Positions 1-62,523 of a stretch of DNA of 62,523 nucleotides are shown one piece after another; position 1 is the stretch's first letter, and each line of letters opens with the position of its first letter. The DNA is from Clostridia bacterium (GTDB lineage: Bacteria; Bacillota; Clostridia; Oscillospirales; CAG-272), in assembly GCA_017456145.1 (NCBI GenBank), contig JAFTJZ010000073.1, positions 1 to 62,523 of the forward strand, written 5' to 3'. A model generated the notes under the pieces. The model did no database searches. It was not told the DNA's origin and was given only the letters and a program-made list of their open reading frames with translations. The position numbers and the translations under genes were made by a program.

Positions 1-146
1 CCGTCCCTTTTCAGCGCTTTTTCAAAGGGGAAATCGCTCCTCGGCATTGACAACGCCTGCCTCTTTATCTCGTCAAGAGGTATTTTCTTTTTCGCCTCTG
101 CCACACGCTCTCTCGCGTGACCGGCAAGCTGATCAAGTATCGTCAT
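1..146 (-). CDS. trpC: Indole-3-glycerol-phosphate synthase, N-terminal part (cut by window edge)
   Basis: The first 48 codons are visible and begin [19 protein letters not shown], continuing to a PF(E)KAL segment that is typical of the N-terminal helix of indole-3-glycerol-phosphate synthase. The enzyme closes the indole ring in tryptophan synthesis from CdRP. The start codon overlaps the trpD stop by four bases (ATGA), so translation is probably coupled. The gene is last of the four visible trp genes, in the order E-G-D-C. The remaining two thirds lie outside the window, so integrity cannot be judged. Confidence 0.9.
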
Positions 147-1174
147 GCCTCTACCTCCGGACGGTTGCTGACCTCGATGAGCTTATGCAAGGCTTCAAGT
201 GCCTTGCCCGAGTCGATCAGCTCCGCGGCGAGCTTTACGCCATCCGCCATCGTTTCAGCCTTACCGCCGATATAGAGCGCCGCGCCCGCATTCATCAAAA
301 CGGCGTTTCTCTTGTGCCCCTTCTCTCCGTTCAGAATGGCAAGGGTAATCTTGGCATTTTCCTCGGGTGTACCGCCCATAAGGTCTGCCTTTTCGCAACG
401 CTCAAAGCCGAAATCCTCTGGCGTGATAACGTAGGATTTGAACCAACCATCCTTGAACTCGCAAACGGTGGTCGAGGCGCTCATGGAAATTTCGTCCAGC
501 TTATCCTGTCCGTACACGACCATCCCGCGCTTGACACCGAGGTTAATAAGCACCTGCGCCAGCGGTTCGACAAGATAATCGTCATATACGCCGAGAAGCT
601 GCATAGACGGTGTCGCCGGGTTAGTCAGCGGTCCAAGGATATTGAACACGGTGCGGAAGCCCAGCTCCTTACGGATGGCTCCGACGTATTTCATTGAGGT
701 GTGGTATTTCTGCGCGAAGAAAAAGCACATTCCAACCTCACAGAGAAGCTCTCTGCACCTCTCGGGGCTCTGCTGAATATTCACGCCGAGAGCCTCCAGA
801 CAATCTGCCGTTCCGCACTGTGAGGATGCAGCGCGGTTTCCGTGCTTTGCGACCTTCATACCTGCGGCGGCGGCAACGAGCGCGGAGGTGGTGGAGATAT
901 TAAAGCTGTGCGCTCCGTCACCGCCCGTACCGACGATCTCAAATACGTCCATCCCCGTTTCCACCTTGGTAGCGTGTGCTCGCATGGCGGCCGCGCAGCC
1001 CGCGATCTCATCGGTCGTTTCGGCTCTGGCACTCTTTGTGGAAAGTGCGGCAAGAAATGCGGCATTCTGTGTGGGGGTAGTCTCACCGCTCATGATTTCG
1101 TTCATGACAGTGTATGCCTCATCATAAGTGAGGTCTGCTTTGTTTACGATCTTTACAATCGCTTCTTTGATCAT
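143..1174 (-). CDS. trpD: Anthranilate phosphoribosyltransferase
   Basis: This enzyme transfers phosphoribose from PRPP to anthranilate, the second committed step of tryptophan synthesis. The 343-residue length is normal for the family. The PRPP-binding loop GTGGDG is at residues 82-87 and the family signature [15 protein letters not shown] at about 110-124. The start has a good ribosome site (AAAGGAG) upstream. It is a stand-alone TrpD, not fused to the TrpG amidotransferase. The gap to trpG, about 90 bp, is filled by a hairpin repeat that is also found elsewhere in the window. Confidence 0.97.
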
Positions 1175-1195
1175 AATTCATATCTCCTTTCTTTC

Positions 1196-1246
1196 GGGGC
1201 TTTGCCCCGCACCCCATTCAAGGAACTTTTTGAAAAAAGTTCCTTG
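1196..1246. repeat. Intergenic hairpin repeat, copy R1, inside the trp operon
   Basis: A GGGGC..GCCCC arm is followed by a near-perfect palindrome, CAAGGAACTTTTT/GAAAAAAGTTCCTTG. Similar pairs occur near 20.35, 20.62, 23.03, 30.27 and 62.3 kb. Here the element sits between the trpG stop and the trpD start, so it would form a strong hairpin in the mRNA. Whether it attenuates trpD/trpC or only protects the transcript cannot be told from sequence. Confidence 0.8.
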
Positions 1247-1263
1247 AAAATCTTCAAAAACGT

Positions 1264-1833
1264 TCAAACGGATCTTATGAAATTGTTCAGCATGGTTCTG
1301 CCGTCGGGTGTCATGATGGACTCGGGATGGAACTGCACGCCGTAGATGGGATATTCTTTGTGCTGTACCGCCATTATCTCGCCGTCTGTGGTGAGGGCGG
1401 TGATTTTTAATTCTTCGGGGATGGTGTCGGCATCCGCCGCAAGGGAGTGGTAACGGGCAACAGGCGCAATTTCGGGACACCCCTTGAACAGCGGGCAAGC
1501 CAAATCAAATTTGACGTCCGACTGCTTTCCGTGCATCAGCTCTTTTGCATAGGTGACCGTTGCGCCAAACGCAGCGCAGATTGCCTGATGTCCGAGACAA
1601 ACACCAAGGATAGGAATATCCTTGCCGAGTGTTTTTGCGACCTCTATGATCACACCCGCATCCTCGGGTCTGCCCGGTCCGGGAGAAAGAATAATGCGGT
1701 CGGGCTTAAGGCTCTTGATCTCCTCCACCGTCATCTCATCGTTGCGAATGACCTTGATGTTTGATTCGATTTCTCCTACAAGCTGAAAGAGGTTGTAGGA
1801 AAAGCTGTCGTAGTTGTCGATCAATAAAATCAT
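1264..1833 (-). CDS. trpG: Anthranilate synthase component II (glutamine amidotransferase)
   Basis: This is the class I glutamine amidotransferase subunit that delivers ammonia to TrpE. The nucleophile is Cys79 in GVCLGHQ, and His169 and Glu171 in FHPES complete the triad. The oxyanion-strand motif SPGPGRP is at about residues 50-56. The length of 189 is typical. The start overlaps the trpE stop by four bases (ATGA), which suggests translational coupling and matched subunit synthesis. In some bacteria this subunit also serves folate synthesis (PabA); the position directly after trpE favours the tryptophan role. Confidence 0.97.
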   Translation of the reverse strand: MILLIDNYDSFSYNLFQLVGEIESNIKVIRNDEMTVEEIKSLKPDRIILSPGPGRPEDAGVIIEVAKTLGKDIPILGVCLGHQAICAAFGATVTYAKELMHGKQSDVKFDLACPLFKGCPEIAPVARYHSLAADADTIPEELKITALTTDGEIMAVQHKEYPIYGVQFHPESIMTPDGRTMLNNFIRSV

Positions 1834-3296
1834 ATTTCATCCTCCTGCGCAAGGTGCAATGCCTTGAGTGATGCCTTTGCTTTGTTCAGGCACTCCTCAT
1901 ATTCCTTTTCGGGAACCGAATCGGCAACGATACCCGCGCCGCTCCTGACGAACACCTTTCCGTTCTTTTTATAGGCAATGCGGATGGCGATGCAGGTGTC
2001 CATATTTCCCGTAAAATCGATATATCCGATGGCACCACCGTAGATGCCGCGCTTGTTGTTTTCAAGCTCACCGATCAGCTGACACGCTCTGATCTTCGGC
2101 GCGCCTGACAGCGTTCCTGCGGGCAGTACCGCCTCAATGGCATCGAGCGCGTCATGGTGGTCGTCAATTTCACCCCGTACCGTAGAGCCGATATGCATCA
2201 CGTGGGAAAAGCGCTCAATGGAGTGTAGCTTTTCGACCTGTACGGTTCCAAACCTGCTGATTTTACCGAGGTCGTTCCGTCCGAGATCGACCAGCATATT
2301 GTGCTCGGCAAGTTCTTTTTTGTCAGCAAGCAGCTCCGTTTCAAGAGCTTTGTCCTCTTCCTTCGTCTTTCCTCTCGGTCTTGTTCCCGCCAAGGGAAAC
2401 GTATGGAGAACGCCGTTTTCCAGTTTAACCAAGGTTTCAGGAGAAGCTCCCGCAACCTCTACGTCCGTTCCGGAAAAGTAGAACATGTAGGGTGACGGAT
2501 TGATGGTGCGAAGAACACGGTAGGTGTTGAGAAGGCTACCCTCAAAGGGAGCGGAAAGTCTGTTGGATAAAACGATCTGAAAGATATCGCCCTCACGGAT
2601 ATGGTGTTTCGCTTTTTCTACCATACCGCAAAACTGCTCCTTGTCAAACAGCGGTGTTACCTCGCCTAAGAGTCTGCCGCCCGCCTCGTTCTTTTTTTCG
2701 CCATGGCGAATAAGCTCGAGCAATTGCTGCAGCTCCATGACCGCTTTATTGTAACCAACCTCCACGTCGTCAAGAGGCATATTGACAATGAGAATGATCT
2801 TTTGCTTGAGATGATCGAAGGCAATGACCTTATCAAAGAGCATCAAATCAACGTCACGAAATGCCTCGGTGTCCTGCACTACTCTTTTAACGCTCGGTTC
2901 GCTGTAAGCGAGATAATCATAAGAGAAATAACCCACAAGACCGCCCGTAAAGGAAGGAAGATGATCGAAACGCGGGCTTTTGTAATCCGCAAGGAGCTGG
3001 CGAAGGTATTCCGAGGGGTGATCCGTTCTCACCTTGAAATTGCCTGCCTTCATTTCCCCGTCACGACAGGTGATCTCCAGCTTCGGATCAAAGCCGAGGA
3101 AGGTATATCGTCCCCAAGTCTCGTTTGCCTGCGCGGATTCCAGCATATAGCAATGAGTGGATACGTTTTTCAGTATCTTCATTGTTTCAATCGGTGTTGT
3201 GAAGTCCGACAAGATCTCACAGCTCACGGGCAATACGTTATACTTGCCGGTAGCCGCGATTTTCTTGACCTCATTAAGTGTCGGTGAAAAATTCAT
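1830..3296 (-). CDS. trpE: Anthranilate synthase component I
   Basis: The protein (488 residues from the chosen ATG) converts chorismate and ammonia to anthranilate. The C-terminal chorismate-binding domain shows GTLSGAPK and the VRSGAGIVADS motif near the end. The N-terminal region has MLESAQ followed by RYTFLGFDP, matching the LLES tryptophan feedback-inhibition site. The reading frame stays open for 70 codons upstream, but that stretch is the T-box leader. The chosen start, MNFSPTLNEV, has an AGGAGG site a few bases before it and directly follows the second leader terminator. Confidence 0.96.
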   Translation of the reverse strand: MNFSPTLNEVKKIAATGKYNVLPVSCEILSDFTTPIETMKILKNVSTHCYMLESAQANETWGRYTFLGFDPKLEITCRDGEMKAGNFKVRTDHPSEYLRQLLADYKSPRFDHLPSFTGGLVGYFSYDYLAYSEPSVKRVVQDTEAFRDVDLMLFDKVIAFDHLKQKIILIVNMPLDDVEVGYNKAVMELQQLLELIRHGEKKNEAGGRLLGEVTPLFDKEQFCGMVEKAKHHIREGDIFQIVLSNRLSAPFEGSLLNTYRVLRTINPSPYMFYFSGTDVEVAGASPETLVKLENGVLHTFPLAGTRPRGKTKEEDKALETELLADKKELAEHNMLVDLGRNDLGKISRFGTVQVEKLHSIERFSHVMHIGSTVRGEIDDHHDALDAIEAVLPAGTLSGAPKIRACQLIGELENNKRGIYGGAIGYIDFTGNMDTCIAIRIAYKKNGKVFVRSGAGIVADSVPEKEYEECLNKAKASLKALHLAQEDEI

Positions 3297-3312
3297 GATC
3301 AGTACCTCCTGA

Positions 3313-3349
3313 ATTAAAAATACTCCTTTGACTTCATTGCCAAAGGAGT
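3313..3349 (-). terminator. Second (promoter-distal) leader terminator of the trp operon
   Basis: On the minus strand a 9-bp stem, ACTCCTTTG/CAAAGGAGT, is followed by an A/T-rich tract with a run of T. It lies between the T-box terminator and the trpE ribosome site. Two intrinsic terminators in series are more than a standard T-box needs. Confidence 0.7.
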
Positions 3350-3356
3350 TTATGCA

Positions 3357-3396
3357 AACAAAAACGCCCTTGACAGAAATATACTCTCTGTCAAGG
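3357..3396 (-). terminator. T-box intrinsic terminator of the trp leader
   Basis: On the minus strand the stem CCTTGACAGA/TCTGTCAAGG closes a short loop and is followed by GCGTTTTTG. It lies about 40 nt after the T-box sequence, the expected place for the terminator that competes with the antiterminator. The 5' arm begins with CCTT, which can pair with the AAGG of the T-box. Confidence 0.85.
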
Positions 3397-3686
3397 ACGA
3401 ATAAAGCACTTTGCTCTGCAAGTGCAACACTATCCGCGGTGCCACCTTGATTCACATCCGAAAAGGGTGTGCGCTTAGCAAGATACATCGTTCTTCGAAC
3501 GCGCATATCTCCGGCAATTAACGTCTGCCTTCAACGTCGCAGAATACTGGGAGAAGTCCCCTTCTCTTTTGACTGCGCCCTCAGCGGTCCATTTGTAGGA
3601 CAGTTTCTAACCCGACTCTCAGCTATGCGGGCTCTCTGTGTAGTCTTATCTTACGTTATCTCCGCTTCAACGGTTTATGATGCCAT

Positions 3687-3715
3687 ATTATAGCACACAA
3701 TTCCTACCTTGTCAA
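3687..3715 (-). promoter_or_regulatory. Sigma-A promoter of the trp operon
   Basis: A perfect TTGACA (3710-3715) and a perfect TATAAT (3687-3692) are separated by 17 bases on the minus strand. The start point would fall at about 3680, giving a leader of about 380 nt before trpE. Confidence 0.92.
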
Positions 3716-3752
3716 TGGGTTGACGAAAATTTTTCAAATTTTTTTCAAGAAG

Positions 3753-3785
3753 AGCGGAGAAATGGATCAAATTCTCCGCTTTTCT
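3753..3785. terminator. Bidirectional terminator-like hairpin between ftsH and the trp promoter
   Basis: AGCGGAGAA and TTCTCCGCT form a 9-bp stem, followed by TTTTCTTGTTT on the plus strand and by a T/C-rich tract on the minus strand. It probably ends ftsH transcription before the trp promoter. The 167 bases between it and ftsH hold no gene I can support. Confidence 0.6.
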
Positions 3786-3952
3786 TGTTTCCTCCGTTCG
3801 AAACGCGACAAGCCGTTAATATTTGCGCCGAACGGCAGTGCCGCAAAAGCGGCAAGCACGACCCAAAATTTCGATGCCGGATGGATTCAAACGATTGGAG
3901 CTGCTTGCGCATTTGCATCGGACATCTGCGCGATCGCCCGAATCCAGGCCTA

Positions 3953-5782
3953 TCATTGGACAGTTAATTCCTGATTTAATATTTCCATAAACTCATCGCC
4001 CGTGATGGTCTCGTTGATATAGAGATATTGAGCGAGCTGATCCAACTTTTTGCGATGTTCGATGATGATCTGTTTTGCCTTTTCGTACTGAGCCTTGACG
4101 ACCTCGACCACCTTTTCGTCGATCTTGGTCTGTGTCTCTGCCGAGCAAGCAAGGGCGGTATTACCACCGAGATATTGGTTGGTGACCGTCTCAAAGGCTA
4201 CCATGCCAAACTCGTCATTCATACCGAAACGGGTGATCATCGCGCGGGCAAGCTTGGTCGCCTGCTCGATATCATTGGACGCACCCGTAGTGATAGAGCC
4301 AACGGCAACCTCTTCCGCCACACGACCGCCCGTATAAGTAGCGATCTTGTTTTCTATCTCTTCTTTTGTCATCAGGTAGTGATTACCCTCATCCACCTGC
4401 ATCGTATATCCGAGCGCGCCCGAGGTGCGAGGCACGATGGTGATCTTCTGCACCGGCGCGGATTTTGATTGCTTTGCCGCAACCAGCGCGTGCCCGATCT
4501 CATGATATGCGACCACCATTTTTTCTTTATCCGTAAGGATCGCGTTTTTCTTCTGATACCCCGCGATCACCGTTTCGATGCTTTCTTCAAGATCGGCCTG
4601 CGTTGCGGCTTTTCTACCTTGTCTTACCGCGCGAAGAGCCGATTCATTGACGATATTGGCAAGCTCCGCACCCGACGCCCCCGACGCCATTCGCGCGATC
4701 CGCGTATAGTCTACGTTGGGTTCGACCTTGATCTTCTTTGCGTGGACCCTGAGAATTTCTTCTCTGCCCTTGAGATCGGGGAGCTCCACCGGAACACGGC
4801 GGTCAAACCGTCCGGGGCGTGTCAGTGCGGGATCCAGCGTTTCGGGACGGTTGGTGGCAGCAAGGATGACGACCCCGGTATTGCCTTCAAAACCGTCCAT
4901 TTCCGTGAGCAGCTGATTGAGCGTCTGCTCGCGCTCATCGTTACGGCTGAAACCGTCGCGCTTGCCGCCGATGGCATCGATCTCATCAATAAAGACGATG
5001 CAAGGGGCTTTTTCATTTGCCTGCTTGAACAGATCTCTTACCTTCGACGCACCCATGCCGACAAACATCTCCACAAATTCCGAGCCCGACATAGAGAAGA
5101 ACGGAACGCCTGCCTCGCCCGCAACGGCTTTTGCGAGCATGGTCTTACCCGTCCCGGGAGGGCCTACAAGAAGGAGACCCTTGGGCATCTTGGCACCGAT
5201 CTCCTCATATTTTTTAGGACAATGGAGATAATCCACGATCTCGGCAAGGCTTTCCTTCGCCTCATCCTCACCGGCTACGTCGGCAAACTTGATTCCGTTG
5301 TCGGATTTGACGTATACCTTGGCATTGCTCTTACCCATGTTGAACATCATGGAATTTTGTCCACCCATTTTCTTCATCATCTGTCGGGAAATGAGCTGTC
5401 CTATCAGGACAAAGAACACCATCGGAAGCACCCAGTTTATGATGATCTGGGAAAAGATTCCGGGCTGCTCAATGATCTCTCCCTTAAAATCGGCTCCCGC
5501 TGCATGGAGACGTTCGGTCAGCCCGGGATCACTGACGATACCCGTCTTATATACCTGCTTTTGTTCCTTGTCGGTAAACATGATATAGTTTTCCGTTTCA
5601 ACGATCTGGACAAGTCCAATGTTGCCCTCATTCGTCATCGTCATAAAGGTACCGTAATCTGTTTCTTTCACTTGCGCATTCGCGATCATCGGCATAATGA
5701 CCATGTTGAACACAAGAAGGCAAGCCAGTACGGCAAAATAAAAAATTCGCAATTGCTTTTTCGGCTTGTTCACCTCATTCAT
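3953..5782 (-). CDS. ftsH: ATP-dependent zinc metalloprotease FtsH
   Basis: FtsH is a hexameric membrane AAA+ protease that degrades misfolded membrane proteins and short-lived regulators. The chosen start ([20 protein letters not shown] site) gives 609 residues. Transmembrane segments are at about 13-33 and 112-132, flanking an extracytoplasmic domain. Walker A GPPGTGKT is at 207-214, Walker B IVFIDEID at 262-269, and the zinc-protease HEIGH at 427-431. All key residues are present. The upstream promoter carries the 15-bp box shared with the two-component system at 10.8-11.5 kb, suggesting envelope-stress control. Confidence 0.97.
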
Positions 5783-5830
5783 CTGTAAATATCTCCTTGT
5801 AATTAGCATTATTCTTGATTTTACGACAAA

Positions 5831-5863
5831 ATTATACAGTCAAAATATAAACTGAAACGAAAC
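5831..5863 (-). promoter_or_regulatory. ftsH promoter with two-component-system box (box A)
   Basis: On the minus strand GTTTCGTTTCAGTTT (5849-5863) is followed after exactly 12 bases by TATAAT (5831-5836). There is no good -35 hexamer; the box occupies its place, as expected for an activator of the OmpR/PhoB type. The same box and spacing recur at the response-regulator promoter and upstream of the lipid-gene cluster. Confidence 0.75.
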
Positions 5864-5998
5864 AAAGCCGAAAGATCCATGAGCCCCTTTATTCTTTACT
5901 ATTTATTGATAAAAAATTCACAAAATATACCAATTGTTTATTTTCGGTTTATAAATTCGGAGTAAACTACAAAAAAACCGAAGGGATATCAAGCTGTT

Positions 5999-7183
5999 AT
6001 GAAAATCGAGTGGAAAAGTTGCTTTAAGGCAGGCATCAGTATTTTCGTTTTATTCCTGTGTATTCACTATTGGCTAAACGTTGCCGGGGTGCTCGGCGCG
6101 TTGGTGGGAGCTGCGGCTCCGCTTTTCATCGGATGTGTGATTGCATATCTGATCAATATTCTTATGAGCTTTTATGAAAAGCACTACTTCCCAAAAGCCA
6201 AAAAACGGTTCTTGATTAAAAGTCGACGTCCGATCTGCTTGCTCGGTGCCGTTCTTACCTTGATCACCATCGTATTATTGATCTTAAAGTTGGTCGTTCC
6301 CCAGCTGACCTCTTGTGTGCAGGTCATTCTGTCCGCGATTCCCAATGCAATCGGAAAGATCCTTTCGTATCTAAAGAATGTCCATATTTTACCTGAGGAC
6401 ATTCTGGCCTCCTTGAGTGCGATCGATTGGAGATCCAGAGCGGAGGAGATCTTCACCCTATTCACCTCCGGCATCGGCAATGTGACAAACATTGTTGTCG
6501 GTGTGGTATCCTCGGTCTTTTCCGGTATCGTTACCACCATCGTAAGTGTGATCTTTTCGATTTACTTATTGACCGGGAAGGAAAAGGTCGGCGGTCAGAT
6601 CAACCGCCTGATGCAACGGTATATCAAGCATAATTGGTACAAAAAAATCATGCACGTGCTGACCACCATGCACGACTGTTTCCGACGTTACATCATCGGT
6701 CAATGTACCGAGGCGATAATTCTGGGCCTTTTGTGTACGCTCGGTATGTGGCTGCTCAAGCTGCCATATGCACCGATGATCGGCGCATTGACCGCGTTTA
6801 CAGCGCTCATTCCCGTTGCGGGCGGCTACATCGGTGCGGGCATCGGCGCCTTTATGATCCTCACGCAGTCTCCCATAAAGGCGTTGATCTTTCTGATCTT
6901 CATCGTCATACTGCAGCAACTGGAGGGCAATCTGATCTACCCGAAGGTGGTCGGCTCCTCGATGGGACTGCCCGGCATTTGGGTTCTTGCCGCAGTGACC
7001 ATCGGCGGCGGGCTGATGGGTATTTTCGGAATGCTGCTTGGGGTGCCGATGGCGGCTACCGTTTATCGACTTCTCCGCGAGGACGTTCACAACCCTTCTG
7101 CAAAGGATCGGGACAAAGAAAATAAAGAAATACCTAAAGGAGATGATTCACTTGTCAAAATCGATCAAGCTCACGCCGAGTGA
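5999..7183 (+). CDS. AI-2E family transporter (PerM/YdbI-type membrane protein)
   Basis: The 394-residue protein has about eight hydrophobic segments: two near the N-terminus, an amphipathic middle region rich in short helices, and a C-terminal bundle with ALIPVAGGYIGAGIGAF and the EGNLIYPKVVGSSMGLPGIWV block that marks the AI-2E/PerM family. Members move small molecules or ions; the family name does not prove autoinducer export. The ATG follows GAAGGGATATC. Its last 32 bases overlap the glycosidase gene, so the two are co-translated. It is divergent from ftsH. Confidence 0.9.
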   Translation: MKIEWKSCFKAGISIFVLFLCIHYWLNVAGVLGALVGAAAPLFIGCVIAYLINILMSFYEKHYFPKAKKRFLIKSRRPICLLGAVLTLITIVLLILKLVVPQLTSCVQVILSAIPNAIGKILSYLKNVHILPEDILASLSAIDWRSRAEEIFTLFTSGIGNVTNIVVGVVSSVFSGIVTTIVSVIFSIYLLTGKEKVGGQINRLMQRYIKHNWYKKIMHVLTTMHDCFRRYIIGQCTEAIILGLLCTLGMWLLKLPYAPMIGALTAFTALIPVAGGYIGAGIGAFMILTQSPIKALIFLIFIVILQQLEGNLIYPKVVGSSMGLPGIWVLAAVTIGGGLMGIFGMLLGVPMAATVYRLLREDVHNPSAKDRDKENKEIPKGDDSLVKIDQAHAE

Positions 7184-8678
7184 CCGAAGGGTCATTCGTA
7201 CCGTTGACGAACGGCTCATGTCTTACAACGTGGAAATGACAGAAATCACCGGCGGCACATTCTGGAAAGCATACACGCCCGCCCAGATTGCGGGGACGGA
7301 AGAATTTCAGGTCTCAAGCATTTCGTTTGATAATTTCACCGCCATGGCGGATCTGATGCAATATTATCCGCCGATCGACCTTTATAACGAACGGCTGCGC
7401 AGCCTTGCAAAGCAATTCGGCCCCGTCTGGATCCGTGTCTCGGGCTCTTGGGCAACCAAAACCTACTACGACTTTGACGGCACAACGGGCGGCAAAGCGC
7501 CCCGGGGATACCAGAGCGTACTGACCAAGGCACAGTGGATCGGCGTTCTTGAATTCGTCAAGGCAGTGGGCGGAAAGCTTTTGATCTCCGTAAGCAACTG
7601 CGAGGGCGACCACCCGGACGGCGGTGCACTCAATCTGACGCAAACCAAGAAGATCTTTGATTTCAGTCACGAATACGGCGTGGATATCGATGCCGCCGAA
7701 TTTATGAACGAGCCGAATATGCTTGCCATGTCGGGAGCACCGAAGGGCTATACCGCAGCCGATTATGCCAGAGATCAGGACATCTTCAACGGTTGGGTGC
7801 GCGAGCACTATCCAAGCTGTCTGCTCGTCGGCCCTTGCTCCCTTGGGGAAGGCGGCTTGGGCAAGTCAGATGTAAAAAGTGCGGGAGCCGGCATTGGCAG
7901 TATGATGAAGATGTGTACCACCGAGGCACTGCTGGACGGCACCAATATCCCTCTCGACGTATTCAGCTATCACTATTACAACAATGTCTCAGAGCGTCTT
8001 GGCTCCATGATGCGGGGATTGCGTTGGACAGCGGAGGACGCACACACCGACGCCTATTTGGACGTTGCTCTCATAAATGCGAAAACCTACGCGCAAAAAA
8101 GAGATCAGTTCGTCCCCGGCGGTCCGATGTGGGTAACCGAATCGGGGGATGCAGGCGGTGGCGGCGATACATGGGCATCCACCTATCTTGACGTATTCCG
8201 CACGCTCAATGAGCTCGGCAGCTTTGCCAAGGTCACAGACGGCGTGATTTTCCACAATACTCTGGCCTCCTCCGATTACGGCTTTTTGAAACACGGCACC
8301 TTTGAGCCGCGCCCCAACTATTTCGCCGTTCTGCTCTGGAACCGATTGATGGGAACAACGGTTTACGACTGCCAAAATTCCGACACCGAGGGGGTACGCA
8401 TCTATTGCCACTCTCGCAAGGACGGCAAGGACGGCTGTGTGTATCTGATCATCAACAATTCCTTGACCGAGAGCATCACACTCGAGCTGTCGGATGAGGC
8501 GGAAATCTATTCACTCTCCGGGAATGGAGATATTCGCTCTACTGTGATGTACCTGAACGGCAAGCCCCTTGGCCTTTCGGGGATTTCCGAGCTTTCTCCC
8601 ATGACTCCCGAGCAACACGCCGCGGGTACGCTGCTGCTCCCTTGTGCAAGCTGTACGTTTATCGCTGTCAGGAGTTGA
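7152..8678 (+). CDS. Clan-A glycoside hydrolase, GH79 (heparanase/beta-glucuronidase)-like
   Basis: The protein is 508 residues and has no signal peptide, so it is probably cytoplasmic. The acid/base candidate is Glu187 in FMNEPN and the nucleophile candidate is Glu330 in WVTESG; the sequence contexts and spacing resemble GH79 enzymes such as heparanase. A beta-sandwich-like tail follows from about residue 420. I chose the TTG start because AAAGGAG lies nine bases before it, whereas the ATG nine bases upstream overlaps that site. Substrate is unknown; a glucuronide or related uronide is a guess from the family. Confidence 0.75.
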   Translation: MSKSIKLTPSDRRVIRTVDERLMSYNVEMTEITGGTFWKAYTPAQIAGTEEFQVSSISFDNFTAMADLMQYYPPIDLYNERLRSLAKQFGPVWIRVSGSWATKTYYDFDGTTGGKAPRGYQSVLTKAQWIGVLEFVKAVGGKLLISVSNCEGDHPDGGALNLTQTKKIFDFSHEYGVDIDAAEFMNEPNMLAMSGAPKGYTAADYARDQDIFNGWVREHYPSCLLVGPCSLGEGGLGKSDVKSAGAGIGSMMKMCTTEALLDGTNIPLDVFSYHYYNNVSERLGSMMRGLRWTAEDAHTDAYLDVALINAKTYAQKRDQFVPGGPMWVTESGDAGGGGDTWASTYLDVFRTLNELGSFAKVTDGVIFHNTLASSDYGFLKHGTFEPRPNYFAVLLWNRLMGTTVYDCQNSDTEGVRIYCHSRKDGKDGCVYLIINNSLTESITLELSDEAEIYSLSGNGDIRSTVMYLNGKPLGLSGISELSPMTPEQHAAGTLLLPCASCTFIAVRS

Positions 8679-8680
8679 AT

Positions 8681-9424
8681 ATGAAAAAGCGAAGAAATAT
8701 AAAGGCAACAAGCGTCATCGCTTATATCTTGTTTTCGACGTTGATCTTATCGGTCGGTTATGCCGTCATCCGCTGCATGATGGCACCGTCGGAGATCGCC
8801 CAGGGGGAGCCTTATGAGAAATTGAAGAGCGATTACGTGCTGATGATCGTACAATGTGCTCTGGGGATTATCGTCATGATGTTGCCGACCTTCATATCAC
8901 ACAAGTGGAAGATCGTTGTACCAAACGCGATCGTGATCCTGTATTACATCTTTCTCTATTGTGCCATCTATTTGGGAGAGGTACAGAATTTTTACTACGT
9001 CATCCCGTTCTGGGATGTCATATTGCACGCCTTTTCGGGCGCCATGCTGGGCGCACTCGGGTTTATTCTGGTCGACTTGTTGAACAACGACAAAAAGATC
9101 CGTGTCAGCTTAAGCCCCTTCTTTGTCTCTGTATTCGCTTTTTGCTTTGCACTTGCGATCGGTGCCCTTTGGGAGGTGTACGAATTTTCCTTCGATGCCA
9201 TTCTTGGGCTGAATATGCAAAAGCATACCCTTGAAGATGGCACTGCACTCGTTGGAGCCAAGGCACTTGCCGATACGATGAAAGACATCATCGTAGATGC
9301 ACTGGCCGCCCTCGCAGTTGCCATACTCGGCTATTTCACAGGCAGAAAAAAAGGCTCTGCGCCCCAGCAGGGATCGAATGAACCGCCTTTGGAGCCAAGC
9401 CGATCCGAGCCTGTGCGGGAATAA
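8681..9424 (+). CDS. Integral membrane protein, YjdF/DUF2238-like
   Basis: The 247-residue protein has about six hydrophobic segments. The segment FWDVILHAFSGAMLGALGF and the later ALWEVYEFSFD pair resemble YjdF/DUF2238 proteins, whose function is not established. The tail after residue 220 is short, charged and proline-rich. The start follows AGGAG by six bases and lies two bases after the glycosidase stop, so the three genes from 6.0 kb appear to form an operon ended by the hairpins near 9.6 kb. Confidence 0.7.
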   Translation: MKKRRNIKATSVIAYILFSTLILSVGYAVIRCMMAPSEIAQGEPYEKLKSDYVLMIVQCALGIIVMMLPTFISHKWKIVVPNAIVILYYIFLYCAIYLGEVQNFYYVIPFWDVILHAFSGAMLGALGFILVDLLNNDKKIRVSLSPFFVSVFAFCFALAIGALWEVYEFSFDAILGLNMQKHTLEDGTALVGAKALADTMKDIIVDALAALAVAILGYFTGRKKGSAPQQGSNEPPLEPSRSEPVRE

Positions 9425-9574
9425 ATGGCGCTTATATCGGTCATCGGTGTTAGCGGGGCGCTTATGTTCATCTCTTCCCTCTTTTATACCGCAGCAAAAC
9501 AGAAGGGTGCGTCCGATGCAAAATGCGTTAAAACTCACCCCCCATTGCTTATGCTTTGCGGCCGAGCAGCGTAA
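9425..9574 (+). CDS. Possible 49-residue membrane microprotein
   Basis: An ATG directly abuts the preceding stop codon and opens a frame of 49 codons. The first 20 residues are hydrophobic (MALISVIGVSGALMFISSLF) and could span the membrane. No separate ribosome site is clear, so expression would depend on re-initiation. I do not recognise it and it may be chance. Confidence 0.25.
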   Translation: MALISVIGVSGALMFISSLFYTAAKQKGASDAKCVKTHPPLLMLCGRAA

Positions 9575-9612
9575 TTTTACCTGCTCTATGTAGGCAAAAA
9601 GACAAATTCCGC

Positions 9613-9643
9613 ATAAAAAAAAGCCGACCATCGGCTTTTTTAC
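9613..9643. terminator. Bidirectional terminator between convergent operons
   Basis: AAGCCGA-CCA-TCGGCTT is preceded by a run of A and followed by a run of T, so it works in both directions. It separates the plus-strand membrane-protein operon from the minus-strand histidine kinase. Confidence 0.85.
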
Positions 9644-9646
9644 GTC

Positions 9647-9672
9647 GGGGCTGCGTCACAGGACGCAGCCCC
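9647..9672 (+). terminator. Second hairpin, GC-rich
   Basis: GGGGCTGCGTC and GACGCAGCCCC form an 11-bp stem with a four-base loop, followed by TTATTTT on the plus strand. It backs up the hairpin just before it. Confidence 0.65.
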
Positions 9673-9732
9673 TTATTTTACCGTTTCATCTGACGGTCGG
9701 TTTTGATTATATCCTCTTTTTTGCGCGGATCA

Positions 9733-10827
9733 TCACTGCTTTTGCGGCAGCAAAACGGTGAAGGTCGTGATTCCGTTCCCGCTGCTTACACGCACGGTTC
9801 CGCTGTGGAGCTCCACGATGCTTTTCACGATAGCCAAGCCGATACCGTTTCCCTGCGTCGCGTGGGACTCATCCGCCTGATAAAACTTGCCAAAGATTTT
9901 TTCCTGCTTATCCGGTGGGATCTCACTTCCGGTGTTGCTGATCTTCACGCACAGCTTATCCTCCGCAGCGGTGATGTCAAGTGCTACCGTACCGCAACGC
10001 GGTACAAACTTTACAGCATTGTCGATCAGATTGATCCAGACGTGTTTCAGCTGTTCTTCATTCGCCTCGATCATAAATTCATCAAAATCAAGTTGAAGAT
10101 CGATATTCTTTTTGACCCACTTATCTTCCAGCAGCAATACGGCAGAACGCACCTGCTCCGAAAGATTAAAGCTCGAAATATCGGTAAGGATCGTTTGGTT
10201 CTCCACTCTGGTCAGATTCAGTACGTTGGTTGCCATGATGGACAACCGCATGGATTCTTCACGAATCGACCTCAGATAGAGCGCCCTTTGCTCCTCGGTC
10301 AGATTTCCCTTTTCCAGCAAATTGGCAAAGCCTGTAATCGAAACGATCGGTGTCTTGAACTCGTGCGAAAAATTATTGATAAAATCATTTCTCAGCAGCT
10401 CGGTGTTTTCCAGCTCCTCTGCCATGGTATTAAAGCTGGTGGTAAGCTCTTTGATGGCGGGATATGTCGACAGCATATCGCCGAATTGCAAGCGCGTCTT
10501 AAAATCTCCGGCTGCCAGGCGATTCATTTTATTGATCAGCTCATTCACAGGCTTTAACGGGATCCGGCTGCTGAAAAAAGCAATCGTGCTGCCGATCACA
10601 AGACTGATCAGCGACATGAAAAGGATCACGGGACCGAGCTGCAGATCGCCCTCGATGTCAACGAGAAGACCCGCTTTGGTAAACAGCCATAACCCCAGCG
10701 CGGTCATTGCAATCGCCGATAACAGAATCAAGAAGACGAAGAGTGCCAAGCCGAGCGTCAGTGACATTCTGGAATTTCTTTCTTTGATCTTTTGCAGTGT
10801 CGGCCTTAACTGCGTTGTTGTCTTCAT
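9733..10827 (-). CDS. Sensor histidine kinase
   Basis: The 364-residue kinase has two transmembrane segments (about 22-50 and 66-86) separated by only some 15 residues. A HAMP linker follows, then a dimerisation domain with the phospho-accepting His155 in NNFSHEFKTP, then an ATPase domain with an N-box (NLIDNAVKF) and G-boxes (GNGIGLAIV). The tiny outside loop suggests sensing within the membrane rather than an extracellular ligand, as in intramembrane-sensing kinases. The start overlaps the response-regulator stop by four bases. Confidence 0.95.
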   Translation of the reverse strand: MKTTTQLRPTLQKIKERNSRMSLTLGLALFVFLILLSAIAMTALGLWLFTKAGLLVDIEGDLQLGPVILFMSLISLVIGSTIAFFSSRIPLKPVNELINKMNRLAAGDFKTRLQFGDMLSTYPAIKELTTSFNTMAEELENTELLRNDFINNFSHEFKTPIVSITGFANLLEKGNLTEEQRALYLRSIREESMRLSIMATNVLNLTRVENQTILTDISSFNLSEQVRSAVLLLEDKWVKKNIDLQLDFDEFMIEANEEQLKHVWINLIDNAVKFVPRCGTVALDITAAEDKLCVKISNTGSEIPPDKQEKIFGKFYQADESHATQGNGIGLAIVKSIVELHSGTVRVSSGNGITTFTVLLPQKQ

Positions 10828-11498
10828 ACCTTCTTTACCGCCTTATATCCGAGTCCGCGAACAGATTCAATCTCAAATTCATGCCAGCCTTCAAAGCGCT
10901 TGCGCAGTCTGCCGATGTGAACGGTGACCGTCTCCCATCCCGTCTCACTTTCAGCCCCCCAGATCTCATCCATGAGCTGAATCCGAGTAAAGATCTTCCC
11001 GGGGTAAGACAACAGCTTGTAGAGAAGAAGAAACTCCTTCTGCGGGAGCTCATACACCTCGCCCCCCCGTGTCACAGTCAGAGAATCATAATCCAGCACC
11101 ACATCCCCAAGCTCGATTCTGCGCTCGTTTGCAATTTTGGCTCTGCGCAAAAGAGCTTTGATGCGGAACAGCATTTCCTCCTCATCGATGGGCTTGGTGA
11201 TATAATCATCCGTACCAACGGCAAAGCCCTTGTGCTTATCCACAGGCAGCTGCTTGGCAGATACCATCAGAATCGGCAGATTATTATTACTCTCGCGCAG
11301 TGTTTGGGTAAATTCGTACCCATCCATTTTCGGCATCATCACATCCAGCACCACCAGGTCGATATGCGCTCTGTCCATCGCGTCAAGAGCATCCTCCCCG
11401 TTTTCCGCTGTCGTAACCGTATAGCCATTGCTCTGGAGCACCGCTTGCAGATACAATCTTGTATTTTTATCATCATCCGCTACAAGGATATGGAACAC
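10824..11498 (-). CDS. OmpR-family response regulator
   Basis: The receiver domain has the acidic pocket at residues 8-10, the phospho-acceptor Asp52 in VVLDVMMP, Ser80 and Lys102 (TKP). A winged-helix DNA-binding domain fills residues 125-224, with WGAESETGWETVTVHIGRLR as the recognition region. It is upstream of and coupled to the histidine kinase. Its own promoter bears a 15-bp box that also precedes ftsH and the lipid genes. Positive autoregulation and control of those genes is my inference. Confidence 0.95.
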   Translation of the reverse strand: MFHILVADDDKNTRLYLQAVLQSNGYTVTTAENGEDALDAMDRAHIDLVVLDVMMPKMDGYEFTQTLRESNNNLPILMVSAKQLPVDKHKGFAVGTDDYITKPIDEEEMLFRIKALLRRAKIANERRIELGDVVLDYDSLTVTRGGEVYELPQKEFLLLYKLLSYPGKIFTRIQLMDEIWGAESETGWETVTVHIGRLRKRFEGWHEFEIESVRGLGYKAVKKV

Positions 11499-11530
11499 TG
11501 ATTTTCACCTCGTTTGGTTAATTTTTTTAT

Positions 11531-11563
11531 ATTTTACAACGGATCTCTAAACTGAAACTAAAC
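11531..11563 (-). promoter_or_regulatory. Response-regulator promoter with box (box B)
   Basis: On the minus strand GTTTAGTTTCAGTTT (11549-11563) lies exactly 12 bases before TAAAAT (11531-11536). Layout and spacing are identical to the ftsH site, with one base difference in the box. This would be an autoregulatory site. Confidence 0.75.
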
Positions 11564-11642
11564 ACAGCACCGTCGGTTTGTATATCCATCTTCATATGTT
11601 GCGGCATTTTTCCCGCTTTTTTTGGAATTTTGCATCGGTGCC

Positions 11643-11737
11643 ATCCCGTGTGGCTGTTGCTTTGTTCGCACTTTCACTCTCTTGGGGGGGATTTTGCGCA
11701 GCGAAATCCCGTGTGGCTATTGCTTTGTTCGCACTTG
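11643..11737 (-). repeat. Two copies of a 32-bp direct repeat in a possible structured RNA
   Basis: The 32-bp units at 11643-11674 and 11706-11737 match at 30 positions and are 63 bp apart. A perfect sigma-A promoter faces them from upstream on the minus strand. In that transcript GTGTGGCTAT near the 5' end can pair with ATAGCCACAC of the first repeat to form a 10-bp stem. One minus frame repeats SANKA-ATRD, but it lacks a ribosome site and is probably not translated. A small or leader RNA is my reading. Confidence 0.5.
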
Positions 11738-11753
11738 CTCTATAGCCACACTT

Positions 11754-11782
11754 ATTATACCATAAACTTGCTCCAATGTCAA
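11754..11782 (-). promoter_or_regulatory. Strong sigma-A promoter facing the repeats
   Basis: A perfect TTGACA (11777-11782) and TATAAT (11754-11759) are 17 bases apart on the minus strand. No credible gene starts just downstream; the next gene is the response regulator about 250 bp away, which has its own box promoter. Confidence 0.85.
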
Positions 11783-11844
11783 AAGATAATTCAAAAAAAC
11801 ATAACGTGCAGTATCGCTCCGAGGTGTAAAACAATCTTGTTGAA

Positions 11845-11877
11845 GTTTAGTTTCAGTTTATGATTTCGAGATAGACT
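11845..11877 (+). promoter_or_regulatory. Promoter of the lipid-gene cluster with box (box C)
   Basis: GTTTAGTTTCAGTTT (11845-11859) is identical to box B and is followed after 12 bases by TAGACT, a 4/6 match to TATAAT. It faces the kinase remnant, the glycosyltransferase and the acyltransferase on the plus strand. Confidence 0.7.
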
Positions 11878-11878
11878 A

Positions 11879-12196
11879 TATCCGCCAGACTTTATCAGGA
11901 AGGGTTCGTGGGCACCGACCCTGAAAGGCAGCCTGTACGGGGGCGGTATGATGCCGACGCCGAAACAGTGCAGAGCCTCGGATGAACTCACGATGATGGT
12001 GCTGCACGGCGCGGGACGGCTGAAAGCGTTGCGTGTTTTTGCATCCATCTTCAAGGGCAAGCACGTAAAGCATACCGACACGGTGGCTCTGCATACAGGC
12101 CGTAAGCTCCACATCAGGCTTGACTGCCCGACTACACTACAGATCGACGGCGAAACCATTCACGATGTGACGGAATATTGTGCGAGCGCCAAATAA
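11879..12196 (+). pseudogene. Diacylglycerol/lipid kinase, C-terminal remnant
   Basis: The in-frame reading gives LKGSLYGGGMMPTPKQ, then GRLKALRVFASIFKGKHVKH and RKLHIRLDCPTTLQIDGE. This matches the last third of DagK/YegS-family lipid kinases, where a (Y/F)GGG stretch and a terminal (V/L)QIDGE strand are typical. The catalytic N-terminal domain is missing: the frame is blocked by a stop at 11861-11863, next to the promoter. A deletion joining the box promoter to the 3' end of the gene would explain this. A short start at the ATG pair near 11948 is possible but would not make a kinase. Confidence 0.7.
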
Positions 12197-12219
12197 AAAC
12201 AGGAGTGTAAGACACAGAT

Positions 12220-13365
12220 ATGACAATTTTAATCGTTTGTGACGTCTTGGGTGAAGAAAATAACGGAACGACCATCGCGGCGATGAACCTGATCCGATTT
12301 TTGAAAGAAAGAGGTCATATCGTCCGTATTCTTTGTGCCGATCAGGAGAAAAGGAGCAAGGAAAATGTGTTTGTCGTCCCAACCTTAAACGTAGGGAAAG
12401 TGCTGAACGCTTATGTCGCAAAGGTCGGCGTTACCATTGCAAGGGCTGACGAAGAGGTGGTGCGGCAGGCGCTTAACGGCGTAGAATACGTTCATATTAT
12501 GCTCCCGTTCTCTCTGGGGATGAAGGTCACACAGCTGGCAAGAGAAATGGACTTACCGATCAGCGCGGGGTTTCATATGCAAGCGCAGAATTTTACCTCT
12601 TATATAAAGCTGAATAAAATCGGATTTATCAACAGAGGCGTTTACAAGTTCATTTATCGCCACGTTTATCAATATGTCGATGCCATCCACTTTCCCACCG
12701 CGTTCATTCAAGATGTTTTCGAGCAAAACGTCAAGCACAAAACCAATGGCTACGTGATTTCAAACGGCGTTCACAGCTATGTACAACGCAGAGAGCAAGC
12801 AAAGCCGGCGGAATTTCAAGATAAGATCGTAATTCTGACCACGGGCAGATATTCCCGCGAGAAGTCACAAGATACGCTGATCAAGGCGGTAAAATATTCC
12901 AAATACCAAAAAAGCATCCAACTCATCCTGGGCGGTCAAGGAGTCAAGGAAACATATTACCGCAAGCTCTCAAAATCTCTTCCAATCAAACCCATATTCC
13001 GATTCTATTCTCGCGAGGAAATGATCGACGTGCTGAATTACGCAGATATGTATGTGCATCCCGCAGAGGCGGAGCTGGAAGGAATATCCTGCCTTGAGGC
13101 CATTGTCTGCGGCAAATTGACCATTGTATCGGATTCCAAAAACGCTGCTACACGGGGCTTTGCCATAGATGATAAATGCGTATTCAAGAACAGAAATCCC
13201 AAATCCTTGGCAAGGGTAATCGATTATTGGATCGAACATCCCGAGCAGCGACGACAGTATGAGCAAAAGTATTTGGATCGTGCCGTTACCTATGCACAGG
13301 ATACGTGCATGATGCAGATGGAGACAATGATGTTGGAGGTCGCCCATGCCAAAAGAAAAGCGTAA
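12220..13365 (+). CDS. GT4-family glycosyltransferase (lipid glucosyltransferase-like)
   Basis: The 381-residue protein has the two-Rossmann GT-B layout. The N-terminus contains a glycine-rich NNGTTIAAMNLIRFLKERGH loop. The C-terminal nucleotide-sugar site shows YVHPAEAELEGISCLEAIVCGK, with the E-x7-E pattern of GT4 retaining enzymes. Closest in style are 1,2-diacylglycerol 3-alpha-glucosyltransferases that make membrane glycolipids. Its 3' end overlaps the acyltransferase by 20 bases and it follows a lipid-kinase remnant, which supports a lipid acceptor. Confidence 0.85.
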   Translation: MTILIVCDVLGEENNGTTIAAMNLIRFLKERGHIVRILCADQEKRSKENVFVVPTLNVGKVLNAYVAKVGVTIARADEEVVRQALNGVEYVHIMLPFSLGMKVTQLAREMDLPISAGFHMQAQNFTSYIKLNKIGFINRGVYKFIYRHVYQYVDAIHFPTAFIQDVFEQNVKHKTNGYVISNGVHSYVQRREQAKPAEFQDKIVILTTGRYSREKSQDTLIKAVKYSKYQKSIQLILGGQGVKETYYRKLSKSLPIKPIFRFYSREEMIDVLNYADMYVHPAEAELEGISCLEAIVCGKLTIVSDSKNAATRGFAIDDKCVFKNRNPKSLARVIDYWIEHPEQRRQYEQKYLDRAVTYAQDTCMMQMETMMLEVAHAKRKA

Positions 13366-14161
13366 GAAGGTGTTTTATTACAACGATGAGATCAACGACG
13401 ACTTTGCGGGCACAAGTATCCGACCATGCATCGTTGATGAGCATTTCAAGTATCTCCACCAAAGCCGCATCTGGAACCTATGCGCCTTTCTCGTTTATTA
13501 TATCATCGCCTTTCCCCTTGTGTGGGTTTTTGAGAGGGTGATCCTTCGCGTCCGTTTCGTCAATAAAAAAGCCGTAAAAGAATTTCGGGATACCCCGTAC
13601 TTTCTCTACGGCAACCATACGGGATGGATCGATGCCTTCACACCGAATCTGATCTCGCTGCCGCGTCGCAACCGCATCATCGTTGCGGCCGATACCGTTT
13701 CCATCAAGGGACTGAAAAACATTACACAAATGCTGGGAGCCGTCCCGGTCCCGACCAACCTCAAGGGAATGAAAAATTTTGCAAGGGCGGTGGATTTCCA
13801 CCATCAACGCTGCAATATCACGATCTACCCCGAGGCACACATATGGCCGTATTATACCGGTGTCCGCCCTTTCTCGGACGTTTCCTTCTCTTACGCGGTC
13901 AAGCACAAATGTCCTGTCTTCGCTTTTTTCACCGCATACACCGCGCCAAAAGGCTTTCTGTCGCATTTCCGCAAAGCCAATATCACAGTTTACGTCAGCG
14001 ACGCATTTTTCCCCGATGAGGGACTGTCGGACCGAGAGGCGCGCAAGGATCTGCGAGATAAGGTTTACCGATTTATGCTTGAGAAATCTAAATTCAGCGA
14101 TTATGCGGTCATCGAATACATACCGAAGGATCAACAGCAACACTCTACGGCAAGCCTTTAA
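13346..14161 (+). CDS. 1-acyl-glycerol-3-phosphate acyltransferase-like protein (PlsC family)
   Basis: This 271-residue protein has a membrane segment at about 47-67, then the acyltransferase motif I NHTGWID (NHx4D) at about 90-96, a glycine-containing motif II, and YPEAH (motif III) near residue 158. It would transfer acyl chains to a glycerolipid. The N-terminal 45 residues are charged and not typical. The gene overlaps the glycosyltransferase, so the pair is one translational unit for membrane-lipid modification, under box C. Confidence 0.85.
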   Translation: MPKEKRKKVFYYNDEINDDFAGTSIRPCIVDEHFKYLHQSRIWNLCAFLVYYIIAFPLVWVFERVILRVRFVNKKAVKEFRDTPYFLYGNHTGWIDAFTPNLISLPRRNRIIVAADTVSIKGLKNITQMLGAVPVPTNLKGMKNFARAVDFHHQRCNITIYPEAHIWPYYTGVRPFSDVSFSYAVKHKCPVFAFFTAYTAPKGFLSHFRKANITVYVSDAFFPDEGLSDREARKDLRDKVYRFMLEKSKFSDYAVIEYIPKDQQQHSTASL

Positions 14162-14167
14162 TCCAAA

Positions 14168-14211
14168 ACGAGCATCCATATCTCCGACCTGAGGGATAAG
14201 GATGCTCCTTT
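14168..14211. terminator. Terminator between convergent lipid genes and ABC importer
   Basis: GAGCATCC and GGATGCTC enclose a 20-base loop, followed by CTTTTCG. The stem is strong and the T tract moderate. It lies just after the acyltransferase stop and ahead of the importer's 3' end. Confidence 0.6.
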
Positions 14212-14233
14212 TCGTGATGTATATCGATGTGCT

Positions 14234-15139
14234 TTACAGTACACTGTTAAGAAACTGCTGCAGCTTGGGGTGCTTGGGATGATTGAAAATTTCATCCGGG
14301 GTGCCGTCCTCGGCGATCTTGCCGTCGCACATAAACAGCACACGGTCGGCGACCTCGCGGGCAAAGCCCATCTCATGGGTCACGCAGACCATGGTCATGC
14401 CCTCCTGTGCCAGCTCCTTCATCAGATCCAGCACCTCACCGACCATCTCCGGATCAAGCGCGGAGGTGGGCTCATCGAACAGCATCACCTCGGGATTCAT
14501 CGCAAGCGCACGAATAATGGCGATTCGCTGCTTTTGCCCCCCCGAGAGCTTGGAGGGATATTCATTTGCCTTATCCTCAAGCCCGATGCGGCGCAACAGC
14601 GACACAGCCGCCGCATCAGCCTGCTCTCGCGTCATGAGCTTGAGCTGCGTCGGTGCCAGGGTCAGATTCTGCATCACCGTCAGATTGTTGAACAGGTTGA
14701 ACTGCTGGAATACCATACCCATACGCTGACGGGCGAGGTTGATGTCCAGCCCCTCTCGCTTTTCGACGGCTTTCTTCTTCTTGGCATATTCCGCCCCCTC
14801 ATGTCGGCGAAGCAGCTTTTTTTCCTTGATCTCGGATAAAATTTCCTCGCGCATCTGCTCTGTGCGGCCGGCCGCCAGCTTTTGATAGGTGCGGGAACAC
14901 AAAATCACGTCGTCATGCAGATACGGGTCTGCCTGACCGAGCAGCTTATCATCCAGACGGATCTCACCGCTGGTCGGCTCCTCCAGAAAGTTCAAGCACC
15001 GCAAAAGTGTACTCTTGCCGCTGCCCGACGCGCCGATGATGACGATCTTCTCCCCGCGCTTGATGTCCAGAGATACGCCGTCCAGCACGCGAAGCGACTT
15101 AAAATCCTTGTATAAATTTTTAACGCTTATCACCTGCAC
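14234..15139 (-). CDS. Polar amino acid ABC transporter, ATP-binding protein
   Basis: This is the GlnQ/HisP-type ATPase of an amino acid importer. Walker A is GASGSGKST (about 35-43), the signature is LSGGQKQR and Walker B is [12 protein letters not shown]. At 301 residues it is about 55 longer than most GlnQ proteins. The extra lysine/glutamate-rich stretch ([20 protein letters not shown] region, about 85-135) lies between Walker A and the Q-loop, before [12 protein letters not shown]. It overlaps the permease gene by 20 bases. Confidence 0.95.
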
Positions 15140-15812
15140 GCAGCCTCCTTTCGATCATTTTAATGGCAAAGGTCAGAAGATAGACGATGGCAAGGTAGAA
15201 CAGAGCAACGGCCGCCATGGGAACGATATAGCTCGCCATATTATTACCGCTACCGATGATCTTGGCCGCCATGGTCAGGTCGTACATACCGATCATGCTG
15301 ACGATTGAGGTCTCCTTGATCAGTGCGATCAGCTCATTTCCGATGGCGGGAATGACATTTTTGATGGCCTGCGGAATGATGATCTTGAGCATGGTCACGC
15401 GGGAGGAGAGCCCCAGCGCGCGTCCCGCCTCGGTCTGACCGATGTCCACTGACAAAATGCCTGCGCGGATGTTCTCGGCAACGTAGGCTCCCGAGTTGAT
15501 ACCAAACGCCAGCGTCGCCGTGACGATCTCGGGGAACCCACGGAAGGTGAAGATGACGTAAAACATGATAAACAGCTGCAGCGCCATGGGCGTGCCGCGG
15601 ATGATCGTGATGTAAATTTTACAGAGTGCCTTGGGGACGGCGGTCCATTTGCTCTGCTTTGCGATCGAAACGAAGGCGACCAGCGTGCCCAGCAGCAGAC
15701 CGAGCACCGCCGCCATCACAGAGATCAGCAGCGTCGTTTCCAGCCCGCGCCATATGCTTTCCATGTACCGTTCGGTCGTGAAAAGCTCGATTACTTTGGA
15801 AATAAAATTCAT
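15120..15812 (-). CDS. Polar amino acid ABC transporter, permease
   Basis: The start [11 protein letters not shown] (AAGGAAAGG site) gives 230 residues. Four to five membrane segments are visible. The EAA coupling loop reads [22 protein letters not shown], which is typical of HisMQ-type permeases. Only one permease gene is present, so it should act as a homodimer. It lies between the binding protein and the ATPase in a three-gene operon. Confidence 0.95.
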
Positions 15813-15904
15813 GGTTATGCCTTTCCTTGCTACCAAAGGACGGTTGCAATAGAGGAAAAGAACCATGCCGCGCACAGTTCTTTTCCAAGAGTTTCAGCTC
15901 TGTA

Positions 15905-16756
15905 TTATTCGGAGATCATGTGGTTCATTACCATCTCTTCGATCTTCCCCTGAGAGATCAGCTCCTCCAGAACCTCGTTGATGGCATCCAGCAAAGCGGT
16001 GTTCCCCTTGGTCACGCAGATGGCATACTGCTCCTCCACGGGGGCATCGTCTGCCTCGGTCTCACCTGCGTAGTACAGAGGCAGGCAAGCAAGGCCTGCG
16101 TTCTTGGAGACGATATACTCAGCGGGCAGCTGGTCAATGATCACGACGTCCACCATGTTGCTGCCGATACCGTCAGCGGCGAGCTGTGCGTTATCAAACG
16201 TCTTGAGCTCGGTATTGGTGCCGTACAGCACGCCGTCGTAGCCGTAGTCGTTGTCAGCGGTTGCGTTGATCTCACCATCGGTGTAGATCCAGCCGGTGGT
16301 ATCGGTCTGTGTGCCGATGGTCATGCCTGCCAACGCATCCCAGACGATATACTGTGCGTCACCCGTGCCGCGCTTGGCAATTTCGGAATCCGTAGAGAAA
16401 ATAACGTACTGCACCGAGGTGTAGTAGGGCGTGGAGAAGTCAACCTTTTCCTTGCGCTCGTCAGTGATCGTGATCCCCGCCGCACCTGCGTCGCAGACCT
16501 TACCTTCCTTGACGTTATCGATGATGGCGGAGAAGTCGACGTTCTTGAACGTGACCGTCTTACCCAGCTTTTCACCGACCATGTTCATGATCTCAACGTC
16601 AACACCGACGATCTCTTCGCCCTCGTAATATTCAAAGGGAGCGAAGAATGCATTGGTCTGCACAATGATCTCATTATTGCTGCCGCACGCAATCAGACCG
16701 GTGGCCATCACCAGCATCATGGCGAGAGCGAGTAAAAGTGCCGTAATCTTTTTCAT
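15905..16756 (-). CDS. Polar amino acid ABC transporter, substrate-binding lipoprotein
   Basis: The 283-residue protein has a signal peptide and a lipobox, GLIACGSN, with Cys24 as the lipidation site. The mature part is a family-3 extracellular solute-binding protein, with NAFFAPFEYYEGEEIVGVDV near the start and GITITDERKEKVDFSTPYY. The family binds polar amino acids; the exact ligand cannot be read from sequence. It is the first gene of the operon. Confidence 0.95.
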   Translation of the reverse strand: MKKITALLLALAMMLVMATGLIACGSNNEIIVQTNAFFAPFEYYEGEEIVGVDVEIMNMVGEKLGKTVTFKNVDFSAIIDNVKEGKVCDAGAAGITITDERKEKVDFSTPYYTSVQYVIFSTDSEIAKRGTGDAQYIVWDALAGMTIGTQTDTTGWIYTDGEINATADNDYGYDGVLYGTNTELKTFDNAQLAADGIGSNMVDVVIIDQLPAEYIVSKNAGLACLPLYYAGETEADDAPVEEQYAICVTKGNTALLDAINEVLEELISQGKIEEMVMNHMISE

Positions 16757-16808
16757 GTTGTGTTTCCTCCTGAAAATGAATCAATTGATAAAAATTACCT
16801 TTATATAT

Positions 16809-16837
16809 ATTTTATCATTTTCGCTGCGGTTTGTCAA
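16809..16837 (-). promoter_or_regulatory. Sigma-A promoter of the amino acid importer operon
   Basis: TTGACA (16832-16837) and TAAAAT (16809-16814) are 17 bases apart on the minus strand, about 50 bases before the binding-protein start. The 372-base gap between this gene and the sigma-fusion gene holds this promoter and the candidate promoter at 17.05 kb; I see no gene in it. Confidence 0.8.
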
Positions 16838-17053
16838 CCTTTTTTACCAATTTGTGAACATTTCGCATTTTCACCCGTCATATGTGCACAAAGGATAAAA
16901 TTTTGGTTGTTTTCCACAACGACCATCAAGAATTTTATCGACTCCTCCATACATTTCGGTTGCAATTTTTTAATATTTATGATAAAATAAGTGTGATAAC
17001 AAATTAAAAAGCACGCAACGTTCAATTTTCTGAAAAATTTTCCAAAACCACCC

Positions 17054-17080
17054 AACCAAAACCATGTTTTTTGTGTCATA
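17054..17080 (+). promoter_or_regulatory. Candidate ECF-type promoter of the sigma-fusion gene
   Basis: AACC (17054-17057) is followed after 17 bases by GTCATA. An AACC -35 core and a GTC/CGT -10 core at this spacing are typical of ECF sigma factors, which often activate their own genes. No TTGACA/TATAAT pair is evident here. Confidence 0.4.
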
Positions 17081-17128
17081 TAAGTGCCGGCAAGTAAAAA
17101 AGCAACGAACAGCCGAAAGGAGACGCGA

Positions 17129-20100
17129 ATGAAAAACGCAACAATGGGAAATCGTATGCAGAACGACGAAACTCTGGTGATGCTCACCTTGGCGGGGGAT
17201 CAGGACGCCTACGAGGTGTTGGTACGCCGCTACGAGCAAGCCGTGCGAAGTGCGGCACTCTCGGTCACGCATCGGGAATTTTTGGCGGAGGATGCGGCGC
17301 AGGACGCTTTCATCACAGCCTGGATCAAGCTCAATTATCTGCGTGAGCCGTCAAAGTTCGGCGCGTGGATCTGTCGCATTGCCAAAAATTGCGCCAGGAA
17401 CACCGTCATGCGGATGCGCCCCTACATGAGCATGGACGACCCCGATTTTCCCGAAATGGCGGACGAGGCTACCCCCGATCCCGCTGCAGAGTACACGCAA
17501 AGGGAGGACGAACGCGAGCTGCATGACAGCGTCGACCGTCTGCCGACGCGGGTGCGTCTGATCATTCGCCTACACTATTTTGAAGGGTTGTCCGTGATCG
17601 AGATCGCCGAACGGCTCGGCATTTCCCAAGGAACGGTGAAATGGCAGCTGCAGGACGGCAGAAAACGCATCAGAAAGGATTTATGTGCAATGAACGAAGC
17701 ATGGAATGACACATTGGTTCAAAAGGTTATGAAAAAGGTCGCAGAGCTCAAGCTCTGGGAATCAAAAAACAACAAAGACGGCTTTGAAACCGTTTATCGC
17801 GACGTTCTCGGCGAGGTCGAGCAGCTGCCCGAGAGCCGCGAAAAGCAGCACGCCAAGGCAGACGTCCTTATGCGCGGTTGGTGGTGGATCCCCGGCGAGC
17901 AGAACGACGAGCTGCTCGCCCTCATCCGCGAGGCTGCCCAGGCGGGTAAAAACGACGAGGTCATGCGCTTTATCGTGCTGCGCGAGGATGAAAAGCTGTG
18001 GGGCGACGCCCGCCTTGCCTACATCCGCGACAAGCAGATCCCTTACTTAAAAGAAAACGGCTTTGTTCTCGCCTTGGCATCGGAATATTTCAGCCTTGGC
18101 CGCGCCTATTTTGACCGCGGCGACGAGGGTGACCTTGAAAAGGCGAAGGAATGCTACGAGACTGTCCTGCGCACCGTTCCCGCCTCTGACGAATATCACA
18201 CCTATGCCAAGATGGAGATCGAGAGCGAAGCACTCGCAAAATCTAAGGCTTACACCGCGCTGCCCGAGTCATCTTATCGCACCTTTGCCATCATCGAGAC
18301 CTATCGCCGCGAGGCGGCGGAAACACTCCCGATCCGCACCAAGGGCTACCACTACGGCATCGGTGGGTTGGAGTCTTACACCTACGGCTCCGGCAAGCTG
18401 CTGGCCACCGCCTCCCACCACGACGGGCACTTTACCCTCACGAACACAGGAATCGGCGAGACACACTACGCCAGCGACGGAGAGACCTCGCTGACGCTGC
18501 TCTCCCACAGTGAGACGGTAAGCACGCCCGCCGGCACGTTCGAGGGCTGCGAGGTCTGGCAGAGCGAATACAGTGCGGTCATCTACACCACCTACTACAA
18601 GGAGGGCGTCGGCATCATCAGGCAGACCGTGCTGGATGCAGAGGCAAGCGAGAGCTGGGTTCTGTGTGAGTATAAAACAGAAGGTAACGGACTCCTTCCC
18701 TTAGTACTGGGCAACACTTGGCTCTACCGCATGGAGGACAGCAATGTTTTTGACGCATGGACGCGCTACGAATGCACGTATGCCGACGGTACGACGGCGA
18801 TTGTCGGCGGCGTGGAGAGCATCATCCGCCACGGCTACGACAAGGAACGTTGGTCAGACATGGTACAGCAGATCTCCAACGAATACTTCTGCGAAGTGGA
18901 CGGCAAGCATCGCGTCTGCGACGTCACGCCCGCCATTGCGCGTGCAGAAGCACTTGCCCAAACACCGCTGCAGAAGGCTTACACCCGTGCGGCAGGGGCA
19001 GTAGCCCGCCGCATCATGGCAGCCGACCCCGAATTTAATCCCGACCACACTGCCACAGGACATTGGAATTTCTTTGAGTTTGAGCGCATTCGTCGCCATG
19101 ACGGTATGTTGACGCTCTCGGGCTACAACAGCCGCTGGTCGTTTGAGTTGAAATGCATGGGCGTATGCGGCGACGCCTCCGAGCCGCTGCTGTTCAACGA
19201 CATTTACGGCATCCTGCAGGATGCGGCGCAGCATTTGTGGTCTGAGGAATGGACAACCCAAGGCACGCATCAAATCGAATTTCTGCTCTGGGGCCGTCAT
19301 GCTGTTCGCACGACGATCGAGACGGTACGGGAGTGTGAGCCGGTCACGGTCAAAGCAGGCACGTTTGACGACTGCATCACGCTCAAGCTGAACATTGACG
19401 GTCCGAAGGAGGGCTGGAGCTACCGCGGCGGTGCCAAAGAATACACGCTCGCACGCGGCGTGGGCATCATTCGCACGGTCAACGACTACGCGCAGGAGAC
19501 CAAAAAGGCAATCTATGAGCTGGTATCCTACTATGGTACGGGCGAAGGGTACATGCCCATCGAGGACGGTATGACCCGTCGCTTTGAGGCGCAAGGTTTG
19601 ACCGACGGTTTTGTCGGTTATGCGGATTACGCCTTTACCATGAGCGAGAGCGGGATGCTCTACATCATTGCCGACCGCTGCGGCATTCGCAATCTGCCGC
19701 CACCCATTACCGATTATGAATCCATTCTGGGTGAGCAGATCGAGGATCAGCTCTGGGATGACAAAAAGCACGCCGAAAGCCGCTTGCAAAACGACGTCAA
19801 CAACTTCAATCTGCTCTTGCACTATCTCTTCCGCAACCATCGTGGCTTGGGTGAGCCGCATCGCACCAGCGCATGGCACAAGCATCGCTGCCGTATGCTG
19901 GAATCACTGACGATGGACGGCAGCGTGCCGCCCGCGTTGCAGGGCTTTTATGCGTACTTCCATTTTGCTGCCGCCTGCGCGACCTTTGGTCGTGGCAAGG
20001 ACTACTTTGACGAGGGCTACGCGCTTCTGGAGCGGGCGTTTGAGCTGTTCGACCAATGGGTGACCATCCCGGACGGCGAGGCATTGTCCATTGGTGACGG

Positions 20101-20329
20101 CAGTTTTTCCGCTGACATCAAGATGATCAAGGGCAAAAATCTGCTCGTTCTGCCGGATGGCAGCCGCGTCACCTGCGAGGATGTGATCTACAGCGCATGG
20201 AATGACGGTAGCATTATGTATCGCGGCATGACCGCCGCCCACGGCTGGGAGTGGTTCAACGGTGTTCGCAACGAAGAAAAGTTCAAGGCATACATCGAAC
20301 GTGCTCGTAAGTTTGTGGAGAAGAAGTGA
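17129..20329 (+). CDS. ECF sigma factor fused to a large C-terminal region (1066 residues)
   Basis: Residues about 20-92 form sigma region 2 and about 130-185 region 4, including the helix-turn-helix EIAERLGISQGTVKWQLQ. A complete ECF factor ends near residue 190. A further 880 residues follow without a break: a helical TPR-like stretch (about 240-390), then at least two copies of a beta-rich unit marked by PAGTFEGCEVW...YYKEGVGII and KAGTFDDCITL...ARGVGII. No membrane segment is seen, so the tail is cytoplasmic and could act as built-in regulator. The start follows AAAGGAGACGCGA. Confidence 0.85.
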   Translation: MKNATMGNRMQNDETLVMLTLAGDQDAYEVLVRRYEQAVRSAALSVTHREFLAEDAAQDAFITAWIKLNYLREPSKFGAWICRIAKNCARNTVMRMRPYMSMDDPDFPEMADEATPDPAAEYTQREDERELHDSVDRLPTRVRLIIRLHYFEGLSVIEIAERLGISQGTVKWQLQDGRKRIRKDLCAMNEAWNDTLVQKVMKKVAELKLWESKNNKDGFETVYRDVLGEVEQLPESREKQHAKADVLMRGWWWIPGEQNDELLALIREAAQAGKNDEVMRFIVLREDEKLWGDARLAYIRDKQIPYLKENGFVLALASEYFSLGRAYFDRGDEGDLEKAKECYETVLRTVPASDEYHTYAKMEIESEALAKSKAYTALPESSYRTFAIIETYRREAAETLPIRTKGYHYGIGGLESYTYGSGKLLATASHHDGHFTLTNTGIGETHYASDGETSLTLLSHSETVSTPAGTFEGCEVWQSEYSAVIYTTYYKEGVGIIRQTVLDAEASESWVLCEYKTEGNGLLPLVLGNTWLYRMEDSNVFDAWTRYECTYADGTTAIVGGVESIIRHGYDKERWSDMVQQISNEYFCEVDGKHRVCDVTPAIARAEALAQTPLQKAYTRAAGAVARRIMAADPEFNPDHTATGHWNFFEFERIRRHDGMLTLSGYNSRWSFELKCMGVCGDASEPLLFNDIYGILQDAAQHLWSEEWTTQGTHQIEFLLWGRHAVRTTIETVRECEPVTVKAGTFDDCITLKLNIDGPKEGWSYRGGAKEYTLARGVGIIRTVNDYAQETKKAIYELVSYYGTGEGYMPIEDGMTRRFEAQGLTDGFVGYADYAFTMSESGMLYIIADRCGIRNLPPPITDYESILGEQIEDQLWDDKKHAESRLQNDVNNFNLLLHYLFRNHRGLGEPHRTSAWHKHRCRMLESLTMDGSVPPALQGFYAYFHFAAACATFGRGKDYFDEGYALLERAFELFDQWVTIPDGEALSIGDGSFSADIKMIKGKNLLVLPDGSRVTCEDVIYSAWNDGSIMYRGMTAAHGWEWFNGVRNEEKFKAYIERARKFVEKK

Positions 20330-20343
20330 GGAGAACAGAGGCA

Positions 20344-20399
20344 AGGGGCGTTGCCCCTTGACCCCCACCAAGAACCTTTCTTAAAAGAAAGGTTCTTGG
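20344..20399. repeat. Intergenic hairpin repeat, copy R2
   Basis: AGGGGCGTTGCCCCTT is followed by a 32-bp perfect palindrome centred in CTTAAAAG (20368-20399). It lies just after the sigma-fusion stop and could end its transcript, although no long T tract follows. Confidence 0.8.
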
Positions 20400-20506
20400 A
20401 ACTCCAAAGAATTTGAATCCATGTAATATGGGATTCTCAACACTTCTTCTCTATCCTTGCAGCTCCCGTGTCCATGTAGGGTCCCTACCCCACAGGATTG
20501 ATATAA

Positions 20507-20541
20507 AAAAGATGTCCATCATTTCGGGTGGACATCTTTTG
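20507..20541. terminator. Bidirectional terminator
   Basis: AAAAGATGTCCA and TGGACATCTTTT form a 12-bp stem, followed by GATTTTT. It separates the sigma-fusion gene from the convergent dehydrogenase. The 332-base gap otherwise holds only the repeats R2 and R3. Confidence 0.85.
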
Positions 20542-20616
20542 ATTTTTCAGTGCTTAATAACAAAAAGGCATACCGTTTTGTACCATAAAAATTTTCAAAG
20601 TTTTTTGGAGGTGTCG

Positions 20617-20640
20617 GAACCTTTTGTTCACAAAAGGTTC
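20617..20640. repeat. Intergenic hairpin repeat, copy R3
   Basis: GAACCTTTTGTTCACAAAAGGTTC is a palindrome of 24 bp with a four-base loop, flanked by CTGACCCCGCGG. It is in the reverse orientation relative to R2 and lies just beyond the dehydrogenase stop. Confidence 0.7.
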
Positions 20641-20661
20641 TGACCCCGCGGAGCGATTCAT

Positions 20662-21687
20662 TCACCCCACTGCCACGACATTTTCCTTGATCGGCTGCCC
20701 CATGGCGTAGCTTTCGGCGTTTTTGAGCGTCGTTTTGGCGATCGCGTCGAGGGCTTCGACAGTCAGGAAACCCTGATGCGAGGTCACGACGACATTGGGA
20801 AAGGACAGCAGGCGCGCCACGACCGAGCTGAGGAGAATATCGTCCTCGCGATTTTCGAACACGTTGTCGTCTTCCTCCTCGTAAACGTCCAAGCCGACAC
20901 CGTGGAAACGATGGTCGCGAATACCGGCAATGAGTGCAGAGGTGTCTACAAGCGCACCGCGAGAGGTGTTGACCAAAATGACGCCCTTTTTCATCTGCGC
21001 AATGGTCTCTTCATTGATCATGTGATAGGTTTCATTCGTTAAGGGGCAGTGCAGGGAGATCAGATCGCTCTCGGCAAAAATACGATCCAGCCCCACGTAC
21101 TCCACCCCCAGCGCCTTCGCCGCAGGGCTTTCGTATTTGTCGTAAGCCAAAACCCGCATACCAAAGCCGTAGCAAATGCGGCACATGGCAAGACCGATGC
21201 GCCCCGTACCGACGATACCTGCCGTCTTGCCGTATAAATCCAGCCCCGCAAGCCCCACCAAGGAGAAGTTGTTCTCGCGCACCTTGATATACGCCTTGTG
21301 CAGCTTGCGGTTGACCGCAAGCGCGAGCGCCATGGCATGCTCCGCCACCGCCTCGGGCGAATAGGCGGGAACGCGCATGACGGTCATCCCCAGCTCTGCC
21401 GCAGCCGCAAGATCGACGTTGTTATAGCCCGCGCAGCGGAGCAGGATCAGATGAACCCCCACCTCGTGCAGCCGAGAGAGTACCGCGCGATCCATCGGCG
21501 CATTGACGAACACACAAACGGCATCGTAGCCGCTCGCCAGTACGGCAGTGTTCTCACGAATGTCACTCTCCACGTAGTCTACCTGCAGTGTCGGATAATC
21601 CTCCAGATACGCTGCCATACTGTCCTTGTCGTAGCTCTTGACATCGTAGAATAAAATTTTGAATTTTTTCGTATTTTTCTCTTGCAT
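20662..21687 (-). CDS. D-2-hydroxyacid dehydrogenase (D-lactate dehydrogenase type)
   Basis: The 341-residue enzyme reduces a 2-keto acid with NADH. The nucleotide site is GIVGTGRIGLAMCRI at about 163-177. The catalytic arginine lies in NTSRGALVD, the glutamate in the GVGLDVYEEED segment, and the histidine in VVTSHQGFLT. The DVYEEE and HQ(G/A)F contexts are those of LdhA-type D-lactate dehydrogenases. The start has an AGAGGTG site. It is divergent from glyA. Confidence 0.93.
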   Translation of the reverse strand: MQEKNTKKFKILFYDVKSYDKDSMAAYLEDYPTLQVDYVESDIRENTAVLASGYDAVCVFVNAPMDRAVLSRLHEVGVHLILLRCAGYNNVDLAAAAELGMTVMRVPAYSPEAVAEHAMALALAVNRKLHKAYIKVRENNFSLVGLAGLDLYGKTAGIVGTGRIGLAMCRICYGFGMRVLAYDKYESPAAKALGVEYVGLDRIFAESDLISLHCPLTNETYHMINEETIAQMKKGVILVNTSRGALVDTSALIAGIRDHRFHGVGLDVYEEEDDNVFENREDDILLSSVVARLLSFPNVVVTSHQGFLTVEALDAIAKTTLKNAESYAMGQPIKENVVAVG

Positions 21688-21700
21688 TGTCTTTCACCTC

Positions 21701-21729
21701 TTGATTTATGATCAATTTTGTGTTATAAT
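21701..21729 (+). promoter_or_regulatory. Sigma-A promoter of glyA
   Basis: TTGATT (21701-21706) and a perfect TATAAT (21724-21729) are 17 bases apart. The start point would be about 35 bases before the glyA ATG, so no leader regulation is likely. Confidence 0.85.
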
Positions 21730-21773
21730 GGTTGTGATTTTATTTTTATATTATTTTATCCGGAGGAAACAAA

Positions 21774-23015
21774 ATGATACACGAAAACATCGCATATCTT
21801 CTCGGTGCGGATCCCGAGGTCGGTGCCGCCGTCAAGGACGAGCTGATCCGCCAGCAGGATGGTATTGAGCTGATTGCATCGGAGAACTTCGTCTCCCCTG
21901 CCGTCATGGCTGCCATGGGCTCCCCCATGACCAACAAATACGCCGAGGGCTATCCCGGCAAACGCTACTATGGCGGTTGCCAGTGCGTGGATATCGTGGA
22001 GAATATTGCCCGCGAGAGAGCCTGCAAGCTGTTCGGCGCAGAGCACGCCAACGTCCAGCCTCACAGCGGTGCGCAGGCGAACACCGCCGTTTACTTCGCC
22101 CTGCTCCGCCCCGGCGACACCGTGCTCGGCATGAGTCTGGCCGACGGCGGTCACCTGACTCACGGTTCACCCGTCAACATCTCCGGTTCCTTCTTCAATT
22201 TCGTTTCCTACGGCGTAAGTGACGATACCCATCGCATTGACTACGACAAGCTGCGCGAGAAGGCTCTGGAGTGCCGTCCCAAGCTGATCGTCGCCGGCGC
22301 GAGCGCATACCCCCGCATCATCGATTTTGAGAAGATCTCCGCCATTGTCAAGGAGGTCGGCGCGTATTTCATGGTGGACATGGCGCACATCGCGGGACTT
22401 GTCGCAGCAGGTCTGCACCCCTCGCCCGTCCCCTATGCCGACATCGTCACCACCACCACGCACAAGACGCTGCGCGGTCCGCGCGGCGGTATGATCCTTT
22501 GCCGCGAGGAGCTGGCAAAGCAGATTGACAAGGCGATCTTCCCCGGCACGCAGGGCGGCCCGCTGATGCACATCATCGCCGCCAAAGCGGTCTGTTTCGG
22601 TGAGGCACTGACGCCCGAGTTCAAGGCGTATCAGGAGCAGATCATCAAAAACGCCAAGGCGCTTGAGGCATCGCTGCTCGCCGAGGGCTTTGATCTGGTC
22701 TCGGGCGGTACGGACAACCATCTTATTCTGCTTGACCTGCGCTCCAAGGGTGTCACGGGCAAGGAGTTCGAGGCAAGACTGCAGTCCGTCCACATCACCG
22801 CCAATAAGAACGCCATCCCCAATGACCCCCAGTCTCCCTTCATCACCAGCGGTCTGCGCGTCGGTACGCCCGCAGGCACCACCCGCGGCTTGACCGAGGA
22901 GGACTTTGCCGTCATCGGTCATCTCATGGGTCTGGCTGCCGATGACTATGAGGCAAACCGCGATTACATCATCGAGGAAGTTGCCAAGATCTGCAAGAAA
23001 CATCCGCTTTATTGA
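21774..23015 (+). CDS. glyA: Serine hydroxymethyltransferase
   Basis: This PLP enzyme interconverts serine and glycine with tetrahydrofolate as one-carbon carrier. The PLP lysine is Lys231 in [14 protein letters not shown]. The N-terminal ELIASENF and the [14 protein letters not shown] motif are complete. The length of 413 is typical. GGAGGAAACAAA precedes the ATG. It is a single-gene unit closed by the R4 hairpin. Confidence 0.98.
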
Positions 23016-23026
23016 GGGACAGGAGC

Positions 23027-23081
23027 AAGGGGCAGTGCCCCTTGACCCCGCCAAGGAAACTTTTGAAAAAAGTTTCCTTGG
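23027..23081. repeat. Intergenic hairpin repeat, copy R4
   Basis: AAGGGGCAGTGCCCCTT is followed by CCAAGGAAACTTTT and AAAAGTTTCCTTGG, which form a 14-bp stem. It probably also serves as the glyA terminator. The rest of the 317-base gap holds the small hairpin around 23125-23155 and the terminator listed next. Confidence 0.8.
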
Positions 23082-23296
23082 AACCTTCAAAACCTTTCAA
23101 AAAATCTTTTGCATAGTTTTGAACGATTCTGTTCTGTATGAGCAGAACCGTTTTCCATATGAGGCTCCTGCCCCACACCATCACACATATGATTCGCCTG
23201 CCTTATGGCACAGGGCGTCGTGGGTACCGTTTCGCTCCCCGCCGGGGAAGGCATATGTTAGAAATCTATGTTCACACAATCCAAAAAGCACAAATC

Positions 23297-23330
23297 GCAC
23301 AGCCGCCCATACAGGCAGCTGTGCTTTTGA
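23297..23330 (-). terminator. Terminator of the sigma/beta-propeller operon
   Basis: On the minus strand GCACAGCTGCC and GGGCGGCTGTGC form a stem with a short loop, followed by GATTTGTGCTTTTTG. It directly follows the stop of the membrane beta-propeller gene. Confidence 0.7.
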
Positions 23331-23332
23331 TT

Positions 23333-25453
23333 TTATTCTGCGTATTGAATACTCATAACATTACCGAACATATCCAGCGTAACGGTCGCAGCAGGCAGCT
23401 CAGCTCCATTCTCCCAAAATTCAACCACCCAAACGCCGTCATTATGAAGTAGATTCTGCGTCGTATAGTCGTGCTTGACACCGCACGCCTCAAGAGCGAC
23501 GTTCAATACGTCCGCCGGATCCAATTCACTCACGGCTGCATTCTTATCCACCGTGCGCACGGTTAAGGAATTTCCGCTCAGAACGTAGAGGTCGCTATCA
23601 ATGATCGTCGCACGGACATAATCCAGATACGTATCGTTGATTTTGAACTGCGCCACGGGTCTTAGCTTGTAGTTATCAAAGTAGAGCAGCACGTACTGCG
23701 TACCACCGTTGGTCGCGATCGGTAAGCCGACCAGATTGTTCTCACGATCGATATAATAGCTCTTGTATTCAGTGGAATAGCTGGCGGGCTCCATCACCCA
23801 CGCATCGACCGATGCCACACCGTTACCCGCGGTTGGGTCTTCCTCATAAACCTCAACCTTGACCGATTCCCACATCTCGCCTACGCCGATGCCCAGCAAA
23901 AAGCCCTCTCCAAGGTTGATCAGCGAGGTAGAATAGCCCTCGATCACACCCGTGTCGGTATAAGTGATGTTGGTCAGATCGGACAGGTCAAAGAAGAATA
24001 CCGGGTCAGTCACCGTCACCACGACAGCGGTGCAGACGTATGCAGCCGTACCGTCAAAGCGGACGGACTCGACCGTCTCGCCGCGCGGGGCGAAGTTCTC
24101 CACTGAGGCGATCATCTCACCCGTGGCAAGATCGATGCAGTACAGAGAGGCGCTGCTGAACGACTGCTCCGTCTCGACCTCTGACCACGCGCCGCCAAAT
24201 CCGTCGCTCCCTTCCCGATGAACAACGCGGTTGGTGGTGGCCACAACGCGGAAGATACCGTCGTATTCATCCATGCTGTACTGATCCTTGATATAACCGT
24301 CCACGATGAACGAGCCGAGCGGCGTCAACACACCATTTGCATAACCAAGACGCGAGATCTCGGTCATCGTGCGGCGGTCGGTGTAGCCCTCCTCGGTTTG
24401 TGCCTCGGCAGTATACTGGCGGGTCGCGTATACGCCGGTCTGCGAGACATAAACCTCCTTCGAATACGAGAGGAAGGCGCAAAAGCCCTCAGAGGAAAGC
24501 GTGGCCTCGTCAAACTTACTCACCACGGTGTAGCGAGTGGAGGTCAGATTTTCAGGAAGAACGATATTCTCGGCTGCGATGCTGACCATGCCCTCGCCCT
24601 CATCCATCTGCGGCAAGAAGGTAGCAGGATTGGAAAAATCGGGCTCCTCACCGACGTAAAATTCACTCATCAGCAGCAGCTTGCCGTCCACCATGCGGGA
24701 GGAGGTATAACTACCGGTCAGCGAGACACATGTTTTGACAGACACATTTTGCGGGTCACTGACATCCAACGAGATCACCGAGATCACATCGATCAAGCTG
24801 CCTTTATCCTTGTTAGCCTCGTTATATCCGTTTGCGATCACGGTCACCGTCTTACCGTCCTGTGCGAGGTACATTTCCGCGTAGGTGTGGTAGGTGTATT
24901 CATTTTCCACAGCCGAGGTGAAGACAAACTCACCGACGCACTCGGACTGCTCCCCTGCGATAGAGTAGATATACAGCACGTCGCCATAAAGGTAGTACAG
25001 ATGCGTCTTGCTGCGCTTGAACAGATCACCCTCAATGACGCCTGCAACCTGATTGTCGGTCACCTCGACGTACTCATTATCGCCCAAACGCTCAGCCGCA
25101 TTCGGTGCTTCGACTTCCATGCCTCCGCCATTTGTGGCATCATCCATAGCTTTGACCATGCCGCCGAAATACTTTTCAAAATTGTTCTTGTCGCTCGGCT
25201 TGCGATAGGTCAGCATGTTGAGCTGACGGATGACGTCGTAGTATTCGCTGTCCGCATATCCGCTGACGTCGGGCGGGTCGGTATTGAACGGCACGAACAG
25301 CCAAAGAGACGCCGCCGTGACGAAAACGGCAAGGCAAGCCGCGATCAGCGACAGCCGTCTCATTTTGTGATTGCGCGACTTCTCGGGGCGCGCCTCCCAG
25401 ACATATTTATCATCCGCCAGAGCCATGGCGTCGATCAGCTTTTGCTTTTTCAT
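23333..25453 (-). CDS. Membrane-anchored beta-propeller protein, partner of the adjacent ECF sigma factor
   Basis: The 706-residue protein has about 33 cytoplasmic residues, one membrane segment (34-54) and a large extracytoplasmic domain. That domain reads VIEGDLFKRSKTHLYYLYGD, then repeated YCIDLATGE / LINLGEGFLLGIGVG / LRPVAQFKI units, which matches the Beta_propel domain family (PF09826). The short inside segment plus single membrane span is the layout of anti-sigma factors. It overlaps the sigma-factor stop by four bases. A role as anti-sigma or as signal receptor is inferred from position and layout. Confidence 0.8.
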   Translation of the reverse strand: MKKQKLIDAMALADDKYVWEARPEKSRNHKMRRLSLIAACLAVFVTAASLWLFVPFNTDPPDVSGYADSEYYDVIRQLNMLTYRKPSDKNNFEKYFGGMVKAMDDATNGGGMEVEAPNAAERLGDNEYVEVTDNQVAGVIEGDLFKRSKTHLYYLYGDVLYIYSIAGEQSECVGEFVFTSAVENEYTYHTYAEMYLAQDGKTVTVIANGYNEANKDKGSLIDVISVISLDVSDPQNVSVKTCVSLTGSYTSSRMVDGKLLLMSEFYVGEEPDFSNPATFLPQMDEGEGMVSIAAENIVLPENLTSTRYTVVSKFDEATLSSEGFCAFLSYSKEVYVSQTGVYATRQYTAEAQTEEGYTDRRTMTEISRLGYANGVLTPLGSFIVDGYIKDQYSMDEYDGIFRVVATTNRVVHREGSDGFGGAWSEVETEQSFSSASLYCIDLATGEMIASVENFAPRGETVESVRFDGTAAYVCTAVVVTVTDPVFFFDLSDLTNITYTDTGVIEGYSTSLINLGEGFLLGIGVGEMWESVKVEVYEEDPTAGNGVASVDAWVMEPASYSTEYKSYYIDRENNLVGLPIATNGGTQYVLLYFDNYKLRPVAQFKINDTYLDYVRATIIDSDLYVLSGNSLTVRTVDKNAAVSELDPADVLNVALEACGVKHDYTTQNLLHNDGVWVVEFWENGAELPAATVTLDMFGNVMSIQYAE

Positions 25454-26034
25454 ATGATAATTCCCTCCTTTTCCAGATACGCTTTGAACTGATTCCGTGT
25501 GCGCATCAGCGTGACCTTGACGTCGCTCTCACTCATCCCCATGGTACGGGCAATGGTATAGATCGAGCAGAAATACCAATAGCGACGCAAAAACACGATG
25601 CGCGTCCGTGTCGGCAGCGAGGCAAGAAACCCATTGATGGCATCGCGCAGCGCGAGCTGATCGGAGAGCGATTGCCCCTCCGTGTCGGGAACACACTCCC
25701 CCATCTCGTCCAGCACCGCCTCATGCCCGTCGAACCGCTTTTTTGCATGGTCGCGGCGATAACGGCTGATGGAAAGATTGCGCGTCAGCTTGCCAAGATA
25801 AGTCGAAAGACGGGTCGGTCTGTGCGGCGGCATGCTCTCCCACGCCTTGATATACGTGTCATTGACACACTCCTCGGCGTCCTCATCATTGTGCAGGATC
25901 GCATAGGCAATGCTGTGGCAATATTTTCCGTATTTTCGTGCACTTTCGGCAATCGCCTGCTCATCCCGCGCGTGGTACATCTCCACGATCGCGTTGTCCG
26001 CGCGCAGCATCGTATCGTTTTGTTCGTTTTTCAT
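25450..26034 (-). CDS. ECF-family RNA polymerase sigma factor
   Basis: Region 2 spans about residues 20-90 (DDEDAEECVNDTYIKAWESMPP), and region 4 about 125-185 with SIYTIARTMGMSESDVKVTLMRTR as recognition helix-turn-helix. Two starts, GTG and ATG, are adjacent; both follow AGGAGGTG and I give the ATG (194 residues). The gene is coupled to the membrane beta-propeller protein. A TGTAACC-N17-GTGTAT element upstream suggests autoregulation. Confidence 0.93.
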   Translation of the reverse strand: MKNEQNDTMLRADNAIVEMYHARDEQAIAESARKYGKYCHSIAYAILHNDEDAEECVNDTYIKAWESMPPHRPTRLSTYLGKLTRNLSISRYRRDHAKKRFDGHEAVLDEMGECVPDTEGQSLSDQLALRDAINGFLASLPTRTRIVFLRRYWYFCSIYTIARTMGMSESDVKVTLMRTRNQFKAYLEKEGIII

Positions 26035-26080
26035 CACGCTGTTGTCACCTCCTGCCTGTTTTTTCAAAGGCCTTCACCCT

Positions 26081-26111
26081 AATACACGCAAAACGAGTGA
26101 GAAAGGTTACA
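26081..26111 (-). promoter_or_regulatory. Candidate autoregulatory ECF promoter
   Basis: On the minus strand TGTAAC (26106-26111) is followed after 17 bases by CGTGTATT (26081-26088). The AAC -35 core and CGT -10 core are typical of ECF promoters. The TGTAA...CGT pattern recalls the motif ahead of the three lipoprotein operons at 44.4, 53.1 and 62.4 kb. Confidence 0.5.
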
Positions 26112-26185
26112 TATTTTTTGAAAATTCGGGAATTTTTTTATTTTGCGCAACTTGCAATTTGCGGAAAATAATTTTTCGAATAAAA

Positions 26186-28792
26186 TTACAAATTATCTTT
26201 GATTATTTTTACGACCATGTCCATATTATGGGCAAAGAGGTGAAGGCGTTCTGCAATTGCTTTTTGATTCTCTTCATCTTGCAGTGCAGCAAGGGTAACA
26301 TTGAAACCGGCACCTAAATCCTCTAAACCGTTATTAGCATATTGATCTGCTCTGCAAAAGATGGGTAAAACTTTAGATATAAATGTCATATCGGGATTGA
26401 GTTCCAAAGCCTTGGTTAAAAATAGCCATGCTTTTGCTGAAATAGTTTCGAAAGCGCAAACAAAGCTGGTATGCGTATCCCAAAGATCAATTTTTTCGGG
26501 TGTCTTGTTATGATAAAAATCACTTTCGATATCTTTTGCCCAAGCACGGAACGCACCGGCACCAAAGGTATACCATTGCGTCTCCGTGGTCATAAATTCA
26601 GGCATATTGTTCACAGCTCTCCGATAAATGTCCGCAAGATTTTTTTGCTCCTTTTTTTCACCAACAAAAATACAACCTCTTGTTGCTATTTGGGCAAAAT
26701 GGGAATCATTCAACTCAAAACGGAAGATTCGATCTTCACATGGACGTCTTTGTAAAAAAATCTTCCCATTTTCTTCGTATCCGCAAATCAAACTATAATT
26801 TCCGTCGAAATGTATCACAGGGATGCCTTTATCAATATATGCCATCATCAATTGACGGTACATCTCTTTGTTTGCAAGAATTTTTTCTTTTGAAACATGG
26901 GTGCAAGCATAACCCAATGCATCAAAAATTCCTTCAATATACGAAGAACAATCATCATCATGCAAAATATGATAATCTGCGACACAATAACGGTCGCCAT
27001 AAAATACTCGATTTTTGGGATAAACCTGAGCATAACAATCTCCCGAAACACCGGCGATCAGCCAATAACTATAATCCTTTTCTCCCATGCATCTCATCAA
27101 TTGCTCGCATGCACCGTCAAAGCAAAAATTTTCGCCGCGTTCTCCCACACAAAAGGTTTGAATACCTTCAATTTGATTGTTGCTTTGTTTCGTTACCATA
27201 ATTAAATCTCCGTTTCTTCTTTTTTTATTTTTAATTTTGGTTTCAAGTTGTGAAATCATAATTTTTCTAACAATAAATTCCATATTACCTCCACCGTTAA
27301 TCATAACCGTTTGGGGTGGCAGCTGTTGAAAATTGGTTTTCATATAGGGCATATTTTCGAGGCAAAGACAAATCTTGCCATTGATAATAACCGCTAAATG
27401 TTTTTCTCCCACAATCCAAGAGACCTGATTGTATTTACCTTTTTCAACCTTTCCCCTCAAAGGAAATCGGAAGGTGTTTCCAAAAATCGGTTGAGTAAAA
27501 CGAATGGCATATTTTGACAACACAGGGTCTGAATTGTTCTCTTCATTCACGGCAAATATCCAATCACCGAAATAGATTCGAAAACCTTCGTCGGCATTAT
27601 CCGGCGATCTGTTGAACTTGAATTCAATATCTACCCGAAAAGGAATCTTCACTTGCACGTTCGTAGACAAATATCGCGTTCCCACATAAGTAGAAAAAAG
27701 AACCTCGCCGGTTGGCAATACTTCATATCGAATGGTCCCTTCAGCTTTTTTAATCGGAGTTAACCGATCTAATTCTACCTTTTTTTCCCACAATGTAGGA
27801 TTGGCCAATTTTAATTCTTCCACAGAAAGTTGGTCACATTCTTTCGGTTGGTCAAACAAAGCCGGATCCGGTAATCTCTTCTTCACCGGAAGGAGCATGG
27901 AGACCAATTCACGTTTATCATCCGGAGATATTAAGGTCTCCAATAAAACTGGATGTCGCAGTTGACCCTGGCGGTTATAATCAACCTCATAAAATTTATT
28001 ATTATTCAAATCAGATACAAGCAGTCGTAGTTGTTCCGCTAAATCTTCATCCAAATAGACATTTATTGTAGCAAATAATCCTCCTTCAAAAACATAATCA
28101 AGATACATACTGTCATTTTTGAAATCATAGGGAATGACTACTAAAATTACATCACCGGCTACGCTTTCATATTCAAATCGCCGATGTTCTCCGGGTTGGC
28201 CAAAATCAAGTCCATACTGCTGTATCCATCGCCAAAAGTTGTCTGGTTCCGATACCTCCGCCTGCCCTTTTCGATAGGATGAAAGCACCCGCATCCGGGG
28301 TAAAGAAATTATTGCAGGCTGTATTGACTTGGAGAGTCTTTGGCTCACTGCCGATAATTCTTGAAAGCTGACCGGACGAGGCTCGTCCATAATTTTCAGG
28401 CGCTTGTTCATTTCTTCGTATAAAAGTGGCAGAGCGGAAATTTTTGTGATACCGTTTTGCATCATATTTTGTAAAAATTCGCTAACAATACGTCTGAGTT
28501 CGGTCAACGAATTAGTTTCTTCATCAATGGCGTTGATGTGATTCACAAAAACCTCCACCACCGTACTCATGTCTGCATTTTCGTAAATACGGATGATATC
28601 CTTGATGGGAATTTTCATTTTGCGCAGTACCATAATTTGTTTTAAGCGTTCAATCGTCTCCATATCATAATATCGGTACTTTTCAAACGGTGGTCGCACA
28701 CTTGCAATAAGTCCCACCGATTCATAATATCGCAGCGTTTTAGAAGACACACCAAATAATTTTACGGCATCTGTGATACAAATTAAGTTCAT
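26186..28792 (-). CDS. MerR-family regulator with large multi-domain C-terminal region (868 residues)
   Basis: Residues 4-70 are a MerR winged helix (DAVKLFGVSSKTLRYYESVGLI, then YRYYDMETIERLKQI), followed by a coiled coil to about 120. Typical MerR proteins end by 270 residues. Here a middle region (about 330-515) reads like a lectin-type beta-sandwich, with FRIYFGDWIFAVNEE and HLAVIINGKICLCLEN. The last 330 residues resemble the BtrH-N/DUF4872 type found in MerR fusions, with SGDCYAQVYPKNRVFYGDRYC. Codon use is far more AT-rich than the flanking genes, suggesting acquisition. A MerR-type operator lies just upstream. Confidence 0.8.
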   Translation of the reverse strand: MNLICITDAVKLFGVSSKTLRYYESVGLIASVRPPFEKYRYYDMETIERLKQIMVLRKMKIPIKDIIRIYENADMSTVVEVFVNHINAIDEETNSLTELRRIVSEFLQNMMQNGITKISALPLLYEEMNKRLKIMDEPRPVSFQELSAVSQRLSKSIQPAIISLPRMRVLSSYRKGQAEVSEPDNFWRWIQQYGLDFGQPGEHRRFEYESVAGDVILVVIPYDFKNDSMYLDYVFEGGLFATINVYLDEDLAEQLRLLVSDLNNNKFYEVDYNRQGQLRHPVLLETLISPDDKRELVSMLLPVKKRLPDPALFDQPKECDQLSVEELKLANPTLWEKKVELDRLTPIKKAEGTIRYEVLPTGEVLFSTYVGTRYLSTNVQVKIPFRVDIEFKFNRSPDNADEGFRIYFGDWIFAVNEENNSDPVLSKYAIRFTQPIFGNTFRFPLRGKVEKGKYNQVSWIVGEKHLAVIINGKICLCLENMPYMKTNFQQLPPQTVMINGGGNMEFIVRKIMISQLETKIKNKKRRNGDLIMVTKQSNNQIEGIQTFCVGERGENFCFDGACEQLMRCMGEKDYSYWLIAGVSGDCYAQVYPKNRVFYGDRYCVADYHILHDDDCSSYIEGIFDALGYACTHVSKEKILANKEMYRQLMMAYIDKGIPVIHFDGNYSLICGYEENGKIFLQRRPCEDRIFRFELNDSHFAQIATRGCIFVGEKKEQKNLADIYRRAVNNMPEFMTTETQWYTFGAGAFRAWAKDIESDFYHNKTPEKIDLWDTHTSFVCAFETISAKAWLFLTKALELNPDMTFISKVLPIFCRADQYANNGLEDLGAGFNVTLAALQDEENQKAIAERLHLFAHNMDMVVKIIKDNL

Positions 28793-28822
28793 GATTCCTC
28801 CTTTTTGGGTGGCTGTATGATA

Positions 28823-28853
28823 ATTATATCACTTGTCCTTGGGACAATGTCAA
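28823..28853 (-). promoter_or_regulatory. MerR-type promoter/operator, 19-bp spacer with dyad
   Basis: A perfect TTGACA (28848-28853) and TATAAT (28823-28828) are 19 bases apart, two more than optimal. The spacer holds the dyad TTGTCC-CAA-GGACAA (28833-28847). Over-long spacers with a central dyad are the hallmark of promoters that MerR proteins untwist. It drives the 868-residue regulator, so autoregulation is very likely. Confidence 0.9.
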
Positions 28854-28894
28854 TAGCTATAAGAAAATTTTTTCGATTCGTTGATCCTTTTTTT

Positions 28895-28923
28895 ATTGTA
28901 TCATAAGTGAACACATATGTCAA
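28895..28923 (-). promoter_or_regulatory. Second minus-strand promoter upstream of the MerR gene
   Basis: TTGACA (28918-28923) and TACAAT (28895-28900) are 17 bases apart. It would add constitutive transcription through the MerR operator into the regulator gene. Confidence 0.6.
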
Positions 28924-28949
28924 CCACAACGACAAACGGATCAACCACG

Positions 28950-28983
28950 AAAAAAGGGGCGGTCCGCAAAAGGAGACAGCCCC
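28950..28983 (-). terminator. Terminator of the lipoprotein gene at 29.0-30.2 kb
   Basis: On the minus strand GGGGCTGTC and GACCGCCCC pair with one mismatch around a ten-base loop and are followed by TTTTTT. Confidence 0.8.
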
Positions 28984-29002
28984 ATGGTGCGATATTTACA
29001 AA

Positions 29003-30235
29003 TTATCTTCCCGCCAGAACCTCATGCGCCAGAAGAAAGGCTTTATATTCCTCCATGGTCGGCACTCTGCCGTTCTCGTCGGCGAACGCGCTGACATAAT
29101 CCTCGGCATCCCACAAAAGCTCCTGCAGCTTTTGGTAGAGCAGCGTTTCTTCTCCGTCCGAGTTGACAAGCCAGAACCCGCGGCTGGAGCCGTCCTCTAA
29201 CTTTTCGTTGCAGAACATCTGCCAATAGAGGACAAATTTGATCTCACACTTCAGGTATTTGGCGAGAATATTGAGGTTGACCTCGCAGTGACGCTGATCG
29301 TCAAAGCCGCAGTTGGCGGCAGGCTGTGCCACCTCCCCGACAAACACGCGCGGTCCGGGAACGCCCTCCTTATCGGGCAGATTCTCGTAGATCAGGTCGA
29401 TCACCTGTGCGATCTTTTCTGCGGAGGCATCCATGGTATCGTAGGCAGAATAGGAAACGTAATCGACGTCAGTATAAGGCAACACACGGTTGACCACTCG
29501 GTCAAACTCGTCATTGAGTGCATCGGACGGGCGGTTGAGCTCGACGTAATTCCAGACGTAGACGTTCTCATGGGGGGTGTCACGCTTGGCATCCTCCACC
29601 GCCTTCTGGCGATTGTTGAGCCAGGCGATCATCCCCTCGGTAACGGTATCGCTGACCTCCTTCTGGGCGGTGTTGTAGTTATCGATATAATACCAATCAC
29701 CCTCCCAGTGGCCAAGATAGAACTGCTTGCCCGTCCCGTTGTACGTTTCGAGCAGCTTTTTGGTATAAGCGTAGAAGGCATCGTAGTCCGCCTTTGCCTC
29801 GGCATCGCTATAGCCGTCCTTAAAATACGGATCGGAACGGTACCACATTAAGACGTAATCAAAATTGTGCTCCGCGAGCACCTCATCGACCATGGTATCG
29901 TTCGTAGCGTAGAATTTGATCATGTTGGAGCCCCATGCGTCGATCTGCTCGGCAAGCTCCATCAGGGGAGAAAGATCGGTAAACTGATAGCCGGGATTAA
30001 AGGCTTGCGTACCGATCATATAGTTATAATTTGCAATATCCTGTTTCAATTTGATCGCCTCCAATTCTTCTTGGGTTGGTTCGTCGGGGGTGGGGGGCTG
30101 TTCGGACTGTTCGGGCTCGGGAGTGGTTGTAGGCTGTTGGTCAAGGGGTGGTTGTTGCTCCTTCTCGCAGCCGAGCATCGAAAGTGCGAAAAAGATCATC
30201 AAGCTCGCCAGTAAGGTGCAAATCATTCGTTTCAT
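29003..30235 (-). CDS. Lipoprotein with glycosidase-like (TIM-barrel) domain
   Basis: The 410-residue protein has a signal peptide with lipobox (SMLGCEKE, Cys23) and a proline/glutamine-rich linker to about residue 55. The folded part shows GHWEGDWYYIDNYN, VYVWNYVELNRP, VDYVSYSAYDTMD, VFVGEVAQPA and IKFVLYWQMF in that order. This succession of strand-end motifs with Glu candidates in GHWEGDW and GEVAQP suggests a clan-A-like barrel, but I cannot name a family. The start has TAAGGAGGC seven bases upstream. Confidence 0.65.
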   Translation of the reverse strand: MKRMICTLLASLMIFFALSMLGCEKEQQPPLDQQPTTTPEPEQSEQPPTPDEPTQEELEAIKLKQDIANYNYMIGTQAFNPGYQFTDLSPLMELAEQIDAWGSNMIKFYATNDTMVDEVLAEHNFDYVLMWYRSDPYFKDGYSDAEAKADYDAFYAYTKKLLETYNGTGKQFYLGHWEGDWYYIDNYNTAQKEVSDTVTEGMIAWLNNRQKAVEDAKRDTPHENVYVWNYVELNRPSDALNDEFDRVVNRVLPYTDVDYVSYSAYDTMDASAEKIAQVIDLIYENLPDKEGVPGPRVFVGEVAQPAANCGFDDQRHCEVNLNILAKYLKCEIKFVLYWQMFCNEKLEDGSSRGFWLVNSDGEETLLYQKLQELLWDAEDYVSAFADENGRVPTMEEYKAFLLAHEVLAGR

Positions 30236-30269
30236 AATAGCCTCCTTAAAAACGTAAAATATAGAAGTT

Positions 30270-30320
30270 GGGGCGCTGCCCCAAACCCCGCAAGAGAAAC
30301 TTTTGAAAAAGTTTCTCTTG
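30270..30320. repeat. Intergenic hairpin repeat, copy R5
   Basis: GGGGCGCTGCCCC is followed by CAAGAGAAACTTTT and AAAAGTTTCTCTTG, a 13-14 bp stem. A divergent copy with GTGGGAC..GTCCCAC-type arms and TCTTGTCAAGA lies at about 30450-30513, next to the dnaI-like stop. The 288-base gap holds nothing else I can support. Confidence 0.75.
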
Positions 30321-30523
30321 ACTTTTCAAAACTTTTTATCAAAATTTTATTAGGAAAACTTAAAAAATGCAAAATTCTTTGGAGTTCCAAAAATCCGATA
30401 CTTATCGTTCGCGCTTGCGTGATGACGTGTTCAGCCGTCAAGACAAGCTCGGTGATCGCTTGCGATCATTTTCTTGTCAAGAAAGGTTTTTGTGGGATGT
30501 GGGGCAATGTCCCACCGCTTTAC

Positions 30524-31540
30524 TCACTTCCCTGCCTTGACCTTCTGGGCTCGGACGTCTGTACCCAAGAACAGAAGAATCTTATATTCACCGAACAGAC
30601 GGCTGGTAATGCGATCCCAATAGCGGCGGCGCAGCTCCTCCTGCATCAGATTGGTGCTGATGATGGTCGGGCGACGCAAAGAGAGACGGGTGTTGATGAT
30701 GTTGTAAAGACAAGAGACCGTGAATTGGTTGGAGACCTCGGTGCCCAGATCGTCGATGATCAGAAGATCACAATCGAAATACCGCGAGGTATCCGAGAGC
30801 ATTCCCGTGTCCCCCGCTGCACCGCTGTTTCCAAAGCGCGCCATTTCAAAATCTCCGAGCAGGCTGACCGCCGTCGCGTAAAGCACGTCGTAGCCCTTGT
30901 CCAGCACCGTCTTGGCCACGGCCGTAGACAGGTGCGTCTTGCCAAGCCCCGTCCCGCCGACCAGCAGAAGACTACCGCTCGGCTGCGGTGCATTGCCACC
31001 TTGAAACTGCTCGGCATACTCGCGCAGCGTGTGATAGGCGTGGCACATGGCGCGCCATGTGCGCTCGTCGGTGCGGAAATAGTCCAGCGAATAGTTGTCA
31101 AAGCTTTGCTCACGCAAGAGTGCCCCAAGTCCCGAGGAGGCATACCCTGCGGCGATCAGCTTTTCGCGCATACAAGTACACATCTTCCCGTCGTCAAGAT
31201 AGCCCGTGTCGCTGCAGGCATCACATTCGTAGCGCAATGCCGTGTAGTCCGCAGGATAGCCCGCATCGGTCAGGATCTTGGCCTTGAGTGCCTGCAGCTC
31301 GGTATTTTTTTGACGCAGACAAGTCAGTGCCGCCTCTCGTGCGGTGTCGTTTCCGGCGTTCTCCATCGAGATGCGCATCAGCTCCAGCCCCGCCGCGCTC
31401 AACTGCGCGTTGACCTGCCGCAGCGCCGGCAGCGCCCTCTCCGCCTCAGCGCGGCGACGGTCTGCGTCCTCTCTGGCACGTAGGTATTTGGTCTCATATT
31501 CACGCCGTATCTGACGATAATTTTCCTGATTGTAGCTCAT
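30524..31540 (-). CDS. DnaC/DnaI-type replicative helicase loader ATPase
   Basis: This AAA+ protein (338 residues) loads the replicative helicase. A zinc-binding candidate CDACSDTGYLDDGKMCTC is at residues 106-123, as in DnaI/DnaC relatives. Walker A is GGTGLGKT (195-202) and Walker B is LLIIDDLGTE. The N-terminal 60 residues are a predicted coiled coil that would contact the helicase. I chose the second ATG because GGGAG sits six bases before it. It follows a DnaD-type gene, the usual primosome pairing in Clostridia. Confidence 0.9.
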   Translation of the reverse strand: MSYNQENYRQIRREYETKYLRAREDADRRRAEAERALPALRQVNAQLSAAGLELMRISMENAGNDTAREAALTCLRQKNTELQALKAKILTDAGYPADYTALRYECDACSDTGYLDDGKMCTCMREKLIAAGYASSGLGALLREQSFDNYSLDYFRTDERTWRAMCHAYHTLREYAEQFQGGNAPQPSGSLLLVGGTGLGKTHLSTAVAKTVLDKGYDVLYATAVSLLGDFEMARFGNSGAAGDTGMLSDTSRYFDCDLLIIDDLGTEVSNQFTVSCLYNIINTRLSLRRPTIISTNLMQEELRRRYWDRITSRLFGEYKILLFLGTDVRAQKVKAGK

Positions 31541-31578
31541 ATTCATCTCCCTCTTTCATAACGCTGCGTCTGCCGCTC

Positions 31579-32631
31579 TCACGACTCCGATGACGCAGGC
31601 GTATAGTCTTCGCCAAAGCTGCGCTGCAACGCGGCATCAAAAAAGTCGTTGGTGTCAAAGCTATTCCCCGGTGTCGATGCATTCGCACGCTGCTGCTTGT
31701 ACGCAGCCTGCGCTTGCGTGATCTGCTCCGCTGTCTTCAACCCTGCCGCCGCCCATCGTTCCAAAATTGAGTTGGTATAGGGTACGGACGGCTTGCCCGT
31801 GGCATTGATCGTTTCCTCATACGCTATGCGAATAACGTCGATCGTAAAGCCGTGGGTGGTGAGCCATGCATCAAACATTTTCTTTTCCTTGGAGGTCAGC
31901 GCACGGCTGCCAAAGCCAAACATGGTACGCAGCTGCCCCTCTGCCTCCTGACGTCGTTCCCGCGCCTTCAGACATTGCTGCAGTGCTGCCGTGTCCGTGA
32001 TACCGTCATCATACAGAGCGACTGCCGTGTTGACCGCATAACGGAGCGACTTCTTGCCAAGCTTTGCGCAGTGCGCAAGCAGAAGCAACAAATATTCTTC
32101 CTCCAATCCCAGATAATCGACCAGCCCGATCAGCTGGCTGACCTCATGGGTGTTGAAAATCTTACCGAACACACGTGCACATTCGTCGACCAGCGCGGTC
32201 AGCTCGCGGCGCCGCTCCAGAATCGAGGCCAGCTCCTCGGTGGTGTAAGCGGGCAGCGCAGTCGCCGACGTCTTGACGACAACGTCCGTTGTCGGTTCGC
32301 TCTCGTCCTTTTTTCTCTTTGCCTGAATCTGATCGCTGCTCGTTTCGAGTTGCTCTGCAGAGGCTCTGCTCTTGCGCGTCTTGGATGTGGCGACGGTGAC
32401 CTCGTCAAGCTCGATCAAGCCCGTCCCCCGCCAGAAGGCGACGGCGGCATCGACCGCAGCAGCATCACAGCCACAGCGCCGAGCAAGCTCCTCGCGCCCG
32501 ATCTCCGCACGCTCCGCCTGAGCAAGGCAGAGCAGCACCCGCAGCGCGTCCAGATCGGCACGTGGCAGCACCGAAATCAAATCGGCAGGCAGATTGATCA
32601 CGCCGTCGCCGTAGTGAAATTTTATCTTCAT
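31579..32631 (-). CDS. DnaD-domain primosomal protein
   Basis: The start MKIKFHYGDGVINL (GGAGAGAGA site) gives 350 residues. The N-terminal part resembles a winged helix (ADLDALRVLLCLAQAERAEIGREELARRCG). The C-terminal DnaD domain spans about 265-320, with SKEKKMFDAWLTTHGFTIDVI and AYEETINATGKPSVPYTNSILERW, where the final YxxxILxxW motif is diagnostic. It should act with the downstream helicase loader in replication start or restart. DnaA-box-like sites crowd its upstream region. Confidence 0.9.
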   Translation of the reverse strand: MKIKFHYGDGVINLPADLISVLPRADLDALRVLLCLAQAERAEIGREELARRCGCDAAAVDAAVAFWRGTGLIELDEVTVATSKTRKSRASAEQLETSSDQIQAKRKKDESEPTTDVVVKTSATALPAYTTEELASILERRRELTALVDECARVFGKIFNTHEVSQLIGLVDYLGLEEEYLLLLLAHCAKLGKKSLRYAVNTAVALYDDGITDTAALQQCLKARERRQEAEGQLRTMFGFGSRALTSKEKKMFDAWLTTHGFTIDVIRIAYEETINATGKPSVPYTNSILERWAAAGLKTAEQITQAQAAYKQQRANASTPGNSFDTNDFFDAALQRSFGEDYTPASSES

Positions 32632-32684
32632 GTATGTATCTCTCTCCGAATTTTTATATGTTACGTTCGAGTAAAAAGCTGCGC

Positions 32685-32877
32685 TTTTCCACCCTTGGTT
32701 TGATTTTTCCACAGCGCACGGAGAAGTTTGTTGTATAAAGTTTTCCACAACTTCCACAGACTTTTCCACAGGGCAGCCGTTTTTTTCTTGTCAAATCAAG
32801 GGTTTTGCTGTGGAAAAATCTGTGAACAACCGCAAACCTTTCCACACCTGCGTCATTTCTCCACAACTTGTGGAAAA
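32685..32877. promoter_or_regulatory. Cluster of DnaA-box-like sites (TTTTCCACA)
   Basis: TTTTCCACA, one base from the consensus TTATCCACA, occurs exactly at 32705, 32741 and 32762 on the plus strand and at 32809 and 32869 on the minus strand. One-mismatch copies are at 32685, 32838 and 32857. Spacing from tsaD and dnaD leaves this as the only content of the 339-base gap. It may be the DnaA-responsive control region of the primosome genes, a DnaA-titration site or an origin element. Confidence 0.7.
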
Positions 32878-32970
32878 ATTGTGCACATCTCGCCGCCGAC
32901 AACCAGCGGTTTACATCGCCGCTCGATATTCAACCGTCGGTTTATATATGCAACCGCGCATCACACCGGA

Positions 32971-33999
32971 TTACATCTCATCCGCTGCGCTGGCGTTGAG
33001 ATCGGTCGAGGCAAACAGCCCCTCCCGATAACGAAAATATCCCGCGGCAGCAACCATCGCCCCGTTGTCGCCGCATAGAGCGAGGGGCGGGGTCACGAAT
33101 TTGACGTGGCGTTTTTCACATTCACTTGTCAACGCTGCCCGCAAGTGCGAGTTGGCAGCCACACCGCCCGCCAGCACCAGCGTTTTTGCGCCCGTCAGCT
33201 TGAGCGCGACACTCGTCTGCTTTGTCAAGCCGCGTACAATGGTCTCCGTGTAGGAGGCGGCCAGATCGGCACGGTTGATCTCCTCCCCACGCTGTCGTGC
33301 ACTGTTGATCAGGTTCAGCGCCGCCGTCTTCAGCCCGCTGAATGAGAAGTCGGGGCGATCTGCTGCGAGTGCGGGAGATGGCAGAACAAACGCCCCCTTG
33401 TCCCCCTCATACGCCAGCTTGTCCAGCGCCGCACCACCGGGATACGGCAGCCCGATCACGCGCCCGATCTTGTCGAACGCCTCCCCTGCCGCATCGTCCC
33501 GCGTACCGCCGATCATGCAGAAGGTCAGTTCATCCTCAACCATATAAAGCTGCGTATGCCCACCCGAGACGACCAAGGCAAGAAAGGGCGGCTTGAGTTC
33601 AGGGTCGGCAAGGTATGCCGCAGCGACATGGGCGTGAATATGGTTGACCGAGATCAGCGGGATATTCCTTGCAAATGCCAGCGATTTGGCAAAGTTGACT
33701 CCAACCAGCAAAGCACCGATCAGCCCCGGGTGCGTGGTCACGGCAATCGCGCCGATGTCAGAGATCGTCAGCCCCGCGGTCTCCAGCGCCTCATAGGTGA
33801 TGCGGCTGACCGCCTCAATGTGTGCACGTCCCGCGATCTCGGGCACGACGCCGCCGTACAGACGATGCGTCTTTATCTGCGAGGCGACAATATTCGCGCA
33901 GATTTCCCGCTCGCACCGCCCCATCACCTCGTCGGTTTGCATCCGCACGATGGCGGCAGAGGTCTCGTCGCAGGAGCTTTCAAGTCCTAAAATATACAT
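32971..33999 (-). CDS. tsaD: tRNA N6-threonylcarbamoyladenosine synthase subunit TsaD
   Basis: TsaD (342 residues from MYILGLESSCDETS) transfers the threonylcarbamoyl group to A37 of ANN-decoding tRNAs together with TsaB and TsaE. The metal ligands His120 and His124 are in NHIHAH. The nucleotide-binding signatures GLESSCDET and VVSGGHTQL and the C-terminal LAGGVAANSHLR are intact. An AAAGAGGATT site precedes the ATG. It follows rimI, a pairing common in Firmicutes. Confidence 0.97.
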   Translation of the reverse strand: MYILGLESSCDETSAAIVRMQTDEVMGRCEREICANIVASQIKTHRLYGGVVPEIAGRAHIEAVSRITYEALETAGLTISDIGAIAVTTHPGLIGALLVGVNFAKSLAFARNIPLISVNHIHAHVAAAYLADPELKPPFLALVVSGGHTQLYMVEDELTFCMIGGTRDDAAGEAFDKIGRVIGLPYPGGAALDKLAYEGDKGAFVLPSPALAADRPDFSFSGLKTAALNLINSARQRGEEINRADLAASYTETIVRGLTKQTSVALKLTGAKTLVLAGGVAANSHLRAALTSECEKRHVKFVTPPLALCGDNGAMVAAAGYFRYREGLFASTDLNASAADEM

Positions 34000-34071
34000 A
34001 ATCCTCTTTCCCTGCGGGGAGGTCCCCGCACACGTCATAAACGACGATAAATCATAAAATGTCTTGCGAGA

Positions 34072-34527
34072 TCACACCGGGATGGCACGCATGATCAGTG
34101 CATCCTCGGCGGGAGCGCGATAGAAATTCTTTCTTCTCCCAACCTCGACAAAGCCGTTTTTCTCATACAGAGCACGCGCCGAGACGTTGGAGGGGCGAAC
34201 CTCCAGAAAAACACCGTCGGGACAATGCGCACGCGCAAAGCATAACAGCTCCTGCAGAACCGCATCGGCTCGTCCGCGGCGTCGATAATCGGGGTGGGTG
34301 GCTACGTTGGTGATGCTGCCCTCAAAAGCGGCATATTGCATTCCAACGTATGCAGAAATCGCACCGTCCCGCTCGACGGCGACAAAGCCCACACCGCTCT
34401 CCCGGCACAACACACCGAGCGACCGCTCGCTCCATGGCTCGTGCGGAAAGCAAAGCTGCTCCAGCACTGTCACTCCGCCAAGATGTGCAGAGGTCATACG
34501 GCAAACTGTGAATTCGTTCTGCTCCAT
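34072..34527 (-). CDS. rimI: Ribosomal protein alanine N-acetyltransferase RimI
   Basis: The 151-residue GNAT protein shows the acetyl-CoA loop in the NVATHPDYRRRGRADAVLQ segment (an R-R-x-G-x-A type loop) and the RimI tail FLEVRPSNVSARALYEKNGF. RimI acetylates the N-terminus of ribosomal protein S18 in enterobacteria. The neighbouring tsaD supports the name. The gene starts one base after the lipoprotein stop. Confidence 0.9.
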   Translation of the reverse strand: MEQNEFTVCRMTSAHLGGVTVLEQLCFPHEPWSERSLGVLCRESGVGFVAVERDGAISAYVGMQYAAFEGSITNVATHPDYRRRGRADAVLQELLCFARAHCPDGVFLEVRPSNVSARALYEKNGFVEVGRRKNFYRAPAEDALIMRAIPV

Positions 34528-34528
34528 C

Positions 34529-35206
34529 TCAGTCGATCGTCAGCAGCTCGTGCAGCGTGCCGTCCACGGCGACACAGATCTTGTTGTAACGGTCGTACAG
34601 GAAATACCGTCCAAGGTTGGTCTCAACGCCATCTACGATGTCGTAAATATCCTCCTCATATTCGATATAGGAGATACAATAATAAATATCCGGCAGATTG
34701 CTCGCCTCAAAGCGCAGCGTATAAGCAGATTGTTGCGTGTAGAAGGACGGATACGACACCCGTGCCCCGCCAAGATACGCGCTGCGCAGTGCATCGATCA
34801 CGCCCTGCTGTGCCGCGTCCTCCGCTTTGAGTGTCAGCACGGGAATGGTGGTCGCCGTCTTGGTGTAGATCAACACGCGGGTCATCTCCATCTCCTCAAA
34901 GGTGGGCAGCACCAGCGATTGGTTGGCATACACCCCGTTATACGCCGAGCCGAGTACGTTCTCGGGGGCAAGAGCGCCGACGGTGTACAGCATGGTCTTC
35001 ATGCCCGACAGCTTGAAGGAGGCGTATTCCTCCCCCAGTGACGCAGGCTCATAGCAAGCAGACAGCGGAACGTAGGTTACCCCCGTCTTACGGTCGGTAT
35101 AGGTATCATTATCGTTGACCTTGAGCGAATGGACGCAGCCACACAGCAAAAGGCAGCAGGCGACAAGGAGCACCGCGATACGAAAAGCTTTTACGGTTTT
35201 CTTCAT
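34529..35206 (-). CDS. Lipoprotein of unknown function
   Basis: The chosen start MKKTVKAFRIAVLLV gives 225 residues with a signal peptide and a lipobox, LLLCGC, Cys25. The mature protein has mixed strands and helices without a motif I recognise. A tyrosine-rich stretch IYYCISYIEYEEDIYDIVDG lies near the C-terminus. It is tightly packed between the dCMP deaminase and rimI, so it is co-transcribed with them. Confidence 0.75.
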   Translation of the reverse strand: MKKTVKAFRIAVLLVACCLLLCGCVHSLKVNDNDTYTDRKTGVTYVPLSACYEPASLGEEYASFKLSGMKTMLYTVGALAPENVLGSAYNGVYANQSLVLPTFEEMEMTRVLIYTKTATTIPVLTLKAEDAAQQGVIDALRSAYLGGARVSYPSFYTQQSAYTLRFEASNLPDIYYCISYIEYEEDIYDIVDGVETNLGRYFLYDRYNKICVAVDGTLHELLTID

Positions 35207-35230
35207 GGTTTGCAGGATCCTTTCCATTGA

Positions 35231-35719
35231 TCAATAGCCGAATTTTCCCGACATGGAGTCGTCGTCATCGATCCAATCGTTGACATCCACAATGCGATAC
35301 TCATCCTTGGTATCGCGCAGCACGACCTTGGCGATCCCCGCATTGATGACCATACGCTTGCACATCATACAGGAGGTCACACCGCTGACCAGTGAGCCGT
35401 CTGTGGGGGAAACACACGCCATGTACAGCGTTGCGCCCAGCATTTGATCTCTGGGGGCGGCAATGATGGCGTTGGCCTCGGAGTGAACAGCGCGGCAAAG
35501 CTCGTAGCGTTCACCTCGAGGGATCTGCAGCTTTTCTCTCATGCAGAAATTGAGATCAGAGCAATTCTGACGACCGCGCGGTGCGCCGTTGTAGCCTGTG
35601 GAAATGATACTGTCATCCTTTACGATGATCGCGCCGTATTTTTTGCGCAGGCAGGTGCTGCGCTCGGCGACGGTCTCGGCAATGTCAAGGTAATAATTAT
35701 GCTTGGATACTCGTTCCAT
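35231..35719 (-). CDS. dCMP/cytidine deaminase family protein (ComEB-like)
   Basis: The 162-residue enzyme deaminates dCMP to dUMP as a source for dTMP. The zinc site is AVHSEANAI (His and catalytic Glu) with the second half SCMMCKRM, where Ser replaces the usual Pro of PCxxC. The upstream frame is open for 54 more codons but lacks motifs; the ATG with AGGAAAGGA upstream is the natural start. Some relatives take part in DNA uptake, which this context does not suggest. Confidence 0.93.
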   Translation of the reverse strand: MERVSKHNYYLDIAETVAERSTCLRKKYGAIIVKDDSIISTGYNGAPRGRQNCSDLNFCMREKLQIPRGERYELCRAVHSEANAIIAAPRDQMLGATLYMACVSPTDGSLVSGVTSCMMCKRMVINAGIAKVVLRDTKDEYRIVDVNDWIDDDDSMSGKFGY

Positions 35720-35774
35720 GTATGGAATCCTTTCCTCCCCCTTGGGGATATGTGCGTAAAGATATTCACTATAT

Positions 35775-35803
35775 ATTATAGTATAAAACCATATGAAAAT
35801 CAA
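35775..35803 (-). promoter_or_regulatory. Sigma-A promoter of the deaminase-lipoprotein-rimI-tsaD operon
   Basis: TTGATT (35798-35803) and TATAAT (35775-35780) are 17 bases apart on the minus strand, about 50 bases before the deaminase start. Confidence 0.85.
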
Positions 35804-35896
35804 GTGCTTTTTGAAAACTTTGTATTCTTGATGCACATTTGCCTGCCGAGACCGAAAAAAATCGAAAAAATTCATCGCCAAAAAAGAAAATACCGC

Positions 35897-35925
35897 TTGA
35901 CAGGCGCGGTGTTTTGTGGTATACT
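35897..35925 (+). promoter_or_regulatory. Promoter of tRNA-Gln
   Basis: TTGACA (35897-35902) and TATACT (35920-35925) are 17 bases apart, ending 25 bases before the tRNA. Confidence 0.85.
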
Positions 35926-35949
35926 ATTTATGTTATGGATATCACACAT

Positions 35950-36024
35950 TGGGGTGTCGCCAAGCGGTAAGGCACAGGACTTTGACTCCTGCATCCGTCG
36001 GTTCAAATCCGGCCACCCCAGCCA
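35950..36024 (+). tRNA. tRNA-Gln (anticodon TTG)
   Basis: The acceptor stem is TGGGGTG with CACCCCA. The anticodon stem CAGGA/TCCTG holds the loop CTTTGAC, giving anticodon TTG. The T arm has GGTTCAAATCC. A discriminator G is followed by an encoded CCA. The gene is monocistronic, with its own promoter and terminator. Confidence 0.97.
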
Positions 36025-36143
36025 AAAATCTCCTCGGACGAAGTTCGAGGAGATTTTTACCTTTTCACTATTCACTCTTCACTTTTCCCTAAAACTGTCC
36101 GAGGAGATTTTTGGCAAAGTAATAAGTAATAGTGAATAGTGAA
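36021..36143. repeat. Nested inverted-repeat element starting at the tRNA-Gln 3' end
   Basis: A 19-bp perfect inverted repeat begins with the last bases of the tRNA (36021-36039) and returns at 36097-36115. A second pair, TTCACTATTCACT (36064-36076) and AGTGAATAGTGAA (36131-36143), crosses it. The first arm also forms the tRNA terminator, AAAAATCTCCTCG/CGAGGAGATTTTT (36024-36036 with 36046-36058). Such layered palindromes resemble MITE-like or REP-like elements. No coding capacity is present. Confidence 0.65.
36024..36058 (+). terminator. tRNA-Gln terminator
   Basis: A 13-bp perfect stem with a nine-base loop ends in ATTTTT directly after the CCA end. Confidence 0.9.
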
Positions 36144-36192
36144 GAAGTAAGGTAGTTTTTCGCCGAGGCGAAATGCATTTTTTATATAAAGG

Positions 36193-36221
36193 TTGAAAAG
36201 TAATAGGTTTTATGGTATAAT
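36193..36221 (+). promoter_or_regulatory. Promoter of the S23-like gene
   Basis: TTGAAA (36193-36198) and TATAAT (36216-36221) are 17 bases apart. An AAGGAGG site follows before the ATG. Confidence 0.8.
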
Positions 36222-36251
36222 AGAGCAAAGTTAAACAAGGAGGTATGTAAT

Positions 36252-36596
36252 ATGCCCGAAAGTCCTTTGATGATAAAATCGAAAGCGTTTGCTTTAGATG
36301 TTATTCGCGCTTGCAAGGTGTTGAGAGAAGCAAAGTGCGAAAGTGCGCTCATCAATCAGTTTTTGCGTTCGGGAACGAGCATCGGTGCGAACATTCGTGA
36401 AGCGTTTTATGCTCACGGCAAGGCGGATTTCGTGGCAAAGTTACATATTGCCTTGAAGGAATGTTCCGAAACGGAATATTGGCTTGAACTTTTGATCGAG
36501 AGCGGATATTATCACGATAAAACGATTTTGGATAAATGTGTTGAGGTGAAAAGAATTTTGATTGCCTCTATCAACACGGCGAAAGACAAGCAGTAA
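36252..36596 (+). CDS. Four-helix-bundle protein, S23/IVP family
   Basis: The 114-residue protein matches the S23 family: FALDVIRACKVL, then LINQFLRSGTSIGANIREA, then KLHIALKECSETEYWLELL. These small pentamer-forming proteins are best known from intervening sequences inside 23S rRNA genes, but free-standing copies are common and their function is unknown. Here the gene is AT-rich, has its own promoter and is flanked by copies of GCGAAATGCATTTTTT at 36168 and 36735, suggesting a mobile cassette. Confidence 0.92.
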   Translation: MPESPLMIKSKAFALDVIRACKVLREAKCESALINQFLRSGTSIGANIREAFYAHGKADFVAKLHIALKECSETEYWLELLIESGYYHDKTILDKCVEVKRILIASINTAKDKQ

Positions 36597-36631
36597 AACG
36601 AGAAAAGCAGAGATTTCGAGCGATTTCTCCT

Positions 36632-36662
36632 GCCCCATTTGCAAGGCAAATGGGGCTATTTT
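36632..36662 (+). terminator. Terminator of the S23-like gene
   Basis: GCCCCATTTGC and GCAAATGGGGC form an 11-bp stem around AAG, followed by TATTTT. Confidence 0.85.
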
Positions 36663-36802
36663 CTGACTCTGAAGTTTTTCGGAAGTTTGTAGATGCATTT
36701 CGGGCTTTTCGGGTCTGTAGACAGATTCGAACCAGCGAAATGCATTTTTTGATATAGATTCCCCACAGCACCAAAACTGTGTACAGATTCGAACTACCAC
36801 AC

Positions 36803-36831
36803 TTGAAATGTTTACAAAGTTGTGATATAAT
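36803..36831 (+). promoter_or_regulatory. Promoter of the small membrane protein gene
   Basis: TTGAAA (36803-36808) and TATAAT (36826-36831) are 17 bases apart. Confidence 0.75.
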
Positions 36832-36884
36832 AAAGTTAAGAGAGTCGGTATCGTTTCAATCAACACAGCGAAGGAGAGCGCAAA

Positions 36885-37289
36885 ATGAAATATAATCCAC
36901 TACTCAAGGGTACAATTATAAAAACTGTTTTTGCAGGTTTAGAAGTAATGGTGCTTGTTGGTATATTAATATACTCTTTTTTAAGTGCCGGCGAAAGCAT
37001 TTGGGGTTATTGGGGTAGTATTATAGCTATAATCAGCTTACTTAGTCCTATCTATATTTACGCTATTCCAAACGCAATCTTTACCACATATAATTTAATG
37101 GTCGTAACGAGAAACCGCCACACACTTGATTCGATCAAAAAATATCATAAACTGAGCAAAAGATATTTAATATGGGGTGTCATAACCGGCGGTTTGTATG
37201 GTTGTCTTTTAGCACCGATTTTCTTACTGGAAAACATTTTTCTCTACTGTGCATACAGAAAAGAATTAGAACGAATCAAAAATACATAG
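36885..37289 (+). CDS. Small integral membrane protein, unknown
   Basis: The 134-residue protein has four hydrophobic segments (about 11-33, 42-62, 66-80 and 95-125) and a basic loop RNRHTLDSIKKYHKLSKRY between the third and fourth. An AAGGAGAGCGCAAA site precedes the ATG. It is AT-rich like its neighbours. I do not recognise a family; it has no catalytic motif. Confidence 0.7.
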   Translation: MKYNPLLKGTIIKTVFAGLEVMVLVGILIYSFLSAGESIWGYWGSIIAIISLLSPIYIYAIPNAIFTTYNLMVVTRNRHTLDSIKKYHKLSKRYLIWGVITGGLYGCLLAPIFLLENIFLYCAYRKELERIKNT

Positions 37290-37376
37290 GATTTGTTTGC
37301 AATCATGGCGTTGCGCCCCGGAAGACAGCGGTCAAGTGCAACTCCCACCATCGCCAAGGGGACGTCTATCTCACGC

Positions 37377-37410
37377 AAAAAAGCCTGATGCTTGCGCGTC
37401 AGGCTTTTTT
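37377..37410. terminator. Bidirectional terminator
   Basis: AAAAAAGCCTGA and TCAGGCTTTTTT enclose a ten-base loop, with A and T runs on both sides. It is the strongest terminator in the window. Confidence 0.85.
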
Positions 37411-37798
37411 GACGCGCGGAATCTGCGTTTTTACCTGCAAAGCAGGCGAATATTGCGGGGGTTATCCGCAAAGCCAAAATAGCGGGGTGAGTTTCAAATG
37501 CATATTTTGCATTTGACTCCCCCGATTCACTCTTTCATTGTGTTTGGCCATCTGAAAGAAAATTCGTTATGCCCAAAGAACCATCGCAAGCGTGCCAATG
37601 CACATAAAGCAAAGTCCGAGGGCGGCGGGAACTGAACGTCTTATGGACAATCAAGTTGGTTTTACTGTGGTGAATGGCATCGTTACTACAGCTTTAAGAG
37701 TCAAAGTAACACCGTAACACCGCAAAGTAACACTCCGAGGTATGGACTTTGCGGGTCATTTATGATATAATCATTTTGTTAATACAGGAGGTGTTACC
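37411..37798. other. Gene-free, repeat-bearing stretch before the HTH gene
   Basis: A palindrome CAAATGCATATTTTGCATTTG lies near 37495-37516 with GGGG/CCCC arms outside it. Short iterations of AAAGTAACAC occur at about 37696-37735. TATAAT at 37763-37768 is a -10 candidate for the next gene, without a clear -35. One minus frame reads SIRRSVPAALGLCFMCIGTLA near 37570-37650 and could be a decayed membrane protein, but it is too short to call. Confidence 0.4.
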
Positions 37799-38425
37799 AT
37801 GGAATTTTCAGAAAAATTAAAAGAGCTACGGCAGCAAAAAGGGATTTCACAGGCAAACCTTGCTGCCCACATTCATATCAGCAGATCTGCCGTTGCCAAA
37901 TGGGAAAACGGATTAGGCCTGCCCGGAGATGAGTCGTTGAGAATGTTAGCCGATTATTTTAATGTCACAACGGATGAACTGATCCCCAATAAGAGCTGCG
38001 AGGAAATCCTTGTATCCAAGAATAAAACCATTGATCATCAAAAAAAGGTCATCCTCGGTTTTGCGGGCGGCTGTGCCGTCGGTCTATTCATCATGGCTTT
38101 TATCTGGATTGAGCCACTGCGGGATGCGCTTGAATTGTTAGGGCTGGGTGCCATTCTAACCGCGCTGGGAATCTTCAATATGCGCGGGAATATTGCATCG
38201 ATTCATTGGTACAATCGACGCAAGGTCACAAAAGAAAACCAAAAGGCATATTGCTTGATCGTAGGACTCGGAACGCTGATCGTTGGCATTTCCCTCATTG
38301 CAGCAGGTTTGGTTCAGGCTCTTATCGGAATCGAACCGAGTGCATTGATTATGGTTGGCGGCATTTTGGTCGGACTCGTTCTGATTTTATACGCACAATT
38401 CAAATATAATAAAGGTTTGTTTTAA
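37799..38425 (+). CDS. Cro/CI-type HTH regulator with C-terminal membrane domain
   Basis: Residues 5-60 are an Xre-type helix-turn-helix (LRQQKGISQANLAAHIHISRS, then VAKWENGLGLPGDESL). The C-terminal half holds about four hydrophobic segments, with KVILGFAGGCAVGLFIMAFIW first and ALIMVGGILVGLVLILYAQF last. Membrane-tethered regulators of this kind are common in Firmicutes; ligand and targets are unknown. AGGAGGTGTTACC precedes the ATG. Confidence 0.9.
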   Translation: MEFSEKLKELRQQKGISQANLAAHIHISRSAVAKWENGLGLPGDESLRMLADYFNVTTDELIPNKSCEEILVSKNKTIDHQKKVILGFAGGCAVGLFIMAFIWIEPLRDALELLGLGAILTALGIFNMRGNIASIHWYNRRKVTKENQKAYCLIVGLGTLIVGISLIAAGLVQALIGIEPSALIMVGGILVGLVLILYAQFKYNKGLF

Positions 38426-38742
38426 AAAGATTGCCTGATCCTAAATATTTGCTATACTGACCACACTTCGAAAATGCGTTGATCACGATATCCTTGACAC
38501 CGCGCTCATCCGTGACGATTTTTCACCAAGCGCCGCCCCCGCCAAGTTCTTTGTCGAATACGTTCGTTTGTAGCAAAGAGCAGGCAAGGGGTATCTGCTC
38601 CCCCCGGCTTGGATAAGGAAATATAACGCCAAGAGAGCAGCACGGCAACACATACAAATACGGAATGCTCCCGCGAAAATCCAATCGCAAAGAAAAAGCG
38701 GCAAAGAACAAGAGTTCCCTGTCGCTTTTTCCACAGATCATG
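38426..38742. other. Stretch without an intact gene; possible plus-strand gene remnant
   Basis: A plus frame ending at 38573 reads DHDILDTALIRDDFSPSAAP and then AKFFVEYVRL before a stop. It has the composition of a real protein C-terminus but no start, so it may be the tail of a deleted gene. The rest up to the nitroreductase shows no convincing gene, promoter or terminator. Confidence 0.3.
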
Positions 38743-39555
38743 TCAGTGCGCGATCAGATATGAGGCAATATACTCATCGTCGGTTTTGATCGCGGGAGCG
38801 ACCGACGAGAAACTCACGCGCAGACCGCACGCCTTCGCCGTCAGTGCAAAATGACACAACGCGATACCCATATCGATTTTTTGCATATCCAACGTGTCGC
38901 TGCGCGTGATTCCCTTCGATCTCTTCAAATAGAAGTGCACGGCACCCTCGCAGGCTACGACTCTCCACGGCTGCTTGTTCACCGCGGAGGGTGCAAGGCG
39001 AACCATCTCAAGCGCAAGGGCAAGGCTGCCCGCTTTTTCTTTTGTCAGCGGCATGTCAAAATTCCCATCGAAGAACAAGCGCTCAAAGGGTAAGCGCTCA
39101 TCCGCCTTGATGGCTTTTCGCATCATTCCCTCCCGCATCGACATCTTATTCGCAACATACCCCAACGGGCTTGCACACGGCATGATCTCGTCGGCACCGA
39201 GCCCCATCGCTGTTTCAAATGCAGGGCGATTCATCGTGCCGCCAAGCCAGACCGTGCCGATACCCAATGACCACGCATGGAGCACCAGCATTTCAAAGGA
39301 ATAGCCGAAGGCGACGTCTGCGTGCTCGCTTTTCTTGATTTTACCGCCCACATACGTCTCTGTCCCGCTGACCACAGGGCAAAGCAGTCCATGCTCCTTG
39401 GCATTGAGCAGTTCAAATTTCACGGGCAAGGCGTACGGGTTTTCCGTATCTTGCATAAGCTCGCGCAGCTTTTCCAGATCCTTCATTTCAAGCGCACGAC
39501 CGTCATAGCTGCGTACACTTCTTCGGTTGCGGATCAATTCTGTGACGTTTTCCAT
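38743..39555 (-). CDS. Nitroreductase family protein
   Basis: The start MENVTELIRNRRSVRSYDGRA, after GGAGGTAC, gives 270 residues. RRSVRSYDG is the FMN-phosphate contact of nitroreductases, VLHAWSLGIGTVWLGG and LALEMVRLAPSAVNKQPWRVV are two further flavin-site blocks. The order of blocks, with the APS-NKQPW motif in the second half, matches the putative two-domain nitroreductases of Clostridia. The substrate is unknown. Confidence 0.88.
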   Translation of the reverse strand: MENVTELIRNRRSVRSYDGRALEMKDLEKLRELMQDTENPYALPVKFELLNAKEHGLLCPVVSGTETYVGGKIKKSEHADVAFGYSFEMLVLHAWSLGIGTVWLGGTMNRPAFETAMGLGADEIMPCASPLGYVANKMSMREGMMRKAIKADERLPFERLFFDGNFDMPLTKEKAGSLALALEMVRLAPSAVNKQPWRVVACEGAVHFYLKRSKGITRSDTLDMQKIDMGIALCHFALTAKACGLRVSFSSVAPAIKTDDEYIASYLIAH

Positions 39556-39703
39556 CATGTACCTCCATTTATCCACGGTGTGAAACGTAATTTCCTCCGA
39601 ATGTACAGATCTAAAAGTCCCTTGCCTGACACCGCTCATATCTTGTACCGAGTTGCTATAATATTATACAACAAATTTCTGTATCTGTCAAGGAATTTTT
39701 GTT

Positions 39704-42028
39704 TCAGGGCGAAAAGACCCTTTCCCTCCACGCGGCGAAGAAAGTCAATAGCAGTGCAAAGCAGGCGTAAGCGAGAGCCCACGGGCACAGATCGCTCTGT
39801 GTGAGCAGCGGAAACCCTGCAAGATATGAATTTGGGAACAGAAAAGGCAGCGCATCCTCGCCAAACAGCGTCAAGAGCTTGGCAGTGAAGGCGGTAAGTG
39901 ATGTGAGAATGACCGTCGGGACGGTCGCGCGGAACAGAGCGGACAGTGCCACGATGATAAGTGAGAGCAGCACCATGCCAAGCGTGCGCAAAAGGACGGT
40001 TGTAAGCGTCACCTGCAGCACGGAGCCGTCCGGTATACTTTGTCCCATCAGGCTGTAGGCGGGGGCGTGGAGCGCGGGAAGATCGTAGTTTTTCATCAAA
40101 ATCAGCCACCGCGCGGCTTGTGCCGCCAATGTCATAATGGTCGTGAAGGCGACCGTCCATGCCATCTTTGCCGCAAAGGTGCACCTTCGTCCGCGCGGCG
40201 TGCTGTAAAGGACAGATGAGAAACCGCCCGTGTGCTCATCGGCAAAGATCGCGGCCAGCGTCAGGATCAAAAAGGCGATCAGACAGACGTCCTCGTCCTC
40301 CTGCAAAAACAGCAGCCAACCCGTATCGTAAAGAACGTATGGGGCTTTTCCCTCGGCATGCAGCATGGAAAGATAGTGCAGCTTTTCATCCACTCGCTCC
40401 ATATGCTCCAGCCGCTGCATTGCAAGGTTGCCTGCTGCGATCAGCTCTCCGTATTCTTCATAGGTGATCTCGCCGTTCTCAAAGCGCGACTTGCCCTCGT
40501 CCACAGCGTCGGCTGCCGCGCGCAGCTTATCCTTTTCCTCTTGCATGGTGATCTGCGTCTGCTCGGAGTATTCGCCCTCCAGCAGCGTCATATATTCATG
40601 ATACAGAGCATCGGGGAGGGTCTCGTTCGGGGCGTAATAAGTATCAACGGCGTGATATTCTGCTGCGATCAAAAGGAGCAGCAGCAACGAAAACATCTGC
40701 TGCGACACCAATTTATGCAGCTCCCATGCGCCGATGTGAACGGAATAGGTGCGTGCTTTTTTATCTGCACGGCGCAGCGCGTGGTCTTGTCTGTGCGGTA
40801 TCACCTTTCTAAGACGGATCAGCACAGTCGATTGCACCCGACCGCTCACGCGGCAGCGGCAAAACGTCACTGCAGTCAGGATAAAGAGCAGCATCGCGAT
40901 ACCGAGCAGCCACGGAACGAGCATTTTCTGCAGCACCACGCAGCTCTTTCCGATGCGAAACGCATTCCAACGCGTCAGAAAATCATTCCCCTGTAAAATA
41001 TCCATCAGATTCAACTGCCCAATGGGACCATGCGCATTCCAACGTCCCAACAGTGAAAGCCCGTATGATGCAGCAAGCACTCCACCGCCGATGCCGAGCA
41101 ACGACACGTACCGCTTGGTAAAAATGCTGAGCAATAGCATCAGCCATACTAAGCCAATGCCCCCCATAGCACGCAATGCAAGCTGTAACAGTACACCACC
41201 GATCACACTGCAAGCAAAGGGGGCTGTGGTGAATACACTTTGCAACGGAAGGAGCGCACCGCCAATGCCGGTACGACTTACAATCAGAACACCATGCAAT
41301 ACCGCAAACGCCAAAAGCAGTACAATGGAACCCACAGCTCCGGCAAGCAATTTTGCGAAAATGAGCGACAGCCGCCCCCGTCTGGTCGTGCGCAAAAGCG
41401 GCAACATGGTGCCCTTCTCGGGGAGCAACAAAAGTGCTCCGAGAATCAAGAGCGCGGCAAGATAAAACGGCAGATACCCCTGATCCTTCAGAATCACATC
41501 CCAGCCATCTACAATTTCCGCAGGAATGACGATATTCTTTTGGAGTTGCCGCGTATAATGATTGATCATGCCCACCTGGTAACGGACGACGAAATCGCTC
41601 TCCTGCCGCCCACTTTGTAAATAATTATAGTGTTGGAGACGCGCCGTTTCGATGGTGTCTTGAAGAGTTGACTCATATCTGCGGGTGTTGTCCAAAAAAC
41701 GGATAAACGCCGAATCCGCGATATACGTCTCGTAGGCAGCCCTGAGCTGCGGTGACTGCTCCTTTCCGTTCGGCTCGCTAAAACTATCCAAGGTCGCCTC
41801 ATAATCCTGCACCATCCTGACACGGGCACGCACCTCCTTTTCATACGCGGTGCCCCGCTTTCGATATTCCTCAAGGCAAGCATCGACCTGCCCTCGGTGC
41901 TCTCCGTAGCGTACTGTGCGCGGTGTACGCAGGCAAAGAATGGCACTGACGGTCAGCAGCAGCGCGACGGTCACAAGAAATATTTTATTCTGATATAGCT
42001 TTCTGCATTCACCGAGCCATATATTCAT
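39704..42028 (-). CDS. ABC-2-type permease, tandem-duplicated (774 residues), copy 1
   Basis: The protein is two similar halves joined at about residue 440. Each half starts with ECRKLYQNKIFLVTV or WELHKLVSQQMFSLLLL, a membrane segment, a 120-150 residue outside region rich in YHEYM/AYETYI-type helices, a (Y/V)DTGW or similar strand, then about five membrane segments. That equals a full ABC-2 permease pair in one chain. It lies 15 bases after a three-cysteine lipoprotein. No ATPase is in this operon; the nearest is at 53.2-54.1 kb. Its paralog is at 45.2-47.6 kb. Confidence 0.75.
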   Translation of the reverse strand: MNIWLGECRKLYQNKIFLVTVALLLTVSAILCLRTPRTVRYGEHRGQVDACLEEYRKRGTAYEKEVRARVRMVQDYEATLDSFSEPNGKEQSPQLRAAYETYIADSAFIRFLDNTRRYESTLQDTIETARLQHYNYLQSGRQESDFVVRYQVGMINHYTRQLQKNIVIPAEIVDGWDVILKDQGYLPFYLAALLILGALLLLPEKGTMLPLLRTTRRGRLSLIFAKLLAGAVGSIVLLLAFAVLHGVLIVSRTGIGGALLPLQSVFTTAPFACSVIGGVLLQLALRAMGGIGLVWLMLLLSIFTKRYVSLLGIGGGVLAASYGLSLLGRWNAHGPIGQLNLMDILQGNDFLTRWNAFRIGKSCVVLQKMLVPWLLGIAMLLFILTAVTFCRCRVSGRVQSTVLIRLRKVIPHRQDHALRRADKKARTYSVHIGAWELHKLVSQQMFSLLLLLLIAAEYHAVDTYYAPNETLPDALYHEYMTLLEGEYSEQTQITMQEEKDKLRAAADAVDEGKSRFENGEITYEEYGELIAAGNLAMQRLEHMERVDEKLHYLSMLHAEGKAPYVLYDTGWLLFLQEDEDVCLIAFLILTLAAIFADEHTGGFSSVLYSTPRGRRCTFAAKMAWTVAFTTIMTLAAQAARWLILMKNYDLPALHAPAYSLMGQSIPDGSVLQVTLTTVLLRTLGMVLLSLIIVALSALFRATVPTVILTSLTAFTAKLLTLFGEDALPFLFPNSYLAGFPLLTQSDLCPWALAYACFALLLTFFAAWRERVFSP

Positions 42029-42043
42029 ACGCCGCCCTCACAC

Positions 42044-43255
42044 TCACTCCAATCTTCTTCCCTGCTTAAAATCGACGAATTCCCAGCCGTTCTCCCCCTC
42101 GACAAGATTGCCACATCGGGGGATCGCATAGCTTGGAATTCCTCCATCCCCGACTTCAAAGGAAAGGTATATTTCTCCGTCAAAATATTTCATGCCGTTG
42201 ATCCGTCCATTACCACCCACGGTCGCCGTATGAAACACCAGCTCGGGACGGTTGTTCTCCCCCGCCAAGGCAATGCGGTAAAGGGCACGCTGATTGTTGT
42301 CCGTCAGGTACAGATGCGTATCACTCACGGTTTGGAATATGCCCATTCCTTTGATATCGGTGGCAAAGACGTGTTTTTCCTTGGTCAGAAGGTGATAGGA
42401 ATAGTAATTCACCGTGCCATCCTCAAGGATCTCCTTATTATAAATATAATCTCCGTGAAGAATGTTAATTCCGGTTATATTCGAGTCCAATTTTTCATAC
42501 GTATCAAACGTTTCGTTGACTTTGTACAGTTCAAACTCATCCATAAACATAACAATCATGTGACGATTTCCGACCCAAAGGTTACTGAAGATCTTACCCT
42601 CGGGCGGGGTCAGGATCTCTGCCTTTTCGGTCTTGACGTTGTAGCGGATATGCTCAAGGCCGCCGTCCTTCAAGTTGCGCGTCACGTATACGTAATCTCC
42701 CTGTACCTGGAAAAAGCGCAGCTCGTTGCCATTGCCACTGAACACTTTTTTGCTTTCCATGGTATCTACCGTCATGGAATAAAGATTTCCGTCATTGGAG
42801 CCAAATATAGTGGCATCCGCACGGCTGCCGTACAGCTTGCCGTCTGCCGGGCTGTAGATCCTCATGCCTTCTGCCAGTTCGCTCATGCCGCCGAAAAAGA
42901 CCGCGGGACACCACCCCATTTCATGCTCGCACAGAGCATCCATGCAAAAACTGCTTGTCACCTTGGAAGCTTTATTGACATAGCAAAGTTCGCCCTCTTG
43001 AATAAATACCATGCCGTGCGCGTTGAGAAATTCATTCCGCCCCATAAGGGTCATCGCATAGTCGTTCTCATCAAAGCGAGTCGTATCAATCGGCACATTG
43101 TCCTCCACACGCTCGGGCTCCCCCGACGCATTTCCCTCCGCCTCCGGTTCACTCTGCTCAAAATTCTCCGGTAACATCTCCTCATCGGTACAAGCGACCA
43201 AGCCCGTACATATACAGCACAATCCCAATATCAGTGCGATCCATCTTGTTTTCAT
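42044..43255 (-). CDS. Three-cysteine beta-propeller-like lipoprotein (group A), copy 1
   Basis: The 403-residue protein has a signal peptide and lipobox GLVACTDE (Cys22), followed by an acidic linker. The family block MVFIQEGELCYVNKAS is followed by FCMDALCEHEMGWC. Downstream repeated strand motifs (GNLYSMTVDTMESKKVFSGNGNE, HIRYNVKTEKAEILTPPEGK, DNNQRALYRIAL) look like beta-propeller blades. It directly precedes permease copy 1, so it is probably its outside partner. Confidence 0.75.
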   Translation of the reverse strand: MKTRWIALILGLCCICTGLVACTDEEMLPENFEQSEPEAEGNASGEPERVEDNVPIDTTRFDENDYAMTLMGRNEFLNAHGMVFIQEGELCYVNKASKVTSSFCMDALCEHEMGWCPAVFFGGMSELAEGMRIYSPADGKLYGSRADATIFGSNDGNLYSMTVDTMESKKVFSGNGNELRFFQVQGDYVYVTRNLKDGGLEHIRYNVKTEKAEILTPPEGKIFSNLWVGNRHMIVMFMDEFELYKVNETFDTYEKLDSNITGINILHGDYIYNKEILEDGTVNYYSYHLLTKEKHVFATDIKGMGIFQTVSDTHLYLTDNNQRALYRIALAGENNRPELVFHTATVGGNGRINGMKYFDGEIYLSFEVGDGGIPSYAIPRCGNLVEGENGWEFVDFKQGRRLE

Positions 43256-43292
43256 GCGTTTGTTCCTCCCATTTTCGTTCTGTATTACAGAT

Positions 43293-44366
43293 TTAATTTC
43301 TTGGCAGCCGACGCAGAACCTTTAAGCGGTAATCCCATTCTTCCGTTTTCTCTTGAGCGTTGGTGATCAACACGCTCCCAAGGCCCGGACCGTAGTTAAA
43401 GCGCGCCGAGGCAACGATGGTACTGGCGCGATAGAGCTCCCAATCCGTCCATTCATGCCAATCGGCAGGCAGAATGTCGCGCACCTCCTCGGTAAAGTAC
43501 GACTGCTCCTCTGCCGTCATATCCTCCCAGCCGCCGGGGTATGCGCCGTGCATTTCTTCTTCCAAAAAAATCACGCGCTCCAAAAGATGCGTGTCAGGAT
43601 TGGCAAGGTAGAGCAGCTTGCCATAATCCGGATGCTCCATTTCGTAGATATCCACGCGCATCTCGTCCCGGAAGTACGGACCGTATTCGATCAGAAGATC
43701 CACCGATCTTTGATATACGGCGCGTGCATCGACACCGCACTGGCGGGCAAGTGACGGAATCTCACCGCTCATATCCTGCAGTAATACTTGGATCACTTCC
43801 TCATAGTTATCGTAGGTCCATTTGTGCTCGTACTCGGAAAAATCCTCGTCGCCGTTGTTTCGCTCGCGATAATATCCGTAATATACCATCTCTTTCGAAT
43901 ACCGCTCCTCATAGGGACAAAAGAAGTATTCCTGCAGTACATAACCATCTCCATATTCTGCAAAGCGATAAACTACCTCCAGCAAAATGCATTCCTTGTA
44001 AAAAGTACACACCAGTACCGTTCCCTGCAAATCAAACGCAACGGAGCGGTAGCATCTTGCCTTTGCGGGCGACTCCAGAACCATGGACAAGTCGACAGGA
44101 TGCGCCTGCTCATGCGCGGGAATTTTGATGCTTGGCCCAAGTGGTTGTTTTTCGACCGTTTCTTCCTCTTGCGGTGTTTCTTCTTCGGGGGGCGGCTCCG
44201 ACTGTTCCTCCTCGTACTGCGGCAGCTCAAAGGGAAATCCCGTGTCCTCGGGGTCGTCGGGTACCACGGGAGCGCAGGCGGTGAGTGCCGCGGCGGCAAG
44301 CATGAGGGCCGTCGCCGTCAGAATCAAGCGGAGAGTTCGTCTGCTCGCGCGAAAAATCATGTTCAT
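43293..44366 (-). CDS. Lipoprotein of unknown function, head of the permease-1 operon
   Basis: The start MNMIFRASRRTLRL (CAGGAGTCC site) gives 357 residues, with a signal peptide and lipobox ALTACAPV. A long acidic, proline-rich linker (EEEQSEPPPEEETPQEEETV) follows. The mature domain is rich in tyrosine and glutamate and lacks the three-cysteine motif of its neighbours, so it is not a member of that family. It is the first gene behind the TGTAAG/CGT motif at 44.4 kb. Confidence 0.7.
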   Translation of the reverse strand: MNMIFRASRRTLRLILTATALMLAAAALTACAPVVPDDPEDTGFPFELPQYEEEQSEPPPEEETPQEEETVEKQPLGPSIKIPAHEQAHPVDLSMVLESPAKARCYRSVAFDLQGTVLVCTFYKECILLEVVYRFAEYGDGYVLQEYFFCPYEERYSKEMVYYGYYRERNNGDEDFSEYEHKWTYDNYEEVIQVLLQDMSGEIPSLARQCGVDARAVYQRSVDLLIEYGPYFRDEMRVDIYEMEHPDYGKLLYLANPDTHLLERVIFLEEEMHGAYPGGWEDMTAEEQSYFTEEVRDILPADWHEWTDWELYRASTIVASARFNYGPGLGSVLITNAQEKTEEWDYRLKVLRRLPRN

Positions 44367-44404
44367 ATGGACTCCTGTATATATGTATAGGTATCTTTTG
44401 TCTT

Positions 44405-44435
44405 TATAAACGAATTTCAAGGGCGAAATCTTACA
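44405..44435 (-). promoter_or_regulatory. Shared upstream motif of lipoprotein operon 1
   Basis: On the minus strand TGTAAG (44430-44435) is followed after 17 bases by CGTTTATA (44405-44412), about 40 bases before the lipoprotein start. It resembles the motifs at 53.15 and 62.44 kb. A perfect 16-bp palindrome, TTGTAAATATTTACAA, lies just upstream at 44451-44466 and could be an operator. No TTGACA/TATAAT pair is seen. Confidence 0.5.
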
Positions 44436-44521
44436 CACCCCTGTGGCTTTTTGTAAATATTTACAAAATGTTCACACTTCCCCGCCCCATTTGCCGCAAA
44501 TCGATCTTAAAAAAAATTTAC

Positions 44522-44550
44522 TTTACATCTTTGCAGATTTATGGTATACT
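44522..44550 (+). promoter_or_regulatory. Sigma-A promoter of the flavoprotein gene
   Basis: TTTACA (44522-44527) and TATACT (44545-44550) are 17 bases apart on the plus strand, about 30 bases before the gene start. Confidence 0.75.
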
Positions 44551-44581
44551 ATAATAAAAACAAATGCGGAGGAACACCACC

Positions 44582-45139
44582 ATGAGAAAAAATTTCAAAG
44601 CCAAGCCCATTTTATACCCCCAGCCCGTATTTATCATCGCATCGTACGATGAAAACGGCAATGCGGATGCCATGAACGCCGCCTGGGGTGGTATTGCAGA
44701 TGCCGACAAGATCTTTATGTGCATCGGCAGCCACAAATCGACCGAGAATATTCTGGCGCGTCGCGCCTTCACGGTCAGCATGGGAAGTGCCGAGCAGGTC
44801 GTCGCCTGCGATTATGTCGGCATCGTTTCCGCAAGCAACGAGCCGGAGAAAATGAAAAAGTCCGGCTTTCACACCACCAAAAGCGAGCACGTGGACGCAC
44901 CGTTGATCGATGAGCTCCCTCTGGCGCTGGAGTGTAAGCTGATCAGCTACGATCCCGAAACGGGGTATATGTTCGGTGAGATCGTCAATATCAGCGTGGA
45001 CGAACGCATCCTTGACGAGAACGACCACATTCTCCCCGAGCGCCTGCGCCCCATCATCTTTGACGGCGCCAACGCAAGCTATCATGTCATCGGAGAAAAG
45101 GTCGGCAATGCCTTTTGTGACGGTGCGGCGCTCAAATAA
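44582..45139 (+). CDS. Flavin reductase-like domain protein
   Basis: The 185-residue protein shows the FMN-binding split-barrel pattern: PQPVFIIASYDENGNADAMN, then IGSHKSTENILARRAFTVSM, then HVDAPLIDELPLALECKL. This matches flavin reductase-like proteins that bind FMN and may serve an unknown oxidase or redox partner. GGAGGAACACCACC precedes the ATG. It is the only plus-strand gene inside the lipoprotein/permease region and probably unrelated to it. Confidence 0.9.
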   Translation: MRKNFKAKPILYPQPVFIIASYDENGNADAMNAAWGGIADADKIFMCIGSHKSTENILARRAFTVSMGSAEQVVACDYVGIVSASNEPEKMKKSGFHTTKSEHVDAPLIDELPLALECKLISYDPETGYMFGEIVNISVDERILDENDHILPERLRPIIFDGANASYHVIGEKVGNAFCDGAALK

Positions 45140-45153
45140 ACGCATATACACGG

Positions 45154-45187
45154 GAGCCCCTCGGCTGTAGCTGCACAGCCAAGGGGT
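45154..45187. terminator. Terminator between flavoprotein and permease copy 2
   Basis: AGCCCCTCGGCTGT and ACAGCCAAGGGGTT form a stem with one bulged position and a six-base loop. Both flanking genes end here. The T tract is weak on the plus strand. Confidence 0.6.
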
Positions 45188-45201
45188 TCCTAATTCTTGA
45201 G

Positions 45202-47553
45202 TTATGTTTCTCGTCGCTTGGCAAGCAACCCAAGGACAAGAGTAAGCACACAAGCACAACCGGACGCGGCACGCACGGTGGCATCGAGCAGCACAGGAGT
45301 GGCGCACAGCAGATTGTTGAGCGTCCATGCATCAAGCAGCGTCAAGCCCAGCAGCGAGAGCAACCGCGAAAGATAGACCGCCATACCGCAAAGCAGCACG
45401 GTCGGCAGTGTCATGCGACAAAGCGCCGACAGCGACACGGTCAGTGTGGCAAGCAGGGTCAATCCCAGCGCCCGCAGTACCATCACACCGATCACCAGAG
45501 TCAAAACGGAAACGGAGGATGTCAGCGTTTCCATGCCGCTTATGCTGACAGCCGGTGCGCCCGGGGCGGGCAGATCGTAATGCAGCGAGAGTGCGATCAG
45601 CCGCACGGTATTTTGCAACAACGAGAGTCCCGCCCCTGCAGTGAACGTCAATGCCATCTTGGCAGCAAAGCTTCGGCGTCGCCCGTGGCGTGTGGTGCGC
45701 AGGATGAAAGCAAAGCCCCCGCTGTATTCATCGGCAAACAGCCCCGCAAGAAACAGAATGACCACCGCCGCGGCAACGTCAAAATCGGTATCCTGCAAAT
45801 ATAGTCTCCAGCCTGTGTCGTAGACGAAGGAGGCGGAGAGTCCCTTCTCGTTCAGATTTCGCAGCACGCGGTTACGCTCCAGCACGGCGTCAAACGCCTC
45901 GATGCGCATCTCGGCATCGTTCGCCTCGGTGTATAGCGCGCGAAAGGTCTCCTCATCCAACGCGCCGCTCTCCAGCTGCTCGATCAGTGACTGGCGGGAG
46001 GCAGCCAAGGCGGAAAGGCGAGCCGCCTCGGCTTGGATCGCGTCGGATTTTTCCTGCGTCCACGGCCCTTCATAAAGCAACATATACTCGTGGTAGACGT
46101 TATCGTCATACGTCTGCAACGGCGCGTAGTCCTCCCCCACGGTCTGCGCCTCGGCGACCACAAACACGGCAATGCAGAGCAGCGCGAGCAACCGTTGCAG
46201 ACGCTTACGCCACTCCCAGCCATATATACTGCTGTAGCAAATACGGGTACGACGCGGTCTTTGGCGAACGATGCGGCCAAGCGCCGAGCGCGCTGTCTGA
46301 ATCAGTGTGTCCACCCACTTCTGCAATCGGTTGTAGCGCCCTGCAGCGGTCAGCGGAATGGGGCAATGCCGTCCTACGTAGCCCCATACGATCAATGCAC
46401 CGAGCAAGAGCAGCGCGGCAAGCAAAAACAGCGGCAGCGTTATGATATAATCCACGCTCCACGGTCCGAAATAAAACGCATTCCATCGAGTCAGATACGA
46501 GGAGTTTTCCAAAATCGTCAGAAGGTTGAACAGGTGAAACAGATTGTGCAGATGCGTCTGTCCCCATAAACTGAGAAGATAGGAGCCTGCAATAAGAGCA
46601 CCACCCGCCCCAAGCGCGCTGACCGTATGTCGGATCGGCAAGGTCAAAAGCAGCATCGTCCAGACGAACACCGTCCCCGCAGCGCTTTGCACGGCAAGAC
46701 GCAAGAACAGCCCACCCAGCACCGTCGTTCGATATGGGGCGGTGACAAAGACATACTGCAGCGGTAAAAGCCCACCGGCAAGTCCCTCTCGCACAATGTA
46801 TACGGTGGCAGGGATCAGAGCAAAGAAAAGCGTCAGCACAAGGCTCATCAGCGCACCGACCGTCATCTTTGCCGCGATGGTCGTCCCCCGCCCCCCTTTG
46901 GTTGAACGCAAAAGCAGCAGCATCCCACTCTTCTCGGGCAACAGCAGCAGCACCGCTCCCACCAATAGGGCAATCAAAAGAAATACCTGATAAGAATCGT
47001 CATTCAAAATGCGGTCGTATCCTCGCACCTCTCCCACGGGGAAGTCGATGTCCCAGCCCAGCTGCTCGGTATAGTGTGTCACAACACCGACCTGATAGCG
47101 TACGACAAAGCTCGCCTCGGGGATGCCGCTGCTCAGATAATTATTATAATTCTTCCGCGCGGTGAGAATGACCTCGGAGAGCGTTTCGCGGTAATCGTCC
47201 TCGCGATCCAGAAGAGCGACAAAGGAACGGTAAGCGCTGCGGCGGCGGTATTCCGCATACTGCGCCTCGGTAAGCGGGTAGGTCTCCCCACCCGCATCGT
47301 TAAAGGCGCGGATCTCACTCTCCAGCTGCTCCAATGCCGCCAGTCGTTCTCGCACGTCCTTCTCGGTGCCCTCGGGGTCTGCCTCATACATGGCAAGATA
47401 TTCTTGTACGACCTCATCCTGCGCCGTCCCTCCCGCGGGTTGACGAAACGCAACGTAAGCGCAGAGCAGCGCAAGAAACAAGAGCAGCAGCAAAAACACT
47501 CTGTTGCCCGTCAGTTTTTTCATCTCGCCCTTGAGAATGTGCAAGTAGGTCAT
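45202..47553 (-). CDS. ABC-2-type permease, tandem-duplicated (783 residues), copy 2
   Basis: The layout is that of copy 1, with shared marks SDFVVRYQVGM/ASFVVRYQVGV, LLLPEKG-ML-LLRTT/STKGGRG and YHEYMLLYEG. The N-half begins MTYLHILKGEMKKLTGNRVF and the C-half YGWEWRKRLQRLLALL. About 12 membrane segments are visible, with two large outside loops rich in acidic helices. GC content is clearly higher than in the lipoprotein genes upstream. AAAGGAGCTGTT precedes the ATG. The first ~43 codons are duplicated at 48.8-48.95 kb. Confidence 0.78.
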   Translation of the reverse strand: MTYLHILKGEMKKLTGNRVFLLLLLFLALLCAYVAFRQPAGGTAQDEVVQEYLAMYEADPEGTEKDVRERLAALEQLESEIRAFNDAGGETYPLTEAQYAEYRRRSAYRSFVALLDREDDYRETLSEVILTARKNYNNYLSSGIPEASFVVRYQVGVVTHYTEQLGWDIDFPVGEVRGYDRILNDDSYQVFLLIALLVGAVLLLLPEKSGMLLLLRSTKGGRGTTIAAKMTVGALMSLVLTLFFALIPATVYIVREGLAGGLLPLQYVFVTAPYRTTVLGGLFLRLAVQSAAGTVFVWTMLLLTLPIRHTVSALGAGGALIAGSYLLSLWGQTHLHNLFHLFNLLTILENSSYLTRWNAFYFGPWSVDYIITLPLFLLAALLLLGALIVWGYVGRHCPIPLTAAGRYNRLQKWVDTLIQTARSALGRIVRQRPRRTRICYSSIYGWEWRKRLQRLLALLCIAVFVVAEAQTVGEDYAPLQTYDDNVYHEYMLLYEGPWTQEKSDAIQAEAARLSALAASRQSLIEQLESGALDEETFRALYTEANDAEMRIEAFDAVLERNRVLRNLNEKGLSASFVYDTGWRLYLQDTDFDVAAAVVILFLAGLFADEYSGGFAFILRTTRHGRRRSFAAKMALTFTAGAGLSLLQNTVRLIALSLHYDLPAPGAPAVSISGMETLTSSVSVLTLVIGVMVLRALGLTLLATLTVSLSALCRMTLPTVLLCGMAVYLSRLLSLLGLTLLDAWTLNNLLCATPVLLDATVRAASGCACVLTLVLGLLAKRRET

Positions 47554-47572
47554 AACAGCTCCTTTTCCACTC

Positions 47573-48778
47573 TTACTCCGTGCTTATAGTCTGAAATACC
47601 CAAATGCCGTCGGCATTTTGTGTGATCGTTCCAAAATGCTCGGCAGAATATTCTCGACTTTCACCTTTGACGTTACAGTAGATTACCCCGTCACAGCAGC
47701 AAATCTCATAAACGTACAATTCATATTCCAATCCTGTATGCTCCATATCAAAATTAACCATCGGTTCACCTTCACCGCCATTGACCGAAATACGGTAGAG
47801 AATATCTCCATATTCTTCCATGCGATCATTCGTCCCATCCTGGAGCGGATTGAGCAGATAATATACATAGTCACCGTCAAAGCCGACAGGATCAAAAATT
47901 ACGCCATCTACGGATAAAAGTCGCGTACGTTCCCCCGTATTCAAATCATATCGATCAAGGTGACGCGCTGTGTTGACACGCCCCACATCGAGTTCCCGCT
48001 CATCACTTGCAATGTACGCTACCATACCGTCCAGATAGAGTACGCTGCTATTTAATTCCGTTGGCGTATAGACAGCGAAATCACAATCAGTGAGATAACT
48101 CGTGGGCTCATCCATAAACGACACAAGAAAGGTATTTCCGCTGACCTTAAGGTCGGAAAAGGTTCTTCCCGAAGGTGGAGATAGAGTATCGCAGCGTTTA
48201 TTGACCGGATCATATCGAAGAATTTCAAAGCCGCCATCTTTTAGTGCGCGCATCAGGAAAATATACTGCTCATTCGCAAGCATCTGCCTCCATTCGTTCC
48301 CATTCCCCTCAACGGCAAGTACGGTCTCATGCGTCATCATGTCGATGCGATACAAATGCCCATCATTTCCGCCGGTCATCATGTCATATCCCGTTGCATA
48401 CAAGCAACTGTCCGCCGAGCTCCAAAGATAATATTGCGCATACGGGCTTACACTCGCCAAACAATCTTGGTGATCGCACAGCGGATCAAAGCAAAAGATG
48501 CGCTGCTCATCGGTTTTCTTATTTATGTAAAATAATCGATCTCCGTAAGCACGGGTGGTATGTAAAACCATGCCGGGAATATTTCTAAAAACGCGATTAT
48601 ACGGATTGCAAATTAAATTATCCGCTGCATCAAACAAGGAAACATCGATGCTATCCGGCTCGGCCACGGTGATATCCTCCTCTTGCTCACTCGGCACAGG
48701 TGCCTCGGGCATCTCGGTGGTGCAGGAAGATAAACAAAGGAATAACACAAAGAAAACCAATAAATATGTTTTTTTCAT
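47573..48778 (-). CDS. Three-cysteine beta-propeller-like lipoprotein (group A), copy 2
   Basis: The 401-residue protein has a signal peptide and lipobox LSSCTTEMPE (Cys19). The family block RLFYINKKTDEQRIFCFDPLC continues as DHQDC. Blade-like repeats follow, with GHLYRIDMMTHETVLAVEGNGNE, LRYDPVNKRCDTLSPPSGR and KVSGNTFLVSFMDEPTSYL. It precedes permease copy 2 by 19 bases. Its start overlaps a 59-codon truncated permease frame (ATGA), so the upstream lipoprotein genes are transcribed with it. Confidence 0.78.
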   Translation of the reverse strand: MKKTYLLVFFVLFLCLSSCTTEMPEAPVPSEQEEDITVAEPDSIDVSLFDAADNLICNPYNRVFRNIPGMVLHTTRAYGDRLFYINKKTDEQRIFCFDPLCDHQDCLASVSPYAQYYLWSSADSCLYATGYDMMTGGNDGHLYRIDMMTHETVLAVEGNGNEWRQMLANEQYIFLMRALKDGGFEILRYDPVNKRCDTLSPPSGRTFSDLKVSGNTFLVSFMDEPTSYLTDCDFAVYTPTELNSSVLYLDGMVAYIASDERELDVGRVNTARHLDRYDLNTGERTRLLSVDGVIFDPVGFDGDYVYYLLNPLQDGTNDRMEEYGDILYRISVNGGEGEPMVNFDMEHTGLEYELYVYEICCCDGVIYCNVKGESREYSAEHFGTITQNADGIWVFQTISTE

Positions 48779-48954
48779 ACGAATTTTTCCTCACAAAACG
48801 GGAGCGAAAGCGAGAGTCTCGCCCCCGTCCCTCCCGCGGGCTGACGAAACGCAACGTAAGCGCAGAGCAGCGCAAGAAACAAGAGCAGCAGCAAAAACAC
48901 TCTGTTGCCCGTCAGTTTTTTCATCTCGCCCTTGAGAATGTGCAAGTAGGTCAT
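48775..48954 (-). pseudogene. Truncated permease 5' end (59 codons), overlapping the next lipoprotein
   Basis: The first 43 codons are nearly identical in DNA to those of permease copy 2 (MTYLHILKGEMKKLTGNRVF onward). After GGGACGG the sequence switches to a GC-rich repeat and the frame continues to a TGA that overlaps the ATG of the lipoprotein below. The product would be one membrane segment. This marks a lipoprotein-permease unit whose permease was deleted after lipoprotein copy 3. Confidence 0.8.
48800..48831. repeat. 32-bp repeat upstream of lipoprotein copy 2
   Basis: GGGAGCGAAAGCGAGAGTCT plus CGCCCCCGTCCC is identical at 51428-51459, upstream of lipoprotein copy 4. In both places a similar 20-bp stretch leads into the ATG. 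It marks duplicated 5' regions and the deletion junction of the permease fragment. Confidence 0.85.
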
Positions 48955-48986
48955 GAATATCTCCTTTTATATATTTTTTTCCGCTC

Positions 48987-50126
48987 TTACGGATGAATGA
49001 TCTCAAAATCCTCTGCGACAAAGCCGCTCTCCGTCTCACTCAGCTTACCGTAGACGAACGTGGGCTTAAGGTCCACGTATGTTTTGTAATAATAGTAGAT
49101 GGTCCCCTCAAAGCAGCTCACCTCCATGAGAATACCCGGGAAATCACCGAGGTGCTCCACGCTCCCATCCGCGAGAGCCACGCGATACAAGGCCTTTCCC
49201 TGTTGATAATTACCGGAGCTATCCTGATAATACTCCGAATAATATACGTATTCCCCGTCAAATCCCAGGGTCAGAATCGGCGTATTTCCGTCCAGAATGA
49301 CATGCTGCTCCTCCTCGTGTACACTCTGATAACACAAGCCCGTCACGCGAGACTGATCATTCCTGACGTTGCCTATGGCAAGATCGCCGTTCAGATATAC
49401 GATGCTCGTCACGTTCGTCGGGGTATATTCGGTAAAATCCGCATCGGCAAGATACCACCCCGCATCATCCGTAAAGGAAACGAGGATCGTATCTCCGCTG
49501 ACATAAAGGATTTTGGTAAACGTGCGCCCCTCAGGCGGCATGATCTCCTCTGTCGTTTTACTCTCTACATCGTAGCGCATGAGCCGATAGCCACCGTTTT
49601 CGCGTTCCATTGTAAACAAAATGTATTGATCGTACGCGTAAATATATTTTGTCAGATCATTTCCGTTTCCTATCCAGGCAAGGCTGACCTCCTGTGTCAT
49701 GGCTTCGATACAGTACAGCTCTGTCCCGTATCCGGTCCCGTTTTGAACGGTCGTTCCGTAGAGATTCCCATCGTACGGATGATAAACCAGATTGCGCGGC
49801 ATATAAAAGTACTGCGAAACACAACTTGTATGCTCGCAAAGGGGGTCAAGGCAAAAAATGCGCTCCTCCCCGCTCGCCTTATTCACGTAATACAACGTTG
49901 CGCCGCGTGCCTGATCGGTCACCAGCAGCATACCCGGCAAATTCAGCATAAATTCGGACTGCTGCTCAATCACGCTGTATTCATACAGCGAGGTGTCGAT
50001 CTCGGCCGGCTCGGGTGCGGTGGGAGTCTCCTCCTGCTCCTGTGACACGGGATCTTCGGGCATCTCGGTGGTGCAGGACGAAAGCAGCAGCACTGCGGCA
50101 ATCACAATCATACAAATTCGTTTCAT
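48987..50126 (-). CDS. Three-cysteine beta-propeller-like lipoprotein (group A), copy 3
   Basis: The 379-residue protein has lipobox LLSSCTTEMPE (Cys18). The cysteine block is YYVNKASGEERIFCLDPLC then EHTSC. Blade-like segments include LYCIEAMTQEVSLAWIGNGND, LMRYDVESKTTEEIMPPEGR and ILYVSGDTILVSFTDDAGWY. The C-terminal end (YGKLSETESGFVAEDFEIIHP) is nearly the same as that of the distant copy at 61-62.1 kb, linking these two as closest relatives. A permease 5' fragment follows it. Confidence 0.78.
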   Translation of the reverse strand: MKRICMIVIAAVLLLSSCTTEMPEDPVSQEQEETPTAPEPAEIDTSLYEYSVIEQQSEFMLNLPGMLLVTDQARGATLYYVNKASGEERIFCLDPLCEHTSCVSQYFYMPRNLVYHPYDGNLYGTTVQNGTGYGTELYCIEAMTQEVSLAWIGNGNDLTKYIYAYDQYILFTMERENGGYRLMRYDVESKTTEEIMPPEGRTFTKILYVSGDTILVSFTDDAGWYLADADFTEYTPTNVTSIVYLNGDLAIGNVRNDQSRVTGLCYQSVHEEEQHVILDGNTPILTLGFDGEYVYYSEYYQDSSGNYQQGKALYRVALADGSVEHLGDFPGILMEVSCFEGTIYYYYKTYVDLKPTFVYGKLSETESGFVAEDFEIIHP

Positions 50127-50167
50127 TCGGTTTTCCTCCTTAACTACGCAAAATAATCAATGGTGTA

Positions 50168-51406
50168 CTACTCATCCCCCACGGGCAATTTCCGAAACGC
50201 CCAGACGCCGTCCTGATCCTGCGTCAGTGTGCCGTAGCGGTCGACGAACGGACCGTTTGCATCGGTTTTCAAATGGCAATATATGGTACCATCATAGACC
50301 GCAACCATATCAACGAACAATTCATAATCCAGCCCAGTATGGTCTTTTCCGAAGTTAACCATCGGCTCGGACTCGCCGCCTTCAATCGGCACACGGTATA
50401 AAATACGACCGGGATGGACATATGTGCCGCCTCGTAAGGGATTGAGCAGATAATATATATATCCGCCGCCGTACCCCACGACACGAACGCAATGATCCTC
50501 TCCGTCGTAAGTAAAGATGTTGCGTTTTTCTTTCGTATCAAGATTGTAACTGCAAATCGAACGAGCACTCACTCCCCATCCCACCGATATACCGGTTGTA
50601 CTTTCCGAATAATATACCGTTTCTTGATCCATATATATCGGCTGCATCGGAACGTAGATCGGTTCATAATAGGAAAATCTCTCATCCGTTTGATACATTT
50701 GCCCATACTCATCTGTAAAATTGACAAGGATGGTATCGCCGCTGACGATCAATGCAGAAAATTTCCGTCCCGTAGGCGGAACCATCGTTTTAGCCTTCCC
50801 GCTCTTGGGGTGAAAACGAACGATATCCATCTGTCCGTCCGCGTTCATTCGTCGCAAATAAATATATTTTTCGTTCGCGTATATGGCGAGAATTTCACTG
50901 CCGTTTCCACGATACACCAATTGGTATTCCTGCGTATCGATATCAATCTGATACAAATTTCCGTCGCTGCTTGCCATAAGGTTGAGTTCTGACGGAGGAC
51001 GTGCCGTAGCATATAGTTGCTGCGTCCCGGAAAACCAGATCCAATTTTCCACGAAAAGAAACGCACCGCCGTATCCTCCGATACAGTCACCGTGATTACA
51101 CAAAGCATCAAAGCAAAAAAAATATTCCGTCGTGTTTGCCTTGTTGACATACGTTAAATGAACTGCACCGTTATGCGCCTCCTGATCATTCAGCAATACC
51201 ATACCGGGGAGATTGACGAAAAGCGGCTGCCTCATGGAATACACCATGCTTTCACTCGGTGTATAGAGCGAATCGTCAATGATACCGTAGTCAATTTCTT
51301 CCTCAACTTCGGTATTATCGACAAGGTATTCATCCGGCATGGCATCGGCGCAGGAGGATAAACAAAGGAATACCATCATAAAAATCAATAAATATATTTT
51401 TTTCAT
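50168..51406 (-). CDS. Three-cysteine beta-propeller-like lipoprotein (group A), copy 4
   Basis: The 412-residue protein has lipobox LSSCADAMPDEY (Cys19). The cysteine block is TYVNKANTTEYFFCFDALC then NHGDC. It shares about two thirds of its residues with copy 5, including the N-terminal DYGIIDDSLYTPSESMVYSM and the end DRYGTLTQDQDGVWAFRKL. The two are a recent tandem duplication. No permease is attached to this unit. Confidence 0.78.
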   Translation of the reverse strand: MKKIYLLIFMMVFLCLSSCADAMPDEYLVDNTEVEEEIDYGIIDDSLYTPSESMVYSMRQPLFVNLPGMVLLNDQEAHNGAVHLTYVNKANTTEYFFCFDALCNHGDCIGGYGGAFLFVENWIWFSGTQQLYATARPPSELNLMASSDGNLYQIDIDTQEYQLVYRGNGSEILAIYANEKYIYLRRMNADGQMDIVRFHPKSGKAKTMVPPTGRKFSALIVSGDTILVNFTDEYGQMYQTDERFSYYEPIYVPMQPIYMDQETVYYSESTTGISVGWGVSARSICSYNLDTKEKRNIFTYDGEDHCVRVVGYGGGYIYYLLNPLRGGTYVHPGRILYRVPIEGGESEPMVNFGKDHTGLDYELFVDMVAVYDGTIYCHLKTDANGPFVDRYGTLTQDQDGVWAFRKLPVGDE

Positions 51407-51427
51407 ACGAATTTCTCCTCACAGGGT

Positions 51428-51459
51428 GGGAGCGAAAGCGAGAGTCTCGCCCCCGTCCC
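51428..51459. repeat. 32-bp repeat upstream of lipoprotein copy 4
   Basis: This is the second copy of the repeat at 48800-48831, identical over 32 bases. Unlike there, no permease fragment is attached. Confidence 0.85.
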
Positions 51460-51537
51460 ACAATACGATCAGTAACCGTATTACGATGAACCGTTTTAAT
51501 CAAAATATCACATCAAAAGCATGGCTCTGCTTAATTA

Positions 51538-52797
51538 TCATCTTACTTCCTCATCCCCCACGGGCAATTTTTGAAACGTCCAGACGCCGTCCTGATCCTG
51601 CGTCAACGTGCCGTAGCGGTCGACAAAATACCCGCTATTGCTTGCTTTCAGATGGCAATATATGGTGCCGTCGTAGACCACGACCTGATCCACGTTCATA
51701 TCATACTTTAGACCTGTATGCTCCTTCCCGAAATTGACCATCGGCTCGGGCTCGCCACCTTCAATCGGCACACGGTATAAAATACGGCCGAACGCCGAAA
51801 CAACCGTGGTGGTTCCCGCTTGGATCGGGTTGAGCAGATAATATACATATCCACCGCCATATCCTACCACGCAAACACTGAATTCATCTCCTGCATAGGT
51901 GATGATGGTTTCTTTTTCTTCCGTATCGATATTGATTCGACAGATGGAGCGCGCGCTGCCGTCCCATCCTGCCGATACCCCATTGACATTTTCCGCAATA
52001 TACATCATATTTTGATCGATGTAAATCGGTTGCAAGGGCAGGCTTGTCGCAACAAAATGACTAAAATTATTATTTGTCTGATATATTGTTCGATAATTAT
52101 CGTTAAAGATGACCAGAATTGTATCCCCGCTGACCATCAGGCTTGCAAATTGTTTCCCTGCAAGCGGGGTCATTTTTTCCGCTTTCTTTTTGATTGGATC
52201 GTACCGGATGATCTCGTGATATCCGTCTTTGTGCTGGCGGCTCAAGAAAATGTAGTCCTCGTTGGCGTAAATCTGACTGATCGGAGTTCCGTTTCCCTCA
52301 TATACCATTTCATATTCCTGCGTGTCAAGATCGATGCAATACAGGTTCCCATCGCTCTTTGCTGTCGAATCCACATCCTCCGGCGGCTCTGCGGTTGCAT
52401 ATACGTTATCATCCGCTACCGACCACACCCAATTTTCCACCCACTTAAAATCTCCGCCGTAACCACCCATACAGTAATGGTGGTTGCATAACGGATCAAA
52501 GCAAAAATAGTACTCCGTCACATTCGCCTTATTGACATAGGACAGATGGATGCCTCCATAATGTGCTTCTTGGTCATTGAGCAATACCATCCCCGGGAGG
52601 TTGACAAATTCCGTCAATCGCATAGAATATACCATGCTTTCGTTCGGCGTATACAAAGAATCGTCGATGATACCGTAATCAATCATCTCTTCCTCTGAAT
52701 CGTCAATCTTGTATTCGTCCGGCATGGAAGCGGCGCAGGAAATAAGCAATAGCACCGCCAAGAGCAGCGCAGCATAACGCAATATATGTTTCTTCAC
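51538..52797 (-). CDS. Three-cysteine beta-propeller-like lipoprotein (group A), copy 5
   Basis: The gene starts with GTG after AGGGGGTAAAAAGT. The 419-residue protein has lipobox LLISCAASMPDEY (Cys21) and the block SYVNKANVTEYYFCFDPLC then NHHYC. Blade-like segments include LYCIDLDTQEYEMVYEGNGT and SLMVSGDTILVIFNDNY. It is the tandem twin of copy 4 and ends DRYGTLTQDQDGVWTFQKL. Confidence 0.78.
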   Translation of the reverse strand: MKKHILRYAALLLAVLLLISCAASMPDEYKIDDSEEEMIDYGIIDDSLYTPNESMVYSMRLTEFVNLPGMVLLNDQEAHYGGIHLSYVNKANVTEYYFCFDPLCNHHYCMGGYGGDFKWVENWVWSVADDNVYATAEPPEDVDSTAKSDGNLYCIDLDTQEYEMVYEGNGTPISQIYANEDYIFLSRQHKDGYHEIIRYDPIKKKAEKMTPLAGKQFASLMVSGDTILVIFNDNYRTIYQTNNNFSHFVATSLPLQPIYIDQNMMYIAENVNGVSAGWDGSARSICRINIDTEEKETIITYAGDEFSVCVVGYGGGYVYYLLNPIQAGTTTVVSAFGRILYRVPIEGGEPEPMVNFGKEHTGLKYDMNVDQVVVYDGTIYCHLKASNSGYFVDRYGTLTQDQDGVWTFQKLPVGDEEVR

Positions 52798-52818
52798 ACT
52801 TTTTACCCCCTATCTTTG

Positions 52819-53058
52819 TCATGACCTATCCTCTCCGCACAGCGGCGTAAAGCTCCAGGAGCCGTCCATGTAGACCGGCTTATTTGCCACGGTTGCGGTG
52901 TAATCCGAAAAATCGCCGTCGATGAGACAGAGCATCGGGTCATCCATAAAGTTAACCATAATGATCTCTCCACTGACGCAAAGAGCAATGAACGCGCGTC
53001 CATCGGGCAAAGATGCCGTCAGCAGCATGCACGCCATGCGGCCTCGGTTTCGTTTCAT
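52819..53058 (-). pseudogene. Remnant of a group A lipoprotein (79 codons)
   Basis: After a basic start (MKRNRGRMACMLLTASLPDG) the frame matches only the middle blade of the family: RAFIALCVSGEIIMVNFMDD, then GDFSDYTATVANKPVYMD. The lipobox and three-cysteine regions are deleted, as is the C-terminal half. It is first in the operon behind the motif at 53.15 kb, and AAGGGGAATATCA precedes its ATG, so it may still be translated. Confidence 0.75.
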
Positions 53059-53145
53059 TGATATTCCCCTTTTGAAATATACATCAGCAAGAGCACGACA
53101 AGGGGAATCACAACCGTATTTCCCCTTGCGTCGTCTCCCTATTCC

Positions 53146-53175
53146 AATAAACACGAATTTTACGCTGATCTTACA
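53146..53175 (-). promoter_or_regulatory. Shared upstream motif of lipoprotein operon 2
   Basis: On the minus strand TGTAAG (53170-53175) is followed after 14 bases by CGTGTTTATT (53146-53155). Including the preceding CA, 22 positions in a 32-bp window match the motif at 62.43-62.46 kb, with equal spacing. It begins the operon that runs to permease copy 2. Confidence 0.55.
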
Positions 53176-53201
53176 TGATCTCTCGGGATTTAACAGTTTT
53201 T

Positions 53202-54113
53202 TTACAATTCTTCCCCAAATACGTACAGATAATAGTCCTCCAGCGTCGGCGCAGTGGTTTTTGAGTCGGGCGTGGGTGCCTCCTCAGCCAGAACACGCAG
53301 CTGCACCTGCCCCGTCTGCTCGTCGCGGTTGATGCTGATCACGCGGAACTTCTGTTGCAGCGCGGCGACGTCAGTCTCGGCGCAGGGCACACTGAAGACC
53401 TTGCCCTCGATCTTGGCGGTCAGCTCGGCGGGCGGTGCGTGGTCAACGATGATGCCTTTTTTGAGCATGATGATCTCGCGCGCGATGTACTCGATGTCCG
53501 ACACGACGTGCGTGGCGATAATCACGATCTTGTCAAACGCGATGCGCGAGATGTAGTTTCGGATGGCGATACGCTGCTTGGGGTCAAGGCCCGCGGTCGG
53601 CTCGTCGAGGATGAGTATTTTAGAGTCGCCCAGCACCGCCTGCGCCAGCGCAAGTCTTTGTTTCATACCGCCCGACAGCGCGCCGATCTTGCGGTGAGGC
53701 ACGTCGTCAAGCTCCACGGCCTTGAGCAAGCCCGCGATCTCGTCCGCAATGTACTGCTTGCGCGCCTTGCCCTTGAGATGCGCACCGACATCCTTGAGTG
53801 CCGCCATGTACCACAGAAATCTCTCAACGGTAAAGGTCGGGTACATCCCGGGGTACTGCGGCATAAAGCCGAGCAGGCTGCGGAAACGTACGCCCATTTT
53901 CAGAACGTCCTCCGGTTCTCCCTCGCCGTCCGCATAGGTGATGCTGCCGCTGTCTGCCTTGAGATTGTCAGTGATGATGTTCATCAGCGTGGATTTGCCC
54001 GAGCCGTTGGGTCCCAGCAGCGCGTAAATACCCGGCGTCAGCTCGGCGGTGAAGTCGGTCAGGGCCTTGTTGGTGCCGTAGGATTTGGAAATTTGGTTGA
54101 TGGAAAGTTTCAT
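53202..54113 (-). CDS. ABC transporter ATP-binding protein of the lipoprotein/permease cluster
   Basis: The 303-residue ATPase has Walker A GPNGSGKST (about 36-44), the signature LSGGMKQR, Walker B ILILDEPTAGLD and the switch histidine in IIATHV. It is of the CcmA type used with ABC-2 permeases. The last 70 residues form an extra C-terminal domain. It overlaps the half-size permease by four bases. It is the only such ATPase in the cluster, so it probably serves the two full-length permeases in trans. Confidence 0.93.
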   Translation of the reverse strand: MKLSINQISKSYGTNKALTDFTAELTPGIYALLGPNGSGKSTLMNIITDNLKADSGSITYADGEGEPEDVLKMGVRFRSLLGFMPQYPGMYPTFTVERFLWYMAALKDVGAHLKGKARKQYIADEIAGLLKAVELDDVPHRKIGALSGGMKQRLALAQAVLGDSKILILDEPTAGLDPKQRIAIRNYISRIAFDKIVIIATHVVSDIEYIAREIIMLKKGIIVDHAPPAELTAKIEGKVFSVPCAETDVAALQQKFRVISINRDEQTGQVQLRVLAEEAPTPDSKTTAPTLEDYYLYVFGEEL

Positions 54114-55189
54114 GTTATTTTCTCCCTTCTCTTTCTTATGTTTCTATCATATCGTGTATAGGCAAAACAGATCGCCGCAGTGCATATGAACAAATATATC
54201 GTCACAATGGCAGTTGTCTGCCACGCGTGGGTCGCAAAGCCGCGATGCAGCAATGCGTCCCCGTCCAAAAGATCGGATGGGCGCCACGGCAGACCGTCTG
54301 ATGAGAAGATCATCGCGGGCAGCGGCACGGTTACAACGGTTATTAGCAGTGTGATAAGTCCATTTTTTAAGACCGCGGACAGTGCCGTAAACAGCAGAGT
54401 CATCCCTACGGTGGACAGGAGCCGCAGGATACCCAGAACGGCAAGATAGCCGCCAAGCGTCCATGTGGCGGGCACCTCGCGATAATCGGCAAGGCTCATC
54501 AGCGTCACTCCGGGATCGGGCAAGGAATAAAGCGCATCTACAAGGGCTATATCCGACAGCCAAAATAACAGTGCAAGCGTCCCCGAGAGCAGCGCGGCAA
54601 ACTGCAGCTTTGTGCGAAAGAGCACACTGCGCCCACGCGCCGTTGTGCACAGGATGGGCCAAAAGCGGCTGTCATGCTCCTGCGTGATCAGGATCGACGC
54701 GAGCACAGCGATGCAAAGATACGCGAAGAAATCGTAGCCGCCCTGCAGCAGCTTATTCCATCCCGTGTCGTATACAAGAGACATATTCGCCTGCCGCTGT
54801 GTATTCGGCTCGGCAAGCAAAGACGTGTATCGATCATAAAACCGTGCAAAGGCATCCTCCCTTTGCACAGCGTCGTGGATGGTCTGCCATATCTGCTCCA
54901 ACTGTTGCTCATCCGTCACATCTATGTGCAACACCTCGCCGCGCAGCTGTACCGCATCCTCCAATCGGATCTGCTCTTCGTGGATCATCTGCTCCTTTTC
55001 CGGGGTCAACACGCCGCTCATGCGCGTCATATAGTCGCGATAAAACAATTCCTGACGGGTGATGGGATTTTCCTTGACCTCCAAGCCCAAAAACACCCCC
55101 TTGAGAACCATCAGCGCAAGCAACAACAGCAGGATCGTATGATTGTATCGGAGCTTTCGCATTTCCCACCCGACCATTCCCTGTGGCAT
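54110..55189 (-). CDS. Half-size ABC-2 permease (equivalent to the C-terminal half of the 780-residue permeases)
   Basis: From the likely start MPQGMVGWEMRKLRYN the protein is 359 residues. It aligns with the C-halves of copies 1 and 2: WEMRKL, one membrane segment, an outside helical region with FYRDYM and NMSLVYDTGWNKLLQGGYDFF, then about five membrane segments. The frame is open for 54 codons upstream, but there it overlaps a lipoprotein start in another frame. The start is uncertain, with no strong ribosome site. It may work as a homodimer with the ATPase or be a deletion product. Confidence 0.7.
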   Translation of the reverse strand: MPQGMVGWEMRKLRYNHTILLLLLALMVLKGVFLGLEVKENPITRQELFYRDYMTRMSGVLTPEKEQMIHEEQIRLEDAVQLRGEVLHIDVTDEQQLEQIWQTIHDAVQREDAFARFYDRYTSLLAEPNTQRQANMSLVYDTGWNKLLQGGYDFFAYLCIAVLASILITQEHDSRFWPILCTTARGRSVLFRTKLQFAALLSGTLALLFWLSDIALVDALYSLPDPGVTLMSLADYREVPATWTLGGYLAVLGILRLLSTVGMTLLFTALSAVLKNGLITLLITVVTVPLPAMIFSSDGLPWRPSDLLDGDALLHRGFATHAWQTTAIVTIYLFICTAAICFAYTRYDRNIRKRREKIT

Positions 55190-55392
55190 GGGATGGGAGA
55201 ATGACGGCTTGTCGGAGATGCGAGACTTTGACGCTTTATTTCGAACGGCAAGCCGCTCCCCGACGTTGCGGACAAGGACGACGGGGTGTCGAATATGTCG
55301 GGCGTAACGGAGGACGGGGGTGCATCGGAGGATTGACAAGCGACAAGGCAAAGAAATACGACAAACGTGAATGCAGCAAATAGTTTTTTCAT
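55111..55392 (-). pseudogene. Lipoprotein 5' end fused out of frame to the half-permease
   Basis: MKKLFAAFTFVVFLCLVACQ is a complete signal peptide with lipobox, followed by a serine/proline-rich linker. After about 45 codons the frame enters permease sequence in the wrong phase and stops within it. AAAGGACACC precedes the ATG and a strong promoter lies upstream. A deletion from inside a lipoprotein gene to the middle of its permease explains both this frame and the half-size permease. Confidence 0.7.
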
Positions 55393-55449
55393 ATGGTGTC
55401 CTTTCAAGCTACAGATTGCATCAAAAAACAAAAACGCTTTCACAATTTA

Positions 55450-55478
55450 ATCATAACACATTTGTCATGTTTTGTCAA
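55450..55478 (-). promoter_or_regulatory. Sigma-A promoter of the ATPase operon
   Basis: TTGACA (55473-55478) and TATGAT (55450-55455) are 17 bases apart on the minus strand. It differs from the motif shared by the other three operons. Confidence 0.85.
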
Positions 55479-55918
55479 CACATCATGCGCAAAATCAACG
55501 CATTGCACAAATATACCCTCGGCTTTTTGTTACATTTCACGAGAAACGCGCCTCAAAAAAGGTATCTTTCCGCCTTATATACATTACGCTGATGGCAGAG
55601 GCTTACTTTTTGCCCCGCGGAGTCCCCATCACCCAAGCATCTTCGATACGCCCCATACAGCAGCAATGCGCTACCCGGTGCAAAAGCGGCATACAGCACC
55701 AGCATCAAGGAACAAAAGCCCTCCTCATGAGCAAAGCAACAGGCACATGGCAACGCTGACCCTCAGACAAAGCAATTTTTCCATAAGCATCTCCACTTTC
55801 CAACCAGTTGCGCATCATAGTTTCATAACATCTTTATTATATCATATCCATTATCATTTTGCATCGGCTATATTGATCGGAATCCGACTGATGTTGATGC
55901 TCAATCAAACTCGTACGT
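55479..55918. other. Gene-free stretch between operons 2b and 3
   Basis: About 440 bases without a gene I can support. A minus frame near 55610-55690 reads CCCMGRIEDAWVMGTPRGKK before a stop and could be the tail of a deleted gene. No terminator hairpin of note follows the group B lipoprotein stop at 55.92 kb. Confidence 0.4.
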
Positions 55919-57112
55919 TCACTCGACCTCGATCGCTCGAATGATCTCCCCCGTGTCAAAGTGGATCTCGGCGAAGAACCTCTCGCCAAAGGCGTTTGTT
56001 TCCAAATCGAATATGCGAATATCTCCGTAATATATGTCCTCAAAAACGGTAAACGCAACGCCAATAAGATCAATCAGACCACTCTCATCCGTCCAGACGG
56101 GGCGAACACCGCTGCCGTCGTGGTTGCAGGTATAGATCGTATCGCTGCCGATATACTCGTATTCTTCCTCGCCTCCCTCCCCGCGCACAGGCTCACCGAT
56201 CGGGCGCATCGGCTGCTGCGGGAAGAAATAAATGGCATCGTTTGTCAGTGCATAGGTGGCTACGGGCTCATCGACCAGCACGGCATGCTCGCCGCTGACA
56301 GCGTCAAAACGGAGCAGCTGCCGCCCGCCGCCGTTTGCAGGAATGGCGATCTCGTAAAAATAGCCGTCCAAATAGCGCAGTGACACAAAGCCCTCTCGAT
56401 AACCCAGCGCACCGTGATCGATCAGCAGCGTCTGCTGCATCGTCGCAAGATCGGTACGCCAAAAGCCACCCTGATAAGCGGTGTACAAAATGCCGTCTAT
56501 CACATAGTAAAGGATATCCATCCCCGAGCGACATTCATAAACCACCTCATGCGTACCGCTTTCCATATCGTAGCGGCTGATATAGCTCAAATAATCGGAG
56601 AGCAGATCAGGATTGCCTCCTTCTTTGAGCTGCATATTAGAATAATAATAGTAATACTTACCGTCAACGCAGGCACTTTCAAAGGCACCCCGTTCTTCCT
56701 CGGGTAGTGTGAACAGCAGCTGCACGCTCCCCGTCGAAATTTCCCGATAGCAAAAATAATACATATCCTCCTGCGGAACAAATACCGAAAAATACATGCG
56801 GTCGCCGACAAGACTGTGCATGAAACAATATCCGCGCTCCAGATAACACTCCCCGTCACATTCGGGGTCCTCGCAGTATCCCCTGATCAGCTCACCCGTC
56901 TGTATATCGTAGATGGCGTTATACAGCACCAGCGTGTCGTTCATGCGATCCGCCTCGGTGAGCATCATGGTCGACCACGCCTGCAGCACACGGCTTTCAT
57001 AACTGCTCGGTGCCATATCGGGTAAATTCTCCGCGCAGCCGCCAAGACTTACCGCAAGGAGTAAAACGGCAAGAGCGACCGCCATCTTCCGAATTGATTT
57101 TATCATACGCAT
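55919..57112 (-). CDS. Three-cysteine lipoprotein (group B), copy 1
   Basis: The 397-residue protein has lipobox SLGGCAEN and a cysteine block RGYCEDPECDGECYLERGYC, which keeps the C-x-D-x-x-C core of group A but with a DG in place of the histidine. Blade-like strands follow. The last 25 codons are identical in DNA to those of the next copy (75 bp), a sign of gene conversion. An in-frame ATG two codons down has better spacing to AGAAGAG and may be the true start. Confidence 0.75.
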   Translation of the reverse strand: MRMIKSIRKMAVALAVLLLAVSLGGCAENLPDMAPSSYESRVLQAWSTMMLTEADRMNDTLVLYNAIYDIQTGELIRGYCEDPECDGECYLERGYCFMHSLVGDRMYFSVFVPQEDMYYFCYREISTGSVQLLFTLPEEERGAFESACVDGKYYYYYSNMQLKEGGNPDLLSDYLSYISRYDMESGTHEVVYECRSGMDILYYVIDGILYTAYQGGFWRTDLATMQQTLLIDHGALGYREGFVSLRYLDGYFYEIAIPANGGGRQLLRFDAVSGEHAVLVDEPVATYALTNDAIYFFPQQPMRPIGEPVRGEGGEEEYEYIGSDTIYTCNHDGSGVRPVWTDESGLIDLIGVAFTVFEDIYYGDIRIFDLETNAFGERFFAEIHFDTGEIIRAIEVE

Positions 57113-57118
57113 CTCTTC

Positions 57119-58300
57119 TCACTCGACCTCGATCGCTCGAATGATCTCCCCCGTGTCAAAGTGGATCTCGGCGAAGAACCTCTCGCCAAAGGCATTTGTC
57201 TTCAAATCAAATTCCCGCATCCAGCCGTACAGAACACCGTCAACGATGGTGCAGTCTCCCGCATATTCCAAAAGCCCCGTCTGCTCCGTCCAGACCTTGC
57301 GGATATTTTCGCCGTCAAGGTCGCAGGCGAACAGCGTCGGGGAGTCCCCAATGGCTACATAACCGTCGCTTTCGGGAGGATAGATGCTCGGGTCGTTGAT
57401 CTGATGCGGGTCTACGGGCCAGAAATAGATGGCATCGTTGGTAATGCAGTAGTTTCTCACGGGAACATCGCCGACGACCTTGCACTCCCGCGTCTGCTCA
57501 TCGACCACGATCAGATGCATCTCCGTCTGCTCCAAAATGGCGGCGCTGATAAACTTGCCGTCGATATACGCACCCATCGGAAAAACAGGGAGCGGAGGAC
57601 ACGCCCCCGAATGGTAGACGCTTTGCTCCATGGTCGCAAGCTCGGTGATGTAAAACACATCCTCAAGCTTGGTGAACATCCGACCATCCAACACCATAGC
57701 GCACCCTTCTCCCTCGCGCAGCTCGTATACCTCCTCGCGCTCGCCACCGTCCACAGGGACACGATAAACAACCTCGGTATAGCTCTCGGGAAGATTGGGG
57801 TTGCTCTGCTCGTCAAGACGCTTTTCGGTGAAATAGATCCACCCGTCGTCCACCTCAAAAACCCGTCCCGAGCCGGATCGATTGTCCATCTGCATGGTAT
57901 ACAGGATCACATTCTCCCCCGTCAGAATGCTCCGATAACAATAGTAAATATCCTTCCTGTTTCCTGCGCCGAACAGTGAGAAATAAATTCTGCCGTCCCG
58001 CACCGCCTGCACTTCAATTCCGCCCGATTCCCAGATGCAGCTGCCATCACACTCGGGATCCTCACAGAACTCACGCAGCAGCTCGCCCGTCTGACGGTTG
58101 AATATGGTTCCGGTCTTCAAAACGATAAAATCGTTCCAGCAAGTGCCGCCGGGGTATCCCCCGCGCACACGAGATTCATAGGAGAGCGAGGTCTTCATCT
58201 CCGGCAATTTTTCCGCGCAGCCGCCAAGGCTTGCCGCAAGCAAAAGAACGGCAACCGCGGCGCACAACATACGCGTAAGCGATATCATTGTTTTTTTCAT
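57119..58300 (-). CDS. Three-cysteine lipoprotein (group B), copy 2
   Basis: The 393-residue protein has lipobox SLGGCAEK (about Cys28) and the block REFCEDPECDGSCIWESGG. Middle segments FFAEIHFDTGEIIRAIEVE at the end and RVPVDGGEREEVYELREGEG are shared with the group. AAGGAGAACATTC precedes the ATG. It lies six bases from copy 1 in an operon of six genes. Confidence 0.75.
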   Translation of the reverse strand: MKKTMISLTRMLCAAVAVLLLAASLGGCAEKLPEMKTSLSYESRVRGGYPGGTCWNDFIVLKTGTIFNRQTGELLREFCEDPECDGSCIWESGGIEVQAVRDGRIYFSLFGAGNRKDIYYCYRSILTGENVILYTMQMDNRSGSGRVFEVDDGWIYFTEKRLDEQSNPNLPESYTEVVYRVPVDGGEREEVYELREGEGCAMVLDGRMFTKLEDVFYITELATMEQSVYHSGACPPLPVFPMGAYIDGKFISAAILEQTEMHLIVVDEQTRECKVVGDVPVRNYCITNDAIYFWPVDPHQINDPSIYPPESDGYVAIGDSPTLFACDLDGENIRKVWTEQTGLLEYAGDCTIVDGVLYGWMREFDLKTNAFGERFFAEIHFDTGEIIRAIEVE

Positions 58301-58333
58301 GAATGTTCTCCTTTTTCTGATTTATTCATTGCA

Positions 58334-59422
58334 TCATTCTCCGAGCAGCGCATCCACGTATTCCGCATCCACCCACATCGCAGGGCGGACGCCTTGACAG
58401 CGGCTGCCTACATTGCTCCCGACCTTAGTCCCTCCCCCGTAGCCGATGGTTGTCATATACAGCTGCTCCTTGTCTCCGTGCCGAACCCAATATGGGTAAG
58501 AGAGCGCGCCACCGTACATATCCTCGGTCGTGAACCCTTGGGCTTGGACATAGGCGGTGGCAATTCCGATCGCATATTCCGCGGCTAGCGTTCTGCCGAT
58601 CTCAACATAGCTCAAAAGGAATATATAGTCGTCAGCCCTTACGTCCTCAAGATGGACTCTGCGTATACCGGCTCGCTCCCCGTCCGCAAACGCCGTGCGA
58701 TAAAAATCTTCATTCAACCATGTGCGCAGTGTGCGATCCTTGTAGGAACGATAGATTACGGGCTTATCGGCGGTATATGGCAGATATTCAATGACGTAGC
58801 GGCTAACCAGCAAATAGCGGCTTTGATCCTCACTCCGATCAAGGATGAGCCACTCGATCGGCTCCGCACCGTTCTCTACATCGTTGTCCTGCTCATATTC
58901 ACCGATGAACACCGTCGTCTCATACCCATACGGCGACCACGCCGCCTGACAAAAGATCTTTCGATCCCCCGACCATATCCCGCCATCGGCAATCTTTACA
59001 GCGCCCCGATACCAGCCCTCAAAAACGTAGCCCTCCCGCTCGGGAGTGGGCATGGTATAAAATTCCCCTGCCGTAAAATAGATCTCCTGCACCGTGTCAG
59101 TGCCATCGTTCATCTCCAGCTGCACACAGCTGACGGCAGGTTTCCAGCGGTGTTTGAGTGTCAGGTCTGCCGTGACGGTATCGGTCTCAAAGTTCCACTG
59201 CCGCTCACTGCCGCTCTCCTCTACCCACCAGCCCGCGCTGTCGGCGTTGGACTTGCTCTTTTCCGGCGGCTCGGCAAGCCTCTCCCCCGCGGCAACGCGC
59301 ACGGTCTCCACGGTGCCAAGATAATCGTAATCCAGCGTGACCGTATACATCTCGGGCGATTGTTCGCAGGAGACGAGCAGGAATATAATTGCAAAGAAAC
59401 ACAAACTTTTTATTATTTTCAT
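58334..59422 (-). CDS. Lipoprotein with DUF6273-like domain
   Basis: The start MKIIKSLCFFAIIF, eight bases after GGAGG, gives 362 residues with lipobox LLVSCEQS. Residues about 20-160 contain two InlB/Flg_new-like repeats, the second reading YTMPTPEREGYVFEGWYRGA. The C-terminal half reads IEWLILDRSEDQSRYLLVSR then TLRTWLNEDFYRTAFADGER, which is the DUF6273 pattern. It lacks the three-cysteine block. It is embedded among group B lipoproteins and co-transcribed; function is unknown. Confidence 0.8.
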   Translation of the reverse strand: MKIIKSLCFFAIIFLLVSCEQSPEMYTVTLDYDYLGTVETVRVAAGERLAEPPEKSKSNADSAGWWVEESGSERQWNFETDTVTADLTLKHRWKPAVSCVQLEMNDGTDTVQEIYFTAGEFYTMPTPEREGYVFEGWYRGAVKIADGGIWSGDRKIFCQAAWSPYGYETTVFIGEYEQDNDVENGAEPIEWLILDRSEDQSRYLLVSRYVIEYLPYTADKPVIYRSYKDRTLRTWLNEDFYRTAFADGERAGIRRVHLEDVRADDYIFLLSYVEIGRTLAAEYAIGIATAYVQAQGFTTEDMYGGALSYPYWVRHGDKEQLYMTTIGYGGGTKVGSNVGSRCQGVRPAMWVDAEYVDALLGE

Positions 59423-59439
59423 ATTGGGTACCTCCATGT

Positions 59440-60609
59440 TCATTCCACGCGCAGCGCGGGGAGAATCTCCCCCGTATCAAACCGAATTTCGGCAAAGAAC
59501 GGAGCGCTCCATGCATTGCTCTCAACGTCAAAGTGTGACACATTACCATAAAAAACGCCGTCTGCCACGGTAAATCCGTAGATAAAATCGTACAGCCCGC
59601 TCTCGTCGGTCCAGATGTGACGCACGTTGCCGCCGTCCGTGTCGCAAGCGTAGATGGTCGGCGCACATACGTTTGAATACTGCATTTCAAACTCAGGCGC
59701 GCTGACTGTGTGCGGCTGCCGCAGTACGAAATATACCGCATCGTTGGTCACGGCGTAGGATGCCAGAGGCTCCTCGGTGATCAGCTGCCACTCTCCGCTC
59801 TCCACGTGCAAAACTGCGAGTAAAAAGGTCGCCGTGCCCTCGGGGAAGGCGGGCATATACAAATATCCGTCCACGTACTGCAACGCACCAAAGCTTTGGC
59901 GAAAGCCGTTCTCCACGCTGTTGTACAGTGCTCTTTGCTCCCCCGTCGTCAGATCATAACGGTAGATCGTCCCCATATCGACGGTATATACCCCGTTATC
60001 TGCGACCAGCTGAAGACTCTCCGACACACTGCGCGCCATATAGACCATCTCGCTCTCGCCGCCCTCCAGGGGAATGCGGAAGATGCAATCCGCATAATCT
60101 GTCGGATTGTCGCTGTCGCCCCCCTCCTTCAGCTGCGTACGCATATAGTACATATATCCATTCTCGATCCACGCATGCGTCTCCGATGTGCTCTCCTCTC
60201 GCGGCAGCCTCAGCAGCACCTCCACCCGCCCCGTCAAAAGCTCAAGATCACAGTAGAGATACAGATCCTCTGCGGCATAATATTGCGTAAAGTATACGCG
60301 CCCGTCACAGATCTGATTCACGCTCGTATACCCCGCCTCCAAAAAGCAGTTGCCATCACACGCGGCATCCTCGCAAAAGTCTCCTCGGATCTCCCCCGAG
60401 AAGGCATCGTACAAATTGCCCATATCATCCACCGCAAAATCGTGATAAACGCCTACCGTTCCTTGCCAAAAGCCCATGACGCGGCTCTCATAAGCGCCCT
60501 CCGTCTCTCGCTCGAACTCGGGCAGCCTCTCTGCACATCCGCCAAGGCTGAGCGCACAGAGCAGTGCGGCAAGGCTCGCGGCGATGGCGCGTACGTGTTG
60601 ATTTATCAT
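59440..60609 (-). CDS. Three-cysteine lipoprotein (group B), copy 3
   Basis: The start MINQHVRAIAASLAALLC (GAGAGGA site) gives 389 residues with lipobox SLGGCAER. The block RGDFCEDAACDGNCFLEAGY matches group B. The end, FFAEIRFDTGEILPALRVE, parallels copies 1 and 2 but is diverged, so it was not part of their recent conversion. Confidence 0.75.
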   Translation of the reverse strand: MINQHVRAIAASLAALLCALSLGGCAERLPEFERETEGAYESRVMGFWQGTVGVYHDFAVDDMGNLYDAFSGEIRGDFCEDAACDGNCFLEAGYTSVNQICDGRVYFTQYYAAEDLYLYCDLELLTGRVEVLLRLPREESTSETHAWIENGYMYYMRTQLKEGGDSDNPTDYADCIFRIPLEGGESEMVYMARSVSESLQLVADNGVYTVDMGTIYRYDLTTGEQRALYNSVENGFRQSFGALQYVDGYLYMPAFPEGTATFLLAVLHVESGEWQLITEEPLASYAVTNDAVYFVLRQPHTVSAPEFEMQYSNVCAPTIYACDTDGGNVRHIWTDESGLYDFIYGFTVADGVFYGNVSHFDVESNAWSAPFFAEIRFDTGEILPALRVE

Positions 60610-60661
60610 ATCTTTCATTCCTCTCAGATTTCATTTCCTTGGCGGAGCAATCGGATCATGC

Positions 60662-60934
60662 TCACCGCCTGCCCGCATGGGCAAATCGTCTGTGCTGCGT
60701 ATACAATACACCCCCGATCACCGCTCCGCAGATGAGGATCAGCAGCACAAAGTACCAAGCCCCGCGAGAAAGATAGGCATACATAGCCTGCGGCTGCGTC
60801 AGGGCGAGCAGCGATACGAGCTGCCGCGCAGCCACGTACCCGCACATAAGCGCGAGCAGCAAGAGCAGCAGTAAAAACGCTCTGTTGCCCCACAGCTTTT
60901 TGATCTCACCCCTGAGAATGTGTAGGTAGGTCAT
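60662..60934 (-). pseudogene. Permease with internal deletion (90 codons)
   Basis: The first 37 residues (MTYLHILRGEIKKLWGNRAF, LLLLLLLALMCGYVAAR) match the start of permease copy 2. A short unrelated bridge leads to AWYFVLLILICGAVIGGVLY and a basic tail, which resembles the last membrane segment of the family. A large in-frame deletion that left the first and last segments is the simplest view. It lies 17 bases after a lipoprotein, as the intact permeases do. Confidence 0.7.
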
Positions 60935-60951
60935 GGTGGGCTCCATTCTGC

Positions 60952-62118
60952 TCAAAACTTTTTGGGGTGGATGATTTCAAAATCTTCGGCGACAAAGCCG
61001 TCAGATTTTTCGGTTAATTTTCCGTATATGTGTACGGGGCTTCCGTTTTCGTATTCTTTTCGATAGTAATACAACGAATCTTCAAAGGATACAACCTCAC
61101 GAAGCGTTCCGCCGAAGTCATAGACAAATTCCGCATCTCCTCCGTCTATAGAAATGCGATAAAGTATATTCCCAAGCAAATAGCCGGAATCCTGCCAAAT
61201 GTACTCTATAAAATACAAATACGAACCATCAAATCCTGTTGGATGAATCGGCTCCTGCTGCTCTAAAACCACATACGATTCACCATTTTTAATATTGTCA
61301 TAGCGAAAGCCAACACTCGCATGTTGCCCGTTTCGTGTGTCGTACAAAATGCTGATCGCGTCACTGCCGTTCATGTAATAAAAGCCGTTTTGATAATCTG
61401 TTTTCGTGAATTGCCGGAAATTTTCATCTGTAAGATAACAATCCGTTTCGTCTACGAATGTAACAAGAAAAACATCCCCACTGATATACATGACATAATG
61501 AAAATATTTCCCATTCGGTGGCGTCATTACTTCTGCCTTTCCTTTTTCCACATCATAGCGCACAATATCATATCCTGACTCGGTTCTTTTCACGGGGAAA
61601 TAAAGGAATTGTCCGGAAACGCACAAATAATCGGTGTCAATCATATTTCCGTTCCCTTCCCATGCGCAACGCATCTCTTGGGTGTCTCCGTCAATACAGT
61701 ACAAACGACTTCCACCCTTCTTTCCAGGCTCGGGCGGTACACCGTACAGATTTCCATCATACGGATGGTACTGCAACAGTCTCGGCTGATATAGCGTGCG
61801 TGCAACACAATTCGTATGCTTACACAATGAATCAAAGCAATAAATCCTCTCATCGCCGCTTGATTTATTTACATAATATAATGCTGCACCATTATCTTGG
61901 TTGGCAACCAAAAGCGCGCCCGGAATGTTTCTGAAATAATACGAATGCTGGTAAACAGAGGAAATTTGATATTTTGAAATATCAATCTCATCCGCTTTCA
62001 AGAATGCATCCGAGGAAGATGACGAATTCCCTTCCGGGGATGGCATCTCTTGTGCGCAGGATGTCAATGTGCAAACAAGCAGGAAAACAACTAAAAATTT
62101 CAATAATGATTGTTTCAA
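60952..62118 (-). CDS. Three-cysteine beta-propeller-like lipoprotein (group A), copy 6
   Basis: The gene uses a TTG start nine bases after AGGAGG. The 388-residue protein has lipobox LTSCAQEMP (Cys21) and a serine-rich linker. The block YYVNKSSGDERIYCFDSLC continues as KHTNC. It is closest to copy 3, sharing LLQYHPYDGNLYG-type text, the ILYRISIDGGDAE segment and the end SDGFVAEDFEIIHP. It heads a six-gene operon whose permease is reduced to a fragment. Confidence 0.78.
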   Translation of the reverse strand: MKQSLLKFLVVFLLVCTLTSCAQEMPSPEGNSSSSSDAFLKADEIDISKYQISSVYQHSYYFRNIPGALLVANQDNGAALYYVNKSSGDERIYCFDSLCKHTNCVARTLYQPRLLQYHPYDGNLYGVPPEPGKKGGSRLYCIDGDTQEMRCAWEGNGNMIDTDYLCVSGQFLYFPVKRTESGYDIVRYDVEKGKAEVMTPPNGKYFHYVMYISGDVFLVTFVDETDCYLTDENFRQFTKTDYQNGFYYMNGSDAISILYDTRNGQHASVGFRYDNIKNGESYVVLEQQEPIHPTGFDGSYLYFIEYIWQDSGYLLGNILYRISIDGGDAEFVYDFGGTLREVVSFEDSLYYYRKEYENGSPVHIYGKLTEKSDGFVAEDFEIIHPKKF

Positions 62119-62180
62119 TCAAATACGCCTCCTCATATATTCACAAAATTGGTAATTACTAAACAAATGCGATCAGGAGA

Positions 62181-62386
62181 GTTGGCGCGTCAGCGACGCA
62201 CCTGCAGACTGTAGACCAAAGCATTCTCCACCCAACACGGTGGGGCGAAAACCCATAAAATGATCCTTTTGAAAAAGCTTTTTAAGGATTCTTAAGGTGC
62301 TTTTTCTCGAAAAAGCACCTTAAGTGGGGGTTGGGGCAAAGCCCCAAGTCTGCTCGTCGACAACCTGTTGGCGCGTCAGCGACGCG
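62181..62386. repeat. Composite repeat (R6) in the leader of lipoprotein operon 3
   Basis: GTTGGCGCGTCAGCGACGC occurs at 62181-62199 and again at 62368-62386 in direct orientation. Between them lie a palindrome TTAAGGTGCTTTTTC/GAAAAAGCACCTTAA (62292-62323), a second hairpin around 62262-62289 and GGGGCAAAGCCCC. The hairpin part belongs to the R family; the flanking 19-mer is seen only here. It separates the promoter-like motif from the gene by about 300 bases. Confidence 0.7.
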
Positions 62387-62432
62387 CCTAAGTTGCGATG
62401 ATGTTTGTGCGTTAAGTTTTTTCTTCATACGT

Positions 62433-62462
62433 AATAAACACGAATTGCATCCGATTCTTACA
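62433..62462 (-). promoter_or_regulatory. Shared upstream motif of lipoprotein operon 3
   Basis: On the minus strand TGTAAG (62457-62462) is followed after 14 bases by CGTGTTTATT (62433-62442), the same as at 53.15 kb. Any transcript would cross the R6 hairpins before reaching the lipoprotein at 62.1 kb. The remaining bases to the window end hold no gene I can support. Confidence 0.5.
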
Positions 62463-62523
62463 TGCTTTTCACTAAGTTTACGAATTGTTTACATTTCCGG
62501 TACTTGGCAATAGGTGTGGGTAA

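Follow-up and report, generated by a model that had tools for sequence, protein, structure and literature searches.

What might an array of lipoprotein genes and duplicated ABC-2 permeases, filling 22 kb of a 62,523-nt stretch of Clostridia DNA (the whole of which we call the window), do for the bacterium that carries it, and does anything of the kind occur elsewhere? The initial annotation, made from the letters alone, read the array as a candidate export/sensing system and knew of no described system with such a composition, a point borne out by our literature search.

Composition and gene order of the array

Open reading frames and annotation confirm the inventory first reported: nine intact lipoproteins in two related groups (six of group 1 and three of group 2, 379-419 aa), a pair of intact permeases (774 and 783 aa), a half permease and a single ATPase. 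The recurring unit, a lipoprotein followed by a permease within 15-19 bp, likewise stands, with gaps of 15 nt (lipoA-permA), 19 nt (lipoB-permB) and 17 nt (lipoF-permN, counted to the MTYLHIL start of permN). All five units that had been traced are found where they had been placed: lipoA-permA and lipoB-permB (units 1 and 2), lipoC with a 130-nt permease 5' relic (unit 3), a lipoprotein 5' relic with the half permease (unit 4), and lipoF with permN (unit 5). The features of the array are as follows.

39704..42028, minus strand: permA, full two-half ABC-2 type permease, 774 aa (ORF; permease profile match)
42044..43255, minus: lipoA, group-1 three-Cys propeller lipoprotein, 403 aa, 15 nt before permA (ORF, annotation)
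43293-44363: lipoprotein without Pfam match (annotation)
44564-45139, plus: flavin reductase (annotation)
45202..47553, minus: permB, full two-half ABC-2 type permease, 783 aa
47573..48778, minus: lipoB, group-1 lipoprotein, 401 aa, 19 nt before permB (ORF, annotation)
48823..48954, minus: permease relic lying downstream of lipoC, the opening 44 codons of a permB-like gene (98-99% identical to permB)
48987..50126, minus: lipoC, group-1 lipoprotein, 379 aa (AF2 model, beta-propeller)
50168..51406, minus: lipoD, group-1 lipoprotein, 412 aa (ORF, annotation)
51538..52797, minus: lipoE, group-1 lipoprotein, 419 aa (ORF, annotation)
52803..53154, minus, limits approximate: relic of a further group-1 lipoprotein (profile match 4e-12 on a 111-aa ORF, 52819-53154; 53-residue match to lipoC at 52852-53007)
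53202-54113, minus: GldA-like ABC ATPase, 303 aa (ABC_tran match; GldA model below cut-off)
54110..55213, minus, 5' limit approximate: half permease, C-terminal half only (matches permB residues 430-732), overlapping the ATPase start by 4 nt
55214..55443, minus, limits approximate: lipoprotein 5'-end relic upstream of the half permease (ORF 55111-55443, which starts with a lipobox signal peptide, read by eye)
55919..57112, minus: lip2a, group-2 three-Cys lipoprotein, 397 aa (ORF, annotation)
57119..58300, minus: lip2b, group-2 lipoprotein, 393 aa (ORF, annotation)
58334..59443, minus: 369-aa lipoprotein bearing List_Bact_rpt and DUF6273 domains (both above their Pfam cut-offs, at 52.0 and 43.2 bits)
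59440..60618, minus: lip2c, group-2 lipoprotein, 392 aa (ORF, annotation)
60662..60934, minus: permN, 90-codon ORF, 97 from an upstream TTG (permease-type comparison)
60952..62118, minus: lipoF, group-1 lipoprotein, 388 aa (ORF, annotation)

Among the paralogs, permA and permB are 38% identical and lipoF and lipoC 45%. The pair lipoD-lipoE shares 63% identity (dN 0.28, dS 1.9, dN/dS about 0.15); the other lipoprotein pairs with a computable dS have dN/dS of 0.25-0.41, and dS runs from 1.4 to saturation across the ten lipoprotein and permease pairs computed.

Folds and families of the components

Every one of the nine window lipoproteins carries a lipobox and a three-Cys motif, which reads C-x4-C-x-H-x2-C in five group-1 members, C-x4-C-x-H-x4-C in lipoA and C-x4-C-x-G-x-C in group 2. 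In the lipoprotein generally, conservation is highest at the lipobox Cys and at C-x-D-x2-C-x4-C, and the three-Cys motif is present in 147 of 160 distinct propeller proteins. The AF2 model of lipoC (pLDDT 91.5) is a beta-propeller, and this fold can be confidently predicted for the lipoproteins. Among their closest known likenesses is PDB 3s25, a 7-bladed propeller protein of Eubacterium rectale that we take to be a DUF5050 protein; the structure matches, for lipoprotein and permease alike, were drawn from Foldseek's own top chains, and families outside those may also match. Compared with DUF5050 and 3s25, the window group is three-Cys, lipid-anchored and tied to a permease, and the four members scanned singly fall below the DUF5050 gathering score of 27 (lipoA 26.2 and lip2a 24.1 bits, no match for lipoB or lipoC). 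Relatives match DUF5050 better than the window lipoproteins do (best E 2.5e-10). None of the four three-Cys lipoproteins scanned reached an NCBIfam cut-off, and no NCBIfam family matched more than one of 52 lipoproteins.

In its model the permease is one ABC-2 type chain built of two halves, and two of its helical segments are predicted to lie outside the membrane. Neither permA nor permB reaches any Pfam or NCBIfam cut-off, and the permease profile finds no match among PDB sequences, which supports the view that these permeases stand outside any well-described system with known partners. Together with an ATPase bearing an ABC domain (PF00005, ABC_tran, 98.9 bits, cut-off 25), the predicted ABC-2 fold identifies an ABC-2 transporter. 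Against the GldA model the ATPase scores 184.2 bits, below the cut-off of 402.6, and so is not assigned as the GldA equivalog of the Gld gliding transporter. ABCA1/ABCA7-type full transporters differ in that the ATPase here is a separate protein and the outer segments are helical, and the PDB profile search gives no sequence match to them.

Recurrence in other genomes

The initial annotation had made its proposal depend on co-occurrence of lipoprotein and permease in other genomes, and such co-occurrence is seen. Permease similarity was the sole criterion for collecting 90 distinct permease units. A propeller lipoprotein is encoded on the same strand and no more than 5 kb away in 70 of them, including 29 of the 43 units from loci outside the set used to build the lipoprotein profile. 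At least two lipoproteins accompany 31 of the 90 units, with a maximum of seven within 5 kb of one permease (L086); a GldA-like ATPase lies within 5 kb of 56, and 44 have both partners. Propeller-type proteins make up 81 of the 180 ORFs of at least 250 aa within 1 kb on the permease strand; on the opposite strand, within 6 kb, they are 3 of 166. Within 5 kb, 20 of the 90 units lack a lipoprotein and 34 an ATPase, for which short contigs account in part only.

On this sequence evidence the module is not private to its own genome and is a conserved module of Clostridia, with similar intact arrays present elsewhere. Since it recurs in other genomes, chance is excluded as the source of the array's composition. 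The three genomes listed for the same genus give no match to it, and the module is therefore accessory. The single shared ATPase first remarked on holds in the window and fails as a rule, an ATPase being found near just those 56 units and the own genome holding six related ATPase genes at E 1e-35. That genome, a MAG-like assembly with 7.5% contamination, also carries four propeller lipoproteins without a permease on their contigs (C53 and C74).

Clustering of 667 flanking ORFs for a recurrent third partner returned regulators, ABC exporters, probable antisense artefacts, DUF6273 lipoproteins of the own genome, two further lipoprotein families (four loci each) and two-component pairs (four loci).

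Link to ECF sigma factors and two-component genes

In a survey of 101 distinct permease N-termini, 17 permeases come immediately after an ECF sigma frame, and exactly these permeases bear an additional N-terminal stretch with a GIDDxW-like motif, a motif written after members were seen; the remaining 84 have neither. Because the 17 form one clade (FastTree of the 101, support 1.0), the sigma link by fusion is, as judged from this tree, of single origin: it arose once. Sigma and permease genes overlap by 4 nt in 11 of the 13 pairs resolved by the first ORF caller, and by 1 and 14 nt in the other two. All seven sigma proteins tested pass the Sigma70_r2 Pfam cut-off, and all seven match region 4_2, three of them below its cut-off. 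The permease extension resembles other sigma-linked N-termini weakly (hhalign probability 27% over 17 columns). No shared ECF-type promoter emerged: AAC-N15-18-CGT was found three times in 24 regions upstream of sigma genes, within the 0-7 of twenty shuffles, and the commonest bipartite words in the same regions were A/T runs.

A sigma gene also precedes a propeller-bearing protein in three further loci (L032, on contig C85 of the own genome, L097 and L102); each of these proteins has one hydrophobic stretch, near residue 51-67. Two-component genes lie near the module in four loci (L085, L171, L192, L205). The sensing half of the export/sensing reading gains support from the ECF sigma genes, the three sigma-linked propeller proteins and these two-component genes; the export half we infer from the modelled fold. 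The window's own array has no sigma frame, the only ones in the window lying outside it at 17084-20326 and 25453-26073. Since permA and permB lack the N-terminal extension, the fused-sigma step concerns relatives and not the window array.

The large outer portion of the transporter and its probable signalling link both recall the BceAB-BceRS modules of sensing and resistance, in which an ABC transporter of that build is coupled to signal transduction (PMC3023708). Unlike BceAB, the module here has a predicted ABC-2 fold (FtsX is absent among the five Pfam families matched by 49 permeases at E 0.01) and adds propeller lipoproteins, and its signalling partner, in one clade, is an ECF sigma factor. 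No description of a lipoprotein-permease-ECF module was found in the literature, including the available parts of PMC7406223 and PMC8103513.

A proposed mechanism and its alternatives

We give an even chance to the reading that these envelope machines run on ATP, draw on propeller receptors that can be exchanged for one another, and connect to ECF or two-component signalling. The window would then hold an amplified copy of a conserved module of lipid-anchored propellers with a three-Cys loop, a two-half ABC-2 permease and a GldA-like ATPase. The propellers would most likely be exchangeable receptors on the outer face of the membrane, each binding an extracellular ligand (as a first guess, a peptide or envelope-active compound) and, once loaded, docking on the outer helices of the permease, whereupon ATP hydrolysis may serve to remove or export that ligand or else power a mechanical cycle. 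A small number of permeases and ATPases would thus serve many receptors, and arrays with as many as seven lipoproteins inside 5 kb of one permease would be accounted for.

A pump gene overlapping the gene for a switch of transcription, in one clade, suggests that whatever the surface proteins detect is signalled onward by the pump. There the transporter probably holds sigma and releases it by occupancy or flux, because the permease gene comes straight after the ECF sigma gene and its product has an added N-terminus that is presumably cytoplasmic; elsewhere the link may run through a two-component system, or through the sigma-linked protein that combines a propeller with a single hydrophobic stretch. 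More specifically, and tentatively, at rather less than an even chance, we propose that in the sigma-linked clade of gut Clostridia the permease is an anti-sigma factor, whose N-terminal cytoplasmic extension would hold the ECF sigma of the overlapping gene until docking of ligand-loaded propellers releases it.

This names an envelope module that recurs in uncultured Clostridia and for which we found no earlier description, and it offers a direct way to ask whether an ABC permease can serve as an anti-sigma factor. If so, lipoprotein sensors that can be swapped would feed a transporter doubling as a receptor, a transport-coupled ECF switch in Gram-positive bacteria; the transporter would inform transcription of its own load with no histidine kinase involved, and from the lipoprotein arrays one could read the set of receptors for the compounds that these bacteria meet.

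In lantibiotic immunity, a lipoprotein (LanI) and an ABC transporter (LanFEG) serve protection. By analogy, the propellers might capture bacteriocins or other envelope-active compounds for the ABC-2 transporter to expel, the array recording an arms race; this would be a special case of the receptor reading, its purpose being protection. The module does combine lipoprotein, ABC-2 permease and ATPase with adjoining signalling genes, its paralogs are diversified and of old divergence by their dS, and the titles of many named relatives give gut sources. We nonetheless consider immunity less likely than not: the ATPase scores 114 bits on the lantibiotic-protection model TIGR03740 (LanF-type), below the cut-off of 309.75, the permease is one chain of 774-783 aa, and among flanking genes, grouped by clustering alone, no biosynthetic neighbour, including lantibiotic genes, was recognised. 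Protection by LanI and LanFEG (PMC4828448) differs further in that the module here has propeller lipoproteins in arrays and, in relatives of the window module, an ECF sigma link.

In NosDFY, the partner proteins are clients of the ABC-2 machine, and the permease here has a fold likeness to its permease (the matched chains are NosY). The lipoproteins could by this token be clients whose three-Cys loop binds a metal or cofactor loaded with the machine's help, which we regard as improbable. Of the 160 distinct propeller proteins, 13 lack the three-Cys motif, and in 13 Gly replaces the motif His. The likeness to NosDFY, moreover, is one of common fold only: the permease here has two halves in one chain and long helical segments, and, where NosD is a beta-helix, the constant partner here is a lipoprotein with a beta-propeller fold.

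Least credible is the view that the array is mainly gene-amplification debris, duplicated lipoproteins and decaying permeases with little function beyond one or two units, which would account for the permease relic, two lipoprotein relics, half permease and chimera in 22 kb and for a 130-nt block 99% identical between permB and the relic, but not for nine of nine lipoproteins intact with lipobox and motif, their dN/dS values (about 0.15 for lipoD-lipoE, 0.25-0.41 for the others), or the intact arrays of other genomes.

Other observations

At E 0.01, PADLOC gave no anti-phage defence match for permA, permB, one relative permease, lipoC, lip2a or the DUF6273 lipoprotein, and that identity was rejected; the window ATPase drew 44 generic ATPase matches, and a sigma factor one HTH match.

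Instead of being just a 5' fragment, permN joins a permB-type N-terminus in frame to the C-terminus of a different permease type and is thus a chimera; two related copies lie on contig C42. Its candidacy as a new small gene was set aside: dN/dS between the window and C42 copies is about 0.33, but they are built from pieces of two permease types and are possibly homogenised. Contig C42 shares no end with the window, the sole match being one of 18 nt between the window end and C74.

Beyond the genes first listed, the span holds a lipoprotein without Pfam match, a flavin reductase and the DUF6273 lipoprotein; the last has related genes in the C42 array, with three relatives in L028.

Array composition and own-genome paralogs

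The initial annotation described nine intact lipoproteins, the ABC-2 type permeases permA and permB, a half permease and a single ATPase, and open reading frames together with annotation place every one of these where it was claimed to be. The array genes (39704-62118) all lie on the minus strand, with the exception of a flavin reductase gene (44564-45139). In three pairs a lipoprotein is followed, after 15, 19 and 17 nt, by a permease or permease-derived ORF, and the end of the half permease overlaps the ATPase start by 4 nt. The window spans the entire contig C57. The genome comprises 2.92 Mb in 117 contigs and is 95% complete with 7.5% contamination; foreign contigs may be part of this assembly.

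Permease relatives are found on contigs C25, C32, C42, C50, C58 and C85 of the same genome, the C50 copy being split over two frames. The profile of the propeller lipoproteins matches 38 genomic places (E 1e-6), and there are six ATPase places at E 1e-35, counting the window ATPase itself. No permease is seen on contigs C53 (three lipoproteins) and C74 (one lipoprotein). Three of the paralogous loci include sigma genes:

C85: sigma gene, propeller protein with one hydrophobic stretch, lipoprotein, permease, ATPase
C58: sigma gene, 439-aa protein, two propeller lipoproteins, ATPase (54% identical), permease
C42: lipoproteins, permease, divergent sigma gene

Upstream of the C32 lipoprotein-permease pair stand four tandem, very similar lipoproteins of another family (278-285 aa; 752-4185 of fetched locus L033).

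Recurrence in other genomes

Within its family, permB has relatives in 44 of 146 genomes (E 1e-5), and a permease profile matches in 51 of 245 genomes of the order (E 1e-10) and 35 of 291 of the class (E 1e-15), the own genome being counted each time; a profile built mainly from the sigma-linked group matches in 6 of 299 genomes across the phylum (E 1e-15). The three same-genus genomes listed gave no permB match. A scan of named genomes returned 26 loci, 25 from MAGs (several from one and the same MAG) and a weak one in Clostridium gasigenes; the stated sources are roe deer, water deer, goat, sheep, water buffalo, horse and rabbit.

Neighbourhoods were fetched on permease similarity only, and 90 permease units (at least 1700 nt) remained after split permeases were joined and 90% duplicates removed. 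In 70 of the 90 a propeller-type lipoprotein is encoded on the same strand no more than 5 kb away; 56 have an ATPase within 5 kb, 44 have both and 8 neither; 31 units have at least two such lipoproteins. Among units from sets outside the construction of the lipoprotein profile, 29 of 43 have a lipoprotein near the permease. Considering ORFs of at least 250 aa on the permease strand, propeller-type proteins account for 81/180 at less than 1 kb, 58/147 at 1-3 kb and 27/142 at 3-6 kb, with 3/166 on the opposite strand within 6 kb and 20/152 beyond 6 kb on both strands. These recurrence counts are approximate, because the ORF caller was simple and missed some genes hidden by longer antisense ORFs, and because many contigs are short. 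In locus L086 a single permease has seven propeller-type lipoproteins within 5 kb, and L102 holds nine three-Cys ORFs over 20 kb plus a sigma-linked one. In L169, from another family of the order, two half genes make up the permease, twice on one stretch (7718-10716 and 17936-19899), with an ATPase of its own preceding each pair and a sigma gene lying upstream of both.

Linkage to transcriptional signalling

We judged 107 permease N-termini from stop-to-stop frames, 101 of them distinct at 90% identity, after removing loci fetched twice and setting a minimum match length of 300 model positions. Seventeen distinct permeases combine an ECF sigma frame immediately upstream with an extra N-terminus bearing a motif of approximately L-F-x-G-I-G-x-I-D-D-x-W (defined after members had been seen); the other 84 have neither. 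In permeases with a clear start the extension spans ~30-48 residues. The first ORF caller resolved 13 sigma-permease pairs, of which 11 have a gene overlap of 4 nt and the other two overlaps of 1 and 14 nt. Because the 17 make up a single clade (support 1.0, FastTree of 101), the sigma fusion is, judged from this tree, a single event retained in every member and not 17 independent ones. Alignment pairs permB residue 1 with residue 2 of the NosDFY permease chain, which predicts a cytoplasmic extension, on the side where an anti-sigma domain would lie. The window array itself is without the fusion; it may rely on the sigma gene of C42 or be constitutive.

In L032 (contig C85), L097 and L102 a sigma gene precedes a propeller protein that has one hydrophobic stretch, and the L032 protein matches the profile from position 7 to 388 of 392. 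The permease extension and 4 of 10 sigma-linked proteins other than permeases (not counting one short spurious ORF) have a short DDxx(I/V)xxA motif in common; hhalign of the extension against other sigma-linked N-termini gave a probability of 27% over 17 columns, too low to count as proof. L085, L171, L192 and L205 carry response regulator and kinase genes close to the module.

The window also carries the following genes:

23333-26067 (-): ECF sigma gene (25450-26067) with a 4-nt overlap with the gene of a 706-aa protein, another sigma-linked propeller protein (PF09826 beta-propeller domain, 241.9 bits; N-terminus DDKYVWEA), of a propeller family different from the array's
17084-20329 (+): 1081-aa ORF with ECF sigma regions 2 and 4 and a very long C-terminal part, DUF3108-like match (32.2 bits)
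26186-28792 (-): MerR-type regulator with ~800 more residues without Pfam match (E 0.001)

A candidate receptor-transporter module

Propeller, permease and transcriptional signalling are linked repeatedly, which favours a candidate receptor-transporter module, and the many propellers and few permeases held by the arrays favour the propellers as putative exchangeable receptors. The closest working analogies are LanI-LanFEG (capture and expulsion), BceAB-BceRS (a transporter that reports to a regulator) and NosDFY (an ABC-2 machine whose partner is extracytoplasmic); none of the membership tests assigns the module to any of these systems. We found no description of the module in the literature searched, subscription papers being only partly covered.

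History of the array

Copies of a 130-nt block from the permB start lie downstream of lipoC, with 99% identity, and of lipoF, with 72%. The ORF behind lipoF (permN) and two C42 ORFs are in-frame chimeras of 90-97 codons that join a permB-type N-terminus to a C-terminus of the C42 permease type, each directly behind a lipoprotein:

Window 60662-60934 (-): permN
L028 (C42) 35-328: chimera
L028 (C42) 1968-2261: chimera

The C-terminal 49 codons of one C42 chimera share 92% protein identity with the C42 permease, and the C-terminal part of permN 55%. With dN/dS ~0.33 between the window and C42 copies, the three may be small membrane proteins that have been retained. In both C42 copies the reading frame from the next ATG begins MKLSIN, as the ATPase does (by eye), and this start following both chimeras suggests that the genes once stood in the order lipoprotein-permease-ATPase.

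Two lipoprotein ORFs of L090 have ATPase-like starts, TLSIQNISKSYG and KITINRITKSYG, preceding the lipoprotein signal peptide (by eye):

3279-4691 (-): lipoprotein ORF with ATPase-like start
4709-6004 (-): lipoprotein ORF with ATPase-like start

Because both begin in this way, arrays may grow with the ATPase start as a seam, again judging by eye. The lipoprotein pairs computed have dS of at least 1.4 or saturated, and by this measure their divergence is old; for lipoD versus lipoE, dN is 0.28 and dS 1.9.
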